Shown here: in pieces, positions 1-64,000 of the stretch
Numbering within the stretch: position 1 is the first letter of the stretch
Layout of the letters: every line of letters begins with the position of its first letter
Source: an uncultured Bacteroidales bacterium
Lineage (GTDB): Bacteria; Bacteroidota; Bacteroidia; Bacteroidales; Bacteroidaceae
NCBI GenBank assembly: GCA_902779845.1
Contig: CACZCZ010000004.1
Location: 166,743-230,742 of the forward strand
Length of the DNA: 64,000 nucleotides
Direction: 5' to 3'
Translations under genes and position numbers: made by a program
Notes under the pieces: generated by a model
Database searches by the model: none
The model's input: only the letters and a program-made list of their open reading frames with translations
What the model was told of the DNA's origin: nothing

Positions 1-1
1 T

Positions 2-1036
2 CGTTTCAATGCCGGTCTTGAAGGTCGCTTCATCAACAACAGGCTTTCTGCCAGCATCAACTATTTCCACAGTTGGACAGACAACCTGATTACAATGCGC
101 AGCCTCAATTTCCTCTCCGGTATTGATCAAAGCTGGAGCAATGGCGGCAGCTTGAAGAATCAGGGCTTCGATGTTCATCTTTCTGGCCATATTATTTCCA
201 TGAACGATTGGAACTGGAGCTTGGGTGCCAGCTTAGGCCACTATGTCAATAAGCTCACAGCACTGCCTGATGGCGCTCCCTATGAAGATCACACCGTCTT
301 GGGTGCAACAATTCGAAGCGAAGTGGGTCACAGCATCAACAGCTTCTATGGCTTACAGACAGCTGCCACAGACAATGGAACCATCGTTTATGCTACTGCT
401 GAGGAAGCTGCTCGTGATGGTCTCTATCGTCTGCGCGCAGACGGCGTCACAAAGGACTATTTCACCAGTGGCGACGTGAAGTATGTGGACCAGAATCACG
501 ACGGCAGAATTGATGACAACGACCGTGTCTTCATTGGTGATGCCAACCCATCCATATACGGAAACATCTGGACTCGTCTTAGCTACAAACGTCTCACCCT
601 TGACATTGGCTTCAACTACAGCCTCGGTGGTGATATCTACAACTACACGCGTCAGCAACTGGAGAGCGGATGCCGCTTCATGAACCAGACCTCTGCCATG
701 CTCACTCGATGGAGCCATGAAGGTCAGATTACTGACATGCCTCATGCTGTCTATGGTGACCCAATGGGCAACAGCATCTTCAGCGACCGATGGATTGAGG
801 ACGGCAGTTACTTGCGTCTGAAAACGGTCACCCTCAGCTATAAGCTCCCCATCAACAACACCTATATTCAGGGTATCACCGTGTGGGCTCAGGGAACCAA
901 CCTGCTCACCCTCACCAATTATTTGGGTTCCGATCCTGAGATGTCAATGGGCAACAGCGTATTCTATCAAGGTATAGACCGTGGCTACCTCAGCTCTGGA
1001 CGTATGTTCAATGTCGGTCTCAGAATCAACCTCTAA
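2..1036 (+). CDS. SusC/RagA-like TonB-dependent receptor, C-terminal part (cut by window edge)
   Basis: The reading frame is open from base 2, so this is the last 344 residues of a longer gene that begins outside the window. It matches the C-terminal beta-barrel of SusC-type outer-membrane receptors, which import glycans with energy from TonB. Visible signatures are the calcium-loop-like DQNHDGRIDDNDR, then GDANPSIYGN, FNYSLGGDIYNY, WSHEGQ, SDRWIEDGSYLRLK, and the final barrel strand ending in NVGLRINL. The protein is closely similar along its length to the C-terminus of the SusC at 35321-38485, so the two are paralogues. A SusD partner follows after 12 bases, confirming the pair. Plug and TonB-box regions cannot be seen. 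Substrate unknown. Confidence 0.93.
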   Translation, partial: RFNAGLEGRFINNRLSASINYFHSWTDNLITMRSLNFLSGIDQSWSNGGSLKNQGFDVHLSGHIISMNDWNWSLGASLGHYVNKLTALPDGAPYEDHTVLGATIRSEVGHSINSFYGLQTAATDNGTIVYATAEEAARDGLYRLRADGVTKDYFTSGDVKYVDQNHDGRIDDNDRVFIGDANPSIYGNIWTRLSYKRLTLDIGFNYSLGGDIYNYTRQQLESGCRFMNQTSAMLTRWSHEGQITDMPHAVYGDPMGNSIFSDRWIEDGSYLRLKTVTLSYKLPINNTYIQGITVWAQGTNLLTLTNYLGSDPEMSMGNSVFYQGIDRGYLSSGRMFNVGLRINL

Positions 1037-1048
1037 TCTGCTACAGAT

Positions 1049-5319
<4,271 letters not shown>

Positions 5320-5341
5320 ATCAACCGTTTTGTTGAATATA

Positions 5342-5374
5342 TTTGGTGGGATTGCAGAGATTTCCTTATCTTTG
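5342..5374 (+). promoter_or_regulatory. Bacteroides-type promoter (TTTG-21-TATCTTTG)
   Basis: The -33 element TTTG at 5342-5345 and the -7 element TATCTTTG at 5367-5374 are separated by 21 bases, matching the Bacteroidota sigma-ABfr consensus. It would start transcription near 5381, just ahead of the ATG at 5406. This rules out the in-frame TTG at 5343 as the start of the next gene. Confidence 0.75.
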
Positions 5375-5405
5375 CACCAAAATATTTCATTTTCAACAAA
5401 CGAAT

Positions 5406-5813
5406 ATGTTCATGAGAAAATTTGTATTACTACTGATGGTATGGGGTAGTGCACTTGTAGCCCAGGCTGAAGACTATCCCTACCTGACGTTTGAAATGAC
5501 CGACGGAGCCAAGTTCTCTGTGTCCGTTGAGTCACTGAAGCTGTCGTTTAGCGAAACAACATTGACTGCAGGTTCACAGACGTTTACGATCTCCAACCTT
5601 TCAAAGATGTATTTCACCACAACCAGCGAAACGACAACGGGCATTGAGTCTATTGACAATTTGTCCATTGACCGTTTGCTTTCAAAGGATGATGAAGTGT
5701 ACGATCTGAGCGGCAAGAGAGTATTGAGCGGAACCTCGTCCAATGCCAAATTAAAACGAGGCGTGTATATTATCAAATCAAAAGAAGGAATCAGTAAAAT
5801 CGCTGTCAAATGA
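5406..5813 (+). CDS. Small secreted protein with C-terminal sorting-like tail
   Basis: A 135-aa protein of unknown function. A signal peptide (MFMRKFVLLL...ALVAQA) is cleaved before about residue 22. The mature part is beta-rich, with the pattern TAGSQTFTISNLSKMYF, which resembles the N-terminal stretch of the next protein (TIQNKTFNISDITSMSI); the two probably share a small domain. The C-terminus (VYDLSGKRV...RGVYIIKSKEGISKIAVK) has the Tyr-Asp-Leu-x-Gly-Arg/Lys-Arg-Val...Gly-x-Tyr-Ile-Ile form common at the ends of Prevotella secreted proteins and reminiscent of a short type IX secretion C-terminal domain. The ATG at 5412 is an equally possible start. It overlaps the next gene by 4 bases (ATGA). 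Confidence 0.8.
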   Translation: MFMRKFVLLLMVWGSALVAQAEDYPYLTFEMTDGAKFSVSVESLKLSFSETTLTAGSQTFTISNLSKMYFTTTSETTTGIESIDNLSIDRLLSKDDEVYDLSGKRVLSGTSSNAKLKRGVYIIKSKEGISKIAVK

Positions 5814-7660
5814 AAAAGATATATACACTCCTCACAGCCTTCGTGGTAACAATTGCCATGTGGGCACAGACGCTAAACGTGCAGGTTGACAATGTGACTT
5901 ATCAGTTCCCCGCATCCCAGACGGGTGAGATGACCTACCAGGATGGTTCTACGTTGACCATTCAGAATAAGACATTCAACATCAGCGACATCACCAGCAT
6001 GAGCATTGATCAGACATCAGTGACAGACAACCTTGTTGACATCGTTTACAATGGCTCTTCGGCAACGGTGACGGTTGCCGGTAACGTTGCGCCGTATGTC
6101 ACAGCAACCATCAATGGCGCTCATGTCACCATCGTACAAAGCAATACGGAAGCCGTGGATGACGACGAGATTACCTATCAGCTGAGTGGCAGCACCACGG
6201 ATGGTTCCTTCTCTTTAGGCGGCTCTTATAAATGTACTGTGTCTTTGGCAGGTCTCACACTGACCAATCCCAACGACGCTGCCATCACGATCACAAACTC
6301 CAAGCGCATTCAACTGGCAGCCAAGAAAGAAACTGTCAACACGTTGACAGATGGTTCCAATGGTTCGCAGAAAGCCTGTATCTACAGCAAGGGGCAGTTA
6401 CAACTTCAAGGCAATGGAACCTTGAATGTTGTTGGAAAGACGAATCATGCCATTAAGAGTGCTTCGTATGTCTCCATAAAAAACCTCGTGTTGAACATCA
6501 CTTCGGCTGTAGGCGATGGCATCAATTGCGAAGAGTATATGCGGATGCGAAGCGGCACCGTAACCATTAGCGGCGTTGGCGATGACGGCATCCAGTGTGA
6601 TTTGGATGGGACCTCTTCCACAGGCGAGACTGAAGAGCATGAGGATGAAGACAGTGGCAACGTTTATCTTGAAGGCGGAAGCTTAAAGATAACAACGACA
6701 GCCGCTGCTTCGAAGGGCGTAAAAGCCGATGGCGACTTGAAAATCACCGATGGCACCATCAATATCACCACTTCTGGTGCTGGCACTTACGATGCTACAG
6801 ACCGAGATGCGAAAGGCTGCAGCGGTTTGAATGCCGATGGCAATATGGCCATCAGCGGTGGTACATTGACGCTGAAATCAACAGGTTCCGGCGGTAAGTG
6901 CATCAAGGTCGATGGCAAGCTGGATATCACGGGCGGCAACATCACAGCCACGACAACAGGTGGTACCTACTCTTACAGTTCAAGCAAGGCACAGCCAAAA
7001 GCCATCAAGAGCGACGGTAACATGACGATTAGTGGTGGCAGCATCACCGCCACATCCAACAGTCACGAGGCTATTGAAACCAAAGGCACGCTAACCATCA
7101 CTGACGGCACCGTGTATGCGCTCAGCTCTTCGGACGATGCCATCAATTCCGCCAGCCACATGTACCTGAAGGGCGGCACCGTTACAGGTGTCTCCAACGG
7201 CAACGACGGCATCGACAGCAATGGCAACATGTACATCTCTGGCGGCACCGTTCTCGCCTGTGGCGCAGGACAGCCTGAGTGTGGTCTTGACGCAGCCGAG
7301 CGCTACTATCTTTACATCACGGGCGGCACCGTTCTTGGCATTGGCGGCGGCAACAACAGCGTCACTGCTACTACTAGCTCGCAATGCGTGCTAAGTGCAA
7401 CGGGCAGTACCACTGCAGGAACTGCTGTCAGCGTGAAGAGTGGTACTACTTCTTTGGCCTCCTTCACTGTTCCAACAGGTTACTCTCCATCATCTGGTGG
7501 CGGTGGTCCTGGCGGTCCTGGTGGCAAAAGGCCTGGCGAGGGTGGAAGCTTCAGCTATCTGCTGAGTTGTCCCAGCCTGACTTCTGGCACGAGCTACACC
7601 GTGACCATAGGTTCCTCTTCATCTTCATGTAAAGCATCAACAAGCTATTCAGGCAGATGA
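5810..7660 (+). CDS. Cthe_2159-family carbohydrate-binding beta-helix protein
   Basis: A 616-aa secreted protein. After a signal peptide (about residues 1-20, ending MWAQ) and a short domain shared with the preceding gene (about 20-70), the body is a repetitive right-handed beta-helix with turns such as GDGINCEE, GDDGIQCD, KGVKADGDLKITDGTINI, GKCIKVDGKLDITGGNI, SHEAIETKGTLTITDGT and NDGIDSNGNMYISGGTV. This is the Cthe_2159 / DUF4353 fold, whose founding member binds acidic polysaccharide and calcium. The acidic loops (DDEI, EEHEDEDSGN) could bind calcium. A glycine-rich linker (SSGGGGPGGPGGKRPGEGG) precedes a short C-terminal domain. It overlaps both neighbours by 4 bases, so it is tightly coupled to the kinase downstream. 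Enzymatic activity is not suggested by the sequence. Confidence 0.87.
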   Translation: MKKIYTLLTAFVVTIAMWAQTLNVQVDNVTYQFPASQTGEMTYQDGSTLTIQNKTFNISDITSMSIDQTSVTDNLVDIVYNGSSATVTVAGNVAPYVTATINGAHVTIVQSNTEAVDDDEITYQLSGSTTDGSFSLGGSYKCTVSLAGLTLTNPNDAAITITNSKRIQLAAKKETVNTLTDGSNGSQKACIYSKGQLQLQGNGTLNVVGKTNHAIKSASYVSIKNLVLNITSAVGDGINCEEYMRMRSGTVTISGVGDDGIQCDLDGTSSTGETEEHEDEDSGNVYLEGGSLKITTTAAASKGVKADGDLKITDGTINITTSGAGTYDATDRDAKGCSGLNADGNMAISGGTLTLKSTGSGGKCIKVDGKLDITGGNITATTTGGTYSYSSSKAQPKAIKSDGNMTISGGSITATSNSHEAIETKGTLTITDGTVYALSSSDDAINSASHMYLKGGTVTGVSNGNDGIDSNGNMYISGGTVLACGAGQPECGLDAAERYYLYITGGTVLGIGGGNNSVTATTSSQCVLSATGSTTAGTAVSVKSGTTSLASFTVPTGYSPSSGGGGPGGPGGKRPGEGGSFSYLLSCPSLTSGTSYTVTIGSSSSSCKASTSYSGR

Positions 7661-8727
7661 AACAGTCACGGCAAGAAAACATCATCTACTTAGCAGTGTG
7701 GAGCTTGCTTTTTGCGGCTCCACTGCTGAGTATGTATGTCCGTAGTGTCGGTGATGCAGGCTTTATGTTCAGCTGGCACGATGCTTTCGTCGTGTGGCGG
7801 CATTTTGCACTCTATCTGATTTTGTTCCTGGTCCATAATTTCTTGTTAGCCCCATTGCTGGTGTATCAACACAGGCGTACAGCCTACGTCGCTGTTGTCT
7901 TCAGTTTGCTTGTTGCCTTTACGTTGTACCAATGCAATACTCGTCCTGATCGTCGCGGCCACAAGCCGGATTGCGAGCGCGTGGAGCGCCATCGTCCACA
8001 GCTTGATAATCCACCTCCGCCACCGCCTATCGTGGGAGAACACGACATCATGGCAATTGTCATTCTGATTCTCATCTTTGGTGCCAACCTTGGCATCAAA
8101 GGGTATTTCCGTACACGCGACGACCAGAAGCGGCTGGCAGAATTGGAGAAGGAGAATTTGGAACAGCAACTCGAGTACTTGCGCTATCAGATCAATCCGC
8201 ACTTCTTCATGAACACGCTCAACAACATCCACGCCTTGGTGGATATAGACCCTGAGCAGGCTAAGGACACCATCCTGGAACTGTCCAAGATGATGCGATT
8301 CGTTCTATATGAGGGCAACAGACAAAGTGTGCCACTCTCGCGTGAGCTTGATTTCATTCAGCACTATGTCTCGCTGATGCAGTTGCGCTATACGGAAAAG
8401 GTGAAGATCACCCTCACGATTCCATCCCAAGTTCCCGACCGTCATGTACCGCCATTGATCCTGATCACCTTCATCGAGAATGCCTTCAAACATGGCATCA
8501 GCTATCAAAGCACATCATTTATTGAGATCGTAGTAGTGGCCAAGGATGGTCATCTCCGTTTCGTCTGCCGCAACTCCAAGACAGAAAATCCCAACCCAGA
8601 GAAGGGTGGTGTTGGTCTTGCCAATGTCCGTAAGCGCCTGTATCTTCTATTTGGTCACCGCTATACCCTCAACATCCAGGACACCCCCAACGAGTACGAG
8701 GTGGAGCTAACGCTTCCTCTTCTATAA
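7657..8727 (+). CDS. LytS/YehU-family membrane sensor histidine kinase
   Basis: A 356-aa inner-membrane kinase that phosphorylates the response regulator encoded next. There are about four transmembrane segments: roughly residues 8-28, 46-68, 76-92 and 130-148. A coiled-coil (about 152-174) leads into the His_kinase domain with RYQINPHFFMNTLNNIHAL, the predicted phospho-accepting histidine being H182. The ATP-binding part carries IENAFKHGI and GGVGLANVRKRL. Between TM3 and TM4 is a loop (about 93-129) rich in His, Cys, Arg and Pro (HKPDCERVERHR then PPPPPP), an unusual feature that could contact a metal or partner. The start overlaps the Cthe_2159 gene by 4 bases. Confidence 0.93.
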   Translation: MKQSRQENIIYLAVWSLLFAAPLLSMYVRSVGDAGFMFSWHDAFVVWRHFALYLILFLVHNFLLAPLLVYQHRRTAYVAVVFSLLVAFTLYQCNTRPDRRGHKPDCERVERHRPQLDNPPPPPPIVGEHDIMAIVILILIFGANLGIKGYFRTRDDQKRLAELEKENLEQQLEYLRYQINPHFFMNTLNNIHALVDIDPEQAKDTILELSKMMRFVLYEGNRQSVPLSRELDFIQHYVSLMQLRYTEKVKITLTIPSQVPDRHVPPLILITFIENAFKHGISYQSTSFIEIVVVAKDGHLRFVCRNSKTENPNPEKGGVGLANVRKRLYLLFGHRYTLNIQDTPNEYEVELTLPLL

Positions 8728-8757
8728 TAATGTAAATCTATTCCATCACACTTCCCT

Positions 8758-9477
8758 ATGATACGTTGTCTTGCCATTGATGATGAGCCGCTAGCGCTGA
8801 AGCAACTTGTGGCTTATATTCAGAAAGTTCCGTTCCTTGAACTTGCGGCCCAGTGCCAGAGTGCTGTCGAAGCACGTGCCTTCTTGGAACACGATTGTGT
8901 GGATGCCATCTTTTGTGACATCAATATGCCTGACCTCAATGGCATGGATTTCGTGAAGTCATTGGCCGTAGCGCCTTTTGTTGTCTTTACTACAGCCTAT
9001 TCGGAATATGCTGTCGAGGGCTTTCGGGTGAATGCCGTTGACTATCTGCTGAAGCCCTTTGGTCTGCAGGACTTCCAACGTGCAGCACAACGCTTATTGG
9101 AGCGGGTAGATGGTGCTCGCGCGGCCGACGAGAAGCCAGCGCCCCAAGTGGAGACACTCTTTCTAAAGTCGGACCATCGTATCATCAATGTGAACGTTCC
9201 AGATATTCGCTACGTTGAAGCCATGAGCGAGTATCTGAAGGTGTTTCTTGATGGCCAGCCCAAGCCCATCATCACGCTGCTGTCCATGAAAAAGATGGAG
9301 GAGTATCTGCCCAACTACTTCATGCGCATCCACCGTTCCTACATTGTCAATCTCACCAAGATCCAAGAGGTTACCAAGAACCGCGTGACCCTTGATTCAG
9401 ATACTGACATACCCATTGGCGACCTCTACAAGGAGGCCTTTCAGGAGTATCTGGACACGAAGTTCTTGGGGCGGTAA
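8758..9477 (+). CDS. LytTR-family response regulator
   Basis: A 239-aa DNA-binding response regulator paired with the upstream LytS-type kinase. The receiver domain (residues 1-115) has acidic residues IDDE, the phosphorylation site D54 (IFCDINMPDLNG), and the conserved lysine in VDYLLKPFG. The LytTR DNA-binding domain (about 140-238) shows VEAMSEYLKVF, MRIHRSYIVNL and IPIGDLYKEAF. It starts 30 bases after the kinase. Targets are not visible here; the linkage suggests it controls surface functions related to the Cthe_2159 protein. Confidence 0.95.
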   Translation: MIRCLAIDDEPLALKQLVAYIQKVPFLELAAQCQSAVEARAFLEHDCVDAIFCDINMPDLNGMDFVKSLAVAPFVVFTTAYSEYAVEGFRVNAVDYLLKPFGLQDFQRAAQRLLERVDGARAADEKPAPQVETLFLKSDHRIINVNVPDIRYVEAMSEYLKVFLDGQPKPIITLLSMKKMEEYLPNYFMRIHRSYIVNLTKIQEVTKNRVTLDSDTDIPIGDLYKEAFQEYLDTKFLGR

Positions 9478-9531
9478 CGCTATAGGCACTTGCTCTGGCC
9501 TTTCGGGCCAAAATGACATTCAGTCATATCT

Positions 9532-9553
9532 AAAATGGGCTTTTGCCCATTTT
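9532..9553. terminator. Bidirectional intrinsic terminator
   Basis: Perfect inverted repeat AAAATGGGC / GCCCATTTT with a TTTT loop, lying between the convergent LytTR regulator and DedA genes. A-rich and T-rich flanks on the two sides let it serve both directions. A smaller stem (TGGCC / GGCCA) lies at about 9496-9510. Confidence 0.75.
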
Positions 9554-9578
9554 ACTCTCCTAACCGCCATTTACGAAT

Positions 9579-10205
9579 TTATTGCTTACCTTTTCTTGAC
9601 TTGAAGATGAGGTAGGCGATGAGCCCTATGAAGAGGGCTACCATGCCGAGACCAATTTCATGGCTGTATTTCTCGACCGTCTCCAACAGCTCATCCTCTG
9701 GGATGTAACTTTGCAACCTGTAACCGATTACAGCCAAGATGATGTTCCAGACTCCTGCGCCGATGGTGGTGTATAGCAAGAATCGTAGGTAGGGCATTCT
9801 GGCCAGTCCTGCAGGAAGACTGATGAGATGTCGGATGCCGGGCACGAGACGACCAATGAGGGTGCCGACAGCACCGTGCTCGTTGAAATAATCCTCGGTC
9901 TTCTGTATCTTCTTGTCGTTGAGCAGACAGAGATGCCCGAGATGACTGTTGGCAAAAGAATAGATGATGGGGCGTCCCAGAAAGCGTGCAACAATGTAGT
10001 TGATGGTGGCGCCGATGTTGGCTCCAATGGTGGCAAACAGCACAATCAGAATGACATTCAGCTCGCCATCGTCAGCCGCTTTGTAGGCAGCAGGAGCCAC
10101 CACAAGTTCGCTGGGCACCGGCACAACGGTGCTCTCCAGGGTCATCAGCAGTGTTATCGTCCAGTAGTTGAGATGGTCACCAAACCAAGCTATGAGTGAA
10201 GACAT
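9579..10205 (-). CDS. DedA-family membrane protein
   Basis: A 208-aa polytopic membrane protein, last gene of the leftward his/lys operon. The DedA (SNARE-associated/VTT) fold is shown by the early re-entrant segment ESTVVPVPSELVVAPA and by the signature GRLVPGIRHLISLPAGLARM (G-R-x-x-P-x-x-R...A-G-x-x-x-M). Members act in undecaprenyl-phosphate or phospholipid translocation and envelope homeostasis. A C-terminal helix (about 178-198) ends in a basic KSRKGKQ tail. It starts 40 bases after the glycosyltransferase stop; the gap holds reiterated TTTTACGATT words. Confidence 0.92.
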   Translation of the reverse strand: MSSLIAWFGDHLNYWTITLLMTLESTVVPVPSELVVAPAAYKAADDGELNVILIVLFATIGANIGATINYIVARFLGRPIIYSFANSHLGHLCLLNDKKIQKTEDYFNEHGAVGTLIGRLVPGIRHLISLPAGLARMPYLRFLLYTTIGAGVWNIILAVIGYRLQSYIPEDELLETVEKYSHEIGLGMVALFIGLIAYLIFKSRKGKQ

Positions 10206-10245
10206 TGTTTAATTTTACGATTTTACGATTTGACAATTTGCAGAT
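10206..10245. repeat. Reiterated word tract upstream of DedA gene
   Basis: The short gap contains the word TTTTACGAT twice in tandem followed by TTGACAATTTG. It belongs to the class of short reiterated tracts seen ahead of several start codons in this window. Confidence 0.5.
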
Positions 10246-11481
10246 TCAGACGAATTTCTTGCGGAATTCTTTATTCGAGGAGAAGCGCCGTGCAAGATGT
10301 GCCAGGAGGTTCTGCAACGGCAGCTGAAGCTCCAAGGGTATCAATGTGAGGTAGTAGCTACGACAGCCTAAGGCACGTGTGGTAGCACGTAAGCTGGAAA
10401 TCTTCGTGATGGTGTAGGTCGCCAGCAGGATTGTCAGTACGACAGCGAGCACAATGAGATAAACCATCACATCGGATTCCTGGTGCGTGAAGAGAAGCAC
10501 AAGACTCACCAGCAGCGGCAGCACCATTGCGAAGACAACGAGCCAAGGCATCAGCTGGTGCCACGTCTGAACACATCTGTAGATGAATGTGTGGCGCTGG
10601 TGGCGGCGCGTCTCAGCATAGAACACACGACGCTTGGCCCACAGACTTCCAGAGTTGATCATGTCCTGCACCACCATGGCCGAGGGCAACACCAGCAATG
10701 CCGTGTTGGAGGGCGTGGATGTGTGATTAACCAGGAGCTCTGCCGCACCGGCTTTCAGCCCCTGTGCATCTGCGAAGCCACCTTTCTCGAAGAAGTAGCT
10801 CTTGCGGAAGGCGATGTTACAGTCGTCGGCGCGCACGGCAGCATGACCGTTGAGCACATGGCGGCTTCCTTCCATGGTGTACCACAGCCGATAGAACCCC
10901 ATCTTGTAGTCGAGCCATGTCGAACGCTGCTCGTCGAAGCGAGCCATCCCCAGCACCATGTCGGGCTGTTTCAGCCGTGGGCTCTGAATCCCTTGCTTGG
11001 GATGAATGATGGTTTCGCCGATGCGTGTGAGCCAGTGTGGGGAGATGGGTTCACAGTCAGGGCGTGTCATCACCACCCAATCATATGCCGCTGCCCTGAA
11101 GCCGAGTGTCAAGGCCAAGCGCTGCACGCTGATGTCACGAGCTGACGAGGGCGTGTGCGTATGACGCAGATAGGCATATTGCAACTCCAATCGCTCCAGC
11201 ACGTCCTTGGTCTCATCCGTGGAAGCCATGTCGATGACGATGACTTCGAAGCGGGCGTAGTCCTGATTCAGGATGACAGGCAAATGGCGTCGCAGGGCCG
11301 GTGCCTGGTTATGGGCTGCGATGACGACGGTCAGCGGTGGCAAGTCCTCTTCGACAGCATCCAACTTTTTGTCAATTTTCTGGAGGCTGCGTCCCAGCTG
11401 ACCATATTGGTAGGCAGGGATGATGGCCAATATCCAGATGAGTAGGGCAGTGATCAGAAGTATCTTCAGCAGCAACAGCAT
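10246..11481 (-). CDS. Membrane-bound family 2 glycosyltransferase
   Basis: A 411-aa protein that probably transfers a sugar from a nucleotide donor to an envelope acceptor. An N-terminal transmembrane anchor (about residues 3-22) is followed by a GT-A fold: TVVIAAHNQAPALRRHLPVI, EVIVIDMASTDET, and the probable metal/donor motif VMTRPDCEP. Two to three C-terminal transmembrane helices lie at about 305-355. The canonical DxD and QxxRW motifs are not obvious, so activity is predicted from fold only. It follows lysA by 25 bases in the same operon. Substrate unknown. Confidence 0.85.
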   Translation of the reverse strand: MLLLLKILLITALLIWILAIIPAYQYGQLGRSLQKIDKKLDAVEEDLPPLTVVIAAHNQAPALRRHLPVILNQDYARFEVIVIDMASTDETKDVLERLELQYAYLRHTHTPSSARDISVQRLALTLGFRAAAYDWVVMTRPDCEPISPHWLTRIGETIIHPKQGIQSPRLKQPDMVLGMARFDEQRSTWLDYKMGFYRLWYTMEGSRHVLNGHAAVRADDCNIAFRKSYFFEKGGFADAQGLKAGAAELLVNHTSTPSNTALLVLPSAMVVQDMINSGSLWAKRRVFYAETRRHQRHTFIYRCVQTWHQLMPWLVVFAMVLPLLVSLVLLFTHQESDVMVYLIVLAVVLTILLATYTITKISSLRATTRALGCRSYYLTLIPLELQLPLQNLLAHLARRFSSNKEFRKKFV

Positions 11482-11506
11482 CGGTGGGTTTACAGTTTTA
11501 TTTGAG

Positions 11507-12664
11507 TTAAATCGTCTTTACGTTGGGCAGCGAGCGGCAGTTGTAGCACGAAGCCATGGTCTCGCCATAGGCTCCGGCAGAGCGCAGCACCAGCAGGTCG
11601 CCACGATGTGTCTCGGGCAGTTCCAGATCCTTAGCGAAGACATCAGAGGACTCGCAGATGGGGCCCACGACATCATAGACAACGGTGTCTTTGGTCGTTG
11701 CCGTGCAGTTCTCAATCTTGTGGTGAGCACCATAGAGGGCGGGGCGGATGAGGTCCGTGAAGCCGGCATCCACGATGACGAACTGCTTCTGCTTGCCATG
11801 CTTCACATAGAGCACGCGCGTCAGCAGCGAACCCATCTGTCCGACCATGGCACGTCCTAGCTCGAAGTGGAGCTGCTGACCTTCACGCAGACGCAGACCC
11901 TGCTTGAAGGTGTCAAAGTATGCACGGAAGTTGGGGATGGGGTGTGCATCGGGCTCGTCATAGTCGATGCCCAGTCCGCCGCCGACATTGATGTTCGGCA
12001 CACGGATGCCCTCAGAATCTAAGATGTCCTGCAGTTCATTCACACGCGAGCAGAGCGCCACGAAGTCATCCATCACCAGCAGTTGCGAACCGATGTGGAA
12101 GTGCAGCCCGGTGAAGGTGATGAGCGGCATCGTCTCTGTCTTGCGGATGACCATCACCATGTCCTCCATGTCAATGCCGAATTTGTTCTCAGCCTTGCCG
12201 GTAGTGATGTGAGCGTGTGTGTGAGCGCCCACATTGGGATTGATGCGGAAGCTGACACGGGCGGTTTTGTTCATCGCCGTTGCCAGCTCATTGATGACTT
12301 CCAGCTCTTCGGTGCTCTCCACATTGAACATTCCGATGCCCTGTTCCAGCGCCAGCTGAATCTCCCAGTCCGCTTTTCCCACGCCGGCGAAGGCGATGTC
12401 CTCGGCTTTGAAGCCAGCACGCAATGCTGCCTCTATCTCTCCGCCGCTGACACAGTCGGCTCCGAAGCCGGCCGCAGCGATGGCCTGCAGGATGGCGGGG
12501 TTGGCGTTGGCCTTGACGGCGTAATGAACGTGATAGTTGTCGTGTCCTGCTGTCTCACCTTGGATGGCAGCCAGTGTGTCAGCCAGCAGCTTCATGTCAT
12601 AGAGATAACATGGCGTCTGGATGTCTTTAAGTTGTGTGATATTGATGTTCATGAGGCGTGTCAT
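11507..12664 (-). CDS. lysA: Diaminopimelate decarboxylase LysA
   Basis: Decarboxylates meso-diaminopimelate to L-lysine using pyridoxal phosphate. The PLP lysine is K51 in HYAVKANANP; other family motifs are VSGGEIEAAL, HIGSQ, NVGGGLGIDYD, ELGRAMVGQMG and GPICESSDVFAKD. At 385 aa it is full length for the short bacteroidal form. The start chosen overlaps the lysC stop in ATGA, giving translational coupling; an ATG four codons later (MNINI) is the alternative. Together with lysC it covers the first and last steps of lysine synthesis. Confidence 0.95.
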   Translation of the reverse strand: MTRLMNINITQLKDIQTPCYLYDMKLLADTLAAIQGETAGHDNYHVHYAVKANANPAILQAIAAAGFGADCVSGGEIEAALRAGFKAEDIAFAGVGKADWEIQLALEQGIGMFNVESTEELEVINELATAMNKTARVSFRINPNVGAHTHAHITTGKAENKFGIDMEDMVMVIRKTETMPLITFTGLHFHIGSQLLVMDDFVALCSRVNELQDILDSEGIRVPNINVGGGLGIDYDEPDAHPIPNFRAYFDTFKQGLRLREGQQLHFELGRAMVGQMGSLLTRVLYVKHGKQKQFVIVDAGFTDLIRPALYGAHHKIENCTATTKDTVVYDVVGPICESSDVFAKDLELPETHRGDLLVLRSAGAYGETMASCYNCRSLPNVKTI

Positions 12665-14004
12665 ACATCGCGGCGCACGTGGCCGTCATATTGGAACAGA
12701 GTTTGTTGCAGCGCCTGCAGCGTGCGCTTCTTGTCGGCCTGAGCGACCACGAAAGAGATGTTGTGTGCCGATCCGCCGTAGCTGATCATTCTCACCGGAA
12801 TCTGCTTCAGGGCATCCATCGTCAGCGTCTCGAAGCCGATGTTCTGACTGGTGAGGTCGCCAACGACACACACGATGCACATGTCCTTATCCACGGTGAC
12901 AGTGCCGTACTTCTTCAGTTCGTCCACGATATTGCTCAGTTGTGCCTGATTGTCGATGGTTACGCTGACGCCTACCTCCGAGGTGGCAATCATGTCGATA
13001 CTGGTCTTGTAGGTCTCGAAGATTTCAAACACCTTGCGCAGGAAACCGTGAGCCAGCAGCATTCTTGAACTCTGGATGCCGATGCAGATGATGTTGTCCT
13101 TGGCCGCAACAGCCTTGATTGTTCCACGGTGCATCTTGTTGTTGATGATGGTGCCGGGGGCTGTCGGGTCCATGGTGTTCAGCAGTCTCACGGGTACGCC
13201 GGCGAACTTCGCGGGCTGTATGCAGGTGGGGTGCAGGATTTTGGCACCGAAGTAGGCCAGCTCGGCAGCCTCCTCGAAGTAGAGCTGTCGCACGGGCTCC
13301 GTACCTTCCACAAAGCGTGGGTCGTTGTTGTGCATGCCGTCGATGTCGGTCCAAATTTGGATCTCTTCGGCTTCGATGGCAGCGCCCAGCAAACAAGCCG
13401 TATAGTCCGATCCGCCACGCAGCAGGTTGTCAATCTCGCCGTAAGCATTGCGGCAGATGAAGCCCTGCGTGATATAGATGTGGTAGTCGGGGTTGGCCGC
13501 CAGCTGCTCCTGTGTCTTTTCGCGGATGTAGTTGAAGTCCGGCTCCGCATTCTTGTCGGTGCGTACCATGTCCAATGCCGAAAGCAGCACGGTGTTGATG
13601 CCCTGTTCCAGCAGGTAGTTGGTGACCATGTTTGTCGAGATGATTTCACCCTGTGCAAGGATGACCTTCTCCTCGAACGATGTGAACAGCGTCTTGCTGA
13701 ACGAGCGCAGATAGCTGAACTCCTTGCGCAGGAACTCTGCGGTCTTTTCGCGCCATTCATCGGTGGTATAGAGCTCGTTGATATGCTCCATATATTTCAG
13801 CTCCAGCCGATTGATGACATCGTGAGCCCCTTCGGGGTTCTTCTTGTAGAGATAGTCGGCAATCTCCACGAGGGTGTTGGTAGTACCGCTCATGGCTGAT
13901 AGAACAACGATTTTAGCTTCTTTGTCGTCCGTGATGAGCTTGCAAACCTCTTTCATGCGCTGGGCACTGCCTACGCTGGTGCCGCCGAATTTCATGACTT
14001 TCAT
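12661..14004 (-). CDS. lysC: Aspartate kinase LysC (monofunctional)
   Basis: Phosphorylates aspartate, the first step toward lysine, threonine and methionine. The N-terminal kinase signature is MKVMKFGGTSVGSAQRMK; further motifs are LLRGGSDYTACLLG and WTDIDGMHNNDPR. Two ACT domains (about residues 305-440) follow, with CIGIQSSRM and ISYGGSAHNISFVV, implying feedback control by an amino acid. No homoserine dehydrogenase domain is attached (447 aa). It overlaps lysA by 4 bases and follows the ftsE-like gene by 40 bases. Confidence 0.95.
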   Translation of the reverse strand: MKVMKFGGTSVGSAQRMKEVCKLITDDKEAKIVVLSAMSGTTNTLVEIADYLYKKNPEGAHDVINRLELKYMEHINELYTTDEWREKTAEFLRKEFSYLRSFSKTLFTSFEEKVILAQGEIISTNMVTNYLLEQGINTVLLSALDMVRTDKNAEPDFNYIREKTQEQLAANPDYHIYITQGFICRNAYGEIDNLLRGGSDYTACLLGAAIEAEEIQIWTDIDGMHNNDPRFVEGTEPVRQLYFEEAAELAYFGAKILHPTCIQPAKFAGVPVRLLNTMDPTAPGTIINNKMHRGTIKAVAAKDNIICIGIQSSRMLLAHGFLRKVFEIFETYKTSIDMIATSEVGVSVTIDNQAQLSNIVDELKKYGTVTVDKDMCIVCVVGDLTSQNIGFETLTMDALKQIPVRMISYGGSAHNISFVVAQADKKRTLQALQQTLFQYDGHVRRDV

Positions 14005-14044
14005 GCTTCTTCTATTTTATGTTTTCTATGATTTCTTAACTACA

Positions 14045-14788
14045 TTATTTCTCTTCCTCCTGTTCCGCCACAGTGGCAACGGGGATGTCAGCATCTTCGT
14101 TGGCCTTGCCGCCTGCGAGCTGTTCTGCGGAGGATTCCATCAGTCGGTGGTCCTTGCATTCATACACCCTGCCGGGGAACATGCTGACGAGGGCATTGTT
14201 GTGTGTGGCCATGATGACTGCCGTGCCCTGTTCTGACAATTCATGCAGGAGCTTTGTTGTGCGAATGCCGGACTCCTCGTCCTGATTACCCGTTGCCTCG
14301 TCAGCCAGTATCAGCTTCGGAGAGTTCAGGATGGCACGTGCGATGCACACGCGCTGTTGCTCGCCACCCGACAACTCATGGGGCATACTCTCCAACTTGT
14401 CAGCGAGCCCCACCGTATTCAGCACCTGACTGATGCGGTCGGCACGCTCTGCGCGCACTTTCCATCCGGTGGCACGGAGCACAAAGTCCAGGTTCTCGCG
14501 TACGTTGCGGTCGGGTAGCAGGCGGAAATCCTGGAACACGATACCCAGCTCTCTGCGCAGGGCCGGGATATGACTTCGCTTGATGCGGCGCATGTCGCGT
14601 CCCAGCACCTCGGCTTCGCCCGTCAGGATGTCCAGCTCGCCGTAGATGCTCTTCAGCAACGATGTCTTGCCGCTGCCCACGATGCCCGTGAGATAGACGA
14701 ACTCACCTTCCTGAACATTGAAGTTCACGTTGTAGAGGATGAGGTTGTCATCGCGCTGGATGTCAACATCTTTATACTCGATAATCAT
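14045..14788 (-). CDS. ftsE: FtsE-like ABC transporter ATP-binding protein
   Basis: A 247-aa ATPase resembling FtsE, which works with the membrane protein FtsX in cell division and control of peptidoglycan hydrolases. Walker A is GIVGSGKTS, the Q-loop is VFQDFRLLPDRNV, the signature is LSGGEQQR, and Walker B is LILADEATGNQD; the H-loop is MATHN. The last 35 residues are a charged, low-complexity tail (ANEDADIPVATVAEQEEEK), not part of the ATPase fold. No ftsX lies next to it, so the partner must be elsewhere. It sits between hisIE and lysC, apparently in one operon. Confidence 0.85.
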   Translation of the reverse strand: MIIEYKDVDIQRDDNLILYNVNFNVQEGEFVYLTGIVGSGKTSLLKSIYGELDILTGEAEVLGRDMRRIKRSHIPALRRELGIVFQDFRLLPDRNVRENLDFVLRATGWKVRAERADRISQVLNTVGLADKLESMPHELSGGEQQRVCIARAILNSPKLILADEATGNQDEESGIRTTKLLHELSEQGTAVIMATHNNALVSMFPGRVYECKDHRLMESSAEQLAGGKANEDADIPVATVAEQEEEK

Positions 14789-14793
14789 GTTTA

Positions 14794-14861
14794 TAAGAAA
14801 AGTTCAATAGTTCAAATGGTTCAAGAGTTTCAGTCTCTAAATCCTTAAATCTTTAAATCCC
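14794..14861. repeat. Reiterated word tract upstream of ftsE-like gene
   Basis: The gap between hisIE and the ftsE-like start is filled by near-repeats: GTTCAATAGTTCAAATGGTT followed by AATCCTTAAATCTTTAAATC. No protein or RNA gene is seen. Same class as the tracts at 16366, 17222, 53570 and 60955. Confidence 0.6.
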
Positions 14862-15578
14862 TCAGTGTTTCTTCCAACCTGGCTGATGCCTTTCCTGTAG
14901 CTCTTTAGCCATCTGCTCGATGCGCAGGCCTTTGGAAGTGAGCAGCACGATGAGGTGATAGAGCATGTCCGATCCTTCGTAGATCATGCGCTCGTCAGTG
15001 CCATTGCAGGCCTCGATGACCAGCTCCAGCGCCTCTTCGCCCACCTTCTGTGCCATGCGGTTCAGGCCGTCCTTGAACAGACTGGTCGTGTAGCTGCCCT
15101 CCGGCATCTCCTGATGGCGTTTCTCAATGAAGTCCTGCAGGTCCGAGAGGAACAACAGCGGATTATCCCCCTCACATCCTTCATTCTTCATTCTTAATTT
15201 GTCACCCTCGTTGCTCTCGCCCCAGCAGGTGTCGGTGCCGGTGTGGCAGGTGGGGCCATCGGGGTGAGCCTTCACGAGCAATGTGTCGTTGTCGCAGTCC
15301 ACCTTGATGTCCACCAGGTGCAGGAAGTTGCCGCTCGTCTCGCCCTTTGTCCACAGGCAGTTTCGGCTGCGGCTCCAGAACGTCACCTTCTTGGTGTCCA
15401 GTGTCTTCTGCAGCGCTTCCTCATTCATGTAGCCGAGCATCAGCACAGTCTTTGTGTCGGCATCTTGGATAATGGCAGGCACGAGGCCGCCGCATTTTTC
15501 GAAGTCAGGGATCACCTCCTGCCCGTCCCTGCCAAGGAGGAGAGCAGCTTGATTCTGACCATTAGTGTTCTTTTCCAT
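14862..15578 (-). CDS. hisIE: Bifunctional phosphoribosyl-AMP cyclohydrolase / phosphoribosyl-ATP pyrophosphatase HisIE
   Basis: Catalyses steps 2 and 3 of histidine synthesis. The HisI half (about residues 22-120) shows [31 protein letters not shown] and the zinc-binding region [20 protein letters not shown]. The HisE half (about 142-232) shows [21 protein letters not shown] and [13 protein letters not shown]. The linker between the halves (about 124-139, [14 protein letters not shown]) is encoded by a TTCATTCTTCATTCTTAATT tract like those seen between genes, so it looks like an in-frame insertion. The N-terminal 20 residues are also non-conserved. Confidence 0.95.
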
Positions 15579-15603
15579 ATATTTTTCTTTTTGGTTGGGG
15601 GCC

Positions 15604-16359
15604 TTATCTGACGGTTATCCCCTCGCTCTTTAAATATTTCTTTAGTTCTGGTATCTTTATTTCGCCGAAGTGGAACACCGAGGCCGCGAGGGCGGCATCC
15701 GAGTGGCCTTCGAGGAAGGTGTCACGGAAGTGCTCCTTGGCACCTGCACCGCCTGAGGCAATGATGGGAATCGACAGGCTATCGGACAGCCGGCGTAGTG
15801 CCTCGTTGGCGAAGCCTGTCTTCACGCCGTCGTGGTTCATGCTGGTGAACAGGATCTCGCCTGCACCTCGTTCCTGTGCCTCGTGCGCCCATTCAAAGAG
15901 GCCGCGCTCTGTGGGGATGCGGCCGCCGTTGAGATAGCAGGTCCATTGGCCTTGCTCATCCTCGTGCGCATCAATGGCCACCACGCACACCTGCGAGCCA
16001 AAGTGGTTGGTGATTTCGTCGATGAGTTCCGGACGGCGCAGGGCGGCGCTGTTCACGCTCACCTTGTCAGCGCCGGCATTCAGCAGCCTATCGACATCCT
16101 TCAGTTCGCCGATGCCGCCGCCCACGGTGAAGGGGATATTCACTGTTGCCGCCACTCGCGAGACCATCTCGGCGAATGTCTTGCGGCCCTCATGCGAGGC
16201 CGTGATGTCCAGGAACACCAGCTCGTCGGCGCCTTGTTCGCTGTAGAACTTACCCAATTCCACGGGGTCGCCCGCCTCGCGCAGGTTCACAAAATTCGTG
16301 CCCTTGACGGTCTGACCGTCTTTGACATCCAAGCAGGGTATGATGCGTTTTGCTAACAC
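15604..16359 (-). CDS. hisF: Imidazole glycerol phosphate synthase subunit HisF
   Basis: Cyclase subunit that, with HisH, makes imidazole glycerol phosphate and AICAR. It is a 251-aa TIM barrel with the catalytic region [20 protein letters not shown] (D11), phosphate-binding [28 protein letters not shown] (second catalytic Asp) and IIASGGAG. It lies 25 bases before hisIE and 117 bases after hisA; that upstream gap is full of reiterated words. Confidence 0.97.
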
Positions 16360-16365
16360 TTTATA

Positions 16366-16476
16366 TTGTTTAAGGGTTCAAGAGTTTAAGGGGGCAGGGT
16401 TTAATGTATAATTGATAATGTATAATTGAAGTTCAATGTTTCAATCTTTCATTCTTCATTCATCATTCTTCATTCA
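16366..16476. repeat. Reiterated word tracts between hisA and hisF
   Basis: The gap contains three word families in a row: GTTTAAGGGTTCAAGAGTTT, then TAATGTATAATTGATAATGT, then repeats of TTCATTCTTCATTCATCATT. The last family is the same word that appears inside hisIE. The final copies run up to and slightly into the hisA 3' end. Confidence 0.65.
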
Positions 16477-17217
16477 TCATTCGTCATTCTTCACCCCCTG
16501 AGGGAATTCCTCAATGAGTTCGTGCAGATTGATGCGTCCTTCGTAGATCGCCTTGCCGAAAACCACGGCGGGGATGCCGGCAGCGTCCAGCGCCCTGATG
16601 TCCTCGATGCCACTTACGCCGCCCGAGGCGATGAGCTGGCAGTGGGGGAAGGCCTGCATGATGGTTTGGTAGAGTGGGGTAGCAGGGCCCTGCAACATGC
16701 CATCCTTGCTGATGTCCGTGCACAGCACGTGGCTGATGCCCCTGCTGAGATATCCGTCCAGGAAAGGCAGCAGCTCCTGAGCGCTTTCCTCCTTCCAACC
16801 GTTGATGCTGATGCGTCCGTTCTTCACGTCAGCGCCCAGCACGATGCGTTCTGCGCCGAATGTCAGCAGCCACTGCATCACCGTCTCCGGCGCTGTCACG
16901 GCGATGCTGCCTACGGTCACCATGTGTGCCCCTGCCTCCAGCACCTTGCTCATGTCCTCCTCCGTCTTCACGCCGCCGCCGAAATCCACTACCAAGTTCG
17001 TCTCGTGGGTGATGCGCCGGAGGATGTCGAGGTTCACGACATGCTTGGAACGTGCGCCGTCGAGATCAACCACATGAAGCCTACGGAAACCGAGGCCTTC
17101 CATGCGATGTGCCACCTCAACGGGGTCTTCGGCATAAACTGTCTTCTGCGTGTAGTCGCCCTTGGTCAGCCTTACGCAGCGACCGTCGATAATGTCTATG
17201 GCAGGAATGAGGAGCAT
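16477..17217 (-). CDS. hisA: ProFAR isomerase HisA
   Basis: Isomerises phosphoribosyl formimino-AICAR ribonucleotide in histidine synthesis. A 246-aa TIM barrel with MLLIPAIDIIDGRCVRLTKG (catalytic Asp in AIDI), LVVDFGGGVKTEED, MVTVGSIAV, and LIASGGVSGIEDI. The extreme C-terminus (GVKNDE) is encoded by the beginning of the repeated TTCATTC tract, so the stop codon lies in that repeat. Same operon as hisH, hisF and hisIE. Confidence 0.96.
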   Translation of the reverse strand: MLLIPAIDIIDGRCVRLTKGDYTQKTVYAEDPVEVAHRMEGLGFRRLHVVDLDGARSKHVVNLDILRRITHETNLVVDFGGGVKTEEDMSKVLEAGAHMVTVGSIAVTAPETVMQWLLTFGAERIVLGADVKNGRISINGWKEESAQELLPFLDGYLSRGISHVLCTDISKDGMLQGPATPLYQTIMQAFPHCQLIASGGVSGIEDIRALDAAGIPAVVFGKAIYEGRINLHELIEEFPQGVKNDE

Positions 17218-17221
17218 CGTG

Positions 17222-17292
17222 CTGTTTAAGAGTTTAAGGGGTTAAAGAGTTTAAGAGTTTAAGGAGTATATTTAATTCGTATAATTTGTATA
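17222..17292. repeat. Reiterated word tract upstream of hisA
   Basis: Immediately upstream of the hisA start lie four copies of GTTTAAG/AGTTTAAG words followed by TATTTAATTCGTATAATTTG and TATAATTCG. The remainder of the 135-base hisH-hisA gap shows no gene. Confidence 0.6.
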
Positions 17293-17352
17293 ATTCGTTG
17301 TTCAAAGAAAAATCTGTGTCATCCGCGTAATCTGTGGTGAAAAATGTTTTCG

Positions 17353-18033
17353 TTATTTAAGTTTCAAAAAATTCCTCAGGATCTGTTCGCCCACCGCTCC
17401 GCTCTTCTCCGGATGGAACTGGCAGGTGTAGAAGTTATCTTTGTGCAGGGCGGCAGAGTAGGGGAGGATGTAGTTGGCAGTGGCGATGGTGTCAGTGCAC
17501 AGGGGAACATAGTAGCTGTGCACGAAGTACACGTAGTCCCCATCATTCACCCCCTGGAACAGCGGATTCACCCCTTCATTAACTTCGTTGCCCCTTAATT
17601 CTTCACTTTTAACTTCGTTGACTATTAATTTTTCACTTTTCACTTTTAACTTTTCACTTTTAACTCTTAGTCCGTTCCATCCCATGCAAGGCACCTTGTC
17701 CTCGTGCCGTTCTGGGCAGAAACGCTTCACGTCAGCGTCGAAGATGCCGATGCAATCCACATCGCCCTCCTCGGTGTGGCGGCACAGCAGCTGCTGTCCG
17801 ATGCAGATGCCCAGCACAGGTTGCTTCAGGTTGCGGATCACCTCGTCCAGACGGTGTTCGCGCAGGTAGCCCATCGCCTGTCTAGCCTCACCCTGACCGG
17901 GAAACAGGACCCTGTCAGCCGACAGCAATTCGGCCGGGTCGTCTGTCAGCACAGGCTCCACGCCCAGACGTTTAAGAGCGTGAACCACAGAGTAGATGTT
18001 TCCTGCGTTGTATTTGATAATAGCTACCTTCAT
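17353..18033 (-). CDS. hisH: Imidazole glycerol phosphate synthase subunit HisH (glutamine amidotransferase), with in-frame repeat insertion
   Basis: Glutaminase that feeds ammonia to HisF. The triad is visible: C77 in LGICIGQQLL, H207 and E209 in CQFHPEKSG. At 226 aa it is about 25-30 residues longer than usual. The excess is residues 124-154, between MGWNGL and NPLFQGVNDGDYVYFVHSYY; it consists of repeated VKSEKL-type units encoded by a GTTAAAAGTGAAAAG word tract (17572-17664). The family normally has only a short loop here, so the insert probably forms a surface loop and leaves the enzyme active. First gene of the leftward operon. Confidence 0.95.
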   Translation of the reverse strand: MKVAIIKYNAGNIYSVVHALKRLGVEPVLTDDPAELLSADRVLFPGQGEARQAMGYLREHRLDEVIRNLKQPVLGICIGQQLLCRHTEEGDVDCIGIFDADVKRFCPERHEDKVPCMGWNGLRVKSEKLKVKSEKLIVNEVKSEELRGNEVNEGVNPLFQGVNDGDYVYFVHSYYVPLCTDTIATANYILPYSAALHKDNFYTCQFHPEKSGAVGEQILRNFLKLK

Positions 18034-18092
18034 CCTTCAATATTTAATTTATAATGTACCCATGCCTACGAGCGTGTGCGTGAAATCGGGCG

Positions 18093-18100
18093 CAAAGGTA
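18093..18100 (-). promoter_or_regulatory. Possible -7 element of the hisH operon
   Basis: TACCTTTG on the minus strand, 60 bases before hisH, fits TAnnTTTG. No good -33 TTTG is found 19-21 bases upstream, so the assignment is weak. Confidence 0.4.
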
Positions 18101-18216
18101 CTAAAAATCTTGCGTCTCACGCATTTTTTCCACAAAAAACTTCACCTGCACATCACTTTTCTCTCGAATGCTGACGCCTAGCATTGTCGAGTTACTGAGA
18201 AACTGGAACGTAGGAT

Positions 18217-18304
18217 GCACCTTGGTGCGTTGGCGTTTGCACCTTGGTGCATCGCGCTTCGATGCTTGGTGCCTTGTTTTTTGATGCTGCAATGATACAC
18301 CATT
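18217..18304. repeat. 22-bp-period tandem array, four units
   Basis: Units begin at 18217, 18239, 18261 and 18283, exactly 22 bases apart. The first two share GCACCTTGGTGC, the third has GATGCTTGGTGCC, and the fourth retains only GATGC. The CTTGG core followed by GGCGT-like bases is shared with the arrays at 44079-44166 and 61796-61883. Confidence 0.75.
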
Positions 18305-18357
18305 CCCATTGCGGTTCTCGAATGTTTTACCAACTTTTTTAAAAAATTTTAATGTGG

Positions 18358-18529
18358 TTGTCATGATTGTCATCATTGTCAATTGTCATTAAGAGATTCA
18401 GAACCCAGAAGAATGGTCACAATTAGTATATAAAAAATATATTATTTTATTATATACTAATTGCGGGGTGTTTTCCCCTTTAGAAACCCTTAATGACAAT
18501 CGTGACAATGACAATGATGACAACGACAA
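18358..18529. repeat. Long imperfect inverted repeat with nested AT-rich palindrome
   Basis: The left arm (18358-18393) is made of TTGTCA words ending in ATTGTCATTAAG. The right arm (18489-18529) starts CTTAATGACAAT and continues with TGACAA words; the arms are reverse complements apart from small indels. Inside is a perfect 13-bp palindrome, AATTAGTATATAA (18421-18433) and its complement (18450-18462), with a 16-base AT-only loop. Confidence 0.75.
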
Positions 18530-18629
18530 TGGCCGAAATGTCTGTCTTTTCCTGAATTTGGTTGACTCCCCGTAAGCTTTAAATGATTTTCCTTAATCAT
18601 CTTAAACTCCTTAAACAGCGGTTGTCGCG

Positions 18630-19925
18630 CTAGCGCTTAGCTGCGTAGTTGAGAAGGAGGAAGCGGGGATGGCAGCGGAAGTAGATGCCGAAGGAGAAGT
18701 TGCTGGCGAAGGTGGAGGGGAGGATACTGCCGTCGGCTTTCGTCAGCTGGCCCGCATAGAGCGGATAGGCATCGACCTTGGCACCCAGGATGTAGTTCTT
18801 CGCAAAGGTGTGGCTCCACTCAACACCGACATGAGGGGTCAGCATACTTTCGAAACGGGCGCCATCGTGTTTCATGGAAACGGTGCTGTAGAACGGTGCA
18901 CCATAGAGAGATACGAAGTCGCGCGCATAGAAGAGTCCTGCAAAGGCACGGAAGTCACGCACGAAATCTGCGGCCACAGAGCAGTAGCCTGCCACGCCGA
19001 AGTCGAAGGGCCAGAGACGTCCGCTTTGCTGCCAACAGGCTAAGGCGCCGACCTCGGCAGTGAGGGCACGGAACACACGACGGCCTGTGTGCCACTGCAG
19101 GCCAAAGCCAATGCCGCCGTTGGTGATGGTCTGCACGCCCAAATTGGTGACATCCTGTTCGCCACCACGATGCTGGATGAGGATGTCGATAGGGATGTAG
19201 AGGGTGAGGGAGGAGGGGGCAGGGTTGAGGGTTAAAGGTTTATGGTTTATGGTTGAGGGATGAGGGATGAGGAAGATGCGTTGGTGAAGGCCAACGGTGA
19301 AGGCTTCCTGATGGGTGTCTTCCTCGAAGATGTAGCTCTGCCAGTTGAGCCACGCATCCATCTGATAGTGTGGCAGGTCGAGCAGGAGCTGGAAGCCCAT
19401 CTCAGGGTCTTGTGTGAGATTGATTTCGGGATTCATCAGGGGCTCCATCACACGATGGTTGGCGCCACCATAGATGTCGCCCAGCACAAAGGAGAGGTTC
19501 TTCAGCTGTGCCTGAGCACGGAAGAAGGGAAGGATGTGGAAGCCACGCTGGTACTGGTTGCCCTTCCACGTGCCGATGTCATGATAGACATAGCAGGGGT
19601 ATTTGTTGGCACCGTTAAACACTAATGCATGGCAACCAGCTTCGAGACGCACGCTCTGCAGGGGCTGCCACACGAGTTTGGGCTGCAACCAAAGTCCAGG
19701 CAGGGAATAGCCCTTGGCTTGCTCGCCATCGAACTCGTTGTCCTTGAAAAAGGAGATGTTGTCGATCTCGAGGGACAAAGTGGTGACGGCGGCTGAATCC
19801 AGACGATGGTCGGAAGCTGCAAGGCGCTTGGCCAAGTCTTGTGCCTGCAGGGGCAGCACGAGAACCAGGAGACTCGATAGAACGAGCGTCTTTCGCATCT
19901 TTATGGTGGCAAGGTGGGTGTTCAT
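18630..19925 (-). CDS. Predicted outer-membrane beta-barrel protein of unknown function
   Basis: A 431-aa protein with a signal peptide (core MRKTLVLSSLLVLVLPLQAQ) and many amphipathic strands rich in aromatic residues (GFHILPFFRAQAQL, DAWLNWQSYIF, FGIYFRCHPRF), typical of outer-membrane barrels. I do not recognise a family. The start overlaps the stop of the upstream hybrid regulator gene in ATGA, implying coupled translation and a functional link to sensing. Residues about 219-240 (STINHKPLTLNPAPSSLTL) come from a reiterated CAACCATAAACCATAAACC tract, so an intergenic-type repeat has been inserted in frame, presumably in a loop. An ATG nine codons later (MRKT) is the alternative start. Confidence 0.7.
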   Translation of the reverse strand: MNTHLATIKMRKTLVLSSLLVLVLPLQAQDLAKRLAASDHRLDSAAVTTLSLEIDNISFFKDNEFDGEQAKGYSLPGLWLQPKLVWQPLQSVRLEAGCHALVFNGANKYPCYVYHDIGTWKGNQYQRGFHILPFFRAQAQLKNLSFVLGDIYGGANHRVMEPLMNPEINLTQDPEMGFQLLLDLPHYQMDAWLNWQSYIFEEDTHQEAFTVGLHQRIFLIPHPSTINHKPLTLNPAPSSLTLYIPIDILIQHRGGEQDVTNLGVQTITNGGIGFGLQWHTGRRVFRALTAEVGALACWQQSGRLWPFDFGVAGYCSVAADFVRDFRAFAGLFYARDFVSLYGAPFYSTVSMKHDGARFESMLTPHVGVEWSHTFAKNYILGAKVDAYPLYAGQLTKADGSILPSTFASNFSFGIYFRCHPRFLLLNYAAKR

Positions 19926-22900
19926 GATTTGTGTTTCTCCACGTACTCCGAAGGTGAGATTCCGAAGTGGTTCTTGAAGGCGACAGAGAAGTGTGCATTG
20001 TCGGCATAGCCCACGCAGTCGGCTATCTGCGAGATGTTGATTTTCCCTTCGCGCAGCAAGCGGGCAGCCTGTTCCATGCGGATGTTGCGCAGGAATTTAC
20101 CCGTGGAGATGCCGGTGATTTCTTTCATCTTACGGTGCAGCTGCGCACGGCTGATGCCCACTTCTGCGGCCATTTCATCGACATTGTAGCCAGGCTCTGA
20201 GATGTGTGCGTTGACTGAGCGCATGATGCGTTCCATGAGGGCGTCGTCGTTGCCCTTGACCTGCACTTTTTCCACGCGTTCTTCCTGCTGCAGGGCACCG
20301 CTAAACTTGCCACGCAGACGACGGACATTGTCGATGAGGTTGTCAATCTGCACGTGGAGTTCCTCCATGTCGAAGGGCTTGGCGATGTAGGCATCGGCAC
20401 CGGAGCGCAGACCCTCGAGTTTGTTTTCCACTTCGGCCTTGGAGGTGAGCATGATGACGGGCAGTTGTGCCAGATGCGCATTCTCCTTGATGTGCTTGAG
20501 CAGCGTGAGACCGTCCATCTCGGGCATCATCATGTCGCTGATGACGAGGTCGAAGGGCACGGCATCCTTGTTGTCGTCCTCTGCATTGGAGGCGATCAGC
20601 ATCTTCAGCGCTTCCTTGCCGTTGGGAGCATGGGTGAACTTGTAGCGGAATCCGAGTTCCGAGATGATGAAACGGGCGATTTCTGCGTCGTCATCGACGA
20701 TGAGGATGCGGAAACTGGTGGAAGGACGTTTGGCATTGTCACCGGCTGAGAGGACTTCACGCACCGGTGCCTCGGTGACGATCTGTTCGGGTGTGAGGTG
20801 CTTGTTGCCCTTGGGCAAGGTGACGATGAAGCAGGCGCCCTGCTTGTCGGTGCGGCGCTGTGCACGGATGGTGCCGCCATGCATCTGGGTGATGGCGCGG
20901 CAGAGGTTGAGTCCGATGCCTGTGCCCTGAATGCCCAGATTGGTGCGGTTGCGTCCTTGGTAGAAACGGTCGAAGAGGCGGTCGGGGTTGTCTTCTTTTA
21001 TGCCCATTCCATCGTCGATGACGGAGATCTCGATGCTCTTTTCCATCTCACGCAGAACGACCTTGACCTCGCCGCTGTCGTGGGTGTATTTGAAGGCGTT
21101 GGAGAGGAGGTTCGAGATGACCTTGTTGAAGTTGATGTGATCAACCCATGCCAGGATGCTCTGCTTCTCATGTTCGAAGGTGAAGGTGATGGCACGCTGG
21201 TCGGCCACGAACTGGTAGAGCTTGCAGACGTCGCCGACGAAATCCACGAGATTCGTTTCCTGGCAATGCACCTGCAGCTGGTTCTTGTCGAGACGTCGCT
21301 GGTCGAGGATCTGGTTGACGAGTTCCAGCAGTCGCTGGGCGTTGCGGTCGATGGCATCGAGGGAGGAGGACAGCGCTTCGCCGGGCAGCCCCTTCATCTT
21401 CTCGACATTCAGATTCTTCAGCTTCTCAGTAGCCCCCATGATGACGGTCAGCGGCGATCGGATGTCGTGGGTGGCATTGATGAGGAAACGCATCTTCTCC
21501 TCGTCGAGATGGAGGATAGCCTGACGGTGATAGACATATCCTATGATGACAAGAAGGCACAGGAACACAAGGGCATAGATGGCCTGAGCCCATCGCGATC
21601 GGTACCAGGGCGGCGTCACCGTGAGGAGGATGGTTTTCACGGATGAATAGGTGGTGCCGGATTTCGCCCTCACCTCGATGTTGTAGCTGCCAGGTTGCAG
21701 ATGGCTCAGCACGATGCTGTTGTCGCCTTCGGGGTGCTGCAGCCAGGGTTCATCGTTGATGCGATGTTCGTAGATGATGTTACGGGGGTTGTTGAAGTCC
21801 AGAAGGGAGAACTCCAGGGTGATGCTGTTGTCGAGATAGGAGACCGTGTAGCTGTCAGCCAGCGAACTGACGGGGTTGCCGGCGATGAAGAGAGCGGTGA
21901 GTTTCACGTCGGGGAGCTCCTTGTGGCTGCCGGTGACCTCGGAGGGGCGGAAGACGGTGAGGCCGTAGGTGTTGGCGAAATAGATGACACCATCCGCCGT
22001 CTCCATGCCGACACCACAGATGTATTCCTTGGCATTGAGGCCGTTGCCGTTGACATGGCCGATGAGCTTCTTGCTCTGGGCATCATACTGCCAGATGCCC
22101 ATGGATGTCGCACACCAGAGGTCGTCGTTGTCATCCTGCGCGATGTAGCTGATGGTCTTGTCGCGAAGCGCATCGTCGTCGGGGTAGGGGACAGCGGCCG
22201 TGGCACCCTGCTGGTAGCAGTAGAGGCCTTGGTCGGTGCCGATGAGGATGTTGCCGTCGCGTGTCTCGCAGAGCGAGAAACAGATGATTCCATCGAGTAG
22301 TTGGTCGAAGCCCAGGGCACGGAAGCTGTCCGTGGCAGGGTCGTAGCATGAGACACCCACGGCCGTGGCCAGCCAGATGTGGCCGCCACTGTCGCACATC
22401 ATCGCCTGAATCCAGTTGTTCCAGAGATTGCCCCTGGGCGACTGCTCGTCGGTGGCATTGAAGAGTCGCTGGGCGTGGGTCGTGGGGTTATAGACACAGA
22501 AGCCGCGTGAGTAGGTGGAGATGTAGAGGTTGCCGGCTTCGTCATCGACGATGGCATTGACCTTCTCGGCCGTCAGATTGATGTGATGCTTGAAGCGCCC
22601 TGTGACAGGATCGTAGTTGTAGAGCTCCTTGTCGGTGGCCAGCCAGTAGCGCCCGTGGCGGTCGTGGAACAGGTACTCGGTGGCGATGGGAGCAGCGGGA
22701 TGGCTGACAATACGGCCGGTGGCATCGAAGGCGAAGACACCGCTGCCCGGCACCGTGCACCACGTGAGCCCGTCGTCGCCCTCGCAGACCGAGGTGATGG
22801 TGGAGCCGATGAAGTAGTGCTGGGCCAAGAAGCTCCAGGCGGCAAACTGAGGCTGCTGGCTGGGCAGGAGTACGAGGCCCTTGGACTGACAGCCGAGCCA

Positions 22901-23818
22901 GATGTTGCCATAACGGTCCTCGCTGATGGAGCTAATCTTGGCGGTGTTGAGGTCCATCTCCAACAGCGTGCACTCCACGCGCTCTACCTTACGACTTCCA
23001 GCAGGCAGACGGAAAAGGCCGTCGCCCATCGTACCTATATATATATTGCCTGCGTGATCCTTCATAGCGCTGCAGACGACGATTTCGTTGTAACCCAAGT
23101 CGCCCAATTCGATGTCGGCGTGCGAGACTTGGCCGTTGCTGTAGCTGGAGATGCCGTGCTGACCGATGATGAGGATCTCGCTGTCACGCTCGATGATGCC
23201 GCAGATGATGCCTTGATCCTCAAACATCTGGTGGACGCCCTTGTCATCCTTCATCGTGAGTTCGTCGCCATAGCCGCATTTCCAGAAGCGGCCCTGACTG
23301 TCCTCCATCATCTGGTTGTAGTACCAGTTGCCCGAGGGGGTGGTGTAGCCATCAGGTATCTTGCGCAAGCTGTCGGCGCTGACGGCCCACAAGCCATGAC
23401 CGGAAGTGCCCACGAGCATCTCTCCATTCTTTCGTTCCAGCAGCGAGGTGATACGTGTCACACGGTTGTCACCCGTAGGATAGTACACAAAACGGTCGGT
23501 TGCCTGATCGTAGCGGTAGAGACCGGAACGTGTGCCCACCCAGAAACGCTGCTGGCTGTCCTGATAGAGCTGTGTGATAATGTTGCTGCCCAGCGAAGTG
23601 CTGTCATTGCTGCAATGGTAGTAAGTGGTGAAATGGTAGCCATCGAAGCGGTTCAGACCATAGTCGGTGGCTATCCAAATGTAGCCATAGCGATCCTGAC
23701 AAAGGTCGTTAATCAGCATGCTGGAGAAACGTTCCGAGGGCAGGAAAACACCTGTCTGGGCAATGGACCGGACAAGCAGCGTCTGCAGGAAAAATAAGAA
23801 GAATATAAGGCGTCGCAT
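19922..23818 (-). CDS. Hybrid two-component system regulator (HTCS)
   Basis: A 1298-aa one-protein signalling system that senses a periplasmic glycan breakdown product and activates a nearby utilisation locus. After the signal peptide (MRRLIFFLFF...), residues about 25-640 are Reg_prop beta-propeller repeats (YGYIWIATDYGLNRFDG, GNIWLGCQSKGL, GNILIGTDQGLYCY). A Y_Y_Y domain (about 650-735) and a transmembrane helix (about 746-764) follow. Inside are a kinase domain with H784 (ATHDIRSPLT), an ATPase with SNLLSNAFKYT and GTGIGLNL, a receiver with D1095 (LVISDMMMPEMDG), and an AraC-type DNA-binding domain (about 1218-1293). The promoter at 23866-23897 excludes the upstream in-frame ATG at 23905. 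It diverges from the FAS1/SusCD operon, its likely target. Confidence 0.96.
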   Translation of the reverse strand: MRRLIFFLFFLQTLLVRSIAQTGVFLPSERFSSMLINDLCQDRYGYIWIATDYGLNRFDGYHFTTYYHCSNDSTSLGSNIITQLYQDSQQRFWVGTRSGLYRYDQATDRFVYYPTGDNRVTRITSLLERKNGEMLVGTSGHGLWAVSADSLRKIPDGYTTPSGNWYYNQMMEDSQGRFWKCGYGDELTMKDDKGVHQMFEDQGIICGIIERDSEILIIGQHGISSYSNGQVSHADIELGDLGYNEIVVCSAMKDHAGNIYIGTMGDGLFRLPAGSRKVERVECTLLEMDLNTAKISSISEDRYGNIWLGCQSKGLVLLPSQQPQFAAWSFLAQHYFIGSTITSVCEGDDGLTWCTVPGSGVFAFDATGRIVSHPAAPIATEYLFHDRHGRYWLATDKELYNYDPVTGRFKHHINLTAEKVNAIVDDEAGNLYISTYSRGFCVYNPTTHAQRLFNATDEQSPRGNLWNNWIQAMMCDSGGHIWLATAVGVSCYDPATDSFRALGFDQLLDGIICFSLCETRDGNILIGTDQGLYCYQQGATAAVPYPDDDALRDKTISYIAQDDNDDLWCATSMGIWQYDAQSKKLIGHVNGNGLNAKEYICGVGMETADGVIYFANTYGLTVFRPSEVTGSHKELPDVKLTALFIAGNPVSSLADSYTVSYLDNSITLEFSLLDFNNPRNIIYEHRINDEPWLQHPEGDNSIVLSHLQPGSYNIEVRAKSGTTYSSVKTILLTVTPPWYRSRWAQAIYALVFLCLLVIIGYVYHRQAILHLDEEKMRFLINATHDIRSPLTVIMGATEKLKNLNVEKMKGLPGEALSSSLDAIDRNAQRLLELVNQILDQRRLDKNQLQVHCQETNLVDFVGDVCKLYQFVADQRAITFTFEHEKQSILAWVDHINFNKVISNLLSNAFKYTHDSGEVKVVLREMEKSIEISVIDDGMGIKEDNPDRLFDRFYQGRNRTNLGIQGTGIGLNLCRAITQMHGGTIRAQRRTDKQGACFIVTLPKGNKHLTPEQIVTEAPVREVLSAGDNAKRPSTSFRILIVDDDAEIARFIISELGFRYKFTHAPNGKEALKMLIASNAEDDNKDAVPFDLVISDMMMPEMDGLTLLKHIKENAHLAQLPVIMLTSKAEVENKLEGLRSGADAYIAKPFDMEELHVQIDNLIDNVRRLRGKFSGALQQEERVEKVQVKGNDDALMERIMRSVNAHISEPGYNVDEMAAEVGISRAQLHRKMKEITGISTGKFLRNIRMEQAARLLREGKINISQIADCVGYADNAHFSVAFKNHFGISPSEYVEKHKS

Positions 23819-23865
23819 AAACGAATTTATTTCCGTTGAAGGATGTTTTTGTTGTTTTGACGTTG

Positions 23866-23897
23866 CAAAGTTACAGACTTCCATCTTTCTCTCCAAA
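23866..23897 (-). promoter_or_regulatory. Bacteroides-type promoter of the HTCS gene
   Basis: On the minus strand, TTTG at 23897-23894 and TAACTTTG at 23873-23866 are separated by 20 bases. Transcription would begin near 23859, about 40 bases before the HTCS start codon. Confidence 0.8.
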
Positions 23898-23996
23898 AAA
23901 ATCATGAGACATTTTTCGAATTTGTCTTAAATGACATGTTTTTTGTCTCACACAGGGCAAAACATAATATTTCGCAAACTTTTTATTCGTTAATTT

Positions 23997-24027
23997 TTTG
24001 TGTAGATATTAAAAAACAATAACTTTG
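23997..24027 (+). promoter_or_regulatory. Bacteroides-type promoter of the FAS1/SusCD operon
   Basis: TTTG at 23997-24000 and TAACTTTG at 24020-24027 are separated by 19 bases, an almost ideal match. It faces away from the HTCS promoter; the roughly 100 bases between the two (23898-23996) are where the regulator most likely binds. The 5' leader is about 40 bases. Confidence 0.85.
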
Positions 24028-24074
24028 TGCCGAAAATTTGATAAAAACAACTAAAAAAACTGAATTCTGTCCTT

Positions 24075-26603
24075 ATGGAACAAAACAAAACCAATGGTTT
24101 TCGAATGCTTTCTAAGCTGATGGCGGCTGCAGCTGTTGTAGTGGGTGGCCTGACAGCTTGCGAGGGCTACGACCTGGCAAAGGAAGATCCGTCGTGGCTG
24201 GGCTCCAGCATCTACGACTATCTCCAGTCTGAAGGGACGTTCACGAACACGGTTCGGCTGATTGACGACCTGGGTTACAGCGAAGTGCTCGCTCAGACGG
24301 GCAGCAAGACCCTTTTCGTGGCAGACGACGAAGCGTTTGGCCGTTTCTTCCAGAACAATGCCTGGGGCGTTCACCGCTATGACGACTTGTCGGTGGCGCA
24401 GAAGAAATTGTTGCTTTTCGGCAGCATGATTAACAACTCCTGTCAGGTTGCGTACCTCAGCAGCAGCATGGGGCCCACAGAAGGCGACTGCATGCGCCGT
24501 CTGACGGCCACCAGCGAGTATGACTCCGTGACGGTGCTCAAGCCCTCACAGATGCCTGACAACCCCTATTGGGCCTATTATCGCGACAGAGGGCGCAACA
24601 TGGTGTGCATGACAGACATCACAGCGCCGCCTATGATCCATTTCATCGAGGCGTTCCTGTCCAACAAGCTCATCACCAATGAGGACTGCAATTTCCTGTT
24701 CAACCACACGACACAGCGACGTCCCGGTGACGCCAACGTGAACGGCATCTCCATCGTGGAGCAGAACATCAAGTGCTCCAATGGTTTCGTTCATCGCATG
24801 GCAGATGTCATCACGCCATTGCAGAACATGTCCGAAATCATCAACCATAAGTCCAACACCAAAGGCTGGGCGAAGTTGTTGAACCGCTATTGTGCACCTT
24901 ACTATGCCGGCGATGATGCCACACGCGAGTATAATAGATTGTATAGCACGAACATCGACTCGCTGTTCGACAAGCGTTTCTTCTCGGAGCGTAGCCGCCG
25001 TGGCATGCCCCTGGAAGTGACGCCCGACGAGGGTCCCGTGAACGGCCTGCTGAAGTTCGACCCGGGATGGAACCAGTTCTATTCAATGACGACCACCAGC
25101 ACATCGATTGACGTGGCACTGCAGGAGAACATGGGTGTCATGCTGGTGCCTAGCGATGCTGCCCTGGAACGCTATTGGAACGATGGCGCCGGCCGCGTGC
25201 TGAAGGACTACTACGGCACATGGGAGAATGTGCCTGACAAAGTGATCTCCAAGATGCTCAACGTGAACATGCTCAACTCCTTCACCAACTCCGTTCCCAG
25301 CAAGTTCAACACGGTGCTGAACGATGCCAACGACGAGCTGGGCCTGGAGGAAGAGTTCGTGGATTCTGTATATCTCGCCTGCAATGGTGCCGTCTATCTG
25401 ACGAACAAGGTCTTCAACCCCGTGGCCTACATCTCTGTCACTTTCCCGGCATTGGTTGATGCCTCCATGAACATCCTCTACTGGGCTGTGGAGCAATTGG
25501 GCTTCGATGTCTATCTGAACTCCCAGAACACCTACTACAGCATGTTCATTCCTAACAACAATTCGCTGCTGGAATACATCGACCCCTGTTCTTTCGGCAA
25601 GACCGAGACACAGCTGTTCCGATTCCGCTACGACCCACTGGCGCTCACCGAGAGCGAACGCGTGAAGGCCAGCATCTGGAACTATGACCTGATGACTAAG
25701 ACCGTCACCGACTCTATTGGCGAGGCCTCCTATAACCAGATCACCAACCGCCTGGAAGACATCCTAAACAACCACATCGTCATCGGTGATGTCGAGGACG
25801 GCAATACATTCTACCAGACCAAAGGCGGCAGCATGGTGAAAGTGAAGAATGTGTCGCAGGGCGTGGCCGGCATGACCGTTCAGGGCGGCTTGCAAATTGA
25901 AAACGGCGAGAACCTGCGTATCACCAAGATCTACGACGAGTCGCTCGAAGGTAATGGTAAGACCTACATCCTCGATGATGCGCCCATCATGACCGCACGT
26001 AAGTCGGTGTTTGACATCCTCAACGAGCACGAGCAGTTCTCAGGCTTCCGCGACCTGCTGATGAGCTCCAAGTTCCTGGAGACAAAGCACGTCATCGGTA
26101 CCGACGAACACGCTACCGCCAGCGAGAATATCTCCATCTTCAATACCTACCGCTACACCATCTACGTGCCTTCGAACGAAGCCATCCTCAGCCTGCAGAA
26201 TGCCGGCAAGCTGCCGACATGGGAAATGGTGGAAATGGAGGAGGACGATGAAAAGCGAGACAGCCTCACCAATGAGATTGAGAACTTCATCAAGTACCAC
26301 ATCCAGGACAATGCCTACTATATAGGGCAGGGTAAAGTGGATGGTGAGTTTGAGACCTCAGCCTACAAGGTTGAAGAGGGTAACCTACATTATTATAAAT
26401 TGCGTACGCACGTGAACAACGACGGCATACAGATCACCGATGGAACCGGCAAGACCTACAACGTGGTGCAGACACCCGGCTTGTATAACATCATGGCACG
26501 CGAGTACCAGTTTGACTCTCCGGATGCCTCGACGGCCAGAAACATCTATACGTCGTCCTTTGCCGTGGTCCATCAGATTGACGGAGCGCTCATGTACAAA
26601 TAA
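24075..26603 (+). CDS. Fasciclin (FAS1) domain lipoprotein, 842 aa
   Basis: First gene of the operon. The lipoprotein signal peptide ends at C29 (VGGLTAC). It contains several FAS1-like modules: an N-terminal one (about 40-240: IYDYLQSEGTFTNTVRLIDD, KTLFVADDEAF, SNGFVHRMADVITPL), central ones (about 330-640), and a C-terminal one (about 650-840: FDILNEHEQFSGFRDLL, IYVPSNEAI, IKYHIQDNAYYIG, FAVVHQIDGALMY). FAS1 domains mediate adhesion or polymer binding. In a SusC/SusD operon it most likely acts as an extra surface glycan-binding protein, in the place of SusE/SusF. No catalytic residues are evident. It is 30 bases ahead of SusC. Confidence 0.9.
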   Translation: MEQNKTNGFRMLSKLMAAAAVVVGGLTACEGYDLAKEDPSWLGSSIYDYLQSEGTFTNTVRLIDDLGYSEVLAQTGSKTLFVADDEAFGRFFQNNAWGVHRYDDLSVAQKKLLLFGSMINNSCQVAYLSSSMGPTEGDCMRRLTATSEYDSVTVLKPSQMPDNPYWAYYRDRGRNMVCMTDITAPPMIHFIEAFLSNKLITNEDCNFLFNHTTQRRPGDANVNGISIVEQNIKCSNGFVHRMADVITPLQNMSEIINHKSNTKGWAKLLNRYCAPYYAGDDATREYNRLYSTNIDSLFDKRFFSERSRRGMPLEVTPDEGPVNGLLKFDPGWNQFYSMTTTSTSIDVALQENMGVMLVPSDAALERYWNDGAGRVLKDYYGTWENVPDKVISKMLNVNMLNSFTNSVPSKFNTVLNDANDELGLEEEFVDSVYLACNGAVYLTNKVFNPVAYISVTFPALVDASMNILYWAVEQLGFDVYLNSQNTYYSMFIPNNNSLLEYIDPCSFGKTETQLFRFRYDPLALTESERVKASIWNYDLMTKTVTDSIGEASYNQITNRLEDILNNHIVIGDVEDGNTFYQTKGGSMVKVKNVSQGVAGMTVQGGLQIENGENLRITKIYDESLEGNGKTYILDDAPIMTARKSVFDILNEHEQFSGFRDLLMSSKFLETKHVIGTDEHATASENISIFNTYRYTIYVPSNEAILSLQNAGKLPTWEMVEMEEDDEKRDSLTNEIENFIKYHIQDNAYYIGQGKVDGEFETSAYKVEEGNLHYYKLRTHVNNDGIQITDGTGKTYNVVQTPGLYNIMAREYQFDSPDASTARNIYTSSFAVVHQIDGALMYK

Positions 26604-26633
26604 TATTGATAATTGAAAATTGGAACATCGAAA

Positions 26634-29600
26634 ATGAAAAAGATTTTTGCTTTCTTATTACTTGTCAGTTGTCAATTGTCAATTGTCAATGTTATGGCTC
26701 AGACAGCAGGCACCATGATTCATGGTGTCGTGCAGGATGAGATAGAGACCCTCATGGGATGTAATGTTCTGGAGATTGACGCCAGCAACCGTATCGTGGC
26801 GGCTACCACGACGGACATCAACGGTAACTTCTCATTCCGCATCGTTGACCCCAAGCACAAACTGAAGTTCAGCTTCGTGGGTTATGAGACACAGATTATC
26901 CCCATCAAGGGAACGAGCTACAAGATCACCCTTCACGACAAGATGATGAAAGAGGTGACGGTGAAGGCCGTGAAGATGTCGCAGTCCAGCGGTCTCGCAA
27001 TCCCCGAGCGCGAGCTCTCAACGGCGCATCAGACCATCGACGCCAAGGAGTTCGAAGGACTCGGCATCACCAGCGTGGACGAAGCCCTGCAGGGACGTAT
27101 CTCCGGCTTGGACATCGTCAGCAATTCCGGTAACCTCGGTGCCGGCACCAGCATGCGCTTGCGTGGTGTTAGCTCCATCAACGGCAACACCGAGCCGCTG
27201 ATTGTCGTTGATGGCAACATCTTCGAGAGCGACTACAACAGCAGCTTCGACTATGCCAATGCAACACAGGACCAGTTCGCTGAACTGCTGAACGTCAACC
27301 CCGATGACATCGCCAACATCACCGTCCTCAAGGATGCTGCCGGTACGGCCATCTACGGTTCGCAGGGTGCCAATGGTGTCATCGAGATCAAGACCAAGCG
27401 TGGTAGCCGTGGCGCTACGAAGGTGCAGTACTCCTACCGTGCCACCTTCACCCACCAGCCGAAGGGCATCAACCTGCTCAACGGCGACCAATACACGATG
27501 CTGATGAAGGAGGCTTACTTCAACCCCGCACTCAGCGACGCTGCCTCCAACATCCGCGAATTCAGCTACGACAAGAGCTGGAACGAGTATGAGCACTACA
27601 ACAACAACACCGACTGGCGCGATGCCATCACCAAGACGGGTGTCCTGCAGAAGCACTACCTGAGTCTCTCGGGTGGCGGCGAGAAGGCCAACTTCCGTAT
27701 TGCTGCCGGCTACGACCACCAGACGGGTACCATCATCGAGCAGCGTCTGGACCGCTTCACTACACGTGTGGCTTTGGACTACTTCGTCAGTGACCGCATC
27801 AAGATCGTGACGAACTTCAACATGACCTACACCAACAACGAGAAGAACTACAACGACCTGCTGGGTGTGGCCTACCAGAAGATGCCGAACATCTCCATCT
27901 ACGAGCAAGACGCCCAGGGCAACAACCTCTCGGATTACTACCACATGCTGAACAGCTGCTCTGAGGAACTCAAGCGTGACCAGTTCAAATATGTCAACTC
28001 TGTGGCCCTTGCCAAGGAAGCGAAGAATGACGAGACCACCTATCAGATTCAGCCGGAGTTCCAGCTCGTCTATAACCTGCTCGGCATCGATCGCGACAAG
28101 ACTCAGTTGAAGTACGAGGGTAAGATCCTGTTCAACATCTTCAACAAGTACAACGACACGTTCTACCCCTCCAGCCTCGTAACGGCAGGTTGGGCTGACA
28201 CCAACAACAACCTCACGACGACAACAGCTCACAAGAGCACCGCCATCACGACAACACACCGTCTCACATTCCAGCCGCATTTCCGCAACCAGGATCACTC
28301 CTTCATGGCTATGGCACAGTTCCAGCTGACGAGTGGCTCCTCGAAATCTACGGGCAACAAGGTGTATGGCCTGCCGGGCAGCATCAAGAGCACGACAGCC
28401 GACGGTATCATCAGCGACGTCAACACCAGCTCCGGCCAGTGGCGCAGCGTCTATCTCACCTTCTCTGCACACTATGCCTTCAAGGGCAGGTATATCGCCG
28501 ACTTCAGCATCCGTCGCGACGGTTCCACCAAGTTTGGTGACAACAGCCGCTGGGGTAACTTCCCCGCATTCTCACTGCGTTGGAATGTCAGCGACGAACC
28601 CTTCATGAAGAAAGTGAAGTGGATCAGTATGCTGTCTATTCGTCCGGGTTGGGGTATCGTCGGTAACCAGCCGGGCGGCGAATACCTCTACTTCTCGAAG
28701 TACACCAACACTGCAGCCTACAACTCCAACACATCCGTGTATCCCAGCAACATTCGCCTGAGCAACCTCAAGTGGGAGGAGAAGGAAACCTGGAACCTCG
28801 GTTTCGACCTCGGCCTGTGGGATGACAAGATCACGGCTGACTTCAACGTCTATCGCCAGAAGACGACCGACCTGCTGATGCTGAACCGTGCGATTCCTAC
28901 ATCATCTGGTTTCACGGCACTGAACTATCAGAACGTGGGCGACATGTTGAACATCGGTTGGGAATTCAACATCAATGCCAACGACATTATCAAGAAAGGC
29001 AAGTTCCGTGCCAGCTTCAATGTCACCTTCGCCAACAATAAGAACGAGATCACGAAGATGGATCCCACCGTGCTCGCTTCTCTGAACAAGGAGTTTGACA
29101 AGAACAACGGTTCCTACCTCACACGCGTACAGCTTAACAATGCCTTCGGTAGTATCTACGGCTTCCGCTACAAGGGCGTCTATCAGTACACCAAGTATTC
29201 ACCCGAGGAAGTGCCGGGCGTCAGCGGCCCCAATGCTCCTGTGGCTCGCGACGAGAGCGGACGTGTCGTCGTTGACAAGAACGGCTATCCCATTCCCATG
29301 CTCTTCGGCTATGACAGCAACGACCAGACATACATCTACAAGTTCCAGGGCGGCGATGCCATCTACGAAGACATCAACCACGACGGTAACATCAACGAAC
29401 TGGATATCGTGTACCTCGGCAGCTCACTGCCAAAGATCACCGGCGGTTGGGGCTTCAAACTCAACTACGGACGCTGGAGCCTTAACACACAGTTCAACTT
29501 CCGTGCCGGCAACAAGATCATCAACCGTGCACGTATGCTGGCCGAGAACATGCACACCAACGACAACCAGTCCACCGCCGTCAACTGGCGTTGGCGTGTG

Positions 29601-29918
29601 GAGGGCGACGATGCTCCTATTCCACGTGCCCTCTACCGCGATGGCTACAACTGGCTCGGTTCCGACCGCTTCATCGAGAACGGTTCGTTCATGCGCCTGA
29701 ACTATATGCAGCTCAGCTACTCTCTTGATCCCAAGATCATCAAGAAAGCCGGTCTCACACAACTCAGCTTCTACGTCAGCGCCAACAACCTGTTCTGTCT
29801 GACAGGCTACTCAGGTGCAGACCCCGAAGTGGGCTACGGAAGCTACGGTGTCACCATGGATAGTGCCAAGACGCCGCCCGCACGTTCTTTCACCGTCGGT
29901 GCAACTATTCAATTCTAA
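26634..29918 (+). CDS. SusC/RagA-like TonB-dependent receptor, 1094 aa
   Basis: Outer-membrane glycan importer. The start is the ATG at 26634; an in-frame TTG seven codons earlier is unlikely. Order of domains: signal peptide (1-25), carboxypeptidase-regulatory-like domain (about 28-105, GTMIHGVVQDE...DINGNFSF), plug (about 115-250, with SVDEALQGRISGL, MRLRGVSSINGNTEPLIVVD and AAGTAIYGSQGANGVIEIKT), and a C-terminal barrel ending FTVGATIQF. The signal-peptide core (SCQLSIVN) is encoded by three copies of TTGTCAATTG-type words, an odd repeat in a coding region. The SusD partner follows after 6 bases. Confidence 0.96.
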   Translation: MKKIFAFLLLVSCQLSIVNVMAQTAGTMIHGVVQDEIETLMGCNVLEIDASNRIVAATTTDINGNFSFRIVDPKHKLKFSFVGYETQIIPIKGTSYKITLHDKMMKEVTVKAVKMSQSSGLAIPERELSTAHQTIDAKEFEGLGITSVDEALQGRISGLDIVSNSGNLGAGTSMRLRGVSSINGNTEPLIVVDGNIFESDYNSSFDYANATQDQFAELLNVNPDDIANITVLKDAAGTAIYGSQGANGVIEIKTKRGSRGATKVQYSYRATFTHQPKGINLLNGDQYTMLMKEAYFNPALSDAASNIREFSYDKSWNEYEHYNNNTDWRDAITKTGVLQKHYLSLSGGGEKANFRIAAGYDHQTGTIIEQRLDRFTTRVALDYFVSDRIKIVTNFNMTYTNNEKNYNDLLGVAYQKMPNISIYEQDAQGNNLSDYYHMLNSCSEELKRDQFKYVNSVALAKEAKNDETTYQIQPEFQLVYNLLGIDRDKTQLKYEGKILFNIFNKYNDTFYPSSLVTAGWADTNNNLTTTTAHKSTAITTTHRLTFQPHFRNQDHSFMAMAQFQLTSGSSKSTGNKVYGLPGSIKSTTADGIISDVNTSSGQWRSVYLTFSAHYAFKGRYIADFSIRRDGSTKFGDNSRWGNFPAFSLRWNVSDEPFMKKVKWISMLSIRPGWGIVGNQPGGEYLYFSKYTNTAAYNSNTSVYPSNIRLSNLKWEEKETWNLGFDLGLWDDKITADFNVYRQKTTDLLMLNRAIPTSSGFTALNYQNVGDMLNIGWEFNINANDIIKKGKFRASFNVTFANNKNEITKMDPTVLASLNKEFDKNNGSYLTRVQLNNAFGSIYGFRYKGVYQYTKYSPEEVPGVSGPNAPVARDESGRVVVDKNGYPIPMLFGYDSNDQTYIYKFQGGDAIYEDINHDGNINELDIVYLGSSLPKITGGWGFKLNYGRWSLNTQFNFRAGNKIINRARMLAENMHTNDNQSTAVNWRWRVEGDDAPIPRALYRDGYNWLGSDRFIENGSFMRLNYMQLSYSLDPKIIKKAGLTQLSFYVSANNLFCLTGYSGADPEVGYGSYGVTMDSAKTPPARSFTVGATIQF

Positions 29919-29924
29919 AATGCA

Positions 29925-31658
29925 ATGATAGATATGAAGACAAGAAACAAACATAACAGCAGTGTAGTGATTGTTGCATTATCATTGCAACTCCTCCTTT
30001 TGCCTCTGCTCACCTCCTGCAACGACTTTCTCTCCATTGAGCCGCAGAATGACATCGTTCTCGAGAACTACTGGACACAGGAAGCCGATGTATATAGCGT
30101 TCTCAACGCATGCTATGCACAGTTAGAGAGCCCTGACTGCATCAGCCGCATGCTTGTCTGGGGAGAGGTCCGTTCCGACAACATGACGACGGGCTCCGGC
30201 ACGCCCTATGCCCTCCAGCAAGTCTTCAAGGAGAACATCCTCGAGACCAACAACTACACCAATTGGCAGAGCTTCTACCAGTGCATCAACCGTTGCAACA
30301 CGGTCATCCACTACGCTCCGTCTGTCAACGAGAAAGACCCGAACTTCACGGATTCCGAACTTCGCGCCACCGTGGCCGAAGCCACCGTGATCCGTGCGCT
30401 GTGCTACTTCTACCTGATTCGCGCCTTCCGCGAGGTGCCGTATGTCACCAAGCCCTCCATTGACGACAGCGAGTCCTTCGAAGTGGCTGCATCGCCCTTC
30501 GAAGAGGTTCTCGACAAACTCATCAATGATGTCGAAGGCGTTATGAACGACGCAGTACGCAGCTATGGCGAGAAATCGACGGAGAACACCACCCGCATCA
30601 CGCGCTGGGCTGCCTACGCCCTGCTGGCCGACCTTCACCTCTGGCGTGGCAACTATCAGAAGTGCATCGACTACTGCGACCTGATCATCAACCAAAAGAT
30701 TAAGGAATACGAGAAAGACTTCGAGGAGAATCCCACAACAATCACCACCGAGCTCTACGGACGCTTCCCCCTCATCTCGGAATCCGCCGGCAACAGCAAC
30801 TACGCCGGCAATGCCTACACAGAGATCTTCGGCACAGGCAACAGCTTCGAGTCCATCTTCGAGCTGAACTTTGTCAGAAACCAGTCGGTAGCCAACAGCA
30901 CTGTTGCCAACTTCTACGGCTCCAGCACGGCTTCGCAAACCCGACAGATTGGCGTACCCTCTTATCTCTACGACGAGGTCTTCACCGGACAAAACAAGTA
31001 CTTCAAGAAGAGCGACTGCCGCTACCTGGAGAACCTGACGGAATCCAGCAACAAGGTGTACATCACCAAGTATGTCAACCAGTCTGTCAGCTTCCGCACA
31101 AGCACCACAACAGGTGCTGCGCCCACTGTGAACGCAGAGCGACGCTCCGACAATTTCGCCAACTGGATTATCTATCGTCTCACCGATGTCATGCTGATGC
31201 GTGCAGAGGCAGAAGTAGAACTGGCAGGCGATGTCAAGACGGGCGAGACACTCACCGACGAGCAGACACGCCACTACCGCAATGCCTTCTCCAGCGTCAT
31301 CGCTGTTTGGAAGCGTGGTAACAACAAGCGCACTTCTTCCGACACACTCGTCTATGCTGACTATGCCACTTCGCGCATTGCCATGGAAGACCTGGTGCTG
31401 GACGAGCGTCAGCGTGAGCTGATGTTCGAGGGCAAACGTTGGTTTGACCTCGTACGACTCTCACGTCGCGAAGGCGACAACAGCCGAATGATCAACAAAG
31501 TGCTGCCCAAGTTCCAGGAGAATGCCAGCGCCATCCGCATCAAACTGGCTACGCAGGACATCCTCTATTGGCCCTACAACCGCACAGAACTCAAGCAGAA
31601 TCCCGCTTTGAAGCAGAATCCTGCTTACGAGACCGATGATACCCAACAGAACTTCTAA
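29925..31658 (+). CDS. SusD/RagB-like outer-membrane lipoprotein, 577 aa
   Basis: Glycan-binding lid of the upstream SusC. The lipoprotein cysteine lies in LLPLLTSCNDFLSIEP, the usual SusD beginning. TPR-type helices include YQCINRCNTVIHYAP, TVIRALCYFYLIRAFREVPYV and RWAAYALLADLHLWRGNYQKC; the C-terminal SusD domain contains DLVLDERQRELMFEGKRWFD and ILYWPYNRTELKQNP. All are canonical. A second ATG nine bases downstream is an alternative start. It is not a close paralogue of the SusD at 38499, so the operon has two different SusC/D types. Confidence 0.96.
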   Translation: MIDMKTRNKHNSSVVIVALSLQLLLLPLLTSCNDFLSIEPQNDIVLENYWTQEADVYSVLNACYAQLESPDCISRMLVWGEVRSDNMTTGSGTPYALQQVFKENILETNNYTNWQSFYQCINRCNTVIHYAPSVNEKDPNFTDSELRATVAEATVIRALCYFYLIRAFREVPYVTKPSIDDSESFEVAASPFEEVLDKLINDVEGVMNDAVRSYGEKSTENTTRITRWAAYALLADLHLWRGNYQKCIDYCDLIINQKIKEYEKDFEENPTTITTELYGRFPLISESAGNSNYAGNAYTEIFGTGNSFESIFELNFVRNQSVANSTVANFYGSSTASQTRQIGVPSYLYDEVFTGQNKYFKKSDCRYLENLTESSNKVYITKYVNQSVSFRTSTTTGAAPTVNAERRSDNFANWIIYRLTDVMLMRAEAEVELAGDVKTGETLTDEQTRHYRNAFSSVIAVWKRGNNKRTSSDTLVYADYATSRIAMEDLVLDERQRELMFEGKRWFDLVRLSRREGDNSRMINKVLPKFQENASAIRIKLATQDILYWPYNRTELKQNPALKQNPAYETDDTQQNF

Positions 31659-31670
31659 ATCCCTGGCCTT

Positions 31671-33644
31671 ATGAGACTCAAGAAATATACTATCTATCTG
31701 TTTTCTCTTCTCCTCTTTTCTTCGTCCTTCGTCGCTTGCTCCGACGAACCCACGGAAGAGAACTACTACACCTTCACGGGTGAGATGGTCAGCGACTATC
31801 TCACGAACAGGCCAGAGGTCTATAGCGATTTCGTAGAAATCCTGCAGCGCTCCGGATTGTTCGGGATGATGGCCACCTATGGCACCTACACCTGTCTGGC
31901 TCCTACCAACGACGCCATCAACAACTACCTCCACCAGCATGGCAAGAACAGCGTGTCGGAGTTGACACAGGAGGAATGTGACACGATTTCGTGGAACCAC
32001 ATCATCCCTGCTACCTACTTCACCACCGACCTCAGCGACGGTAACATCCCGACACCCAACATGAACGACCGCTTCCTCACCTTCTCATGTGACAGCGATG
32101 CCGCTCGTGGTGGCAATGTGATGTACTATATCAACATGGCTTCCAAGCTCATCCTCCGCGACGACTCCGTGGAGAACGGCGTGGTTCACACACTGGACCG
32201 TGTGATTCAGCCCTCCAGCTCCTACCTCCCCGAACTCCTGCGCGAAGACAAGAACATCTCGCTCTTCACACAGGCGCTCTTCCTCACGGGCTTGAGCGAC
32301 AGCCTCTACGCCTACATGGATAACACCTATTCCGTAGGGCTCGACTCCATCAACAAGGGTATTGTCTTCCACCGTTCGGGCGCTAACTACTATATGTATT
32401 ATCCGGCCACCCGCACCAAGCGCTTTACAGCATTGGTAGAGACGAACAAGGTCTTTGCCGACGCAGGCATCAACAACCTTGACGACCTCAAGCACTATGC
32501 CAAGGAGGTCTATGACGTCATGTATCCCAATGATGCCGGAATGTACGACGATGACTGGACACATCGCAAGAACCCCCTGAACCGCTTCATCGCATACCAC
32601 ATCCTGCCATACTATGGTGCCATCAACGATTTCACCATCTCCGAGAGTGGTATCGACTACAAAACCACCTGCGCGATGCCGAACCTCATTGACTGCACAG
32701 ACTGGTACACCACGATGATGCCTGGCACCATCATGAAGATGTCATCGCCGTCAGAAGGTCTCTTCATCAACCGCAAGGGTGTGGGTACCAACTACTCTGT
32801 CCGTGGTACCATGGTTTATACGCCCTCTGAGATGAAGACCATCCACAACCAGGAGCTCGAAGACGCCGGTCTCCCCATTGACACGTTGAACCAGCAGGCC
32901 CTGAACGGCATCTACCATTACATCGACGGTGTCCTCACCTACAACACCACCACCCGTGACATCGTCTTCAACGACCGTATCCGCTGGAATGTGGTCACCA
33001 TCAGCAACGAATTCCTCAATGCCGGCGCACGTGGTAACACCAACGGCCAGCACCTGATGGGCTTCAAGCAGGTTGACGGTTGGGACTTCCACGGTGTCAA
33101 TCCCACCTTGGCCCTACGCGAGCGAAGCGTATGGAATGCCACGTACTCCGATGCCGTTGACTTGATTGGCCAGTTCGACATCAGCTTCAAGCTGCCGCCC
33201 GTGCCCGCCAATACCTATGAAATCCGCTTTGCCTACGGTGCCGGCAACGACCGTGGCGTCGTGCAGATTTACTTCGGCGAGAAAAACAAGATGCAGCCCA
33301 TGGGCCTTCCCATCGACTTCCGCATCTGGGGTGGTGACCCCAGCATCGGTTGGGTGGCAGACACCGATGACAACGAGGAGAATCGCGCCATCGACAAGGC
33401 TATGCATAACCGTGGCTTCATGAAGGACATGGACTCCTGGAACCAGGGTGGCGTGAACAACTTGCGTGCCAACAACGGTAAATACCGCAAGATTCTCACC
33501 ACACAGGCCCTCGATCCCTCCAAGGAGTACTGGCTGCGCATCAAGCTCGTCATCGAGAATCCCGAGGCTGAGCTCCCCATCAACTACTTCGAGTTCTGTC
33601 CCAAGAGCGTTTATGCAGGACTTACTGCTGAAGACACGCATTGA
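31671..33644 (+). CDS. Fasciclin (FAS1) domain lipoprotein with C-terminal beta-sandwich, 657 aa
   Basis: Lipoprotein with cysteine at residue 23 (SSSFVAC). Two FAS1-like modules: about 35-190 (VYSDFVEILQRSGLFGMM, YTCLAPTNDAINNYL, NGVVHTLDRVIQP) and about 195-425 (FIAYHILPYYGAI, LNGIYHYIDGVL). The C-terminal part (about 430-650) is beta-rich and jelly-roll-like (FDISFKLPPVPANTYEIRFA, YWLRIKLVIENP...NYFEFCPKSVY), suggesting a carbohydrate-binding-type module. Predicted surface glycan-binding protein, starting 12 bases after SusD. No known enzyme signature. Confidence 0.87.
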   Translation: MRLKKYTIYLFSLLLFSSSFVACSDEPTEENYYTFTGEMVSDYLTNRPEVYSDFVEILQRSGLFGMMATYGTYTCLAPTNDAINNYLHQHGKNSVSELTQEECDTISWNHIIPATYFTTDLSDGNIPTPNMNDRFLTFSCDSDAARGGNVMYYINMASKLILRDDSVENGVVHTLDRVIQPSSSYLPELLREDKNISLFTQALFLTGLSDSLYAYMDNTYSVGLDSINKGIVFHRSGANYYMYYPATRTKRFTALVETNKVFADAGINNLDDLKHYAKEVYDVMYPNDAGMYDDDWTHRKNPLNRFIAYHILPYYGAINDFTISESGIDYKTTCAMPNLIDCTDWYTTMMPGTIMKMSSPSEGLFINRKGVGTNYSVRGTMVYTPSEMKTIHNQELEDAGLPIDTLNQQALNGIYHYIDGVLTYNTTTRDIVFNDRIRWNVVTISNEFLNAGARGNTNGQHLMGFKQVDGWDFHGVNPTLALRERSVWNATYSDAVDLIGQFDISFKLPPVPANTYEIRFAYGAGNDRGVVQIYFGEKNKMQPMGLPIDFRIWGGDPSIGWVADTDDNEENRAIDKAMHNRGFMKDMDSWNQGGVNNLRANNGKYRKILTTQALDPSKEYWLRIKLVIENPEAELPINYFEFCPKSVYAGLTAEDTH

Positions 33645-33689
33645 TTTCTACTACTTGACAATTAACAATCTACTATTAGATAATTGGCA

Positions 33690-35324
33690 ATGAAAAATAA
33701 ATCCAAATACATACTTCCACTTCTCGTTCTGGGCGGGATGTGCAGTTGCACAGACACGTGGGATGATCATTATGGTGTAGCCGAAGACTTCTCCACGACC
33801 ACCCTCCTGGATCGCGTTCAGGAAAAGCCACAGTTGAGCAACTTCCTCTCTGTGCTACAGAAGACACACGTGTACAACAACAACCATGCCACCAGCGTGA
33901 CCTTCGCAGAACTGCTCGGAGCCGACCAGACGCTCACGGTGTGGGCACCCGTCAATGGTACATTCAATGCGGACTCCCTTCTGCAGCTGTGCCAGACCGT
34001 GAAAGGCGACTCCACCGTTGGACAGCACTTCGTCATGAACCACATCGCCCACAACCTCTATAACATGAGCGGGCAGGAGGTGCAGGAAGTGCTCATGCTC
34101 AACAACAAGTTCCTGCCACTACATGGCAATGCGTTGTACAACGCCAATGTCGTACCCGAGAACTTCAACCTCTCATCCACAAACGGACTGCTTCATGTCA
34201 TGTCCGATGATGTGGAATACACCTACAATGTTTACGAGGCGCTGACGTCGATGAAGGAGTTCGAGCACTTCGGAAAATTCCTCTCTCACTACGAGAAGCA
34301 GGAACTCGACGAGGTCAACTCCATTCAAGCGGGCATCGTGGATGGACAGAAAGTCTATTCCGACTCCGTCATGATCAAGGACAATGCGCTCTTCCGTGTC
34401 TTCGACCAGATTATGTCCGAGGACTCTGCCTTCTTCATGCTGGCTCCCAATGCTGACATGTGGAACACGGTCTATAACGAGGCTGTGCAGTACTTCAACT
34501 ATGGTTCCATGCCCAAGGCAGACTCCATCGCTGAGTACTGGACCACCGTTTCCCTCATGAGCGACCTCGTGTACAACCGCAACATCCAGCATCCTGAGGA
34601 CTCCATCTTCAGCACATCGTACAGGCCCATTAACTGGCCCTATCACGTCTATCAGAAGCCTATGGCTGCCGGAGGCGTGCTGGATGCCAACAACATCAAG
34701 GACGTGCTGCAGTGCTCCAACGGCGACATCTACCGCCTGAACAACTGGCCGTTCACGCCTGCGGATCTCTACTTCCATCCCATCATCACCCAGGGAGAGC
34801 GTGAAGCCAGTCTGCGCGAGTACAAGGACTGCACACTCAACTATCGTGCCGTCATTGCCGACTCCGTCTCAGGTAATGCTTATCTCCATATCACCCCACG
34901 CACCAGCACCAGCAACTGGCAGGCAACCTTTGAGATTCCCAACACGCTCTCCGGCACCTATGACATCTGTGCTGTCATCCTGCCTAAAACGGTCTATAAC
35001 CCCAACTCTCGTGACTTCAAGCCGAACAAGTTCAAGGCAACCCTCACCTATATGGACCTCGACGGCGAGAGCAAGAAGGAGGAATATGGCAATGAAATCA
35101 GCAACAACCCATACGTCGTAGATACTGTCGTCATCGGTCGCTTCACCTTCCCCACATGCAACTATCAGCAGTCGGATGTGACAACCACGCTCCAGCTGAA
35201 GTGTTCCATTGGCAACAGACAGACTAACTTCTCACGTGAAATGTATCTCGATTGCATTTATTTAAAACCCGTTTCCGCTGCTGTAGCTGCCGGAACTAAG
35301 TCCAGAAAGGAGGCTCGCCGATGA
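33690..35324 (+). CDS. Fasciclin (FAS1) domain lipoprotein, 544 aa
   Basis: Shares the architecture of the preceding gene. The lipidated residue is probably C20 (GGMCSC). The FAS1 region spans about 30-350 (TTLLDRVQEKPQLSNFLSVL, LTVWAPVNGTFNADSLLQ, TNGLLHVMSDDVEYTYNVYE, FFMLAPNADMW). The C-terminal beta-sandwich covers about 370-535 (TSNWQATFEIPNTLSGTYDI, MYLDCIYLKPV). The ATG at 33690 is chosen over the in-frame TTG two codons earlier. The gene overlaps the next SusC by 4 bases (ATGA), tying it to the second SusC/D pair. Likely surface-exposed binding protein. Confidence 0.86.
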   Translation: MKNKSKYILPLLVLGGMCSCTDTWDDHYGVAEDFSTTTLLDRVQEKPQLSNFLSVLQKTHVYNNNHATSVTFAELLGADQTLTVWAPVNGTFNADSLLQLCQTVKGDSTVGQHFVMNHIAHNLYNMSGQEVQEVLMLNNKFLPLHGNALYNANVVPENFNLSSTNGLLHVMSDDVEYTYNVYEALTSMKEFEHFGKFLSHYEKQELDEVNSIQAGIVDGQKVYSDSVMIKDNALFRVFDQIMSEDSAFFMLAPNADMWNTVYNEAVQYFNYGSMPKADSIAEYWTTVSLMSDLVYNRNIQHPEDSIFSTSYRPINWPYHVYQKPMAAGGVLDANNIKDVLQCSNGDIYRLNNWPFTPADLYFHPIITQGEREASLREYKDCTLNYRAVIADSVSGNAYLHITPRTSTSNWQATFEIPNTLSGTYDICAVILPKTVYNPNSRDFKPNKFKATLTYMDLDGESKKEEYGNEISNNPYVVDTVVIGRFTFPTCNYQQSDVTTTLQLKCSIGNRQTNFSREMYLDCIYLKPVSAAVAAGTKSRKEARR

Positions 35325-38300
35325 GACGTTTCCTATTTCTTATTGCCTGCATGGCAATGAACCTGCAGCTCTTCAGTCAGGAACTGACAGAATTCAAGGG
35401 TCGTGTCATTGATGCCGCCACGGGAACGCCTGCGGCAGGTGTCAAGGTACAGGCCTATAACAACCCCAGCTACGCCGCCATGACTGACGACGACGGTAAC
35501 TACACCATCAAGCTACCTGATTTTGTCTCATCGCTGACATTCTCTGCCGACGGCTACAACCTCGTGCAGCAGGCTCTGGGCAAGGACACACAGGTGCCCG
35601 ACGTAAGGATGCTCTCCGCCAAGTTCGCTGAGATCTATGCACCCCAGACGTCTGCCATCAGCCGCAAGGCCACGCTGGCAACCTACGAGTGCAACGACGT
35701 CAGCATTGACAACCAGATTCAGCGCAACCTGGGCGGCGACATGCTCACCACCATGCGCAGCGGTCAGCCGGGCATCGGCGTGAAGATGCTGATGAATGGT
35801 ATCAACTCCATCAACGCCAACGCACAGCCGCTGGTGGTCATCGATGGCGTCATCCAGAACATGCAGCTGAATTCTCCGTCTTTGCACGATGGCTTCTTCA
35901 ACAACATTCTCACGGGTATCATGGTGGAGGACATCGAGCGCATCTCTATTCTCAAGAATGGTACAGCTATCTATGGTGCCAAGGGTGCTAACGGCGTTGT
36001 CATCATTGAGACAAAGCGCAACAAGTCGATGGCTACGAAAATCGACGTCAGCATAGGCGGCAGCTATGAGCTGGCTCCCACGATGCCGACGATGATGAAC
36101 GCCAACCAGTTCCGTGTCTATGCCTCTGAACTCATCGGCACCACAGGTTCCAAGGGCAACTCCTACAAGTTCCTGCAGACCGATCCCAAGTACTATTATT
36201 ATAATATGTACCACAACAACACCGACTGGAACGACGTTGTCTATCGCGATGCTTTCACACAGAACTACAACATCAATGTACAGGGTGGTGATGATGTCGC
36301 CAACTACAACCTCTCTGTGGGCTATGTCCGCTCTGATGCCACCATCAAGGACTTTTCCTTCGAGCGCTTCAACCTGCGTCTGAACTCAGACATCGTCCTG
36401 GCCAAGCACGTCAAGGCCCGCTTTGACGCTTCCTACTCTGATGTCACACGCAACATGCGCGACGACGGCATGAAGAATGAAGTCACCACCGGCATCATCT
36501 CGTCACCCACGACGCTTGCCCTCATCAAGTCTCCGTTCCTCTCGCCTTATGCATTCGACACCAGCGGCAGGCAGTCCCACTTCCTCTCTGAGGCCGACGA
36601 CTATCTCTCTGATGTCGTCACGGCACGTCGCGACTACGTGACATCGCTGTCCAACCCTCTTGCCATTCTCGACAACGGCGATGGCGGCAACAAGAACTAC
36701 TTCGGCAACCGTGTCGTCAACATCGCTGTGACACCCACATGGGACATCAACAAGCACTGGCACGTCGGCGACCACTTCGCCTTCCAGCTGGTGAACACCG
36801 ATGAGAACTACTATATTCCTACGAACGGTGTGCCCGAATACGAAGTCAAGAACATCGGTCTCGTGCAGAACTGCGCCAGCGCATTGGCAGGCCGTCAGAC
36901 AACGCTGATGAACGAGCTCTACGGCACCTATCGTCTGGAGAAGAAAGGCCACAACCTCTTGGCCAAAGGCGGCTTCCGCTATCTGCGTGACAACTACCAC
37001 CTGACAACACAGATTGGTTACAACACAGGCAACGACAAGACCCCGAACATGAGCAGCTCCCTCGAGAACAAGGAGACCGATGGTCTGGACAATCAAGATG
37101 TCAATCTCACCTATTTCCTGACCGCCGACTACAACTTCGCCGAGCGCTACTACGTCTCAGCTACGGTGGCCATGGACGGCTCCAGCAAGTTCGGTGTCGA
37201 TGCCAGTGAGGGCGTGAAGATTGGCAACTATGCCTTTGGCTTCTTCCCCTCTGTGCAGGCTGCATGGGTGCTCACCAACGAGAAATGGTTCAAGCCCACA
37301 CGCGCCCTCAACTACTTGAAGCTCAACCTCGGCTTTGACTTGGTCGGCAACGATGACATCAACAGCATCGCATCCCGCTCGTATTTCACGGCCAATAGGA
37401 TGTTGAATAGCATCGTGGGCATCTCGATGGCCAACATCGGCAACACACGCCTGCAGTGGGAGACCACAGCCCGCTTCACGGCAGGCCTGCAGGCTGCCCT
37501 CTGGGACAACCGCATCTCCTTGGCGTTGAACTTCTTCAAGGGCCACACACACAACCTGCTCTCCATGGGCACACTCTCCTACGTCTCCGGCCTTGAGAGC
37601 AACTGGGTCAACGATGGCAGCCTCGACAACCTCGGTGTCGATTTCAGCGCCAACATCAAGTTGCTGTATAACAAGGACTGGACTTGGGACATCTCCGGAA
37701 GCCTGGGTCACTACAAGAACGAGATTGCCAGCCTCCCCGCTGGACGCCAGGAAATCATCACCGAACTCTATGGTGCCAACATCCTGAATAGGGTAGGGCT
37801 CGCCGCCAGTCAGTTCTATGGCTACAAGACGTCTGGTGTCTTCGCAACCGCTGCCGAGGCAGAGGCTGCAGGTCTCTATCAGCTCAGTGAAACGGGTGCC
37901 CGCAACTACTTCCAGGCCGGCGACGTCCGCTTCGTAGATGTCAACGGTGACAAGTGCATCGACGCGCGTGACATGCAGGTCATCGGCGACCCGAATCCGT
38001 CTATCTACGGTAACTTCGGCACACATCTGACATGGCGCAACCTCTCGCTGGCCGCCACCTTCAACTACTCTGTCGGAGGCGACATCTACAACTACCAGCG
38101 TAGCATCCTCGAGTCCGGTTCCTACTTCTACAACCAGACCACGGCGATGCTCTCACGTTGGACACACGAAGGTCAACAGACAGACATCCCTCGTGCCTCA
38201 TTCCTCGACCCGATGGGCAACAGCCGCTTCTCGGACCGCTGGATTGAGGACGGCTCCTACCTCAAGCTGAAGAACATCACCCTCTCATACCGTATTCCCA

Positions 38301-38485
38301 TCAGCAACACCTACCTCCACGGCATCACCGTGTGGGCAGCTGCCAACAACCTGGTGACGCTCACCAAGTATCTGGGTGCTGACCCCGAGTTCGCCCACAC
38401 CAACGCCATCGTCGGCATGGGCATCGACCGTGGTTTGCTAGCTGCAGGACGTAACTTCTCATTGGGAGTGAAGATTAATCTGTAA
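35321..38485 (+). CDS. SusC/RagA-like TonB-dependent receptor, 1054 aa
   Basis: Second importer of the operon. Signal peptide (1-20), carboxypeptidase-regulatory-like domain (about 22-95, FKGRVIDAATGTPAAGVKVQ), plug (about 115-235; MLTTMRSGQPGIGVKM, INANAQPLVVIDGVIQ, KNGTAIYGAKGANGVVIIET), and barrel. The C-terminal 340 residues match the partial receptor at 2-1036 almost strand by strand (GDIYNYQRSILESGS, SRFSDRWIEDGSYLKLK, FSLGVKINL). Its barrel differs from the other SusC in this operon, so a different ligand or linkage is expected. Confidence 0.96.
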   Translation: MRRFLFLIACMAMNLQLFSQELTEFKGRVIDAATGTPAAGVKVQAYNNPSYAAMTDDDGNYTIKLPDFVSSLTFSADGYNLVQQALGKDTQVPDVRMLSAKFAEIYAPQTSAISRKATLATYECNDVSIDNQIQRNLGGDMLTTMRSGQPGIGVKMLMNGINSINANAQPLVVIDGVIQNMQLNSPSLHDGFFNNILTGIMVEDIERISILKNGTAIYGAKGANGVVIIETKRNKSMATKIDVSIGGSYELAPTMPTMMNANQFRVYASELIGTTGSKGNSYKFLQTDPKYYYYNMYHNNTDWNDVVYRDAFTQNYNINVQGGDDVANYNLSVGYVRSDATIKDFSFERFNLRLNSDIVLAKHVKARFDASYSDVTRNMRDDGMKNEVTTGIISSPTTLALIKSPFLSPYAFDTSGRQSHFLSEADDYLSDVVTARRDYVTSLSNPLAILDNGDGGNKNYFGNRVVNIAVTPTWDINKHWHVGDHFAFQLVNTDENYYIPTNGVPEYEVKNIGLVQNCASALAGRQTTLMNELYGTYRLEKKGHNLLAKGGFRYLRDNYHLTTQIGYNTGNDKTPNMSSSLENKETDGLDNQDVNLTYFLTADYNFAERYYVSATVAMDGSSKFGVDASEGVKIGNYAFGFFPSVQAAWVLTNEKWFKPTRALNYLKLNLGFDLVGNDDINSIASRSYFTANRMLNSIVGISMANIGNTRLQWETTARFTAGLQAALWDNRISLALNFFKGHTHNLLSMGTLSYVSGLESNWVNDGSLDNLGVDFSANIKLLYNKDWTWDISGSLGHYKNEIASLPAGRQEIITELYGANILNRVGLAASQFYGYKTSGVFATAAEAEAAGLYQLSETGARNYFQAGDVRFVDVNGDKCIDARDMQVIGDPNPSIYGNFGTHLTWRNLSLAATFNYSVGGDIYNYQRSILESGSYFYNQTTAMLSRWTHEGQQTDIPRASFLDPMGNSRFSDRWIEDGSYLKLKNITLSYRIPISNTYLHGITVWAAANNLVTLTKYLGADPEFAHTNAIVGMGIDRGLLAAGRNFSLGVKINL

Positions 38486-38498
38486 ACTCAATAAGGAT

Positions 38499-40199
38499 AT
38501 GAAACATATATATAAAGCCTTTATCGCTCTCATCTTCCCCCTCGTTGGAATGGGCGGATTTAATGCTTGCACCAAGGCAGACAGCGACTTGGTATCCTTC
38601 GAGGATGAGCACCAGCTGAATTCACCCAACGACACCGTAAATGCCGTCATCGGCATCGTGAACAAGCTGCAGAAAATCGCTGACCGCACCGTACTCCTGG
38701 GCGAGCTCCGCGGAGACCTCACGACGCTGACCAACTACGCCAACGTGAACCTGCAGGCCATCGCCAACTTCACAGCCGATGCCAGCAACCCCTACAACAA
38801 TGCACGTGACTACTATGCCATCATCCAGAACTGCAACTACTTCCTGGCCAATGTTGACATGGAACTCACCAAGCAGGGCCGTCGCATCTTCGAGAAGGAG
38901 TACGCCGTCGTGAAGACCTATCGCGCCTGGACCTATCTCCAGCTGGCCATCAACTACGGCTCCGTGCCTTTCTACACCGAACCGTTGCTGGCCGAGAAGG
39001 ACGCACAGCCTGAGCTCTTCCCCTCGTACAACGTGGAACAGATTGCAGACTACTTCATCAACGACCTCGCCCCATACGTCGATACAGACTTCCCGCAGTA
39101 CGGCAGCGTCGGCGGTCTCCGCTCACAGGGCTTCTACCTCCCCGTGCGCGTCGTGCTCGGCGACCTGTGCCTCTGGGCTGGCCGCTACCGTGAAGCCGCC
39201 AAGTACTACCACGACTTCTTCACCAAACAGGGCGACACACATCCCGTCACCGTCAATACTGTGGAATGGGGCTCCTACGAGTTCAACACCATCTTCGACG
39301 GCTACGCCTCGCAGTTCTCGTCGTCCAGCAGGGAGACCCTTTCCTTCATCCCCATGGAAATTCGGGAGTACGACGGCACTGTCTCTCGCCTGACCGATGT
39401 CTTCAACTCCACCGAGGACAACAACTACTACTATCAGGCCACCCACTCCAGCGCCTACGATGCGCTGTCACAGGGCCAGCAGTATGCCCTCGTCCGCACG
39501 GACCCGGTCACGCTTCTGCCGGACACCGTCTATGCCTCCGACACCATCCACTACGAGAGCGACATCCAGAGGGGCGACCTTCGCATGTTCAGCTCCTACC
39601 GCTTGCGTAGTGTGCCGACGGCTTCCAACACACAGTCCTCAATCCGTCAGACCTGCCAGAAGTACCGCACAACGGGCAACAACGAATTCCTGTCTGCCGT
39701 CACGCTCTATCGCCTTCAGTATGCCTACCTCCACTATGCCGAGGCCATGAACCGCGCCGGCTTCCCGCAAACAGCCTTCGCCGTGCTCAAGTACGGCCTT
39801 TGGAAGGACAACATCGAAAAGTATATCTCGCAGGAAGAACGCAGCTCGGCCGGAGAACTCCTCTCCTTCAGCCAGTATGTCTTCACGCGTGACAACACCA
39901 TAGGAATCCATTCACGTGGGTCCGGCAATGCCGATGCCAACAAGTACTATGTCATCCCGCCCCTTGCCACCAAGGCCGACAGCATCCTCTTCGTCGAGGA
40001 GCGAATCTGCGATGAAATGGCACTGGAGACCGCTTCCGAGGGACAGCGCTTCCCCGATCTCATGCGCCTGTCCATGCACCGGAATGATCCATCATTCCTG
40101 GCGCGTAAGGTAGCATCGCGCAATGGCGCTGGCCAGTTTGACGACGCGCTCTATACACGTCTCCTGGACAAACAGAACTGGTATCTTCCCTTGGAATAA
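38499..40199 (+). CDS. SusD/RagB-like outer-membrane lipoprotein, 566 aa
   Basis: Partner of the SusC 13 bases upstream. Lipoprotein cysteine at residue 24 (GGFNAC). Shared with the SusD at 1049-3307: GELRGDL, NPYNNARDYYAIIQNCNYFL, RAWTYLQLAINYG, IGIHSRGSG, ETASEGQRFPDLMRLSMHRNDPSF. It lacks the long C-terminal insertion of that paralogue. The stop codon sits in the loop of a perfect 9-bp hairpin (40188-40216). Confidence 0.95.
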   Translation: MKHIYKAFIALIFPLVGMGGFNACTKADSDLVSFEDEHQLNSPNDTVNAVIGIVNKLQKIADRTVLLGELRGDLTTLTNYANVNLQAIANFTADASNPYNNARDYYAIIQNCNYFLANVDMELTKQGRRIFEKEYAVVKTYRAWTYLQLAINYGSVPFYTEPLLAEKDAQPELFPSYNVEQIADYFINDLAPYVDTDFPQYGSVGGLRSQGFYLPVRVVLGDLCLWAGRYREAAKYYHDFFTKQGDTHPVTVNTVEWGSYEFNTIFDGYASQFSSSSRETLSFIPMEIREYDGTVSRLTDVFNSTEDNNYYYQATHSSAYDALSQGQQYALVRTDPVTLLPDTVYASDTIHYESDIQRGDLRMFSSYRLRSVPTASNTQSSIRQTCQKYRTTGNNEFLSAVTLYRLQYAYLHYAEAMNRAGFPQTAFAVLKYGLWKDNIEKYISQEERSSAGELLSFSQYVFTRDNTIGIHSRGSGNADANKYYVIPPLATKADSILFVEERICDEMALETASEGQRFPDLMRLSMHRNDPSFLARKVASRNGAGQFDDALYTRLLDKQNWYLPLE

Positions 40200-40216
40200 A
40201 TCATAAATTCCAAGGG
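40188..40216. terminator. Stem-loop around the SusD stop codon
   Basis: CCCTTGGAA (40188-40196) and TTCCAAGGG (40208-40216) form a perfect 9-bp stem with the TAA stop in the 11-base loop. There is no U-tract after it, so it may be a partial terminator or an mRNA-stabilising hairpin at the end of the SusCD messages. Confidence 0.45.
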
Positions 40217-40263
40217 GTGATACAAAATCGCAATTCTATGAGACATCTTTATATATATAGTAT

Positions 40264-40284
40264 GTACAATAGGTTGTACTTTTG
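40264..40284 (+). promoter_or_regulatory. Possible -7 element overlapped by an inverted repeat
   Basis: TACTTTTG at 40277-40284 fits the -7 consensus. Overlapping it is the inverted repeat GTACAA-TAGG-TTGTAC (40264-40279), a possible operator. No well-placed -33 TTTG is present. It precedes the 1199-aa gene by about 60 bases and suggests a separate transcript for that gene. Confidence 0.4.
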
Positions 40285-40345
40285 CATCGACGAAATTAAG
40301 AAATCAACCCAAATCATTCTTTTTTACTAACTAATTTTTTAACTT

Positions 40346-43300
40346 ATGAAGAGATTCTACTTAACATTGGCTGCTGCATTGATGGGCGCTGGCTCACTCT
40401 TTGCACAGACCACCATCGCCACCTTAGGTTTTGAGGCGGGTGATGAAAAAGGTAAGAGTTCTGAGTATGCGCTAACTCCCGGCGAGAGCAAATTCGGCGA
40501 CTTCGTCAACGTGAAGGACGAAGACTCCTGGGACGAAGAAAGCACCGATGAACCTAAGTCTGGCCAGTTCTGCCTCTTCGCCGAGAACGGCGCTACTGCC
40601 GGCAACTCATGGGACCGTGGCTTCAAGATTGCCAAGCTGCCCATCAAGGAGAACACTCCTTACCGTGTCAGCTTCTGGATCAAGGCTGATGGCACTTACA
40701 CCGATGACGAAGGCGTTAAGAACACCGCACTCACCTCGTGGCTGTCTCAGGGTATTGAGAACTTCGACAAGAGCATCTGCTCCAAGAGCGGTTTCAACTA
40801 TGGCATTCAGATGACCAGCGGCCTCACTGGCGAATGGCAGCGCATCTCCTTCGTGTCCTTCTACACGAATGCCGATGTCCTGAACAACATCATCGCCAAC
40901 CAGAGCTGGGTCGGTAACGCTGTCTTCCCCGAGGACTTCGGTGGCGATGGCACACAGACCTATGCCGAGTACTTCGACCACAAGTTGCCCAACGAGTTCT
41001 TCCTCGTGGTCAACATGTATAGCCCCACTGAGTACTATCTTGACGACATCAAGATTGAGGAGGGCGTCACCTTCAACGCTGCCACTTTCTCCCAAAGCGC
41101 TAACGCCATCAAGCTTGACTTCGGTTATCAGACCAACATCAAGGATCTGGCCAACCAAAGCAATGGCTCCTTCTCGCTCGATCCCGCTTGCGTGAAGGTA
41201 ACTATTAATGGTGAGCCCGCTACTGTTGAGTACCTCGAGGGTAAGTCCGACGGTTTCCTCTATCTCTTCATGGATGATGACGTCACAATGGAAGAAACTG
41301 ACGAAGTGCTCGTCAGCTTCATCCCCGATGACAAGTGTCCTATCGTGTATAACTCCGACCGTCGCCCCAGCGCTGACACCGAGGCTGACATGCCTGTTCT
41401 GGGCTTCGTGAACGAGGTCGCTTACTTCGATGATGACATCGATGCATTGCCCGATGCTTGGTCACCCGCTACGCTCGTCAAGACCGTTCCTGAGAACGAA
41501 AGCTTCGAGATTGATCCTGCTACGTTCAAGAACATCGCTCTCACCTACGACAAGAAGTTGGATCTCTCCTATGCTTCTGCCACACTCTCCAGAAATGGCG
41601 TTGACACAAACCTCACAGATAAGATGGCACTGAGCGAGGATGGCATGACCATCAACATCGCTGTCGAAGGCCTCTCCGAAGGTGAATACACCCTCGTTGT
41701 TGCTGGCGTTGCCAACAGCTATGGCGTAGATTGCCTCACCGACCAGACAATCACCTTCGCTCTTGGTGAAGACCATGACACCTCCACCTCTGAAGTCATC
41801 TACAGCACCAATGAGACATTCTCAAGCACTGCCAACGGCACCTTCCCCGTAGGTTGGGTTTCTAATGATAACGGCACCATCCACCAGTACGGTCTCACCG
41901 ACAAGGGTGAGGTTTGGAACTACAACTGGGGTGGCAATGTCGGCGGTGGTGGCTGCCGTGCCATGACGGGCTACAGCGGCGACCTCAACGGCGCTGCTAT
42001 CTACTGGCGTTCTATGAACGGCGCTAACCAGCTCGGTACACTGACCTATGGCGAACAGGTGAAAGACTACATCCTCCCCGGTGGAGAACTTGATCCCGAT
42101 ATGCCCGAGGGCATCGACCTCAAGCTGGATGCTCGCAAGTACCAGATTACCATCCGCATGTGTGCTTGGAAGAACCTCAATGGTAACACGGACAAGGTGA
42201 ACCCCGACAATGCTCCTAAGTACACCTTCACCCTCGAGGACCTCGAAGGCAATGTCTATGCACGCTTCGACGATGTTATCGCTATGCCTAACGTCAATGG
42301 CGAACAGAACGTTGCCGTCAGCGGTGTGACACGTTCTCAGACTGACTTCACTGTGGACAAGCCCGGTTACTACATGCTGAAGTTCTCCACCACACAGCCC
42401 AACGGCGAATACCTGCTCGGTGGCGTTGACCTCATCACGATGCCTTCTAAGGCTGCCTACTGGAAGCAGCAGCTCGCTGCAGCTGTCGAGAAGGCTTATG
42501 GCATCCTCGACGCAGCTGAGGAAGAGAAATATGATGGCGAAACCAAGACTGCCTTCGCTGCTGCTGTTCTCGAAGCTGAAACAGGTCACTTCACAGCTCC
42601 CTCTGCCATTCAGGAAATGATTGCTACACTTGACCAGCTGGGCGCAAAGATGCAGGCTCGTGTCACGAATATCGATGCCTTTGCAGACGCTCTAGATAAT
42701 GCTATCTTGTCTCTGGCTGAACTTGATGGTAAGTATCTCGATGCTCCTCTTGCCAACGAGGCTTCCCAGTTGATTTCCCGTTATTCAGAAACCGATCCTT
42801 CCGACCTCTCCGACGAAGAACTTGCACAGGTAACTCCGAAGCTCGTGACTGCTGCTGCTCAGATGGCTAATGTGAAGAGCGTTACCGACATCCTCGCATG
42901 GCGTGGCTACAAGGCTGCTCAGGTTGCATCTCTGCTGGGCTCTGAGTCTCCCGCTGTTGATGCTGCTTTCAACCTTGTTGAGGACGACGACGAAGTTGTC
43001 GAGGCTTGCAACGAAGCTGCCAAGTATTCCATCTATAGCGCATTTGCCGAGAACCTCAACTTCATACAGGACAATCCTGAGATGCTGACCACCGTAACCT
43101 ACGATGCAGGCACGAAGATTGTTGTCGATGGCGAATACACCGACATGACGGGTGAGGAAGTAGCCACAACAGGTATCGACTTCACCAGCATCATCAAGAA
43201 TCCTCGCTTCTACACCTTCACCACCGATGGCGCTGCTCCCTTGAAGGACAACACCGTAGTTGGTTGGATGTGCGAGCAGTATGAAGGCGGTAGCGTCCAC

Positions 43301-43945
43301 CTCGCAAACAACGCTTCTGCAACTGCTGAGAATCCCGTCATCACCAGCGCTATCAACTCCTATGCCGGTGGCTCCGAGTACGATTTCTATCAGGTCATCG
43401 AGAACGTCCCTGTTGGTGTCTATGACATCTACTTCGCTACTCGTACGGCTATCAAGAACCAGCCTGATGTAGAAGGTATAACTGGTGTCTTCAACGCACA
43501 GGATGACGAAACAGGTCTCTGGGATAAGTACATCTACGCTCAGGTGGGCGACGAAGAACCCATCACGGTTCCCTTCGCAGCTGGTAGCTCTTGGTACGGC
43601 CACCCGACTGTCATCCATGGTGTGAAGGTTGGCGAAGACCAGACACTCATCATCGGTGTCATCGAGCACTATATCTCCGGTCAGGCTTCCGGTCATGACT
43701 ATGCTCCCACAGACTGGTGGAACACCAACACCTTCGCAGGTGAAGCTCGCATGTATCTCGTAGCTCCTTATCCTGAGTATGACTACGCTACAGCCGCTGT
43801 TGGCATCCAGAATGTCAACACCGTTTCCAAGGCTCCCGTCTCCACCATCTACAGCGTCAGCGGTACTCGTCTGGGCCAGATGCAGAAGGGCGTGAACATC
43901 GTGAAGCGTGCCGACGGTTCTGTCAGCAAGGTTCTCGTGAAGTAA
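40346..43945 (+). CDS. Large secreted multidomain protein with sorting-like C-terminal tail, 1199 aa
   Basis: No named function recognised. Signal peptide 1-21 (SLFAQ). Residues about 22-240 look like a carbohydrate-binding-type jelly roll (FEAGDEKGKS, YRVSFWIKADG, TEYYLDDIKIEEG). Two Ig-like stretches follow (about 245-480), a second jelly roll (about 490-700), a helical spacer (about 705-910, e.g. AKMQARVTNIDAFADALDNA), and another beta domain (about 930-1150). The last 30 residues (IYSVSGTRLGQMQKGVNIVK...VLVK) form the tail typical of Prevotella secreted proteins. It probably binds or tethers polymer at the surface. Codon choice is notably richer in GCT, GTT and GGT than the neighbours, which may mean high expression. 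Confidence 0.75.
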   Translation: MKRFYLTLAAALMGAGSLFAQTTIATLGFEAGDEKGKSSEYALTPGESKFGDFVNVKDEDSWDEESTDEPKSGQFCLFAENGATAGNSWDRGFKIAKLPIKENTPYRVSFWIKADGTYTDDEGVKNTALTSWLSQGIENFDKSICSKSGFNYGIQMTSGLTGEWQRISFVSFYTNADVLNNIIANQSWVGNAVFPEDFGGDGTQTYAEYFDHKLPNEFFLVVNMYSPTEYYLDDIKIEEGVTFNAATFSQSANAIKLDFGYQTNIKDLANQSNGSFSLDPACVKVTINGEPATVEYLEGKSDGFLYLFMDDDVTMEETDEVLVSFIPDDKCPIVYNSDRRPSADTEADMPVLGFVNEVAYFDDDIDALPDAWSPATLVKTVPENESFEIDPATFKNIALTYDKKLDLSYASATLSRNGVDTNLTDKMALSEDGMTINIAVEGLSEGEYTLVVAGVANSYGVDCLTDQTITFALGEDHDTSTSEVIYSTNETFSSTANGTFPVGWVSNDNGTIHQYGLTDKGEVWNYNWGGNVGGGGCRAMTGYSGDLNGAAIYWRSMNGANQLGTLTYGEQVKDYILPGGELDPDMPEGIDLKLDARKYQITIRMCAWKNLNGNTDKVNPDNAPKYTFTLEDLEGNVYARFDDVIAMPNVNGEQNVAVSGVTRSQTDFTVDKPGYYMLKFSTTQPNGEYLLGGVDLITMPSKAAYWKQQLAAAVEKAYGILDAAEEEKYDGETKTAFAAAVLEAETGHFTAPSAIQEMIATLDQLGAKMQARVTNIDAFADALDNAILSLAELDGKYLDAPLANEASQLISRYSETDPSDLSDEELAQVTPKLVTAAAQMANVKSVTDILAWRGYKAAQVASLLGSESPAVDAAFNLVEDDDEVVEACNEAAKYSIYSAFAENLNFIQDNPEMLTTVTYDAGTKIVVDGEYTDMTGEEVATTGIDFTSIIKNPRFYTFTTDGAAPLKDNTVVGWMCEQYEGGSVHLANNASATAENPVITSAINSYAGGSEYDFYQVIENVPVGVYDIYFATRTAIKNQPDVEGITGVFNAQDDETGLWDKYIYAQVGDEEPITVPFAAGSSWYGHPTVIHGVKVGEDQTLIIGVIEHYISGQASGHDYAPTDWWNTNTFAGEARMYLVAPYPEYDYATAAVGIQNVNTVSKAPVSTIYSVSGTRLGQMQKGVNIVKRADGSVSKVLVK

Positions 43946-43965
43946 TCACTTCATCCTATAACATG

Positions 43966-43995
43966 AAAGTGAGGGCATATCGCCCTCACTTTTTT
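43966..43995 (+). terminator. Intrinsic terminator of the FAS1/SusCD operon
   Basis: Perfect 11-bp stem AAAGTGAGGGC / GCCCTCACTTT with a 5-base loop followed by a run of T, 20 bases after the stop codon of the 1199-aa gene. Confidence 0.9.
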
Positions 43996-44043
43996 ATTTG
44001 TATCTATCAAACTGGGAATACAATCAACACCCCTCGTTTTTTC

Positions 44044-44166
44044 TCACTGGTGAGAAAACATTTTATCACTGGTGAGAAAAGCAAGAAGAGCAAGGTCTTC
44101 AGCCCGTAAGACCAAGCTCTTCCGTCAATAAGACCAAATACCTCTGTAAATAAGGTCAAGTCCTTA
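44044..44166. repeat. 22-bp-period tandem array with drifting sequence
   Basis: Two units starting at 44044 and 44066 share TCACTGGTGAGAAAA. Four more units of the same 22-base period follow: 44079-44100, 44101-44122, 44123-44144 and 44145-44166. Read on the minus strand these four carry GAAGACCTTG, GAAGAGCTTGGTCTTACGG, a TTTGGTCTTA version and a GGACTTGACCTTA version. The consensus equals that of the array at 61796. It lies in a stretch without genes between the terminator at 43966 and the esterase gene. Confidence 0.75.
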
Positions 44167-44191
44167 TGGTCTGAAGGACTTGACCTTTTTT
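44152..44191 (+). terminator. 12-bp stem-loop with T-run
   Basis: AAGGTCAAGTCC (44152-44163) pairs perfectly with GGACTTGACCTT (44176-44187), followed by TTTT. It has the form of an intrinsic terminator on the plus strand but lies about 200 bases after the previous gene, and its left arm is the last unit of the 22-bp array. Confidence 0.55.
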
Positions 44192-44245
44192 GAAAGTACA
44201 TTAAAATTGATTACGAAGGACACTACTACTCACTCGCCTTACCCT

Positions 44246-44311
44246 CTATAGAGACTACGCTTAGACACTATAGAGACTAAGCATAGACACCATCAAGACT
44301 TTGCTTCGACG
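44246..44311. repeat. Three further 22-bp tandem units
   Basis: Units at 44246-44267, 44268-44289 and 44290-44311. The first two share CTATAGAGACTA and differ at three positions; the third is degenerate (CCATCAAGACTTTGC). The array abuts the stop codon of the esterase gene. Same period as 44044-44166 but different sequence. Confidence 0.75.
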
Positions 44312-45595
44312 TTAGCGGGTTATGACTTTCTTGCCGCCCACGATGTAGATGCCACGGGGCAGACGTGTGCCGGGGTGCAGGGACATGCGACGGCCTTGAA
44401 GGTCGTAGATGGCACTGGGGTCGGCATCGGCAGGAACGGCGTTGACGAGGACGGGGATGTTGCCAATGGTGATATCCACGTTGTGCTCGGTGCCAAAGAA
44501 GTCGGTGTAGGTGGCGGTGACGATGCCGCCAATGCCGCTGGAAGGAATCTTCACCTTGCCATTGGTGATTTTGAAGTCGGTGCTGGCAAAGGTGGCTTCT
44601 TCCGTGAGATCCTCGCGATGACCGTCGGCAAAGGTACACCACAGCTGCAGGGTGACGGTGGCACGGGCTTTGGCATCGTAGTGGTCATCAAAGCTATCGA
44701 CGGTGTAGAACTTCTGGAGGCTTTTGGCCATCGTGAAGTCGGGGTTCATCAGGGTCGCAGCGCCCATCGTCTGCAGCGCGGCATAGGCATAGCGCTTGCC
44801 CATGGTGCGGTAGCCGGCGGCGCAGAAATGCCAGGGGTCGGTGTTGTTGCCGGGACAGCCGTTGGAGTGGATGACATGTGCTGTTGGAACCACGCTGGGC
44901 ATTCGGGCGACGACGGTGTTGTGGCCGTAGCAGGCGCCGCCCTGGTCCTGCCGCAGTGTCTCGCCAACGAACAGGGGGACATCCTCTGCATTGAGGTCGA
45001 GGTCGGAGAGTATGTCGTTATAGATTTTCTTGACCATATTGGGCCAGTTGGGGTCGCCGTTGTTGCTGCACCCCTGATGCAGCAAGATGCCCTTGATGAC
45101 ACCGCTCTCCTGAGCCTTACGCCCCATGTCGATGAGTCGCTGGTAGGCATTGCCGCCATAGCAGTTCTTGGTGATTGTGGCCCACCATTCGTTGGGGTTG
45201 TCAGCCAGCTTCTGCTCACACTTGTCCTTGTCGAACATCTCAATGGGACTGCCGCCCATGGCCACTGCCACGACGCCCACTTTGACATCCGTGGGCAGGG
45301 CGGCAACCATGGTGCGACCAAAATAGTCACACATCCCCAGCTTGCCAATGGGACTGACGATGGGCGGAAGGGCCTTGTACCATCTGCCCAGAGTGCGCGA
45401 GGGGGTGTCGAAGTGGGTGGTGGCGAGCATCTTGAAGCGGCTGTTGACGGTGTTGTCCACGTTCTCCCACGGGGCATTACCCTCCATGTTGGATTGTCCG
45501 AAACAGAGGTAGATGTAGAAATTGGTGTCAACCTCAGCGGTGGCTGTCACCAGGGCGAGGGTCAACAAGGTAAAAGACAGGACGAACTTTTTCAT
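44312..45595 (-). CDS. Secreted SGNH/SASA-family carbohydrate esterase
   Basis: A 427-aa secreted esterase that probably removes acetyl groups from glycans (sialate O-acetylesterase / CE6-like acetylxylan esterase fold). The signal peptide ends near residue 20. The nucleophile is S35 in CFGQSNMEG; the C-terminal Asp-His pair is in NTDPWHFCAAGYRTMG. An Ig-like domain (about 285-390) follows, then the tail AIYDLQGRRMSLHPG...RGIYIVGGKKVITR, the same sorting-like form as two other proteins here. It lies 41 bases downstream of the GH115 gene, in one operon, which favours an acetylated glucuronoxylan-type substrate. Whether it acts on xylan or sialic acid cannot be told from sequence alone. Confidence 0.85.
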   Translation of the reverse strand: MKKFVLSFTLLTLALVTATAEVDTNFYIYLCFGQSNMEGNAPWENVDNTVNSRFKMLATTHFDTPSRTLGRWYKALPPIVSPIGKLGMCDYFGRTMVAALPTDVKVGVVAVAMGGSPIEMFDKDKCEQKLADNPNEWWATITKNCYGGNAYQRLIDMGRKAQESGVIKGILLHQGCSNNGDPNWPNMVKKIYNDILSDLDLNAEDVPLFVGETLRQDQGGACYGHNTVVARMPSVVPTAHVIHSNGCPGNNTDPWHFCAAGYRTMGKRYAYAALQTMGAATLMNPDFTMAKSLQKFYTVDSFDDHYDAKARATVTLQLWCTFADGHREDLTEEATFASTDFKITNGKVKIPSSGIGGIVTATYTDFFGTEHNVDITIGNIPVLVNAVPADADPSAIYDLQGRRMSLHPGTRLPRGIYIVGGKKVITR

Positions 45596-45636
45596 ATTGG
45601 TGTGGGCAGTTTTCTGGACTGTAGCAGTTTGAAGGG

Positions 45637-48108
45637 TTATTGTTTCTGGTAGTCTGATTCATTCATGAAGAGGTATGAGGGCTTGTAGCCGCCGAAGTCC
45701 ACGACGAGTTTCTCGAAGACAATGCCGGGATGGCGTGGACACAGCGTCAGCTCGTGGGCTTCACCACTGCCTACGGGAAGTTCCACGACTTTCTCGATGA
45801 CGCGACGGGCTACGGTGGGGTAGTACTCGGAGTACATGTAGGGTGCCTGATCCAGCAGCGTCTTGTTGAAGTTGATGGTTGCGGCCTCGCCGCCGTCGAT
45901 GCTGACCAGGCACTCATGGCCGCCCACGTTCAGGAAGTCCAGCGTGGACTTGACGATGACGTGAATCTTGACCTTAGAGGTGCCTTGGGGGAGGGTGAAG
46001 CGATAGGTGAGGGAGGCATCGCCGACGGGTTGTGTGTAGGGTGTCAGGGCTACGGCACTCCGTGTGCGGCCATAGTAGGGATAGACGCTCCACTCAGTGC
46101 CCTGCGAGGCCACGGCACGATAGAAGTGCTCTGCCTCCATGGAGACATAGCCGTCGCTGGGGGAGAAGGTGTAGCCGCCGTCGTGAGATGTGGCGGGCAC
46201 GGCTGTGGTGGCAGGGAGGATCTCGTGGCGGAAGTTGTCGTTCCAGGAGCGGTAGCCGATGTGCTTCTGGATCATCATCCCGTTCCACTTGCCTGCTGCG
46301 ATGTCGTGGTTGTAGGAGGCACAGAGCAGCGAGTCGCGACGGAAACAGCGTGCTACCTGCTCGGCCCATACGTTGGCATCGGGGCTGCCGGCCTTGGCCA
46401 GACGATGGTTCATTGCCTGGGCGTAGTACATATCATAGAGGTTGGCCATGGCCTGTACGGGGAAGAGGATGAGCTGGCGGTAGAAGTCGCGTGCCGCGGC
46501 GGGGATGTCCTGATAGAGGCGCAGGGCTCGCAGCTCCAGGCGCTGGTAGTCATCGGCCACTTGTCGCCATTCGCCCGTCTCCACATTATAGGTGGTTGCA
46601 TCCAGCATCTCGGGGGTAACGCGGGCCATGAACTGGCAGTTGCGGTTGTAGATGTCGGCGGCTTCCTCGGCATCAGAGCCGCTGAGCACGCTGCTGAAGA
46701 AGCGGCGCGTGTGGTCGGTGACGGTCTGCAGGGTGTATTCCTTGGGGTTCCACGCCATATCCAAGAAAAGCTGGATGGGATATTCCATCGGCTTGAGGTC
46801 GCCGACATTGAGAATCCACATCCGTTGGATGCCGAAGTAGTAGGCCAGCGACAGCTGCTCGAACATCTGCTGGGACTGGGTGACGTTGAGCCATTTCGTG
46901 TTGCGCGGTGCTCCCACATAGTCCACGTGATAATAGATGCCCCAACCGCCCTTGCGTGTGCGTTCGGCAGCCGTAGGGACACGACGGATGTTGCCCCAGT
47001 TGTCATCGCACAGCAGAATCATCACGTCGTCGGGCACACGCAAGCCAGCATCGTAGTAATCCTGAACTTCCTTGTAGAGCGCCCACATCTGTGTGGTCTT
47101 CTCGGCAGGCTTACCCGTGACCTCCTTGATGATGCGACGCTGGTTGTTGATAATCCGCTCCATGAGTTTGGTGTCGGCCTTGTCGCTCATGGCTTCATCG
47201 CCATCGCCACGCATTCCGATGGTCACGATGTCCTCGGTGCCGTTCATGCGCTGGATGCCTTCGCGGAAGAACTGGTCGAGCTTCTTCTGATTTGTCTGGT
47301 AGTTCCAGGCGCCCCATTCCTGACGGCGGCGGGCATATTCCTGGTGGTTGCGTGCCATGGGCTCGTGGTGGGAGGTTCCCATCATCACACCCATCTTGTC
47401 GGCTAGGCGCCCGTTCTCGGGGTCGTCGGCATAGAACGCCCAGCCCCACATGGCAGGCCACATCATGTTGCCCCTGAGACGCAGGATGAGCTCGAAGACT
47501 TTCTCGTAGAACTGGTGCCCTCCGAAGCCTGTGCCGAAGGTGTTCTTGACCCACGTGGTGAGACAGGGCGCTTCGTCGTTGAGGAAGATGCCACGGAACT
47601 CCACGGCGGGCTCGCCATCGGTGAAGCTACCGGGCAGGATGTAGGCGTTGTCGTGTGCAACGACAGGGGCATCAGCCCACCAGTACCACGGCGAGACGCC
47701 CAGCTGGCGGCTGAGTTCATAGATGCCGTAGATGGTGCCGCGCTTGTCGCTGCCGGCGATGACGAGCTGCCGGCCTACGGTGGTGATGATGAACTTCTCG
47801 CGTTTGCCCTTCAGGTCGGAAAGCTTCAGCTTGTCGATCTCCTTGTTCTTGCCCACGGTGCCAATAAGAATCGTGGGGGCATCGGAGCTTTCGGCCGGGA
47901 GGCTGCCGAGGACACGTTGCATGTCCTGACGCAGGTTCTGAATGGCCATCTTCACGCCTTCATATTCCTGAGCAGCGTAACCGATGGTGGCGCCCTTCAG
48001 CGAGAGGGCGTCGGACTGCGACGTAAACGTAACAAAAGGCTCGGCGGCAGACATCCCGCAGCAGAGCACAAAGAGAGAGACAACGAGAGTTAGTGTGTGA
48101 CGTAACAT
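45637..48108 (-). CDS. GH115 family alpha-glucuronidase
   Basis: An 823-aa secreted glycoside hydrolase predicted to remove alpha-1,2-linked (4-O-methyl) glucuronic acid from xylan side chains. Signal peptide MLRHTLTLVVSLFVLCCGMS. Domain order: GH115 N-terminal domain (about 20-160, ending GTIYGIYELSRQLGVSPWYW), catalytic barrel (about 165-490, with VEFRGIFLNDEAPCLTTWVK, RLRGNMMWPAMWGWAFYADD, MGTSHHEPMARN and LLCDDNWGNIRR), helical domain (about 490-650), and the C-terminal GH115 domain (about 655-815, including SMEAEHFYRAVAS). The ATG at 48108 gives a proper signal peptide; a TTG ten codons upstream does not. Operon with the esterase. Confidence 0.93.
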   Translation of the reverse strand: MLRHTLTLVVSLFVLCCGMSAAEPFVTFTSQSDALSLKGATIGYAAQEYEGVKMAIQNLRQDMQRVLGSLPAESSDAPTILIGTVGKNKEIDKLKLSDLKGKREKFIITTVGRQLVIAGSDKRGTIYGIYELSRQLGVSPWYWWADAPVVAHDNAYILPGSFTDGEPAVEFRGIFLNDEAPCLTTWVKNTFGTGFGGHQFYEKVFELILRLRGNMMWPAMWGWAFYADDPENGRLADKMGVMMGTSHHEPMARNHQEYARRRQEWGAWNYQTNQKKLDQFFREGIQRMNGTEDIVTIGMRGDGDEAMSDKADTKLMERIINNQRRIIKEVTGKPAEKTTQMWALYKEVQDYYDAGLRVPDDVMILLCDDNWGNIRRVPTAAERTRKGGWGIYYHVDYVGAPRNTKWLNVTQSQQMFEQLSLAYYFGIQRMWILNVGDLKPMEYPIQLFLDMAWNPKEYTLQTVTDHTRRFFSSVLSGSDAEEAADIYNRNCQFMARVTPEMLDATTYNVETGEWRQVADDYQRLELRALRLYQDIPAAARDFYRQLILFPVQAMANLYDMYYAQAMNHRLAKAGSPDANVWAEQVARCFRRDSLLCASYNHDIAAGKWNGMMIQKHIGYRSWNDNFRHEILPATTAVPATSHDGGYTFSPSDGYVSMEAEHFYRAVASQGTEWSVYPYYGRTRSAVALTPYTQPVGDASLTYRFTLPQGTSKVKIHVIVKSTLDFLNVGGHECLVSIDGGEAATINFNKTLLDQAPYMYSEYYPTVARRVIEKVVELPVGSGEAHELTLCPRHPGIVFEKLVVDFGGYKPSYLFMNESDYQKQ

Positions 48109-48135
48109 AATGGTTGGGTAAAGGAATAATGCCCA

Positions 48136-48170
48136 CAAAAGTAGTCATTTTGGATGAGAAAAATGACAAA
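48136..48170 (-). promoter_or_regulatory. Candidate promoter of the GH115-esterase operon
   Basis: On the minus strand, TACTTTTG at 48143-48136 fits the -7 box and TTTG lies at 48170-48167. The 23-base spacing is longer than the usual 19-21, so this is a weaker call. The -7 box is only 28 bases before the start codon. Confidence 0.45.
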
Positions 48171-48223
48171 ACAGCATGAAGATGTTCCCTTTCTGACGTT
48201 TTTTGTGTTTTTAACGGCTAATA

Positions 48224-48255
48224 TTTGGCAGAAAGGGCGTAGGGAAGTACCTTTG
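48224..48255 (+). promoter_or_regulatory. Bacteroides-type promoter of the symporter gene
   Basis: TTTG at 48224-48227 and TACCTTTG at 48248-48255, spaced by 20 bases. Transcription would start near 48262, which places the true start of the following gene at the ATG at 48313, not further upstream. Confidence 0.82.
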
Positions 48256-48312
48256 CGGTCGAAAATTTGTGCAAGTGCAATCGTTTCAGAAGTAAGTAAA
48301 AATTCTGGTTGG

Positions 48313-49242
48313 ATGAAGACACTCTGTCAGTACATTTCTAAATATATGGGCGCGCTGGTGCTGCTGGCGGCAGCAGTGGCGGTGTGGCAACCGGAACTCT
48401 TCCTGTGGATGGGTCCCCGGACCATCAACCCCATGCTCGGCGTCATCATGTTCGGCATGGGCCTGACGCTCTCACCCTCCGACTTTAAGATGGTGCTACG
48501 CCGTCCAAAGGACATCCTCATCGGTTGTCTGGCGCAGTTCACGGTGATGCCGTTGTTGGCAATGGGGCTTACGTGGGCGTTCAGGCTGCCAAAGGAGCTG
48601 GCGCTGGGCGTAATTCTCGTGGGCTGCTGCCCGGGTGGCACAGCCTCCAACGTGATCACCTATCTGGCGAAAGGCGATCTGGCACTTTCCGTTGGGATGA
48701 CGGCCACATCGACCCTGCTGGCACCGCTGCTAACACCCTTGCTGGTGTGGCTCATAGCCGGAACCATGGTGAATGTGGATACCGTTGGGATGCTCCTGAG
48801 CATTGTCTATGTCGTGATAGCGCCGATCCTCGTAGGCCTGTTGTGCCAGCGTTTCTTGCCTCGGCTGACGCAGGGCGTTGTACCCTATCTGCCGGCATTC
48901 TCCTCGATCGTCATTGCCTTCGTGGTGGGTATTGTCGTGTCGCACAACGCAGAACGCCTGCTGGTGGGAGGATGGCTTGTTGTTCTGGTGGTGATGCTTC
49001 ACAACGTTTGTGGCTTAGGCCTCGGCTACCTGATTGGACGCGGCTTGGGACTGGCCGATGCGAAACGGAGGGCCATCTCCATAGAGGTGGGGATGCAGAA
49101 CTCAGGACTTGCCAGCAGTCTGGCCACACTGCATTTCGCTGCTTTCCCGATGGCCACCATCCCCGGTGCCATCTTCAGCGTGTGGCATAACATCAGCGGA
49201 GCCTTGGTAGCACGGCTCTACACCTACAAAAAGCCATCCTAA
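48313..49242 (+). CDS. Bile acid:sodium symporter (BASS) family transporter
   Basis: A 309-aa inner-membrane protein with about nine to ten hydrophobic helices. Family features are the early FGMGLTLSPSDFKMVLRRP, the glycine-rich sodium-site region VGCCPGGTASNVITYLAKGD, and IEVGMQNSGLASSLA in the second crossed-helix region. BASS proteins move sodium with organic anions; in Bacteroidota the substrate is usually unknown, and bile acid should not be assumed. It is monocistronic, with its own promoter and a shared terminator. The last two codons and stop lie inside the first unit of a 25-bp tandem repeat. Confidence 0.92.
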   Translation: MKTLCQYISKYMGALVLLAAAVAVWQPELFLWMGPRTINPMLGVIMFGMGLTLSPSDFKMVLRRPKDILIGCLAQFTVMPLLAMGLTWAFRLPKELALGVILVGCCPGGTASNVITYLAKGDLALSVGMTATSTLLAPLLTPLLVWLIAGTMVNVDTVGMLLSIVYVVIAPILVGLLCQRFLPRLTQGVVPYLPAFSSIVIAFVVGIVVSHNAERLLVGGWLVVLVVMLHNVCGLGLGYLIGRGLGLADAKRRAISIEVGMQNSGLASSLATLHFAAFPMATIPGAIFSVWHNISGALVARLYTYKKPS

Positions 49243-49308
49243 GAAAAGGTACAACAAACCATCCTGAGACAAGGTACAACAAACCATCCTGAGACAGGGG
49301 ATAATAAA
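49234..49308. repeat. 25-bp tandem repeat, three units
   Basis: Units at 49234-49258, 49259-49283 and 49284-49308, each beginning CCATCCT(G/A)AGA. The first two continue with AGGTACAACAAA; the third has diverged to GGGATAATAAA. The array starts in the last codons of the symporter gene and runs up to the terminator. Confidence 0.85.
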
Positions 49309-49310
49309 AC

Positions 49311-49343
49311 AAGAGATGCAGACCGAAACAGCCTGCATCTCTT
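49311..49343. terminator. Bidirectional intrinsic terminator
   Basis: Perfect 11-bp stem AAGAGATGCAG / CTGCATCTCTT with an 11-base loop, between the convergent symporter and acyl-CoA synthetase genes; T-rich on the plus side and A-rich on the other. Confidence 0.85.
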
Positions 49344-49361
49344 TTCATTATGTCGTTTAGA

Positions 49362-51041
49362 TTAAACTGGATAATCAAGGTACTTATAGCGCTTGATACT
49401 GCGCTTGGGTGTCTTCTCAAACTCCGTCGGCATCAGCTTGATGGCGTGCAGACGAGCGTAGGACGGAACAATCTGGTTGAGTTGCCGACGGTTCTCTTCC
49501 ATCTGTGCCAGGAGCATGGCCTCTGAGAGTCCGCCAGCCTTCACCTCCTCGGGATCGGCGAAGACAAGACCGTAGAGATGTTCGCCTTTCTGAATCACGA
49601 CACATTCGGTGACGTAAGGTAGCGAACCCAGCTTGTCCTCAATCTCTTCGGGGTAGATGTTCTGTCCGTTAGCACCCAACAACATGTTCTTGGAGCGGCC
49701 CTTGATGAAGATGTTGCCCTCGGCATCCATCACGCCCAGGTCGCCGGTGTGGTACCAGCCATCCTTGTCGAGCACGGCAGCGGTGGCTTCCTCGTTCTTG
49801 TAGTAGCCGAGCATCACGTTGGCACCGCGTGTGAGAATCTCGCCGATGACGTGCTGCTGGTCGGGGCTGTCGATGCGCACTTCCATGCGTGGTGCCGGAC
49901 GTCCGCAGCTGCCCTGCTTGAAGGTCTCCCAGCCGGCATAGCTGATGATGGGGGCGCACTCGGTGGTGCCATAGCCCACGGTGTAGTTGAAACCGATGTC
50001 GTGGAGCACCGTCTCGATGTCTTGGCTGAAGGCTGCACCGCCCACGATGATTTCCACGAAGTTGCCGCCAAAGGCAGCCTGCAGCTTGTGGCGCACCTCT
50101 GCCAGCACACGGTCGCGCAGGAAGGGCGTGTGGAGCGCTATCTTGATGGCAGGCGTCTGCAGCTTCGGCAGCACGGCCTTGCGCACAATCTTCTCGATGA
50201 TGAGGGGCACGGCCACGATGAGTCGTGGCTTCAAGTCGGCAAAAGCGCTGAGGAGCACAGCAGGCGACGGTGTCTTCGACAGGAAATTCACGTGCATGCC
50301 ATGCAGGAATTCATAGATGAACTCGAAGGCCATCCCATACATGTGGGCCATCGGGAGCATCGAGAGCACATTGTCACCGGGGCCCATCTGGTTACCGAGC
50401 TTGCCAACGGCGAAATCGTAGTTGCTCCAAATGGCTCGGAAGGGAAGCATCACGCCCTTGGAGTTGGAGGTGGTGCCGCTGGTGTAGTTGAGCACAGCGA
50501 GTTCTTCGGGGCTGTCCTTGTAGTAGTTGATGTGCTGCTTGCGGAAGTTCATGGGGTACTTCTCGCCGAAGAGCTTGTTGAGGTTCTCGCGGGCATAATG
50601 CACTTTCTCGGTGCGCCCCACAAGGAGCTTGTATTCCTCGTTGGAGTTGCAGAAGATACCCTCGAGATGCGGCATCTTGTCGGCATTGAGCTTCGGCCAC
50701 ACCTGGTCGCCCACGAAGAGGAGCTTGGCCTCGGAGTGGTTCACGATGTCGTGAATCTGGTCGGGGTGGAACTCATGCAGAATGGGCACTGCAACGGCAC
50801 CATAGGTGAGCGTAGCGAGGAAGGCAATGCCCCAGCGGGCACTGTTGCGGCCGCAGATGGCGACCTTGTCACCCGGCTTCACGCCTGAGGCTTCGAGGAT
50901 GATATGGAGTTTCTCGATGATACGAGCAACATCCTTGTTCTGGAAGGTTTGTACGCCATAGTCACTCAGACCGGGAAGGTCCCAATGCTTTTGCAGACTC
51001 TCTTGAATGCAGGCGTTAAAGCTTTTGTACTCTGTTGTCAT
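49362..51041 (-). CDS. AMP-binding long-chain acyl-CoA synthetase-like protein (second copy)
   Basis: A 559-aa adenylate-forming enzyme that probably activates a fatty acid with ATP and CoA. Motifs: the P-loop LNYTSGTTSNSKGVMLPF, A5 VGYGTTECAP, A7 WYHTGDLG, and A8 KGRSKNMLLGANGQNIYPEE; the A10 lysine is in FEKTPKRSIKRYKYLD. Full length for the bacteroidal long-chain form. It is a close paralogue of the gene 6 bases upstream, which it matches along its whole length with few gaps, so it arose by tandem duplication. Substrate chain length is not predictable. Confidence 0.93.
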   Translation of the reverse strand: MTTEYKSFNACIQESLQKHWDLPGLSDYGVQTFQNKDVARIIEKLHIILEASGVKPGDKVAICGRNSARWGIAFLATLTYGAVAVPILHEFHPDQIHDIVNHSEAKLLFVGDQVWPKLNADKMPHLEGIFCNSNEEYKLLVGRTEKVHYARENLNKLFGEKYPMNFRKQHINYYKDSPEELAVLNYTSGTTSNSKGVMLPFRAIWSNYDFAVGKLGNQMGPGDNVLSMLPMAHMYGMAFEFIYEFLHGMHVNFLSKTPSPAVLLSAFADLKPRLIVAVPLIIEKIVRKAVLPKLQTPAIKIALHTPFLRDRVLAEVRHKLQAAFGGNFVEIIVGGAAFSQDIETVLHDIGFNYTVGYGTTECAPIISYAGWETFKQGSCGRPAPRMEVRIDSPDQQHVIGEILTRGANVMLGYYKNEEATAAVLDKDGWYHTGDLGVMDAEGNIFIKGRSKNMLLGANGQNIYPEEIEDKLGSLPYVTECVVIQKGEHLYGLVFADPEEVKAGGLSEAMLLAQMEENRRQLNQIVPSYARLHAIKLMPTEFEKTPKRSIKRYKYLDYPV

Positions 51042-51047
51042 GGTTGA

Positions 51048-52721
51048 TTAGACTTCGTAGTTCATGTATTTATAACGTTTGATACTCTTCTTTGGGGTCT
51101 TCTCGAACTCCTCGTCCACCAGCTTGATGGCGTGAAGACGGGCGTAGGCGGGAACAATCTTGTTGAGCTCCGTACGGTTGACCTCCATCTGCGCCTCCAG
51201 ACCGTTGCGGCTGATGGCACCCTTGCGGAGTTCGTCGGGGTCGGTATAGACGAGACCGTAGAGCTGTTCGCCCTTCTGGATGACCACGCACTCGGTGACA
51301 TAAGGCAGTGAGGAGAGCTTATCCTCAATCTCTTCGGGGTAGATATTCTGTCCGTTGGCACCCAGAAGCATGTTCTTGGAACGGCCTTTGATGAAGACAT
51401 TACCCTCGGCATCCATGATGCCCAGGTCGCCGGTGTGATACCAACCGTCTTTGTCGAGCGTGGCAGCAGTGGCTTCTTCGTTCTTGTAGTAGCCCAGCAT
51501 CACATTCATACCGCGTGCGAGAATCTCGCCGGGGACATGTTGGGGATCAGCGCTGTCGATGCGAACCTCCATACGAGGTGCAGCCTTACCGCAGGAGCCC
51601 TGCACGAACTTGTTCCAAGGAGCATAGCAGATGATGGGGGCGCATTCGGTGGCACCGTATCCGATGGTGTAGTTGAAACCAATACCCTTGAGGAAGATTT
51701 CGATGTCCTGGTTCATGGCAGCGCCGCCCACGATAATCTCGAAGAAGTTGTCGCCGAAGGCTTTCTGCATCTTGCGGCGAATGTTCAGTTTGATACGGTC
51801 GCGCAGTAGCGGTGTCATCAAGGCCAGACGAATGGCGGGAGCATTGATCTTGGGGAAGATGGCCTTGCGGACAATCTTCTCGATGAGCAGGGGAACGGCG
51901 ATGACCACCTTCGGCTTGAGCTCCTCGAATGCGCGCAGCATGACGGTGGGAGAGGGTGTCTTGCCGAGGAACGTGACGTGAGCGCCGCGTGTCATCTCAT
52001 AGAGGAATTCGAAGGCCATGCCGTACATGTGTGCGGTGGGCAGGATACTTACCACGTTCTCGCCGGGCTTGACGTGGTCGTCATAGACCTCGGCAGCAAA
52101 CTTCACATTGCTCCACAGCGCACGGAAAGGAATCATCACGCCCTTGGAATTGGAGGTGGTGCCGCTGGTGTAGTTGAGCACCGCCATCTCTTCGGGGGAG
52201 TCCTTATAATATTGTATATCGCGCGCGCGGAAATTCATTGGGAATCGCTCGCCAAAGAGGCGGTTGAGGTTCTCACGGGCGTAGGTCACCTTTTCTGTGC
52301 GGCCATGCAGAATGCGGTATTCGTCGCTGGAGTTGGCAAAGACGCCTTCCAGTCCCGGCATCTTCTCGATGTCAAGCTGCGGCCACACCTGGTCGCCGAC
52401 GAAGAGCAGCTTGGAATCGGAGTGGTTGACGATGTCATGGATCTGTTCGGGATGGAACTCATGAAGGATGGGGACGGCAACAGCACCATAGGTGATGGTG
52501 GCAAGGAATGCAATACCCCAGCGTGCCGTGTTGCGGCCGCAGATGGCTACCTTGTCGCCTTGTCGAACGCCTGACGCTTCGAGGATGATGTGTAGTTTTT
52601 CAATGATTCTTGCTACGTCCTTGTAGCGGAAGGTTTGTGCGCCGTAATCTGACAGGGCATCCAAATCCCAATTGTTTTGGATGCTCTCCTGCAAGCAGGC
52701 ATTAAAACTTATACTTTCCAT
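51048..52721 (-). CDS. AMP-binding long-chain acyl-CoA synthetase-like protein (first copy)
   Basis: A 557-aa paralogue of the following gene, with the same motifs: LNYTSGTTSNSKGVMIPF, IGYGATECAP, WYHTGDLGIMD, KGRSKNMLLGANGQNIYPEE and FEKTPKKSIKRYKYMN. The start at 52721 (MESISFNACLQES) aligns with the sister protein (MTTEYKSFNACIQES); an ATG five codons earlier is possible but does not align. Consensus promoter directly upstream. It differs from its sister mainly in the middle segment around residues 205-330, where the acyl pocket is built, so the two may prefer different fatty acids. Confidence 0.93.
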   Translation of the reverse strand: MESISFNACLQESIQNNWDLDALSDYGAQTFRYKDVARIIEKLHIILEASGVRQGDKVAICGRNTARWGIAFLATITYGAVAVPILHEFHPEQIHDIVNHSDSKLLFVGDQVWPQLDIEKMPGLEGVFANSSDEYRILHGRTEKVTYARENLNRLFGERFPMNFRARDIQYYKDSPEEMAVLNYTSGTTSNSKGVMIPFRALWSNVKFAAEVYDDHVKPGENVVSILPTAHMYGMAFEFLYEMTRGAHVTFLGKTPSPTVMLRAFEELKPKVVIAVPLLIEKIVRKAIFPKINAPAIRLALMTPLLRDRIKLNIRRKMQKAFGDNFFEIIVGGAAMNQDIEIFLKGIGFNYTIGYGATECAPIICYAPWNKFVQGSCGKAAPRMEVRIDSADPQHVPGEILARGMNVMLGYYKNEEATAATLDKDGWYHTGDLGIMDAEGNVFIKGRSKNMLLGANGQNIYPEEIEDKLSSLPYVTECVVIQKGEQLYGLVYTDPDELRKGAISRNGLEAQMEVNRTELNKIVPAYARLHAIKLVDEEFEKTPKKSIKRYKYMNYEV

Positions 52722-52747
52722 GAATGTTTTGCACATTTATTTAAATT

Positions 52748-52797
52748 GTGTGCAAAGGTAGAGCCTTTTTTGCACACTTGCAAATATTTTGTGCAAA
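52748..52797 (-). promoter_or_regulatory. Promoter with overlapping palindromic operator-like repeats
   Basis: On the minus strand TTTG (52784-52781) and TACCTTTG (52760-52753) are spaced by 20 bases. Overlapping the promoter are GTGTGCAAA (52748-52756), its exact inverted copy TTTGCACAC (52769-52777), and a further GTGCAAA (52791-52797). The arrangement suggests a repressor-binding site controlling the acyl-CoA synthetase pair; the regulator is not in the window. Confidence 0.75.
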
Positions 52798-52838
52798 AAC
52801 TATTGCCGAGACTACCATTTTTACCTCTTTTATACCAA

Positions 52839-52869
52839 AAAGGACAATTCCGCCGTGGAATTGTCCTTT
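52839..52869 (-). terminator. Intrinsic terminator after yggS
   Basis: Perfect 13-bp stem AAAGGACAATTCC / GGAATTGTCCTTT with a 5-base loop. On the minus strand it is followed by a T run, 35 bases after the YggS stop, ending the leftward TolC-to-YggS operon. Confidence 0.88.
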
Positions 52870-52903
52870 GTTGAAGCGTTCAAGTTGCGTGCTTTTGAGC
52901 CGC

Positions 52904-53563
52904 TCAGTACTGTCTCTGACCAAAAATCTGTGTTCCGATGCGGATGAGTGTGGAGCCTTCGTCGATAGCAATGTGCCAGTCGTCGCTCATCCCCATGGAA
53001 AGTTCCGTGAAGGAGGGGTACTGCTGACGTGCCTCCTCGAAGAAACGGCGGGCACGGCGGAAGTCATCACGAATACGGGTGGTGTCGTCTGTGTTAGTGG
53101 CCATGGCCATCACGCCGCTCAGCCTCACATGTTCCAGCGCTTGCCAGCTGCCACCTCCCAGGAAAGCACGGGCTTCGTCGGGCGTAAAGCCGAACTTCGT
53201 CTCCTCCGCTGCCACATGAAGCTGCAGCAGACAGGAGATGGTGCGACCGCACTTCTGGGCTTGCTTATCGATTTCAGCAAGCAGGCGAGGGGAGTCAACG
53301 GCATGAATCAGCGTGACATAGGGCGCGATGTACTTTACCTTGTTGGTCTGAAGGTGGCCGATGAAGTGCCACTCCAGCCCTTGCAGGTCGGACAGCTCCT
53401 CGTGCTTGAGTTGCAGTTCCTGGGCGTGGCTCTCGCCAAAGACACGCTGGCCAGCTGCGTAGGCTTCGCGTATCGCCTCGGAAGGATGGAACTTCGAGAC
53501 GGCTACGAGACGGACACCTGTCGGCAGTTGCGCTGTGATACGTTGTATCTCGTCTGAGATCAT
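52904..53563 (-). CDS. yggS: YggS/PROSC-family pyridoxal-phosphate homeostasis protein
   Basis: A 219-aa single-domain PLP-binding protein (alanine-racemase-like barrel, no known catalysis) that buffers pyridoxal phosphate. The PLP lysine is K24 in RLVAVSKFHP; other family motifs are FGESHAQEL, WHFIGHLQTNKVKYI, the glycine/methionine motif ELSMGMSDDWHIAI and the C-terminal STLIRIGTQIFGQR. Full length. Last gene of the leftward operon, separated from the DUF4494 gene by 49 bases of reiterated words. Confidence 0.95.
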   Translation of the reverse strand: MISDEIQRITAQLPTGVRLVAVSKFHPSEAIREAYAAGQRVFGESHAQELQLKHEELSDLQGLEWHFIGHLQTNKVKYIAPYVTLIHAVDSPRLLAEIDKQAQKCGRTISCLLQLHVAAEETKFGFTPDEARAFLGGGSWQALEHVRLSGVMAMATNTDDTTRIRDDFRRARRFFEEARQQYPSFTELSMGMSDDWHIAIDEGSTLIRIGTQIFGQRQY

Positions 53564-53569
53564 GGTTGT

Positions 53570-53612
53570 CTCAAGGGTTCAAAAAGTTCAAAAGTTCAAG
53601 GGTTCAAAGGGG
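53570..53612. repeat. Reiterated word tract upstream of yggS
   Basis: Four consecutive versions of GTTCAAAAAG, GTTCAAAAG, GTTCAAGG and GTTCAAAGGGG fill the gap just upstream of the YggS start. Confidence 0.6.
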
Positions 53613-54059
53613 TTAATCCTCTTTCTTCACATAGTGGAAGACGTCCATGATGGGTGTCTCGGCGATGCTGACGATGACCCAGTCACCGAGTGTGCCTTCC
53701 ATGTTCTTGTCGAGCACCTTCACGGCATCGCGGAAGTCGGTGGCCTGCACGAGCACATTCTGATTGGTGCGTTTCTCGGCTCCGCTCTTCTCATCGAGGG
53801 TGATGTAAGCCACCTTGGCCTTGAACCAACGGTCAGCAGCGGCATCTTCGCTCTCAAAGACATAGGCCAGACGAGCACGCTTGATGTCCGTCACCGTGAA
53901 CTCGCCGCTGATGTAGGGCGTCATCTCCTCAATGAAACGTCGCTCCGCCTCGGTAAAGCTGAGGGCATCCACCAAATATGTCTCCGTTACTTTCTTCATC
54001 AGGCCCGTTTCCAATGTCTTGTCGAATCGGACCTTGCATTCAAACCATTCGCTGTTCAT
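53613..54059 (-). CDS. DUF4494 domain protein
   Basis: A 148-aa cytoplasmic protein without signal peptide. It matches the Bacteroidota DUF4494 family (WFECKVRFDKTLETGLMKKV, ETYLVDALSFTEAERRFIEE, VAYITLDEKSGAEKRT). The fold is predicted alpha/beta; function unknown. Its position directly ahead of yggS is worth noting as context. It lies 20 bases after the DUF4468 gene. Confidence 0.85.
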   Translation of the reverse strand: MNSEWFECKVRFDKTLETGLMKKVTETYLVDALSFTEAERRFIEEMTPYISGEFTVTDIKRARLAYVFESEDAAADRWFKAKVAYITLDEKSGAEKRTNQNVLVQATDFRDAVKVLDKNMEGTLGDWVIVSIAETPIMDVFHYVKKED

Positions 54060-54079
54060 GTGTAGTGATTCTAAAGGTG

Positions 54080-54652
54080 TTACTTAAAGAGGGCTTGTGC
54101 GCCGGCGAAGATTTCCTCGGCGCGATCTACGGTCTTGCGACGGAACTTGCCGCTGCGGGGGTAGAGCTTTGTGCCGGCCTTGTTGACAGCCTCCTTGTCG
54201 GAAATCCACTCCTCGGCTTTGTAGTTCTCGCCGTTGTTGCCTTCCTGGTCAAAGCCATAGTAGTAGGTGATCTTGGTGATGGTCATCTTCACCTGGCTGT
54301 CAGGGGTGCACTCGGCGCTGAGGAGGTAGCGGAAGTAGCAGTGGTCCCAGTTGAGGAACTTCTTCTTGAAGGTCATGATCTCTTCGATGTTGGCCACGAT
54401 GGTGTTGTTCTCATCGGAGAGAACACGTGTTCGGAGGTCCTGACGGCCAGCTGCAACCAGACCTTTGACATAGTTCTGGATGACAGGATAGATGTCAGCT
54501 TGCGACTTGCCGGGGACGCTGAAGGTCTGGCTGAAGGTGACAATACCATTCACCTCGGGCACGGCGCCGCGGAGGTACTTGCTGTCATCGCGTTTCTCGG
54601 CGGAGGCGAGAAGGGGCAGAGCCAGGAATAATGCAATCAGAATCTTTTTCAT
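54080..54652 (-). CDS. Secreted DUF4468 (TBP-like fold) protein
   Basis: A 190-aa protein with a signal peptide (MKKILIALFLALPLLASA) chosen from the ATG at 54652; an in-frame TTG three codons earlier is rejected. The domain resembles DUF4468, a Bacteroidota periplasmic family with a TBP-like fold (GIVTFSQTFSVPGKSQADIY, TRVLSDENNTIVANIEEIM, YFRYLLSAECTPDSQVKMTI). Function unknown. It is 40 bases after the MacB permease. Confidence 0.8.
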   Translation of the reverse strand: MKKILIALFLALPLLASAEKRDDSKYLRGAVPEVNGIVTFSQTFSVPGKSQADIYPVIQNYVKGLVAAGRQDLRTRVLSDENNTIVANIEEIMTFKKKFLNWDHCYFRYLLSAECTPDSQVKMTITKITYYYGFDQEGNNGENYKAEEWISDKEAVNKAGTKLYPRSGKFRRKTVDRAEEIFAGAQALFK

Positions 54653-54692
54653 ATCATTCAATTTTAAATTGTAGTTTTATCTCTTTCACGGG

Positions 54693-55913
54693 TTACTCGT
54701 AACGTATCGCCTCAATCGGGTCAAGACGTGCAGCCTTCTGAGCCGGGAAGTAGCCGAAACCGACGCCGATAGCCACACAGACGGCAAAGCTGACGATAAC
54801 GCTCCATGCCGGGATGACAGCGGGATAGCCGATGATGGCATTGCAGCCCCACGTGAGCAAGCCGCCGAAGAGGACTCCAAGGATGCCGCCCGTGAGGCTG
54901 ATGAGGATACTCTCGATGAGGAACTGGTTGCTGATATCGAGGCCGCGGGCGCCGACGCTCATGCGCAAACCTATTTCCTTTGTGCGCTCCGTGACGCTCA
55001 CCAGCATGATATTCATGATACCGATACCGGCCACAAGGAGCGAGAAGGCTGCGGCCACTACGAGGATGATGGTGATGGTGTCCATGGTGCTGGACATCGT
55101 ATCCATCCATTCCTGCTGGGAGCGGATGGTGAAATTATCGACCTCCCCGTCCTTCAGCTTGTGTGTTCGGCGCAGGATGGTGGTGAGGTCCTCGATGGCA
55201 GCATCCGAGAGTTCCTCGGTGACTGCAGAGCAGATGATGCTGTTGTAGTGGGTCTGTGCGGCCAGACGTTTCATCACGGTGGTGTAGGGGGCTACGATGA
55301 CATTGTCCTGATCCATTCCCCACGTGTTATAGCCCTTGCTCTTGAGGACTCCGACGATGCGGAAGGGAATGCTCTTGAAGCGGATGGTCTTGCCAATGGG
55401 GTCTTGGCCGTTGGGGAAGAGCTCCTTGACGACGGTGGCACCGACGACACACACCTTGGCGCTCTTCTTCACATCCTCCTCGGTGAAGCAAACGCCTTCC
55501 TCGACATCCCATATCTTGATGCGAAGGTAGTCAGGGCTTTCGCCATAGCAGGTGGACGTGGTGTTGTTGGAACCGAAGACGGCTTGTCCGCTGGTGGTGA
55601 CTTCGGGAGATACCATCCTCACGAACTTCGCCTCGGCAAGAATTGTCTCATAGTCCACCTGCTTGAGCGTCTGCATGGCAGAGGGGTCTAAGCGTACACC
55701 GCCGCGCATGTCAGCCCCCGGGCGAATGGTGAGCATGTTGGTGCCGTTCTTCTGTATCTCCTCGCGGATGCTTTGCTTGGAGCCCTGTCCGATGGCCATC
55801 ATCACGATGACGGCGCCGACACCGATGATGATGCCGAGCATGGAAAGGAACGAGCGTCCTTTGTTGCTGAGGATGGCCTTGACGGCTATCTTGAATAGGT
55901 TGATGTATGACAT
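54693..55913 (-). CDS. MacB-type ABC transporter permease
   Basis: A 406-aa inner-membrane protein of the MacB/FtsX family. One N-terminal transmembrane helix (about 20-42, SMLGIIIGVGAVIVMMAIGQ) precedes a large periplasmic domain (about 45-275). Three C-terminal helices (about 285-395) contain the FtsX signature around VTERTKEIGLRMSVGAR. Together with the ATPase, adaptor and TolC of this operon it forms a MacAB-TolC-like tripartite machine that exports drugs, peptides or lipoprotein-type cargo. In most Bacteroidota the ATPase is a separate protein, as here. Confidence 0.93.
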   Translation of the reverse strand: MSYINLFKIAVKAILSNKGRSFLSMLGIIIGVGAVIVMMAIGQGSKQSIREEIQKNGTNMLTIRPGADMRGGVRLDPSAMQTLKQVDYETILAEAKFVRMVSPEVTTSGQAVFGSNNTTSTCYGESPDYLRIKIWDVEEGVCFTEEDVKKSAKVCVVGATVVKELFPNGQDPIGKTIRFKSIPFRIVGVLKSKGYNTWGMDQDNVIVAPYTTVMKRLAAQTHYNSIICSAVTEELSDAAIEDLTTILRRTHKLKDGEVDNFTIRSQQEWMDTMSSTMDTITIILVVAAAFSLLVAGIGIMNIMLVSVTERTKEIGLRMSVGARGLDISNQFLIESILISLTGGILGVLFGGLLTWGCNAIIGYPAVIPAWSVIVSFAVCVAIGVGFGYFPAQKAARLDPIEAIRYE

Positions 55914-55944
55914 TTTCGTTTAAAGTCTTGCGATTATAGGGCCT

Positions 55945-56694
55945 TCAATCATCCTGCGGTGCGGGCAGGGCTGCGAGGGCTTCTGCTGCGCTGAGGATAT
56001 TGTTGTTATAGACGTCCTCACGCACCTTACCGTCGCGGAGGACGATATTGCGCGAAGAGTACTGTGCGATTTCCGGGTTGTGGGTCACGAAGATGATGGT
56101 GCGCCCCTCGGCATGCAGCTTTTGGAAGAGCACGAGGACTTCGAAAGAGGTGCGGGTGTCGAGGTTACCGGTGGCCTCGTCGGCAAGGATGACAGCGGGG
56201 TTGTTGACCAGCGCACGTGCGATGGCTACGCGCTGCATCTGTCCGCCGGACATCTGGTTGCTCTTGTGCTCCAGGCGGTCGCCGAGGCCTACGGCCTGCA
56301 GGGCTGCTACGGCAGCTTCGCGACGTTGCCGCGAATTGTACTCCTTGTTATACATCAGCGGCAGCTCTACGTTCTCCACCGCCGTGGTCTTGGCCAGCAG
56401 GTTGTAGTTCTGGAAGACGAAGCCTATCTTGCGGTTGCGCAGACGGGCTCGCTGGCTACGTCGCATAGAACGCACGGGGATGCCGTCGAGGAGGTATTCG
56501 CCGCTCGTGGGAGTGTCCAGGCATCCGAGCTGGTTCAGCAGCGTCGATTTGCCCGAACCCGATGTACCCATGATGGTCACGAACTCGCCCTCGTAGATCT
56601 TGAACGAGACACCGCGCAGCGCGTGAACCGTCTCACTGCCGACCTGGAAGTCGCGACGTACATCCTGAAGTTCGATGACAGCTTTCTTTTCCAT
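55945..56694 (-). CDS. MacB/LolD-type ABC transporter ATP-binding protein
   Basis: A 249-aa ATPase that powers the adjacent permease. Walker A GTSGSGKSTLL, Q-loop VFQNYNLLAKTTAVENVELP, signature MSGGQMQR, Walker B VILADEATGNLD, H-loop FVTHN. It starts on the base after the stop of the adaptor gene and precedes the permease by 31 bases. The C-terminal 20 residues (about 230-249) are extra to the fold. Confidence 0.95.
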   Translation of the reverse strand: MEKKAVIELQDVRRDFQVGSETVHALRGVSFKIYEGEFVTIMGTSGSGKSTLLNQLGCLDTPTSGEYLLDGIPVRSMRRSQRARLRNRKIGFVFQNYNLLAKTTAVENVELPLMYNKEYNSRQRREAAVAALQAVGLGDRLEHKSNQMSGGQMQRVAIARALVNNPAVILADEATGNLDTRTSFEVLVLFQKLHAEGRTIIFVTHNPEIAQYSSRNIVLRDGKVREDVYNNNILSAAEALAALPAPQDD

Positions 56695-57873
56695 TTATTT
56701 CTTGGTGCTTTGGCCGTTCTTCTGATTCCTGTTGTTGCGCGGACCGGGCATGAAGGGGTTGCTCTTCTGCTGCTGGCCGGGCATCTCTATCTGTGCGCCG
56801 AAGTCCATGTCCTCCAGCACCTCTGTGCCGGCTTTGATGCCGCTTACGATTTCCGTCATTGTGCCGTTGGTTACGCCCGTCTCCACGGGGATTGCTTTGA
56901 AGGTTTTTCCCTCGCGAATCCACAGCTTCATTTTGGCATCACATCCCACAATGGTCTCGTCCTCGGCGATGAGTGCTTCGTTGGGGGCAAAGCGCAATGC
57001 CTTGGCGCTGACGGTGAGGACGTCGTTCTTCTCCAGCGTGAAGATGGTCACATTGGCTGTCAGACCCGGCTTCAGCTTCAGGTCGGCATTGGGAGCGCTG
57101 ATGACCACTTGATATGTGACCACGTTGCTCTCTGTCGTCGGCTGCTGACGCACCTGGGTGACAAAGCCTTGGAAGATGTCGTTGGGGAATGCGTCCACGG
57201 TGAAGCTGACGCGCTGTCCCTCTTTCACTTCGCCGATGTCGGCTTCATCGATGTCTGCAATCACTCGCATATCCGTGAGGTCCTGAGCGATGGTGAACAG
57301 GGTAGGCGTGCTAAAGGAAGCGGCCACGGTCTGCCCTTCCTCGACAGCCTTGGAGAGCACCACACCGTTGATGGGCGAGGTGATGGTGGCATAGCCGAGG
57401 TCAGTCTCGGCGCGCTTCACGCTTTGGCGGGCTGTAGAAGCCTGCTGCTGTGCCTGGACATAGGAGAGGCGTGCCTGCTCGAAGTCATTGGCGCTGATCA
57501 GGCCTTTGTCGTAGAGGGCTTTGTAACGCTCGAAGTTGGATTTCTGATAGGCGAGGGCGCTCTCGGCACTGGTGAGGTTGGCGCGCTGGCTCTCGAGGGT
57601 GCTGAGGAGGTTGGTGCGGTCGAGTTCTGCGATGACCTGACCAGCCTTCACCACGGAGTTGTAGTCCACATAAATCTTAGCCACGATACCGCTGACCTGT
57701 GTACCCACCTCGACGCTTGTGACTGGCTCGATGGTTCCTGTGGCCGTGACGGTGGTCGAGATGTTTCCCTTCTCCACCGTTGTCGTCTGGTATTCAGCCG
57801 TGGGCTTGGAACCGCAGGCGGTGAGTACGGTTATTGCCGCAGTGAACAATGCAAAATGAATGTAGTGTCTCAT
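56695..57873 (-). CDS. MacA/HlyD-type periplasmic adaptor lipoprotein
   Basis: A 392-aa membrane-fusion protein bridging the MacB-type permease and TolC. Lipoprotein cysteine near residue 20 (TVLTACGSK). Barrel-sandwich hybrid halves show GTIEPVTSVEVGTQVSGIV and ATITSPINGVVLSKAVEEGQ; between them is an alpha-hairpin (about 85-155, LESQRANLTSAESALAYQKS). Beta-barrel and membrane-proximal domains follow. The tail (about 360-392) is Pro/Asn/Lys-rich and probably disordered. Confidence 0.94.
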   Translation of the reverse strand: MRHYIHFALFTAAITVLTACGSKPTAEYQTTTVEKGNISTTVTATGTIEPVTSVEVGTQVSGIVAKIYVDYNSVVKAGQVIAELDRTNLLSTLESQRANLTSAESALAYQKSNFERYKALYDKGLISANDFEQARLSYVQAQQQASTARQSVKRAETDLGYATITSPINGVVLSKAVEEGQTVAASFSTPTLFTIAQDLTDMRVIADIDEADIGEVKEGQRVSFTVDAFPNDIFQGFVTQVRQQPTTESNVVTYQVVISAPNADLKLKPGLTANVTIFTLEKNDVLTVSAKALRFAPNEALIAEDETIVGCDAKMKLWIREGKTFKAIPVETGVTNGTMTEIVSGIKAGTEVLEDMDFGAQIEMPGQQQKSNPFMPGPRNNRNQKNGQSTKK

Positions 57874-57946
57874 ATTGTTCTTTGTCTTTTCTTTGTATTT
57901 GTTTCCTATTTATTTTACGCTTGTCTCATCTTCTCTTTTTCTCAGC

Positions 57947-59278
57947 TCAGATCTCAATCAGCCCGCCTTGATAGAACTTCAGCAGCTGGGTGTTGAGGAT
58001 GGTGGTGTATTTGCTTTGGAGCTTGTTCTGCTCGGCTTTCAGCAGGTTGTCGCGAGCCTGCAGCAGATCCACGATGTTCTTGAGACCTTCCTTGAACTGC
58101 TCGTTGATGAGCTCGTAGTTGGTCTCCATGCTCTTCAGGGCGGCGTCGGCACTGATGAAACGCTGCTGCGAGGTGGTAGCCTCCAGCCACAGGTTCTCGA
58201 TGGTGGAGCCCAGCGTTGTGCGCTTGTCCTGCAGGTCGAGGGCAGCGTTGGTCTGGGCAATCTTCGCACGGTTGACGGCCGTCCTGTTGCGACGCTGGTC
58301 AAAGATGGGCACACTCACGCCGAGGCCTACGCTTCCGTTCAGGTTCAGCTTGAGCTGACGTCCGATGTTGTCGTCCGAGGCGCTGTAGTGGCTATCGCCG
58401 ATGCCGGCATTCATGCTGATGGTGGGGTAATAGCCGCGCTTGGCGATGTTCAGCTGCACGTCGGCAGCGTCCTGCTGCAGCTCAGCAGCACGTATCTCAG
58501 GACGTGAGAGCAGTGCCTGCTCGAACACCTCCATCTTAGAAGGAATGGGGGCGAGTGCTCGGCTGTCGTCCATCTCGTCGGCCGACACATCAAAGGGCTG
58601 TGTGATGTCCAGTTGCAACAGTTCCTTCAGCTGGCGCTTATAGCCGGCCACCTGCGACTCGGCGTTCACCACGTCGTACTGGGCAGTGGCATACTGCGAC
58701 TCGAGCTGTGCCACATCGGCCTTGGCCAGATCGCCCACCTTCAGACGTTCCTGTCCGCGCTCCAATTGCTGCTTTGCGGTGGCTGCGAGCTGCTCGTTGA
58801 CACGTTGGGCCTCGATGGTGTAGAGAATCTGCACGTAGAGGTGTGCAATTTTCTCCTGAATGGTCTTCAGGGACTGGTCGGTCTGCACCTCGGAGATCTC
58901 CGTCTGCACCTTTTGTGCCTGGATATTCTTGCGGTTGATGCCTCCGTCCCAGATGGTCCAGTTGGCATTCAGTCCGTAGCTACCGTTCTCGGTGAGCTTG
59001 TTGTTGGTGCTGGTGGCCATTCCGTTCTGCACGATGACAGTGGCTTCCTGGAAGGGTCTGTAGCCCAGGCTCTGACTCATGGAAAAGGAGAGGGTAGGGA
59101 AGAGGGCCGCCTTCCTCTGCTTCAGTTGCTCGAGGGCGTCCTGCTCAGAGAGACGGTTCTTTTGAATCGTGATGTTGTGTTCCGTGGCATAGTCCAGACA
59201 TTGTTGTAGCGACCAAGTCTGCGCCATTGCCGCCACCGGCAGCAAAGCCAGCGTGAGAAGAATTTTTCGTGTATTCAT
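57947..59278 (-). CDS. TolC-family outer-membrane efflux protein
   Basis: A 443-aa trimeric outer-membrane channel subunit. Signal peptide (about 1-19, PVAAMAQ) then two OEP repeats (about 22-215 and 230-430) with long helices: WSLQQCLDYATEHNITIQKN, LYVQILYTIEAQRVNEQL, GVSVPIFDQRRNRTAVNRAK and LINEQFKEGLKNIVDLLQA. First gene of the leftward efflux operon; 73 bases separate it from the adaptor. Confidence 0.95.
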   Translation of the reverse strand: MNTRKILLTLALLPVAAMAQTWSLQQCLDYATEHNITIQKNRLSEQDALEQLKQRKAALFPTLSFSMSQSLGYRPFQEATVIVQNGMATSTNNKLTENGSYGLNANWTIWDGGINRKNIQAQKVQTEISEVQTDQSLKTIQEKIAHLYVQILYTIEAQRVNEQLAATAKQQLERGQERLKVGDLAKADVAQLESQYATAQYDVVNAESQVAGYKRQLKELLQLDITQPFDVSADEMDDSRALAPIPSKMEVFEQALLSRPEIRAAELQQDAADVQLNIAKRGYYPTISMNAGIGDSHYSASDDNIGRQLKLNLNGSVGLGVSVPIFDQRRNRTAVNRAKIAQTNAALDLQDKRTTLGSTIENLWLEATTSQQRFISADAALKSMETNYELINEQFKEGLKNIVDLLQARDNLLKAEQNKLQSKYTTILNTQLLKFYQGGLIEI

Positions 59279-59315
59279 TGATGATTCTAATGTGTTGTCC
59301 TTGTTAAAAACCGCG

Positions 59316-59323
59316 CAAAGTTA
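59316..59323 (-). promoter_or_regulatory. Likely -7 element of the TolC operon
   Basis: TAACTTTG on the minus strand 38 bases before the TolC start codon. No TTTG is found at the proper -33 distance, so the call rests on the -7 box and position. Confidence 0.5.
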
Positions 59324-59420
59324 CTTCAAAATTGAATACATGACATGATTCTCTCGTCGAAGTTTAATCATATTAAGAGGTTTTAACGGTTGAACTGCTT
59401 AAAAAATGTCAAAATAGCCT

Positions 59421-59428
59421 TACCTTTG
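59421..59428 (+). promoter_or_regulatory. Likely -7 element of the DUF5687/ABC operon
   Basis: TACCTTTG 24 bases before the ATG at 59453. The -33 region lacks a clear TTTG. It supports 59453 as the true start of the next gene. Confidence 0.5.
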
Positions 59429-59452
59429 TCGCCAAATTCAGAACAACACATC

Positions 59453-60910
59453 ATGATTACGACTGCAACGAAAGAACTATTCCGTTTGTGGATGGTGCAG
59501 AAACGCCGCGCCTTCACATGGAAAGACGTATTCATCGGCGCCTATTTCTTCGGACTCTTTATCTTTGTACTCCTGGGAGTCAAGCACGCTCTCGACGAGA
59601 CTGGCGGCATCGGCGAAATCCCCTTCCCCCTGATCTCGCTGGTGCCTCTGCTGGCCGTCAGCATCATCCCGGGCGACATGATGATGAAGCTCTTCTGGCG
59701 GCGCTCGCCGGTGGAGATGGACGACTACCTGCGTTCACGCCCCATCACGCCTCGCGAATGGGCGCTGCTGGTGTTGGTGGACACCAAGGTGGGCTTCCTG
59801 CAATGGATGCTGCCGCTGGCCATCAGCTTCACGACCTTGCTGTTTATGCCCTTTGCATTTGCGCTGCTGACCTTTGTTACGGCCTACACCTGCACCCTTG
59901 TCAACGCCCTCCTGCAGAACTGCTGGCGTCGTGCACCGGGTAACCAATACACGCTGCCGCTGGCCTTCGGCTACCTCTTCTGGCTCTTCCTCGTCTATGT
60001 GCTTGCCGGCGTGGCTTTTGTGGTCATCGGCTTGGCTGCTGACGATCCCTCGGAGCCCCTGCTGCCGATGGCTACGGAGTGGAGCACACTCGTGGCCTCG
60101 CTGCTGCTCATCCTGCTGAACAGCCTCGTCTGCTTTATCCTGCATCGCTACTTTGCCCGCATGAAGAACCATAACGAGGAGACCCATGCCCCCGTCACCA
60201 CCACTGTCCGCTCGCTGGGCCAGGTGTCGCTGTGGAGCATCGAGTGGGTGCAGCTGTTGCGCAGCAAGCGTCTGCGTGTCAGCTTCTTCTTCATCGTGGT
60301 CATCTTCCTGCTGAACACCTATATGCAGCAGCAGGACACCATCCAGCAGGACATGAACGGTGTCAACATCATGCTCATGTTCGGCATCGCCTTCCCCAGC
60401 ATCATCCTGGCACAATGGGTGATGGGCTGCGAAGCCAACTTCTGCTCCGGCCTCTGGACGAAGCCTTGGCCCGTGGAGGGCATCCTGCGCCGCAAGTACG
60501 TGTTCTTCTGTGCCATTTGCTGCGCGATGGCGCTGCTCATTCTTCCCTGCGTCTTGTGGCTTGGGATGTCGTTCTGGACGCTCCTGTGCACCTTGCTGTT
60601 CAGCTGTGGCATCTTCGTGTTGCCGTTTATGGCCACCTGCCTCTACAGCAGCCGTATGGATCTCTTTGCCTCTGCCTTCTTCAACTACCAGGGCGCCAAC
60701 AAGCAGCTCAACTTCTTCTCCTTTGTCATGTTCATCCCCATGGGCATCTACTATGCGTCCTACTTCCTGTTGCCGCATCTCTATGCCCATCTTCTCGTCG
60801 GCGGCCTCGGCATCCTCGGCATCCTGCTGCATCGCCCCTACATCCATTGGATTGCCACCATCTGGCACCGCCGACGCTATCAGATCATGGAGAGATGGTT
60901 AGCTGAATAA
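59453..60910 (+). CDS. DUF5687 family multi-spanning membrane protein (ABC exporter subunit)
   Basis: A 485-aa integral membrane protein with about ten to twelve hydrophobic helices and few other features (FGLFIFVLLGVKHALDE, SIIPGDMMMKLFWRRSPVEM, RSRPITPREWALLVL). It matches the Bacteroidota DUF5687 family, whose members lie beside a single ABC ATPase gene, as here (61012). The pair probably forms an export system of unknown cargo. Start at 59453 because the -7 box at 59421 lies just upstream; the TTG at 59390 would precede it. Confidence 0.82.
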   Translation: MITTATKELFRLWMVQKRRAFTWKDVFIGAYFFGLFIFVLLGVKHALDETGGIGEIPFPLISLVPLLAVSIIPGDMMMKLFWRRSPVEMDDYLRSRPITPREWALLVLVDTKVGFLQWMLPLAISFTTLLFMPFAFALLTFVTAYTCTLVNALLQNCWRRAPGNQYTLPLAFGYLFWLFLVYVLAGVAFVVIGLAADDPSEPLLPMATEWSTLVASLLLILLNSLVCFILHRYFARMKNHNEETHAPVTTTVRSLGQVSLWSIEWVQLLRSKRLRVSFFFIVVIFLLNTYMQQQDTIQQDMNGVNIMLMFGIAFPSIILAQWVMGCEANFCSGLWTKPWPVEGILRRKYVFFCAICCAMALLILPCVLWLGMSFWTLLCTLLFSCGIFVLPFMATCLYSSRMDLFASAFFNYQGANKQLNFFSFVMFIPMGIYYASYFLLPHLYAHLLVGGLGILGILLHRPYIHWIATIWHRRRYQIMERWLAE

Positions 60911-61011
60911 AAAAGCCTCGCCCCCCAACCCCTCTCCGAAGGGCGAGGGGGTTACCCTTGAACTCCTTAAACTCCTTGAACCCCTTGAACCCTGAAACTT
61001 GAAACAACATA
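60911..61011. repeat. C/G-rich hairpin plus reiterated words
   Basis: CCTCGCCC (60916-60923) pairs with GGGCGAGG (60941-60948) around CCCCTCTCC. On the minus strand the segment has several G-runs. It is followed by a GAACTCCTTAAACTCCTTGA word tract directly before the ABC ATPase start. Confidence 0.55.
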
Positions 61012-61740
61012 ATGGAACTCCGAATCGAAAATCTCAAGAAATGTTATGGTGAGAAAGTGGCATTGGACTTGCCCGAACTCACGATTAAGAGTGGCGAACT
61101 CGTAGGCCTCGTCGGCAACAACGGTGCCGGCAAGACCACGTTGCTGCGCCTCATCCTGGACTTGATCAAGGCCGACAGCGGTCAGGTCTTCTCCAACGAC
61201 ATCGACGTAGCAGCACCCGCACCCCAGAAAGGCGGCAGCGAGGCATGGAAGTACTACACCGGCTCGTTCATCGACGGCCGCTTCCTCATTGACTTCTACA
61301 CGCCCGAGGAGTACTTCACCTTCATCGCACACCTCTATGGCATTTCCGACGAGCTCCTGCGCGAGCGGCTGGAAACGTTTCGTCCGCTCATGCACGACGA
61401 GATCCTGGGCACGAAGAAGTACCTGCATGACTTCTCCGAGGGCAACCGTCAGAAGATAGGCATCATCGGTGCCATGCTCATTCATCCCAAGGTGTTGCTG
61501 TTGGACGAGCCCTTCAACTACCTCGACCCCTCGTCGCAGATTGTCGTGGCCCGCATGATAGCCGAGATGAACAGCACGCTGGGCACCACCGTCCTCATCT
61601 CCAGCCACAACCTCTCCTTCGTCTCGGACATCTCCACGCGCATCCTCCTCTTGGAGAAGGGCAAGCTCATCAGCGATTTGCCTAATAAAGAGGGGAGTGC
61701 GATTGCTGCTCTCAACGACTACTTCAATGCCGAGGCGTAA
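61012..61740 (+). CDS. ABC transporter ATP-binding protein
   Basis: A 242-aa ATPase, partner of the upstream DUF5687 protein. Walker A GLVGNNGAGKTTLL, Walker B VLLLDEPFNYLDP, H-loop LISSHNLSF. The signature is unusual: FSEGNRQK replaces the canonical LSGGQ, retaining only part of the motif, which is a known pattern in this subgroup. Predicted to energise export or membrane assembly of an unknown substrate. Confidence 0.92.
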   Translation: MELRIENLKKCYGEKVALDLPELTIKSGELVGLVGNNGAGKTTLLRLILDLIKADSGQVFSNDIDVAAPAPQKGGSEAWKYYTGSFIDGRFLIDFYTPEEYFTFIAHLYGISDELLRERLETFRPLMHDEILGTKKYLHDFSEGNRQKIGIIGAMLIHPKVLLLDEPFNYLDPSSQIVVARMIAEMNSTLGTTVLISSHNLSFVSDISTRILLLEKGKLISDLPNKEGSAIAALNDYFNAEA

Positions 61741-61795
61741 GTCATCTCCCGCCTGAATGTCTCTGTCTGAAGGCCGATTTGATGATATACGGGCG

Positions 61796-61883
61796 GAAGG
61801 CCTTGGCCTTACGGCGTGAAGACCTTGGCCTTACGGCGTGAAGACCTTGACCTTATAAAATGAAGGGTTTTCCCCCATTTTAA
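61796..61883. repeat. 22-bp-period tandem array, three to four units
   Basis: Units at 61796-61817, 61818-61839 and 61840-61861, with a decayed fourth at 61862-61883. Units 1 and 2 differ by one base and contain CCTTGGCCTTACGGCGT; unit 3 has ACCTTGACCTTA. Same consensus as the minus-strand reading of 44079-44166. The rest of the 61741-62000 gap holds no gene. Confidence 0.85.
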
Positions 61884-62000
61884 AGCGAAGACAAGCTGCG
61901 CAGAAGCGGGCTGCAGCGGGCAACTTTGCAACCTAACTCGTGAGAGCGTAGGCAAATCGAGTCGGAATACTAATCCACCGCCCTCACCACTCGCGTCCTC

Positions 62001-62282
62001 TTAGTCTCCGATGCTGTAAGCGAGGTAGCCGATGAGGACTACTTGCAGCATGATGATGATGGGGATACCGATGGTGAATTTGCGATGACGGGTTTTGTGG
62101 TGGAACCATTCCATCGCCAGCGTAGCGCCTATGCTGCCGCCGACGACAGCCAGCATCAGCAGCGTAGCCTCGGGAATACGCCATCCACCACGCTTCGCCT
62201 TGATTTTGTCCCAGCCGTACACAAGCAGCGTGAACACGTTGATGGCGGCAAGGTAGAGGAGGATGATTTCTATGATGCTCAT
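62001..62282 (-). CDS. DUF1294 small membrane protein
   Basis: A 93-aa protein with two to three transmembrane helices (about 3-20, 38-56, 70-90). The DUF1294 pattern is clear: YGWDKIKAKRGGWRIPEATL, then GGSIGATLAMEWFHHKTRH, then KFTIGIPIIIMLQ. Function unknown. It lies 18 bases downstream of the acyltransferase-fold gene and is probably co-transcribed. Confidence 0.9.
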   Translation of the reverse strand: MSIIEIILLYLAAINVFTLLVYGWDKIKAKRGGWRIPEATLLMLAVVGGSIGATLAMEWFHHKTRHRKFTIGIPIIIMLQVVLIGYLAYSIGD

Positions 62283-62300
62283 GATGGATGTTTTTTTGAG

Positions 62301-63581
62301 TTATTGATTCGGCAACACCACGCCTGGCAGGTGCTTCTTGAAGGGGCCGTTGATGGTGTAGGGGATGTGCTCGGCGTCGAGCGCCTGGCGGAAGCTGCGG
62401 ATGTACTTGTGGCCGGGAGTCACCAGGAAGAAGCTGACACAGAAATGACGTCCGACATTCAACACTTCCAGCAGGAAATGCCCTTCGGCCAGGGTGTAGG
62501 CTGCGCGGACGTAGGGCTCCAGTCCTCCCCATTGCTGGTGACCGACGTAGCTGATGTTGAACGTAGCGCGGGGCTGGCTGACGTAGCGCGCGTGCGTCAT
62601 ATTATATTTGCGTTTGTCGGCCAGCGTGGGCAGCGTGTCCGTGACCTCGTAGTCGGCCACCACGCGCCGCAGCTCGGCGGCAGCATTCTCGGGTGTACGC
62701 TGCTCGGCCATCGTCTTGCGCGTGAAGGCAGACAACGCGTCCATGGACCATGAAGCCATATCTCGGGTGTAGGGGACATACAGCAGTTTCACCAGGTCGC
62801 GGTAGGAATTGGGACAGCCCAGGTCGTCGCAGAAGTTGTGCGTGATGCCGGCAACGATGGTCGCGGCCTTCTGCGGCAGCACCATGTCGGCGGCTTGCAT
62901 CATCAGTACAGCCAGCACGCTGGCGGGAGTGCCGCCGTGTTCGCGGGCATAGGACAGCAGCGCCTCCTGTTCGATGTCGAAGGTGTAGTACTGCGGCGTG
63001 TAGAAGGGGCAGAGGGCTCCTATGACATAATCCTTATGGAAGTAATGTGCCTCGCGGTCGGCAAACGGCAGCGTGATCTTCACGTCGGGCAGCGAGGCCG
63101 CGTCGGGGTAGGCCGTCTCGCCAGGCAGCAGCGGCGAATCTGCCAGACGGATGCCCTCGCTGTCGGGCTTGACGCCGTAGGCCTCGCAGACATACTCGTA
63201 GAGGGTGGTCTTGACCCACTCCAGCATTCCGGTGGCACCCGTCAGAGAGTGGTGGATGTTGAAGAAGATGTCGCAGCCCACATAATCTATGAAGCACAGG
63301 TGGCCGTTCGCCTCTGCCGAACCGAGGGCCGGGTTCTTCTTCTGCGTGGGACACACGACAACGGGCTGCTCGTTAGGCTGCAGCACATAGCTTCCTGTGG
63401 AGTCCACCTCCACGCGCACGGCGAAATAGGGATAGCGCCTGATGGCTCTCTGGGCAGCGCTGTTGAGGACAGCGCCCCTCACGGCCTCGTTCATGACCAC
63501 ACGGATGCGAATGGGAAAACTCGGGCGCGGGCTCTTTGACGTCCCGTAAAGAAGATAGCTGTCTGGATTGTATTTGTACAT
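62301..63581 (-). CDS. Condensation/alcohol-acetyltransferase-fold protein
   Basis: A 426-aa cytoplasmic protein of the chloramphenicol-acetyltransferase / condensation-domain superfamily. The N-terminal half has AVLNSAAQRAIRRYPYFAVR and the catalytic region DIFFNIHHSLTGATGMLEWV (about residues 106-125). The usual active-site motif is HHxxxDG; here the two histidines remain but D-G is replaced by G-A. The second half has AGITHNFCDDLGCPNSYRDL and ATFNISYVGHQQWGGLEPYV. It may acylate an unknown alcohol or amine, or it may be inactive. Transcribed with the DUF1294 gene. Confidence 0.75.
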   Translation of the reverse strand: MYKYNPDSYLLYGTSKSPRPSFPIRIRVVMNEAVRGAVLNSAAQRAIRRYPYFAVRVEVDSTGSYVLQPNEQPVVVCPTQKKNPALGSAEANGHLCFIDYVGCDIFFNIHHSLTGATGMLEWVKTTLYEYVCEAYGVKPDSEGIRLADSPLLPGETAYPDAASLPDVKITLPFADREAHYFHKDYVIGALCPFYTPQYYTFDIEQEALLSYAREHGGTPASVLAVLMMQAADMVLPQKAATIVAGITHNFCDDLGCPNSYRDLVKLLYVPYTRDMASWSMDALSAFTRKTMAEQRTPENAAAELRRVVADYEVTDTLPTLADKRKYNMTHARYVSQPRATFNISYVGHQQWGGLEPYVRAAYTLAEGHFLLEVLNVGRHFCVSFFLVTPGHKYIRSFRQALDAEHIPYTINGPFKKHLPGVVLPNQ

Positions 63582-64000
63582 CGGTCTGTGCCTTTAGTTT
63601 TAACTTTGTGTTGTTGTCACAGCCGTCGTTGGCCGCAATGTTGGGCGCAAAGGTACGACATTTCATGTGAAGAGAAGAAGAAATAGGGGATAAAATGATT
63701 GCTAAAGCGAAAAAACATTCTTCGCATACGATGCCTCCATGTCGTTCTGAAAGAGGGCCGTTATCATTGTGCTTAGGTTGTTTTCGCCAATAATCGAGTG
63801 AATTGTAATAAAAAGGTTGTGATGTTACATCCTTTTGCAATTGACTATCAAACAGAACAATTGGCTTCTCTTTTCTTTTCGACGGCAATCATATCTCATA
63901 CTTAGAGTTATATGCGTGTATTTTGCTTCCAAATTCGATAAAAATGCGAATTTGGAGATAAAATTCTATAAAACAGAGTGATTTTAGGCAAAAACAGTTC
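63582..64000. other. 419-base right-edge region without a recognised gene
   Basis: No protein or RNA gene is supported. A TACCTTTG -7 box on the minus strand (63655-63648) may serve the acyltransferase-fold gene. The sequence becomes AT-rich toward the edge, where an inverted repeat lies at 63929-63955, and probably belongs to the upstream region of a gene beyond the window. Confidence 0.55.
63929..63955. promoter_or_regulatory. Perfect 9-bp inverted repeat, operator-like
   Basis: CCAAATTCG (63929-63937) and CGAATTTGG (63947-63955) separated by nine AT-rich bases. The dyad spacing of about two helical turns suits a dimeric regulator. There is no T run after it, so it is not an obvious terminator. 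Confidence 0.5.

Follow-up and report, generated by a model that had tools for sequence, protein, structure and literature searches.

Intergenic arrays of unlike palindromes at a fixed 22-bp pitch in an uncultured Bacteroidales genome

Introduction

The window analysed here, a stretch of 64,000 nucleotides from an uncultured Bacteroidales bacterium, contains intergenic tandem arrays whose units keep a constant length of 22 bp while their sequences differ strongly. An earlier note described three of them as a single family with a CTTGG core, in which spacing and not exact sequence is preserved. This raises the question of what is repeated in these arrays, if not the letters, and what could maintain it. 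In searches of the open PMC library no description of such arrays was seen; nothing wider is claimed.

Arrays in the window

Scanning the window at lags 10–59 gave three regions for lag 22 and a single region for lag 14 and for lag 25; no other lag gave a region at the same threshold. The 22-bp period was verified for the long chain at 44 kb and for the 61.8-kb array (Table 1), both of which are intergenic, and the strong drift from unit to unit was confirmed in both. In the 44-kb chain, units 1 and 2 carry TTTTCTCAC/TTTTATCAC with GTGAGAAAA, the remaining units are of the AAGACC/AAGGAC type, and unit 5 is decayed (2/6 pairs). Unit 6 is the reverse complement of unit 7, and together they give a hairpin with a 14-bp stem, an 8-nt loop and a T-run. 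The same intergenic region (43946–44311) carries a second 22-bp array, so that it holds more than previously reported. The 61.8-kb array, placed before at 61796–61883, has three good units and a decayed fourth. No Rfam model matched the window at gathering score, and a Pfam search at E 0.001 gave no match for the 1199-aa product encoded beside the 44-kb arrays.

The array at 18217 is part of a separate dispersed element and does not belong to the family of the 44- and 61-kb arrays, so the proposal of one family for all three does not hold. Only two of its dyads are good, and Tandem Repeats Finder at score 30 made no call on it. Six other matches of the element in its own genome span about 110–130 bp with 70–91% identity. 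Two chains of this type (C11 and C2) were left out of the word listing and of the boundary, array-end, lattice, 3′-end, G·T/A·C and GTAG/CGTC unit counts, and were kept in the spacing counts, the gene-orientation class tests, folding and the stem-pairing analysis.

Table 1. Arrays, hairpins and flanking genes in the window
Position	Strand	Feature	Remark
18212..18255	.	Two strong dyads GCACC-TT-GGTGC, 22 bp apart	Score 10.6, below the chain threshold of 11
18256..18299	.	Two decayed units, same stretch	2/6 and 3/6 pairs
18217..18340	.	Dispersed element enclosing the 18217 array, ~125 bp	11 matches in own genome including itself
40346..43945	+	Flanking gene, 1199 aa	3′ end towards the 44-kb arrays
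43969..43995	+	Terminator-like hairpin and T-run	Directly 3′ of gene 40346–43945; distinct from the array; read from sequence
44038..44191	.	7-unit 22-bp dyad chain	Chain score 25.2
44152..44191	+	Terminator-like hairpin within the array	Sequence and fold
44246..44300	.	Second 22-bp array, word CTCTATAGAG	Same intergenic region as the 44038–44191 chain
44312..45595	-	Flanking gene, SASA carbohydrate esterase family	3′ end towards the 44-kb arrays
61012..61740	+	Flanking gene, ABC transporter ATPase	3′ end towards the 61.8-kb array
61793..61858	.	3-unit dyad chain, word AAGACC/AAGGCC-TT-GGCCTT	Score 12.6
61859..61880	.	Decayed fourth unit of the 61.8-kb array	3/6 pairs

Unit design and the 22-bp pitch

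The 22-bp unit is an imperfect palindrome with a stem of about 6–9 bp and a free centre. Since the unit is a palindrome, the "minus strand" formerly assigned to the 44-kb array has little meaning. Within an array, differing palindrome "words" succeed one another in a single register, and at least eight words were counted by eye within the genome of the window (G000). CTTGG is the centre of certain words (AAGACCTTGGTCTT, GCACCTTGGTGC) and is absent from others in the same register, and thus it cannot be regarded as the core of the family.

In an 864-kb sample of G000, 23 dyad chains of 3 to 16 units (score threshold 11) were found at 22-bp spacing versus 0–2 at each of 14 other spacings, the controls spanning 16–30 only. 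It should be noted that the sample takes in the window and stretches chosen for earlier hits (C2, C3 and C11); in the 700,000 bp of G000 not chosen by hits there are 17 arrays for which a gene was called on either side. Both flanks were called for 21 of the 23 chains, and only those 21 were used in later counts.

Pairs of unlike dyads in G000 intergenic DNA, counted with no register imposed, numbered 24, 10, 17, 14, 9, 13, 3, 15 and 5 at the successive multiples of 11 bp from 11 to 99 bp, and 0–2 per spacing elsewhere in the range 8–100. Across the whole G000 draft genome, all 19 of the 19 TCACnnGTGA pairs at spacings 10–40 lie exactly 22 bp apart. An initial dyad-pair count on whole sequences, coding DNA included, had put spacing 22 only modestly ahead, with 46 pairs against 34 at the second-ranked spacing. 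Plain autocorrelation of a 464-kb sample (at least 40/66) gave 17 regions at lag 14, 11 at lag 21 and 16 at lag 22; it is not specific for 22 when dyads are disregarded, because lags 14 and 21 score too, whereas the dyad-chain tests do single out 22. The AA/TT period was of no use as a yardstick of helical pitch, its peaks being too broad for a comparison of the 11-bp spacing with the pitch of these genomes (10.5 in G000, 11.1 in G012, 11.0 in G024, 10.6 in G011 and 11.6 in G021).

Among 40 distinct units of words C and D with a TT/AA outer pair, out of 81 with CACnnGTG, position 4 is paired in 39 (24.4±2.5 when shuffled) and position 5 in 33 (19.8±2.6), a covariation that represents few independent events because there are two main word classes. 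The centre pair of these words is anti-complementary (3/40 versus 13.0±2.9), as are two stem positions in G012 (10/47 versus 18.7±3.0 and 5/47 versus 15.7±3.1). Despite differing words, C stands at +1 of the unit boundary with a frequency of 0.53–0.57 in G000, G012 and G024. A motif resembling a leader stands ahead of arrays at two sites of the 864-kb sample and also occurs at locus L310 of the sister species G041.

These results suggest that symmetry and spacing are preserved to a greater degree than sequence. The earlier idea of fixed spacing is supported by the 11-bp lattice, the 19 pairs and the congeners described below; it had missed the dyad symmetry, which is kept as well. The unit may be read as a pair of 11-bp half-units in head-to-head orientation, which together make 22 bp with a dyad axis.

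Arrays in related genomes

The host is a rumen-type bacterium. Some congeners, among them the array-rich G012 and G024, have the same 22-bp dyad architecture with other words, while 120-kb samples of two congeners contained no 22-bp dyad chains and the other families sampled gave no excess of them. A BLAST search with the 61.8-kb array returned only chance-level matches (E 0.01–0.09) in 5 of 40 relatives; some of the relatives so tested share the array architecture, built from other words. In G041, a similar array occupies a syntenic site, with a chain of 5 units versus 6 in G000. At genus distance, where sample pairs shared 0–16 reciprocal best hits, there were few array sites among the orthologs, and no counterpart array was seen on the other side. 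The sequence upstream of the esterase match carried no chain in four relatives, and the closest-relative loci at the ABC gene, 25 in number and 164 kb in total, gave only a weak signal from one region, reaching 3.1 sd for 11 and 2.0 sd for 22. A phage origin found no support: two word patterns, searched as exact spaced patterns, had no match in viral contigs.

The difference in unit number at the syntenic site, and the boundary preference for C common to species with different words, would be expected if the arrays had no function and arose by slippage and unequal exchange in 22-bp steps, with template switching correcting imperfect palindromes and words being shuffled from array to array at shared unit boundaries. 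We regard this as improbable. A mutational process alone does not account for the anti-complementary stem positions or the 3′-end position of the G012 and G024 arrays (see below), and it leaves unexplained the same pitch in species whose seen words differ.

Placement relative to genes

Chains at 22 bp were found in 0 of 560 coding regions in G000, 1 of 73 in G012 and 0 of 62 in G024, and the earlier statement that the arrays lie only between genes therefore holds in the sample. Convergent gene pairs are enriched: arrays stood in 13 of the 67 intergenic regions between them, compared with 20 of 282 for co-directional pairs and 5 of 78 for divergent pairs (convergent versus rest, Fisher p 0.0036 pooled and 0.023 for G000 alone). 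Genes were called as hexamer-scored ORFs, and some long G000 "intergenic" stretches probably conceal genes; for this reason, regions above 1500 bp were excluded from the second 3′-end test. In regions up to that length, 15 of 16 G012/G024 arrays lie within 200 bp of a gene 3′ end, versus 0.44 at random. The bias in G000 is weak, with 9 of 14 within 200 bp versus 0.40 expected (p 0.06) and, when long regions are included, 0.26 versus 0.19 within 150 bp (p 0.29).

This position is what transcribed 3′-end elements would show, the tandem hairpins being bidirectional terminators or mRNA stabilisers. Both strands of the arrays fold better than shuffled sequences, the mean z running from −4.3 to −6.6 (21, 12 and 6 arrays, 30 shuffles each). 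Of the 12 G012 arrays, 8 start with AAA and 6 close with TTT, compared with 5/40 and 2/40 at internal boundaries, and the window itself has the terminator-like hairpin inside the 44-kb chain. Intrinsic terminators are comparable in their stem-loops at gene 3′ ends and in the T-run that closes those G012 arrays; TTT ends 2 of 6 arrays in G024. However, the arrays extend to 16 units in fixed register, and TTT ends only 1 of 19 in G000, where AAA starts are equally rare (1/19). Moreover, the window gene that ends at 43945 is already followed by a terminator-like hairpin of its own, and folding by itself gives no reason for unlike hairpins to keep a constant pitch of 22 bp. On the gene strand of co-directional arrays, G·T mismatches were not commoner than A·C (17 versus 21 in G000, 12 versus 13 in G012 and 0 versus 3 in G024), and inspection of G012 revealed no evident rule linking unit orientation to gene direction; reading at the RNA level is therefore not favoured, and we consider a transcribed element rather unlikely.

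Comparison with known systems

The nearest known kind is REP/BIME. As far as the cited sources describe them, these are extragenic palindromes, short and imperfect, which occur many times in a genome, are species-specific, form several families per genome, are often clustered and show complementary stem changes (PMC2817692, PMC3733652, PMC6006769). REPs, however, possess a GTAG or CGTC foot and variable inter-REP spacers, mostly 20–100 bp according to the same sources, whereas the present arrays keep the 22-bp pitch even between unlike words. In units extended by 4 bases on either side, GTAG occurred in 5/146 (G000), 0/52 (G012) and 0/26 (G024), versus 27.1, 9.7 and 4.7 when shuffled, and CGTC in 12/146, 2/52 and 1/26, versus 25.2, 6.8 and 3.5, with no common fixed position. 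A cognate transposase was likewise not found among the RAYT-like loci examined.

It is possible that the arrays are REP-like mobile hairpins, produced by single-strand copying through a HUH tyrosine transposase of the RAYT/TnpAREP type, with the unit length set by a cut made at a constant distance from the hairpin. The units are intergenic and species-specific, with several families per genome, and those of G012 are imperfect hairpins that have an orientation and mismatches at fixed places. About eight RAYT-like loci were found in G000; most of them carry a HUH motif such as PDHVH or PDHLH, and one is broken. At one locus (C2) a mixed array of about 12 units follows directly. Nevertheless, an array was found beside only 2 of the 20 RAYT-like loci examined for cognate flanking repeats (one among the 8 of G000 and one among the 12 of relatives), paralog C16 is flanked by different hairpin repeats of its own, and the array-rich G012 and G024 gave no match to the RAYT-like profile or to PF01797, these genomes being incomplete (86% and 72%). 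The rarity of GTAG and CGTC points the same way. Based on Pfam, protein, profile and flank tests, RAYT was rejected as the engine of the arrays; since the presence of RAYT-like genes does not track that of arrays, mobile hairpins are kept as a rival and judged unlikely.

BrickBuilt, a minisatellite/MITE of Porphyromonas gingivalis, also a member of Bacteroidales, is similar in that its imperfect tandem repeats have about this length, are dispersed and lie exclusively between genes, and 22-nt repeats are mentioned for strain W83 (PMC4596501). Compared by description, BrickBuilt is one family of 23-nt direct repeats, many copies of which carry a leader, a tail and terminal inverted repeats (PMC4596501); here, chains at a spacing of 23 numbered 1 in G000, 0 in G012 and 0 in G024. 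Palindromic candidate structured RNAs of human microbiomes are intergenic too, some mostly or entirely from Bacteroidetes, and most are predicted terminators (PMC8040213). They are conserved RNA motifs, and the portion of the source at hand, from which this comparison by description was made, mentions neither tandem arrays nor a fixed pitch (PMC8040213). CRISPR arrays resemble ours in being intergenic, with a fixed pitch and partly palindromic units. The present arrays differ in having no conserved repeat with unique spacers, of which none were seen in the array listings, in agreement with the earlier note, and in unit sequence that changes along the array.

Proposed role

The fixed pitch over unlike words, the dyads, the intergenic restriction, the words differing between species and the changed unit number at a syntenic site are observed directly. 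For this genome-wide intergenic family we tentatively put forward a role as a duplex-DNA lattice of dyad-binding protein dimers at gene 3′ ends and intergenic boundaries, a reading to which we give less than even weight. The arrays would act on duplex DNA, where putative dyad-binding dimers may dock side by side, two helical turns apart, and the docked lattice would mark the gene ends and boundaries. Arrays may grow and shrink by 22-bp steps and swap whole units, which would account for several words in one register, and the words would drift together with their putative reader proteins. For comparison, BIME arrays of E. coli are described as binding gyrase and IHF, and REPs as binding Pol I (PMC2817692). 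In favour of the lattice are the 11-bp spacing of unlike dyads, the 19 pairs at 22 bp, the chain counts by spacing, the covariation in words C and D, the enrichment at convergent gene pairs, the similar array at a syntenic site in G041, and the G·T/A·C counts and unit orientation, which do not favour an RNA-level reading. Several points speak against it: at least eight words in one genome require several proteins or a reader of structure, the anti-complementary positions in the G012 stem and the centre of words C and D are not predicted by a plain symmetric operator, and the 3′-end bias of G000 is weak.

More broadly, though we hold this to be somewhat doubtful, the arrays could represent a class of elements that inherits symmetry and pitch, not sequence: an 11-bp dyad lattice with words turning over between species and within arrays, putative pitch- or structure-sensing reader(s), and a chromatin-like boundary function where genes end. 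Searches for repeats or for homology rely on letters that recur; in these arrays it is symmetry that recurs, at a constant distance, and such elements can therefore go undetected in other genomes. If a pitch-reading protein exists, it would offer a direct handle on the organisation of bacterial intergenic DNA and would bear on the old REP question of why extragenic palindromes stand at gene 3′ ends.

Arrays of Imperfect Palindromes in the Window

The earlier note had claimed three arrays with a 22-base period in the window. All three exist, with the corrections that the array at 18217 was not called by Tandem Repeats Finder in the window search and that the units are imperfect palindromes. In the lag scan of the window, three regions were found at lag 22 and one each at lags 14 and 25. 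When laid out in 22-base rows, each unit of these arrays is an imperfect palindrome (dyad) with a free centre pair, as in AAGACC-TT-GGTCTT or TTTTCTCAC-TG-GTGAGAAAA.

The array at 18217 belongs to a separate dispersed element. The copy of this element in L007 has a terminal CAAAGGTA, the reverse complement of a candidate Bacteroidales-type TAnnTTTG promoter box.

Coordinates of arrays, repeats and genes in the window, elsewhere in the source genome (G000) and in its sister species (G041)
Feature	Location	Remarks
Period-22 repeat (Tandem Repeats Finder)	window 44039-44080	
Period-22 repeat (Tandem Repeats Finder)	window 44082-44137	
Period-22 repeat (Tandem Repeats Finder)	window 44246-44290	
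Period-22 repeat (Tandem Repeats Finder)	window 61792-61855	
Dispersed element	window 18217-18340	about 125 bp; 11 matches in G000
Inverted repeat	window 18355-18530	rich in TGACAAT; encloses an AT-rich hairpin; adjoins the dispersed element
25-bp tandem repeat	window 49225-49296	2.9 copies; end of a bile-acid-symporter-family gene
ABC-ATPase gene	window 61012-61740	
Mixed array	C1:81459-81923	12 units, six words (counted by eye)
GGGTTCGTAGGGTTTTCCGCAAAA-like motif	C1:24753; C1:81540-81584; L310	near arrays
AAACCTACATC-like 11-bp direct repeats	L055 18704-18846; L062 19683-19772	non-palindromic; near G000 dyad arrays
Symporter gene	G041 L309 1501-2385	fills the intergenic region; the G000 C3 counterpart holds an 18217-type element

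The 22-bp Pitch in the Source Genome

The genome of G000 comprises 2.92 Mb in 47 contigs (about 86% complete; the window is C4:166743-230742). Twenty and then 20 further stretches of 20 kb were sampled besides the window (864 kb in total). The sample was partly chosen for known matches; the 700,000 bp not so chosen contain 17 arrays with both flanks called. Within the first 464 kb, dyad autocorrelation of intergenic DNA peaked at lags 11, 22, 33, 44, 55, 66 and 88 (4.6, 6.9, 2.4, 4.5, 2.1, 5.3 and 3.0 sd, respectively; lag 77 reached 1.1 only), and lag 22 gave -1.1 sd in the coding DNA of the same 464 kb.

A chain detector, which scores pairing at a fixed spacing and ignores similarity between units, placed 165 units of the 864 kb in 23 chains at 22 bp. 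The 14 other spacings between 16 and 30 bp gave 0–2 chains apiece, which bears out the fixed period proposed earlier. The proposed restriction to intergenic DNA likewise held, with no chain at 22 bp in G000 coding DNA (interiors of 560 regions, 685,071 bp), one in 73 regions in the congener G012 and none in 62 in the congener G024. With no register imposed, strong dyads of unlike sequence formed 24, 10, 17, 14, 9, 13, 3, 15 and 5 pairs at successive multiples of 11 bp from 11 to 99 bp, and 0–2 pairs at any other spacing from 8 to 100. Of TCACnnGTGA pairs spaced by 10 to 40 bp, the G000 assembly holds 19, all at 22 bp; the reversed pattern gave no pair there.

The AAACCTACATC-like direct repeats are the 11-bp pitch of the dyad arrays in another form, and a similar stretch is found in L297 of G041.

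Structure of the Units

Leaving out the 18217 type, G000 chains consist of 3–16 units and combine several words (palindrome types by sequence) in one register; a mixed-word array of about 12 units on contig C2 lies immediately after a gene for a RAYT-like protein (REP-associated HUH tyrosine transposase-like). Despite unlike words, G000, G012 and G024 share a base preference at unit boundaries: on both strands, C is frequent at +1 (0.55, 0.53 and 0.57, respectively) and scarce at +4 (0.02, 0.01 and 0.10).

Among the 40 distinct units of words C and D, position 4 was paired in 39/40 units versus 24.4±2.5 after shuffling and position 5 in 33/40 versus 19.8±2.6, while the centre pair was anti-complementary (3/40 paired versus 13.0±2.9). 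Stem positions 4 and 5 thus covary; with two main word classes, the number of independent events is small. Positions 4 and 7 of the stem are anti-complementary in G012, whose unit is an oriented hairpin with imperfect pairing, not a clean palindrome.

Three readings were weighed, at the level of RNA, of single-strand DNA and of duplex DNA. Both strands of the arrays fold well; however, G.T mismatches on the gene strand are no commoner than A.C, and RNA hairpins have no need of fixed spacing between unlike hairpins.

Distribution among Relatives

In the first stretches of 20 congeners (up to 20 kb each), pooled dyad autocorrelation reached 9.7 sd at 11 and 6.7 sd at 22. The chain detector found seven chains at 22 bp in five genomes, one at 21 and none at 13 other spacings; 15 of the 20 congeners had no chain in the stretches covered, and additional ones appear positive at a looser threshold. 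Words of the congeners, such as AAGACGCGCGTCTT, GGGGAGTTACCTAACTCCCC, AATGGTTAACCATT and TACGACCGGTCATA, are unlike those of G000, and G012 and G024 have words in common. In 120 kb per genome, G012 had 12 chains, G024 had eight, and the congeners G011 and G021 had none. Consecutive GGTTAACC words up to 70 bp apart were spaced by 22, 44 or 66 bp in 23/23 cases in G012 and in 9/10 in G024 (the other was 65).

The congener G104 had no chain in 40 kb. Among five other genera of the family (143 kb combined, one represented by 3.3 kb only), four had none and the fifth a single doubtful chain (G071). No chain was found in 199 kb, mostly of Prevotella (L095-L128 minus L125), and 258 kb from other families of the order gave two chains at 22 bp and 0–2 at other spacings. 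On these small samples, the arrays are seen in part of one genus.

The window ABC-ATPase shows 93% identity to its counterpart in G041, a red-deer 'Bacteroidaceae' MAG; its next-best matches were mostly rumen-type Bacteroidaceae/Prevotellaceae MAGs, which suggests that the host belongs to this group. Longer syntenic matches between G041 and the window have 72–86% identity. The two genomes have words in common, and symmetry is kept where words differ (TTTTCTCAC/GTGAGAAAA beside TTTTATCAC/GTGATAAAA). A five-unit array of G041 (L319) follows a gene, and G000 contig C13 has a six-unit array at the syntenic place, with the same word order and the same DNA downstream. At the C13 site, the gene is present in two adjacent copies; the copy with 93% identity to the G041 gene has no chain after it, and the array follows the copy with 82%. 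Therefore, this is not a clean ortholog pair. The array at 61.8 kb sits at a break in synteny with G041, and for the 44-kb site, the sequence in front of the esterase matches in four relatives contained no chain. The G041 and esterase-site comparisons are single cases, and all genomes used are incomplete drafts with our own gene calls.

Position Relative to Genes and Possible Function

Among intergenic regions with both flanks called (G000, G012 and G024 pooled), chains were held by 13/67 convergent, 20/282 co-directional and 5/78 divergent ones (convergent versus rest, p 0.0036; G000 alone, 7/54 versus 13/292, p 0.023). In G012 and G024, a 3′ end was no more than 200 bp away for 15/16 arrays, against a random share of 0.44 (0 of 5,000 draws gave a share as high as the observed one), and in G000, for 9/14 (0.40 at random, p 0.06); without a length limit on regions, the G000 share within 150 bp was 0.26 versus 0.19 (p 0.29). 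Arrays start with AAA in 8/12 (G012), 4/6 (G024) and 1/19 (G000) cases and end with TTT in 6/12, 2/6 and 1/19, respectively; at internal boundaries of G012, AAA occurred in 5/40 and TTT in 2/40. The GGGTTCGTAGGGTTTTCCGCAAAA-like motif, a candidate leader, lies near arrays; it also occurs after one RAYT-like gene (downstream of the L233 ORF).

The nearest known kind is the REP/BIME elements, as far as described in excerpts of PMC2817692 and PMC3733652. The arrays were not classed as REPs because the foot, the spacing and the cognate enzyme all failed that comparison. BrickBuilt of P. gingivalis, according to an excerpt of PMC4596501, consists of 23-nt direct repeats and has a leader and a tail, in contrast to the 22-bp dyads. 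Palindromic candidate RNAs, some in Bacteroidetes, are catalogued in part of PMC8040213. No description of such arrays was found in searches of open-access PMC papers.

Action of a RAYT-type HUH transposase on the arrays is attractive because about eight RAYT-like loci occur in G000 and 14/24 congeners have such genes, but arrays are also present in genomes where no RAYT-like gene was found. By description, these proteins resemble HUH subclasses that lack REPs and carry a large C-terminal domain (PMC6006769, in part). Several divergent copies occur per genome (L233-L252), and in many of them low-complexity in-frame repeats separate the HUH part from a conserved C-terminal part. One gene on contig C16 (L234) has its own hairpin repeats (TGCGGATnGAATCCGCA-like) on both sides, a layout nearer to REP-RAYT than the 22-bp arrays are.

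We tentatively suggest, at somewhat less than even likelihood, that the arrays form a duplex-DNA lattice at intergenic boundaries, on whose units putative dyad-binding proteins would sit.
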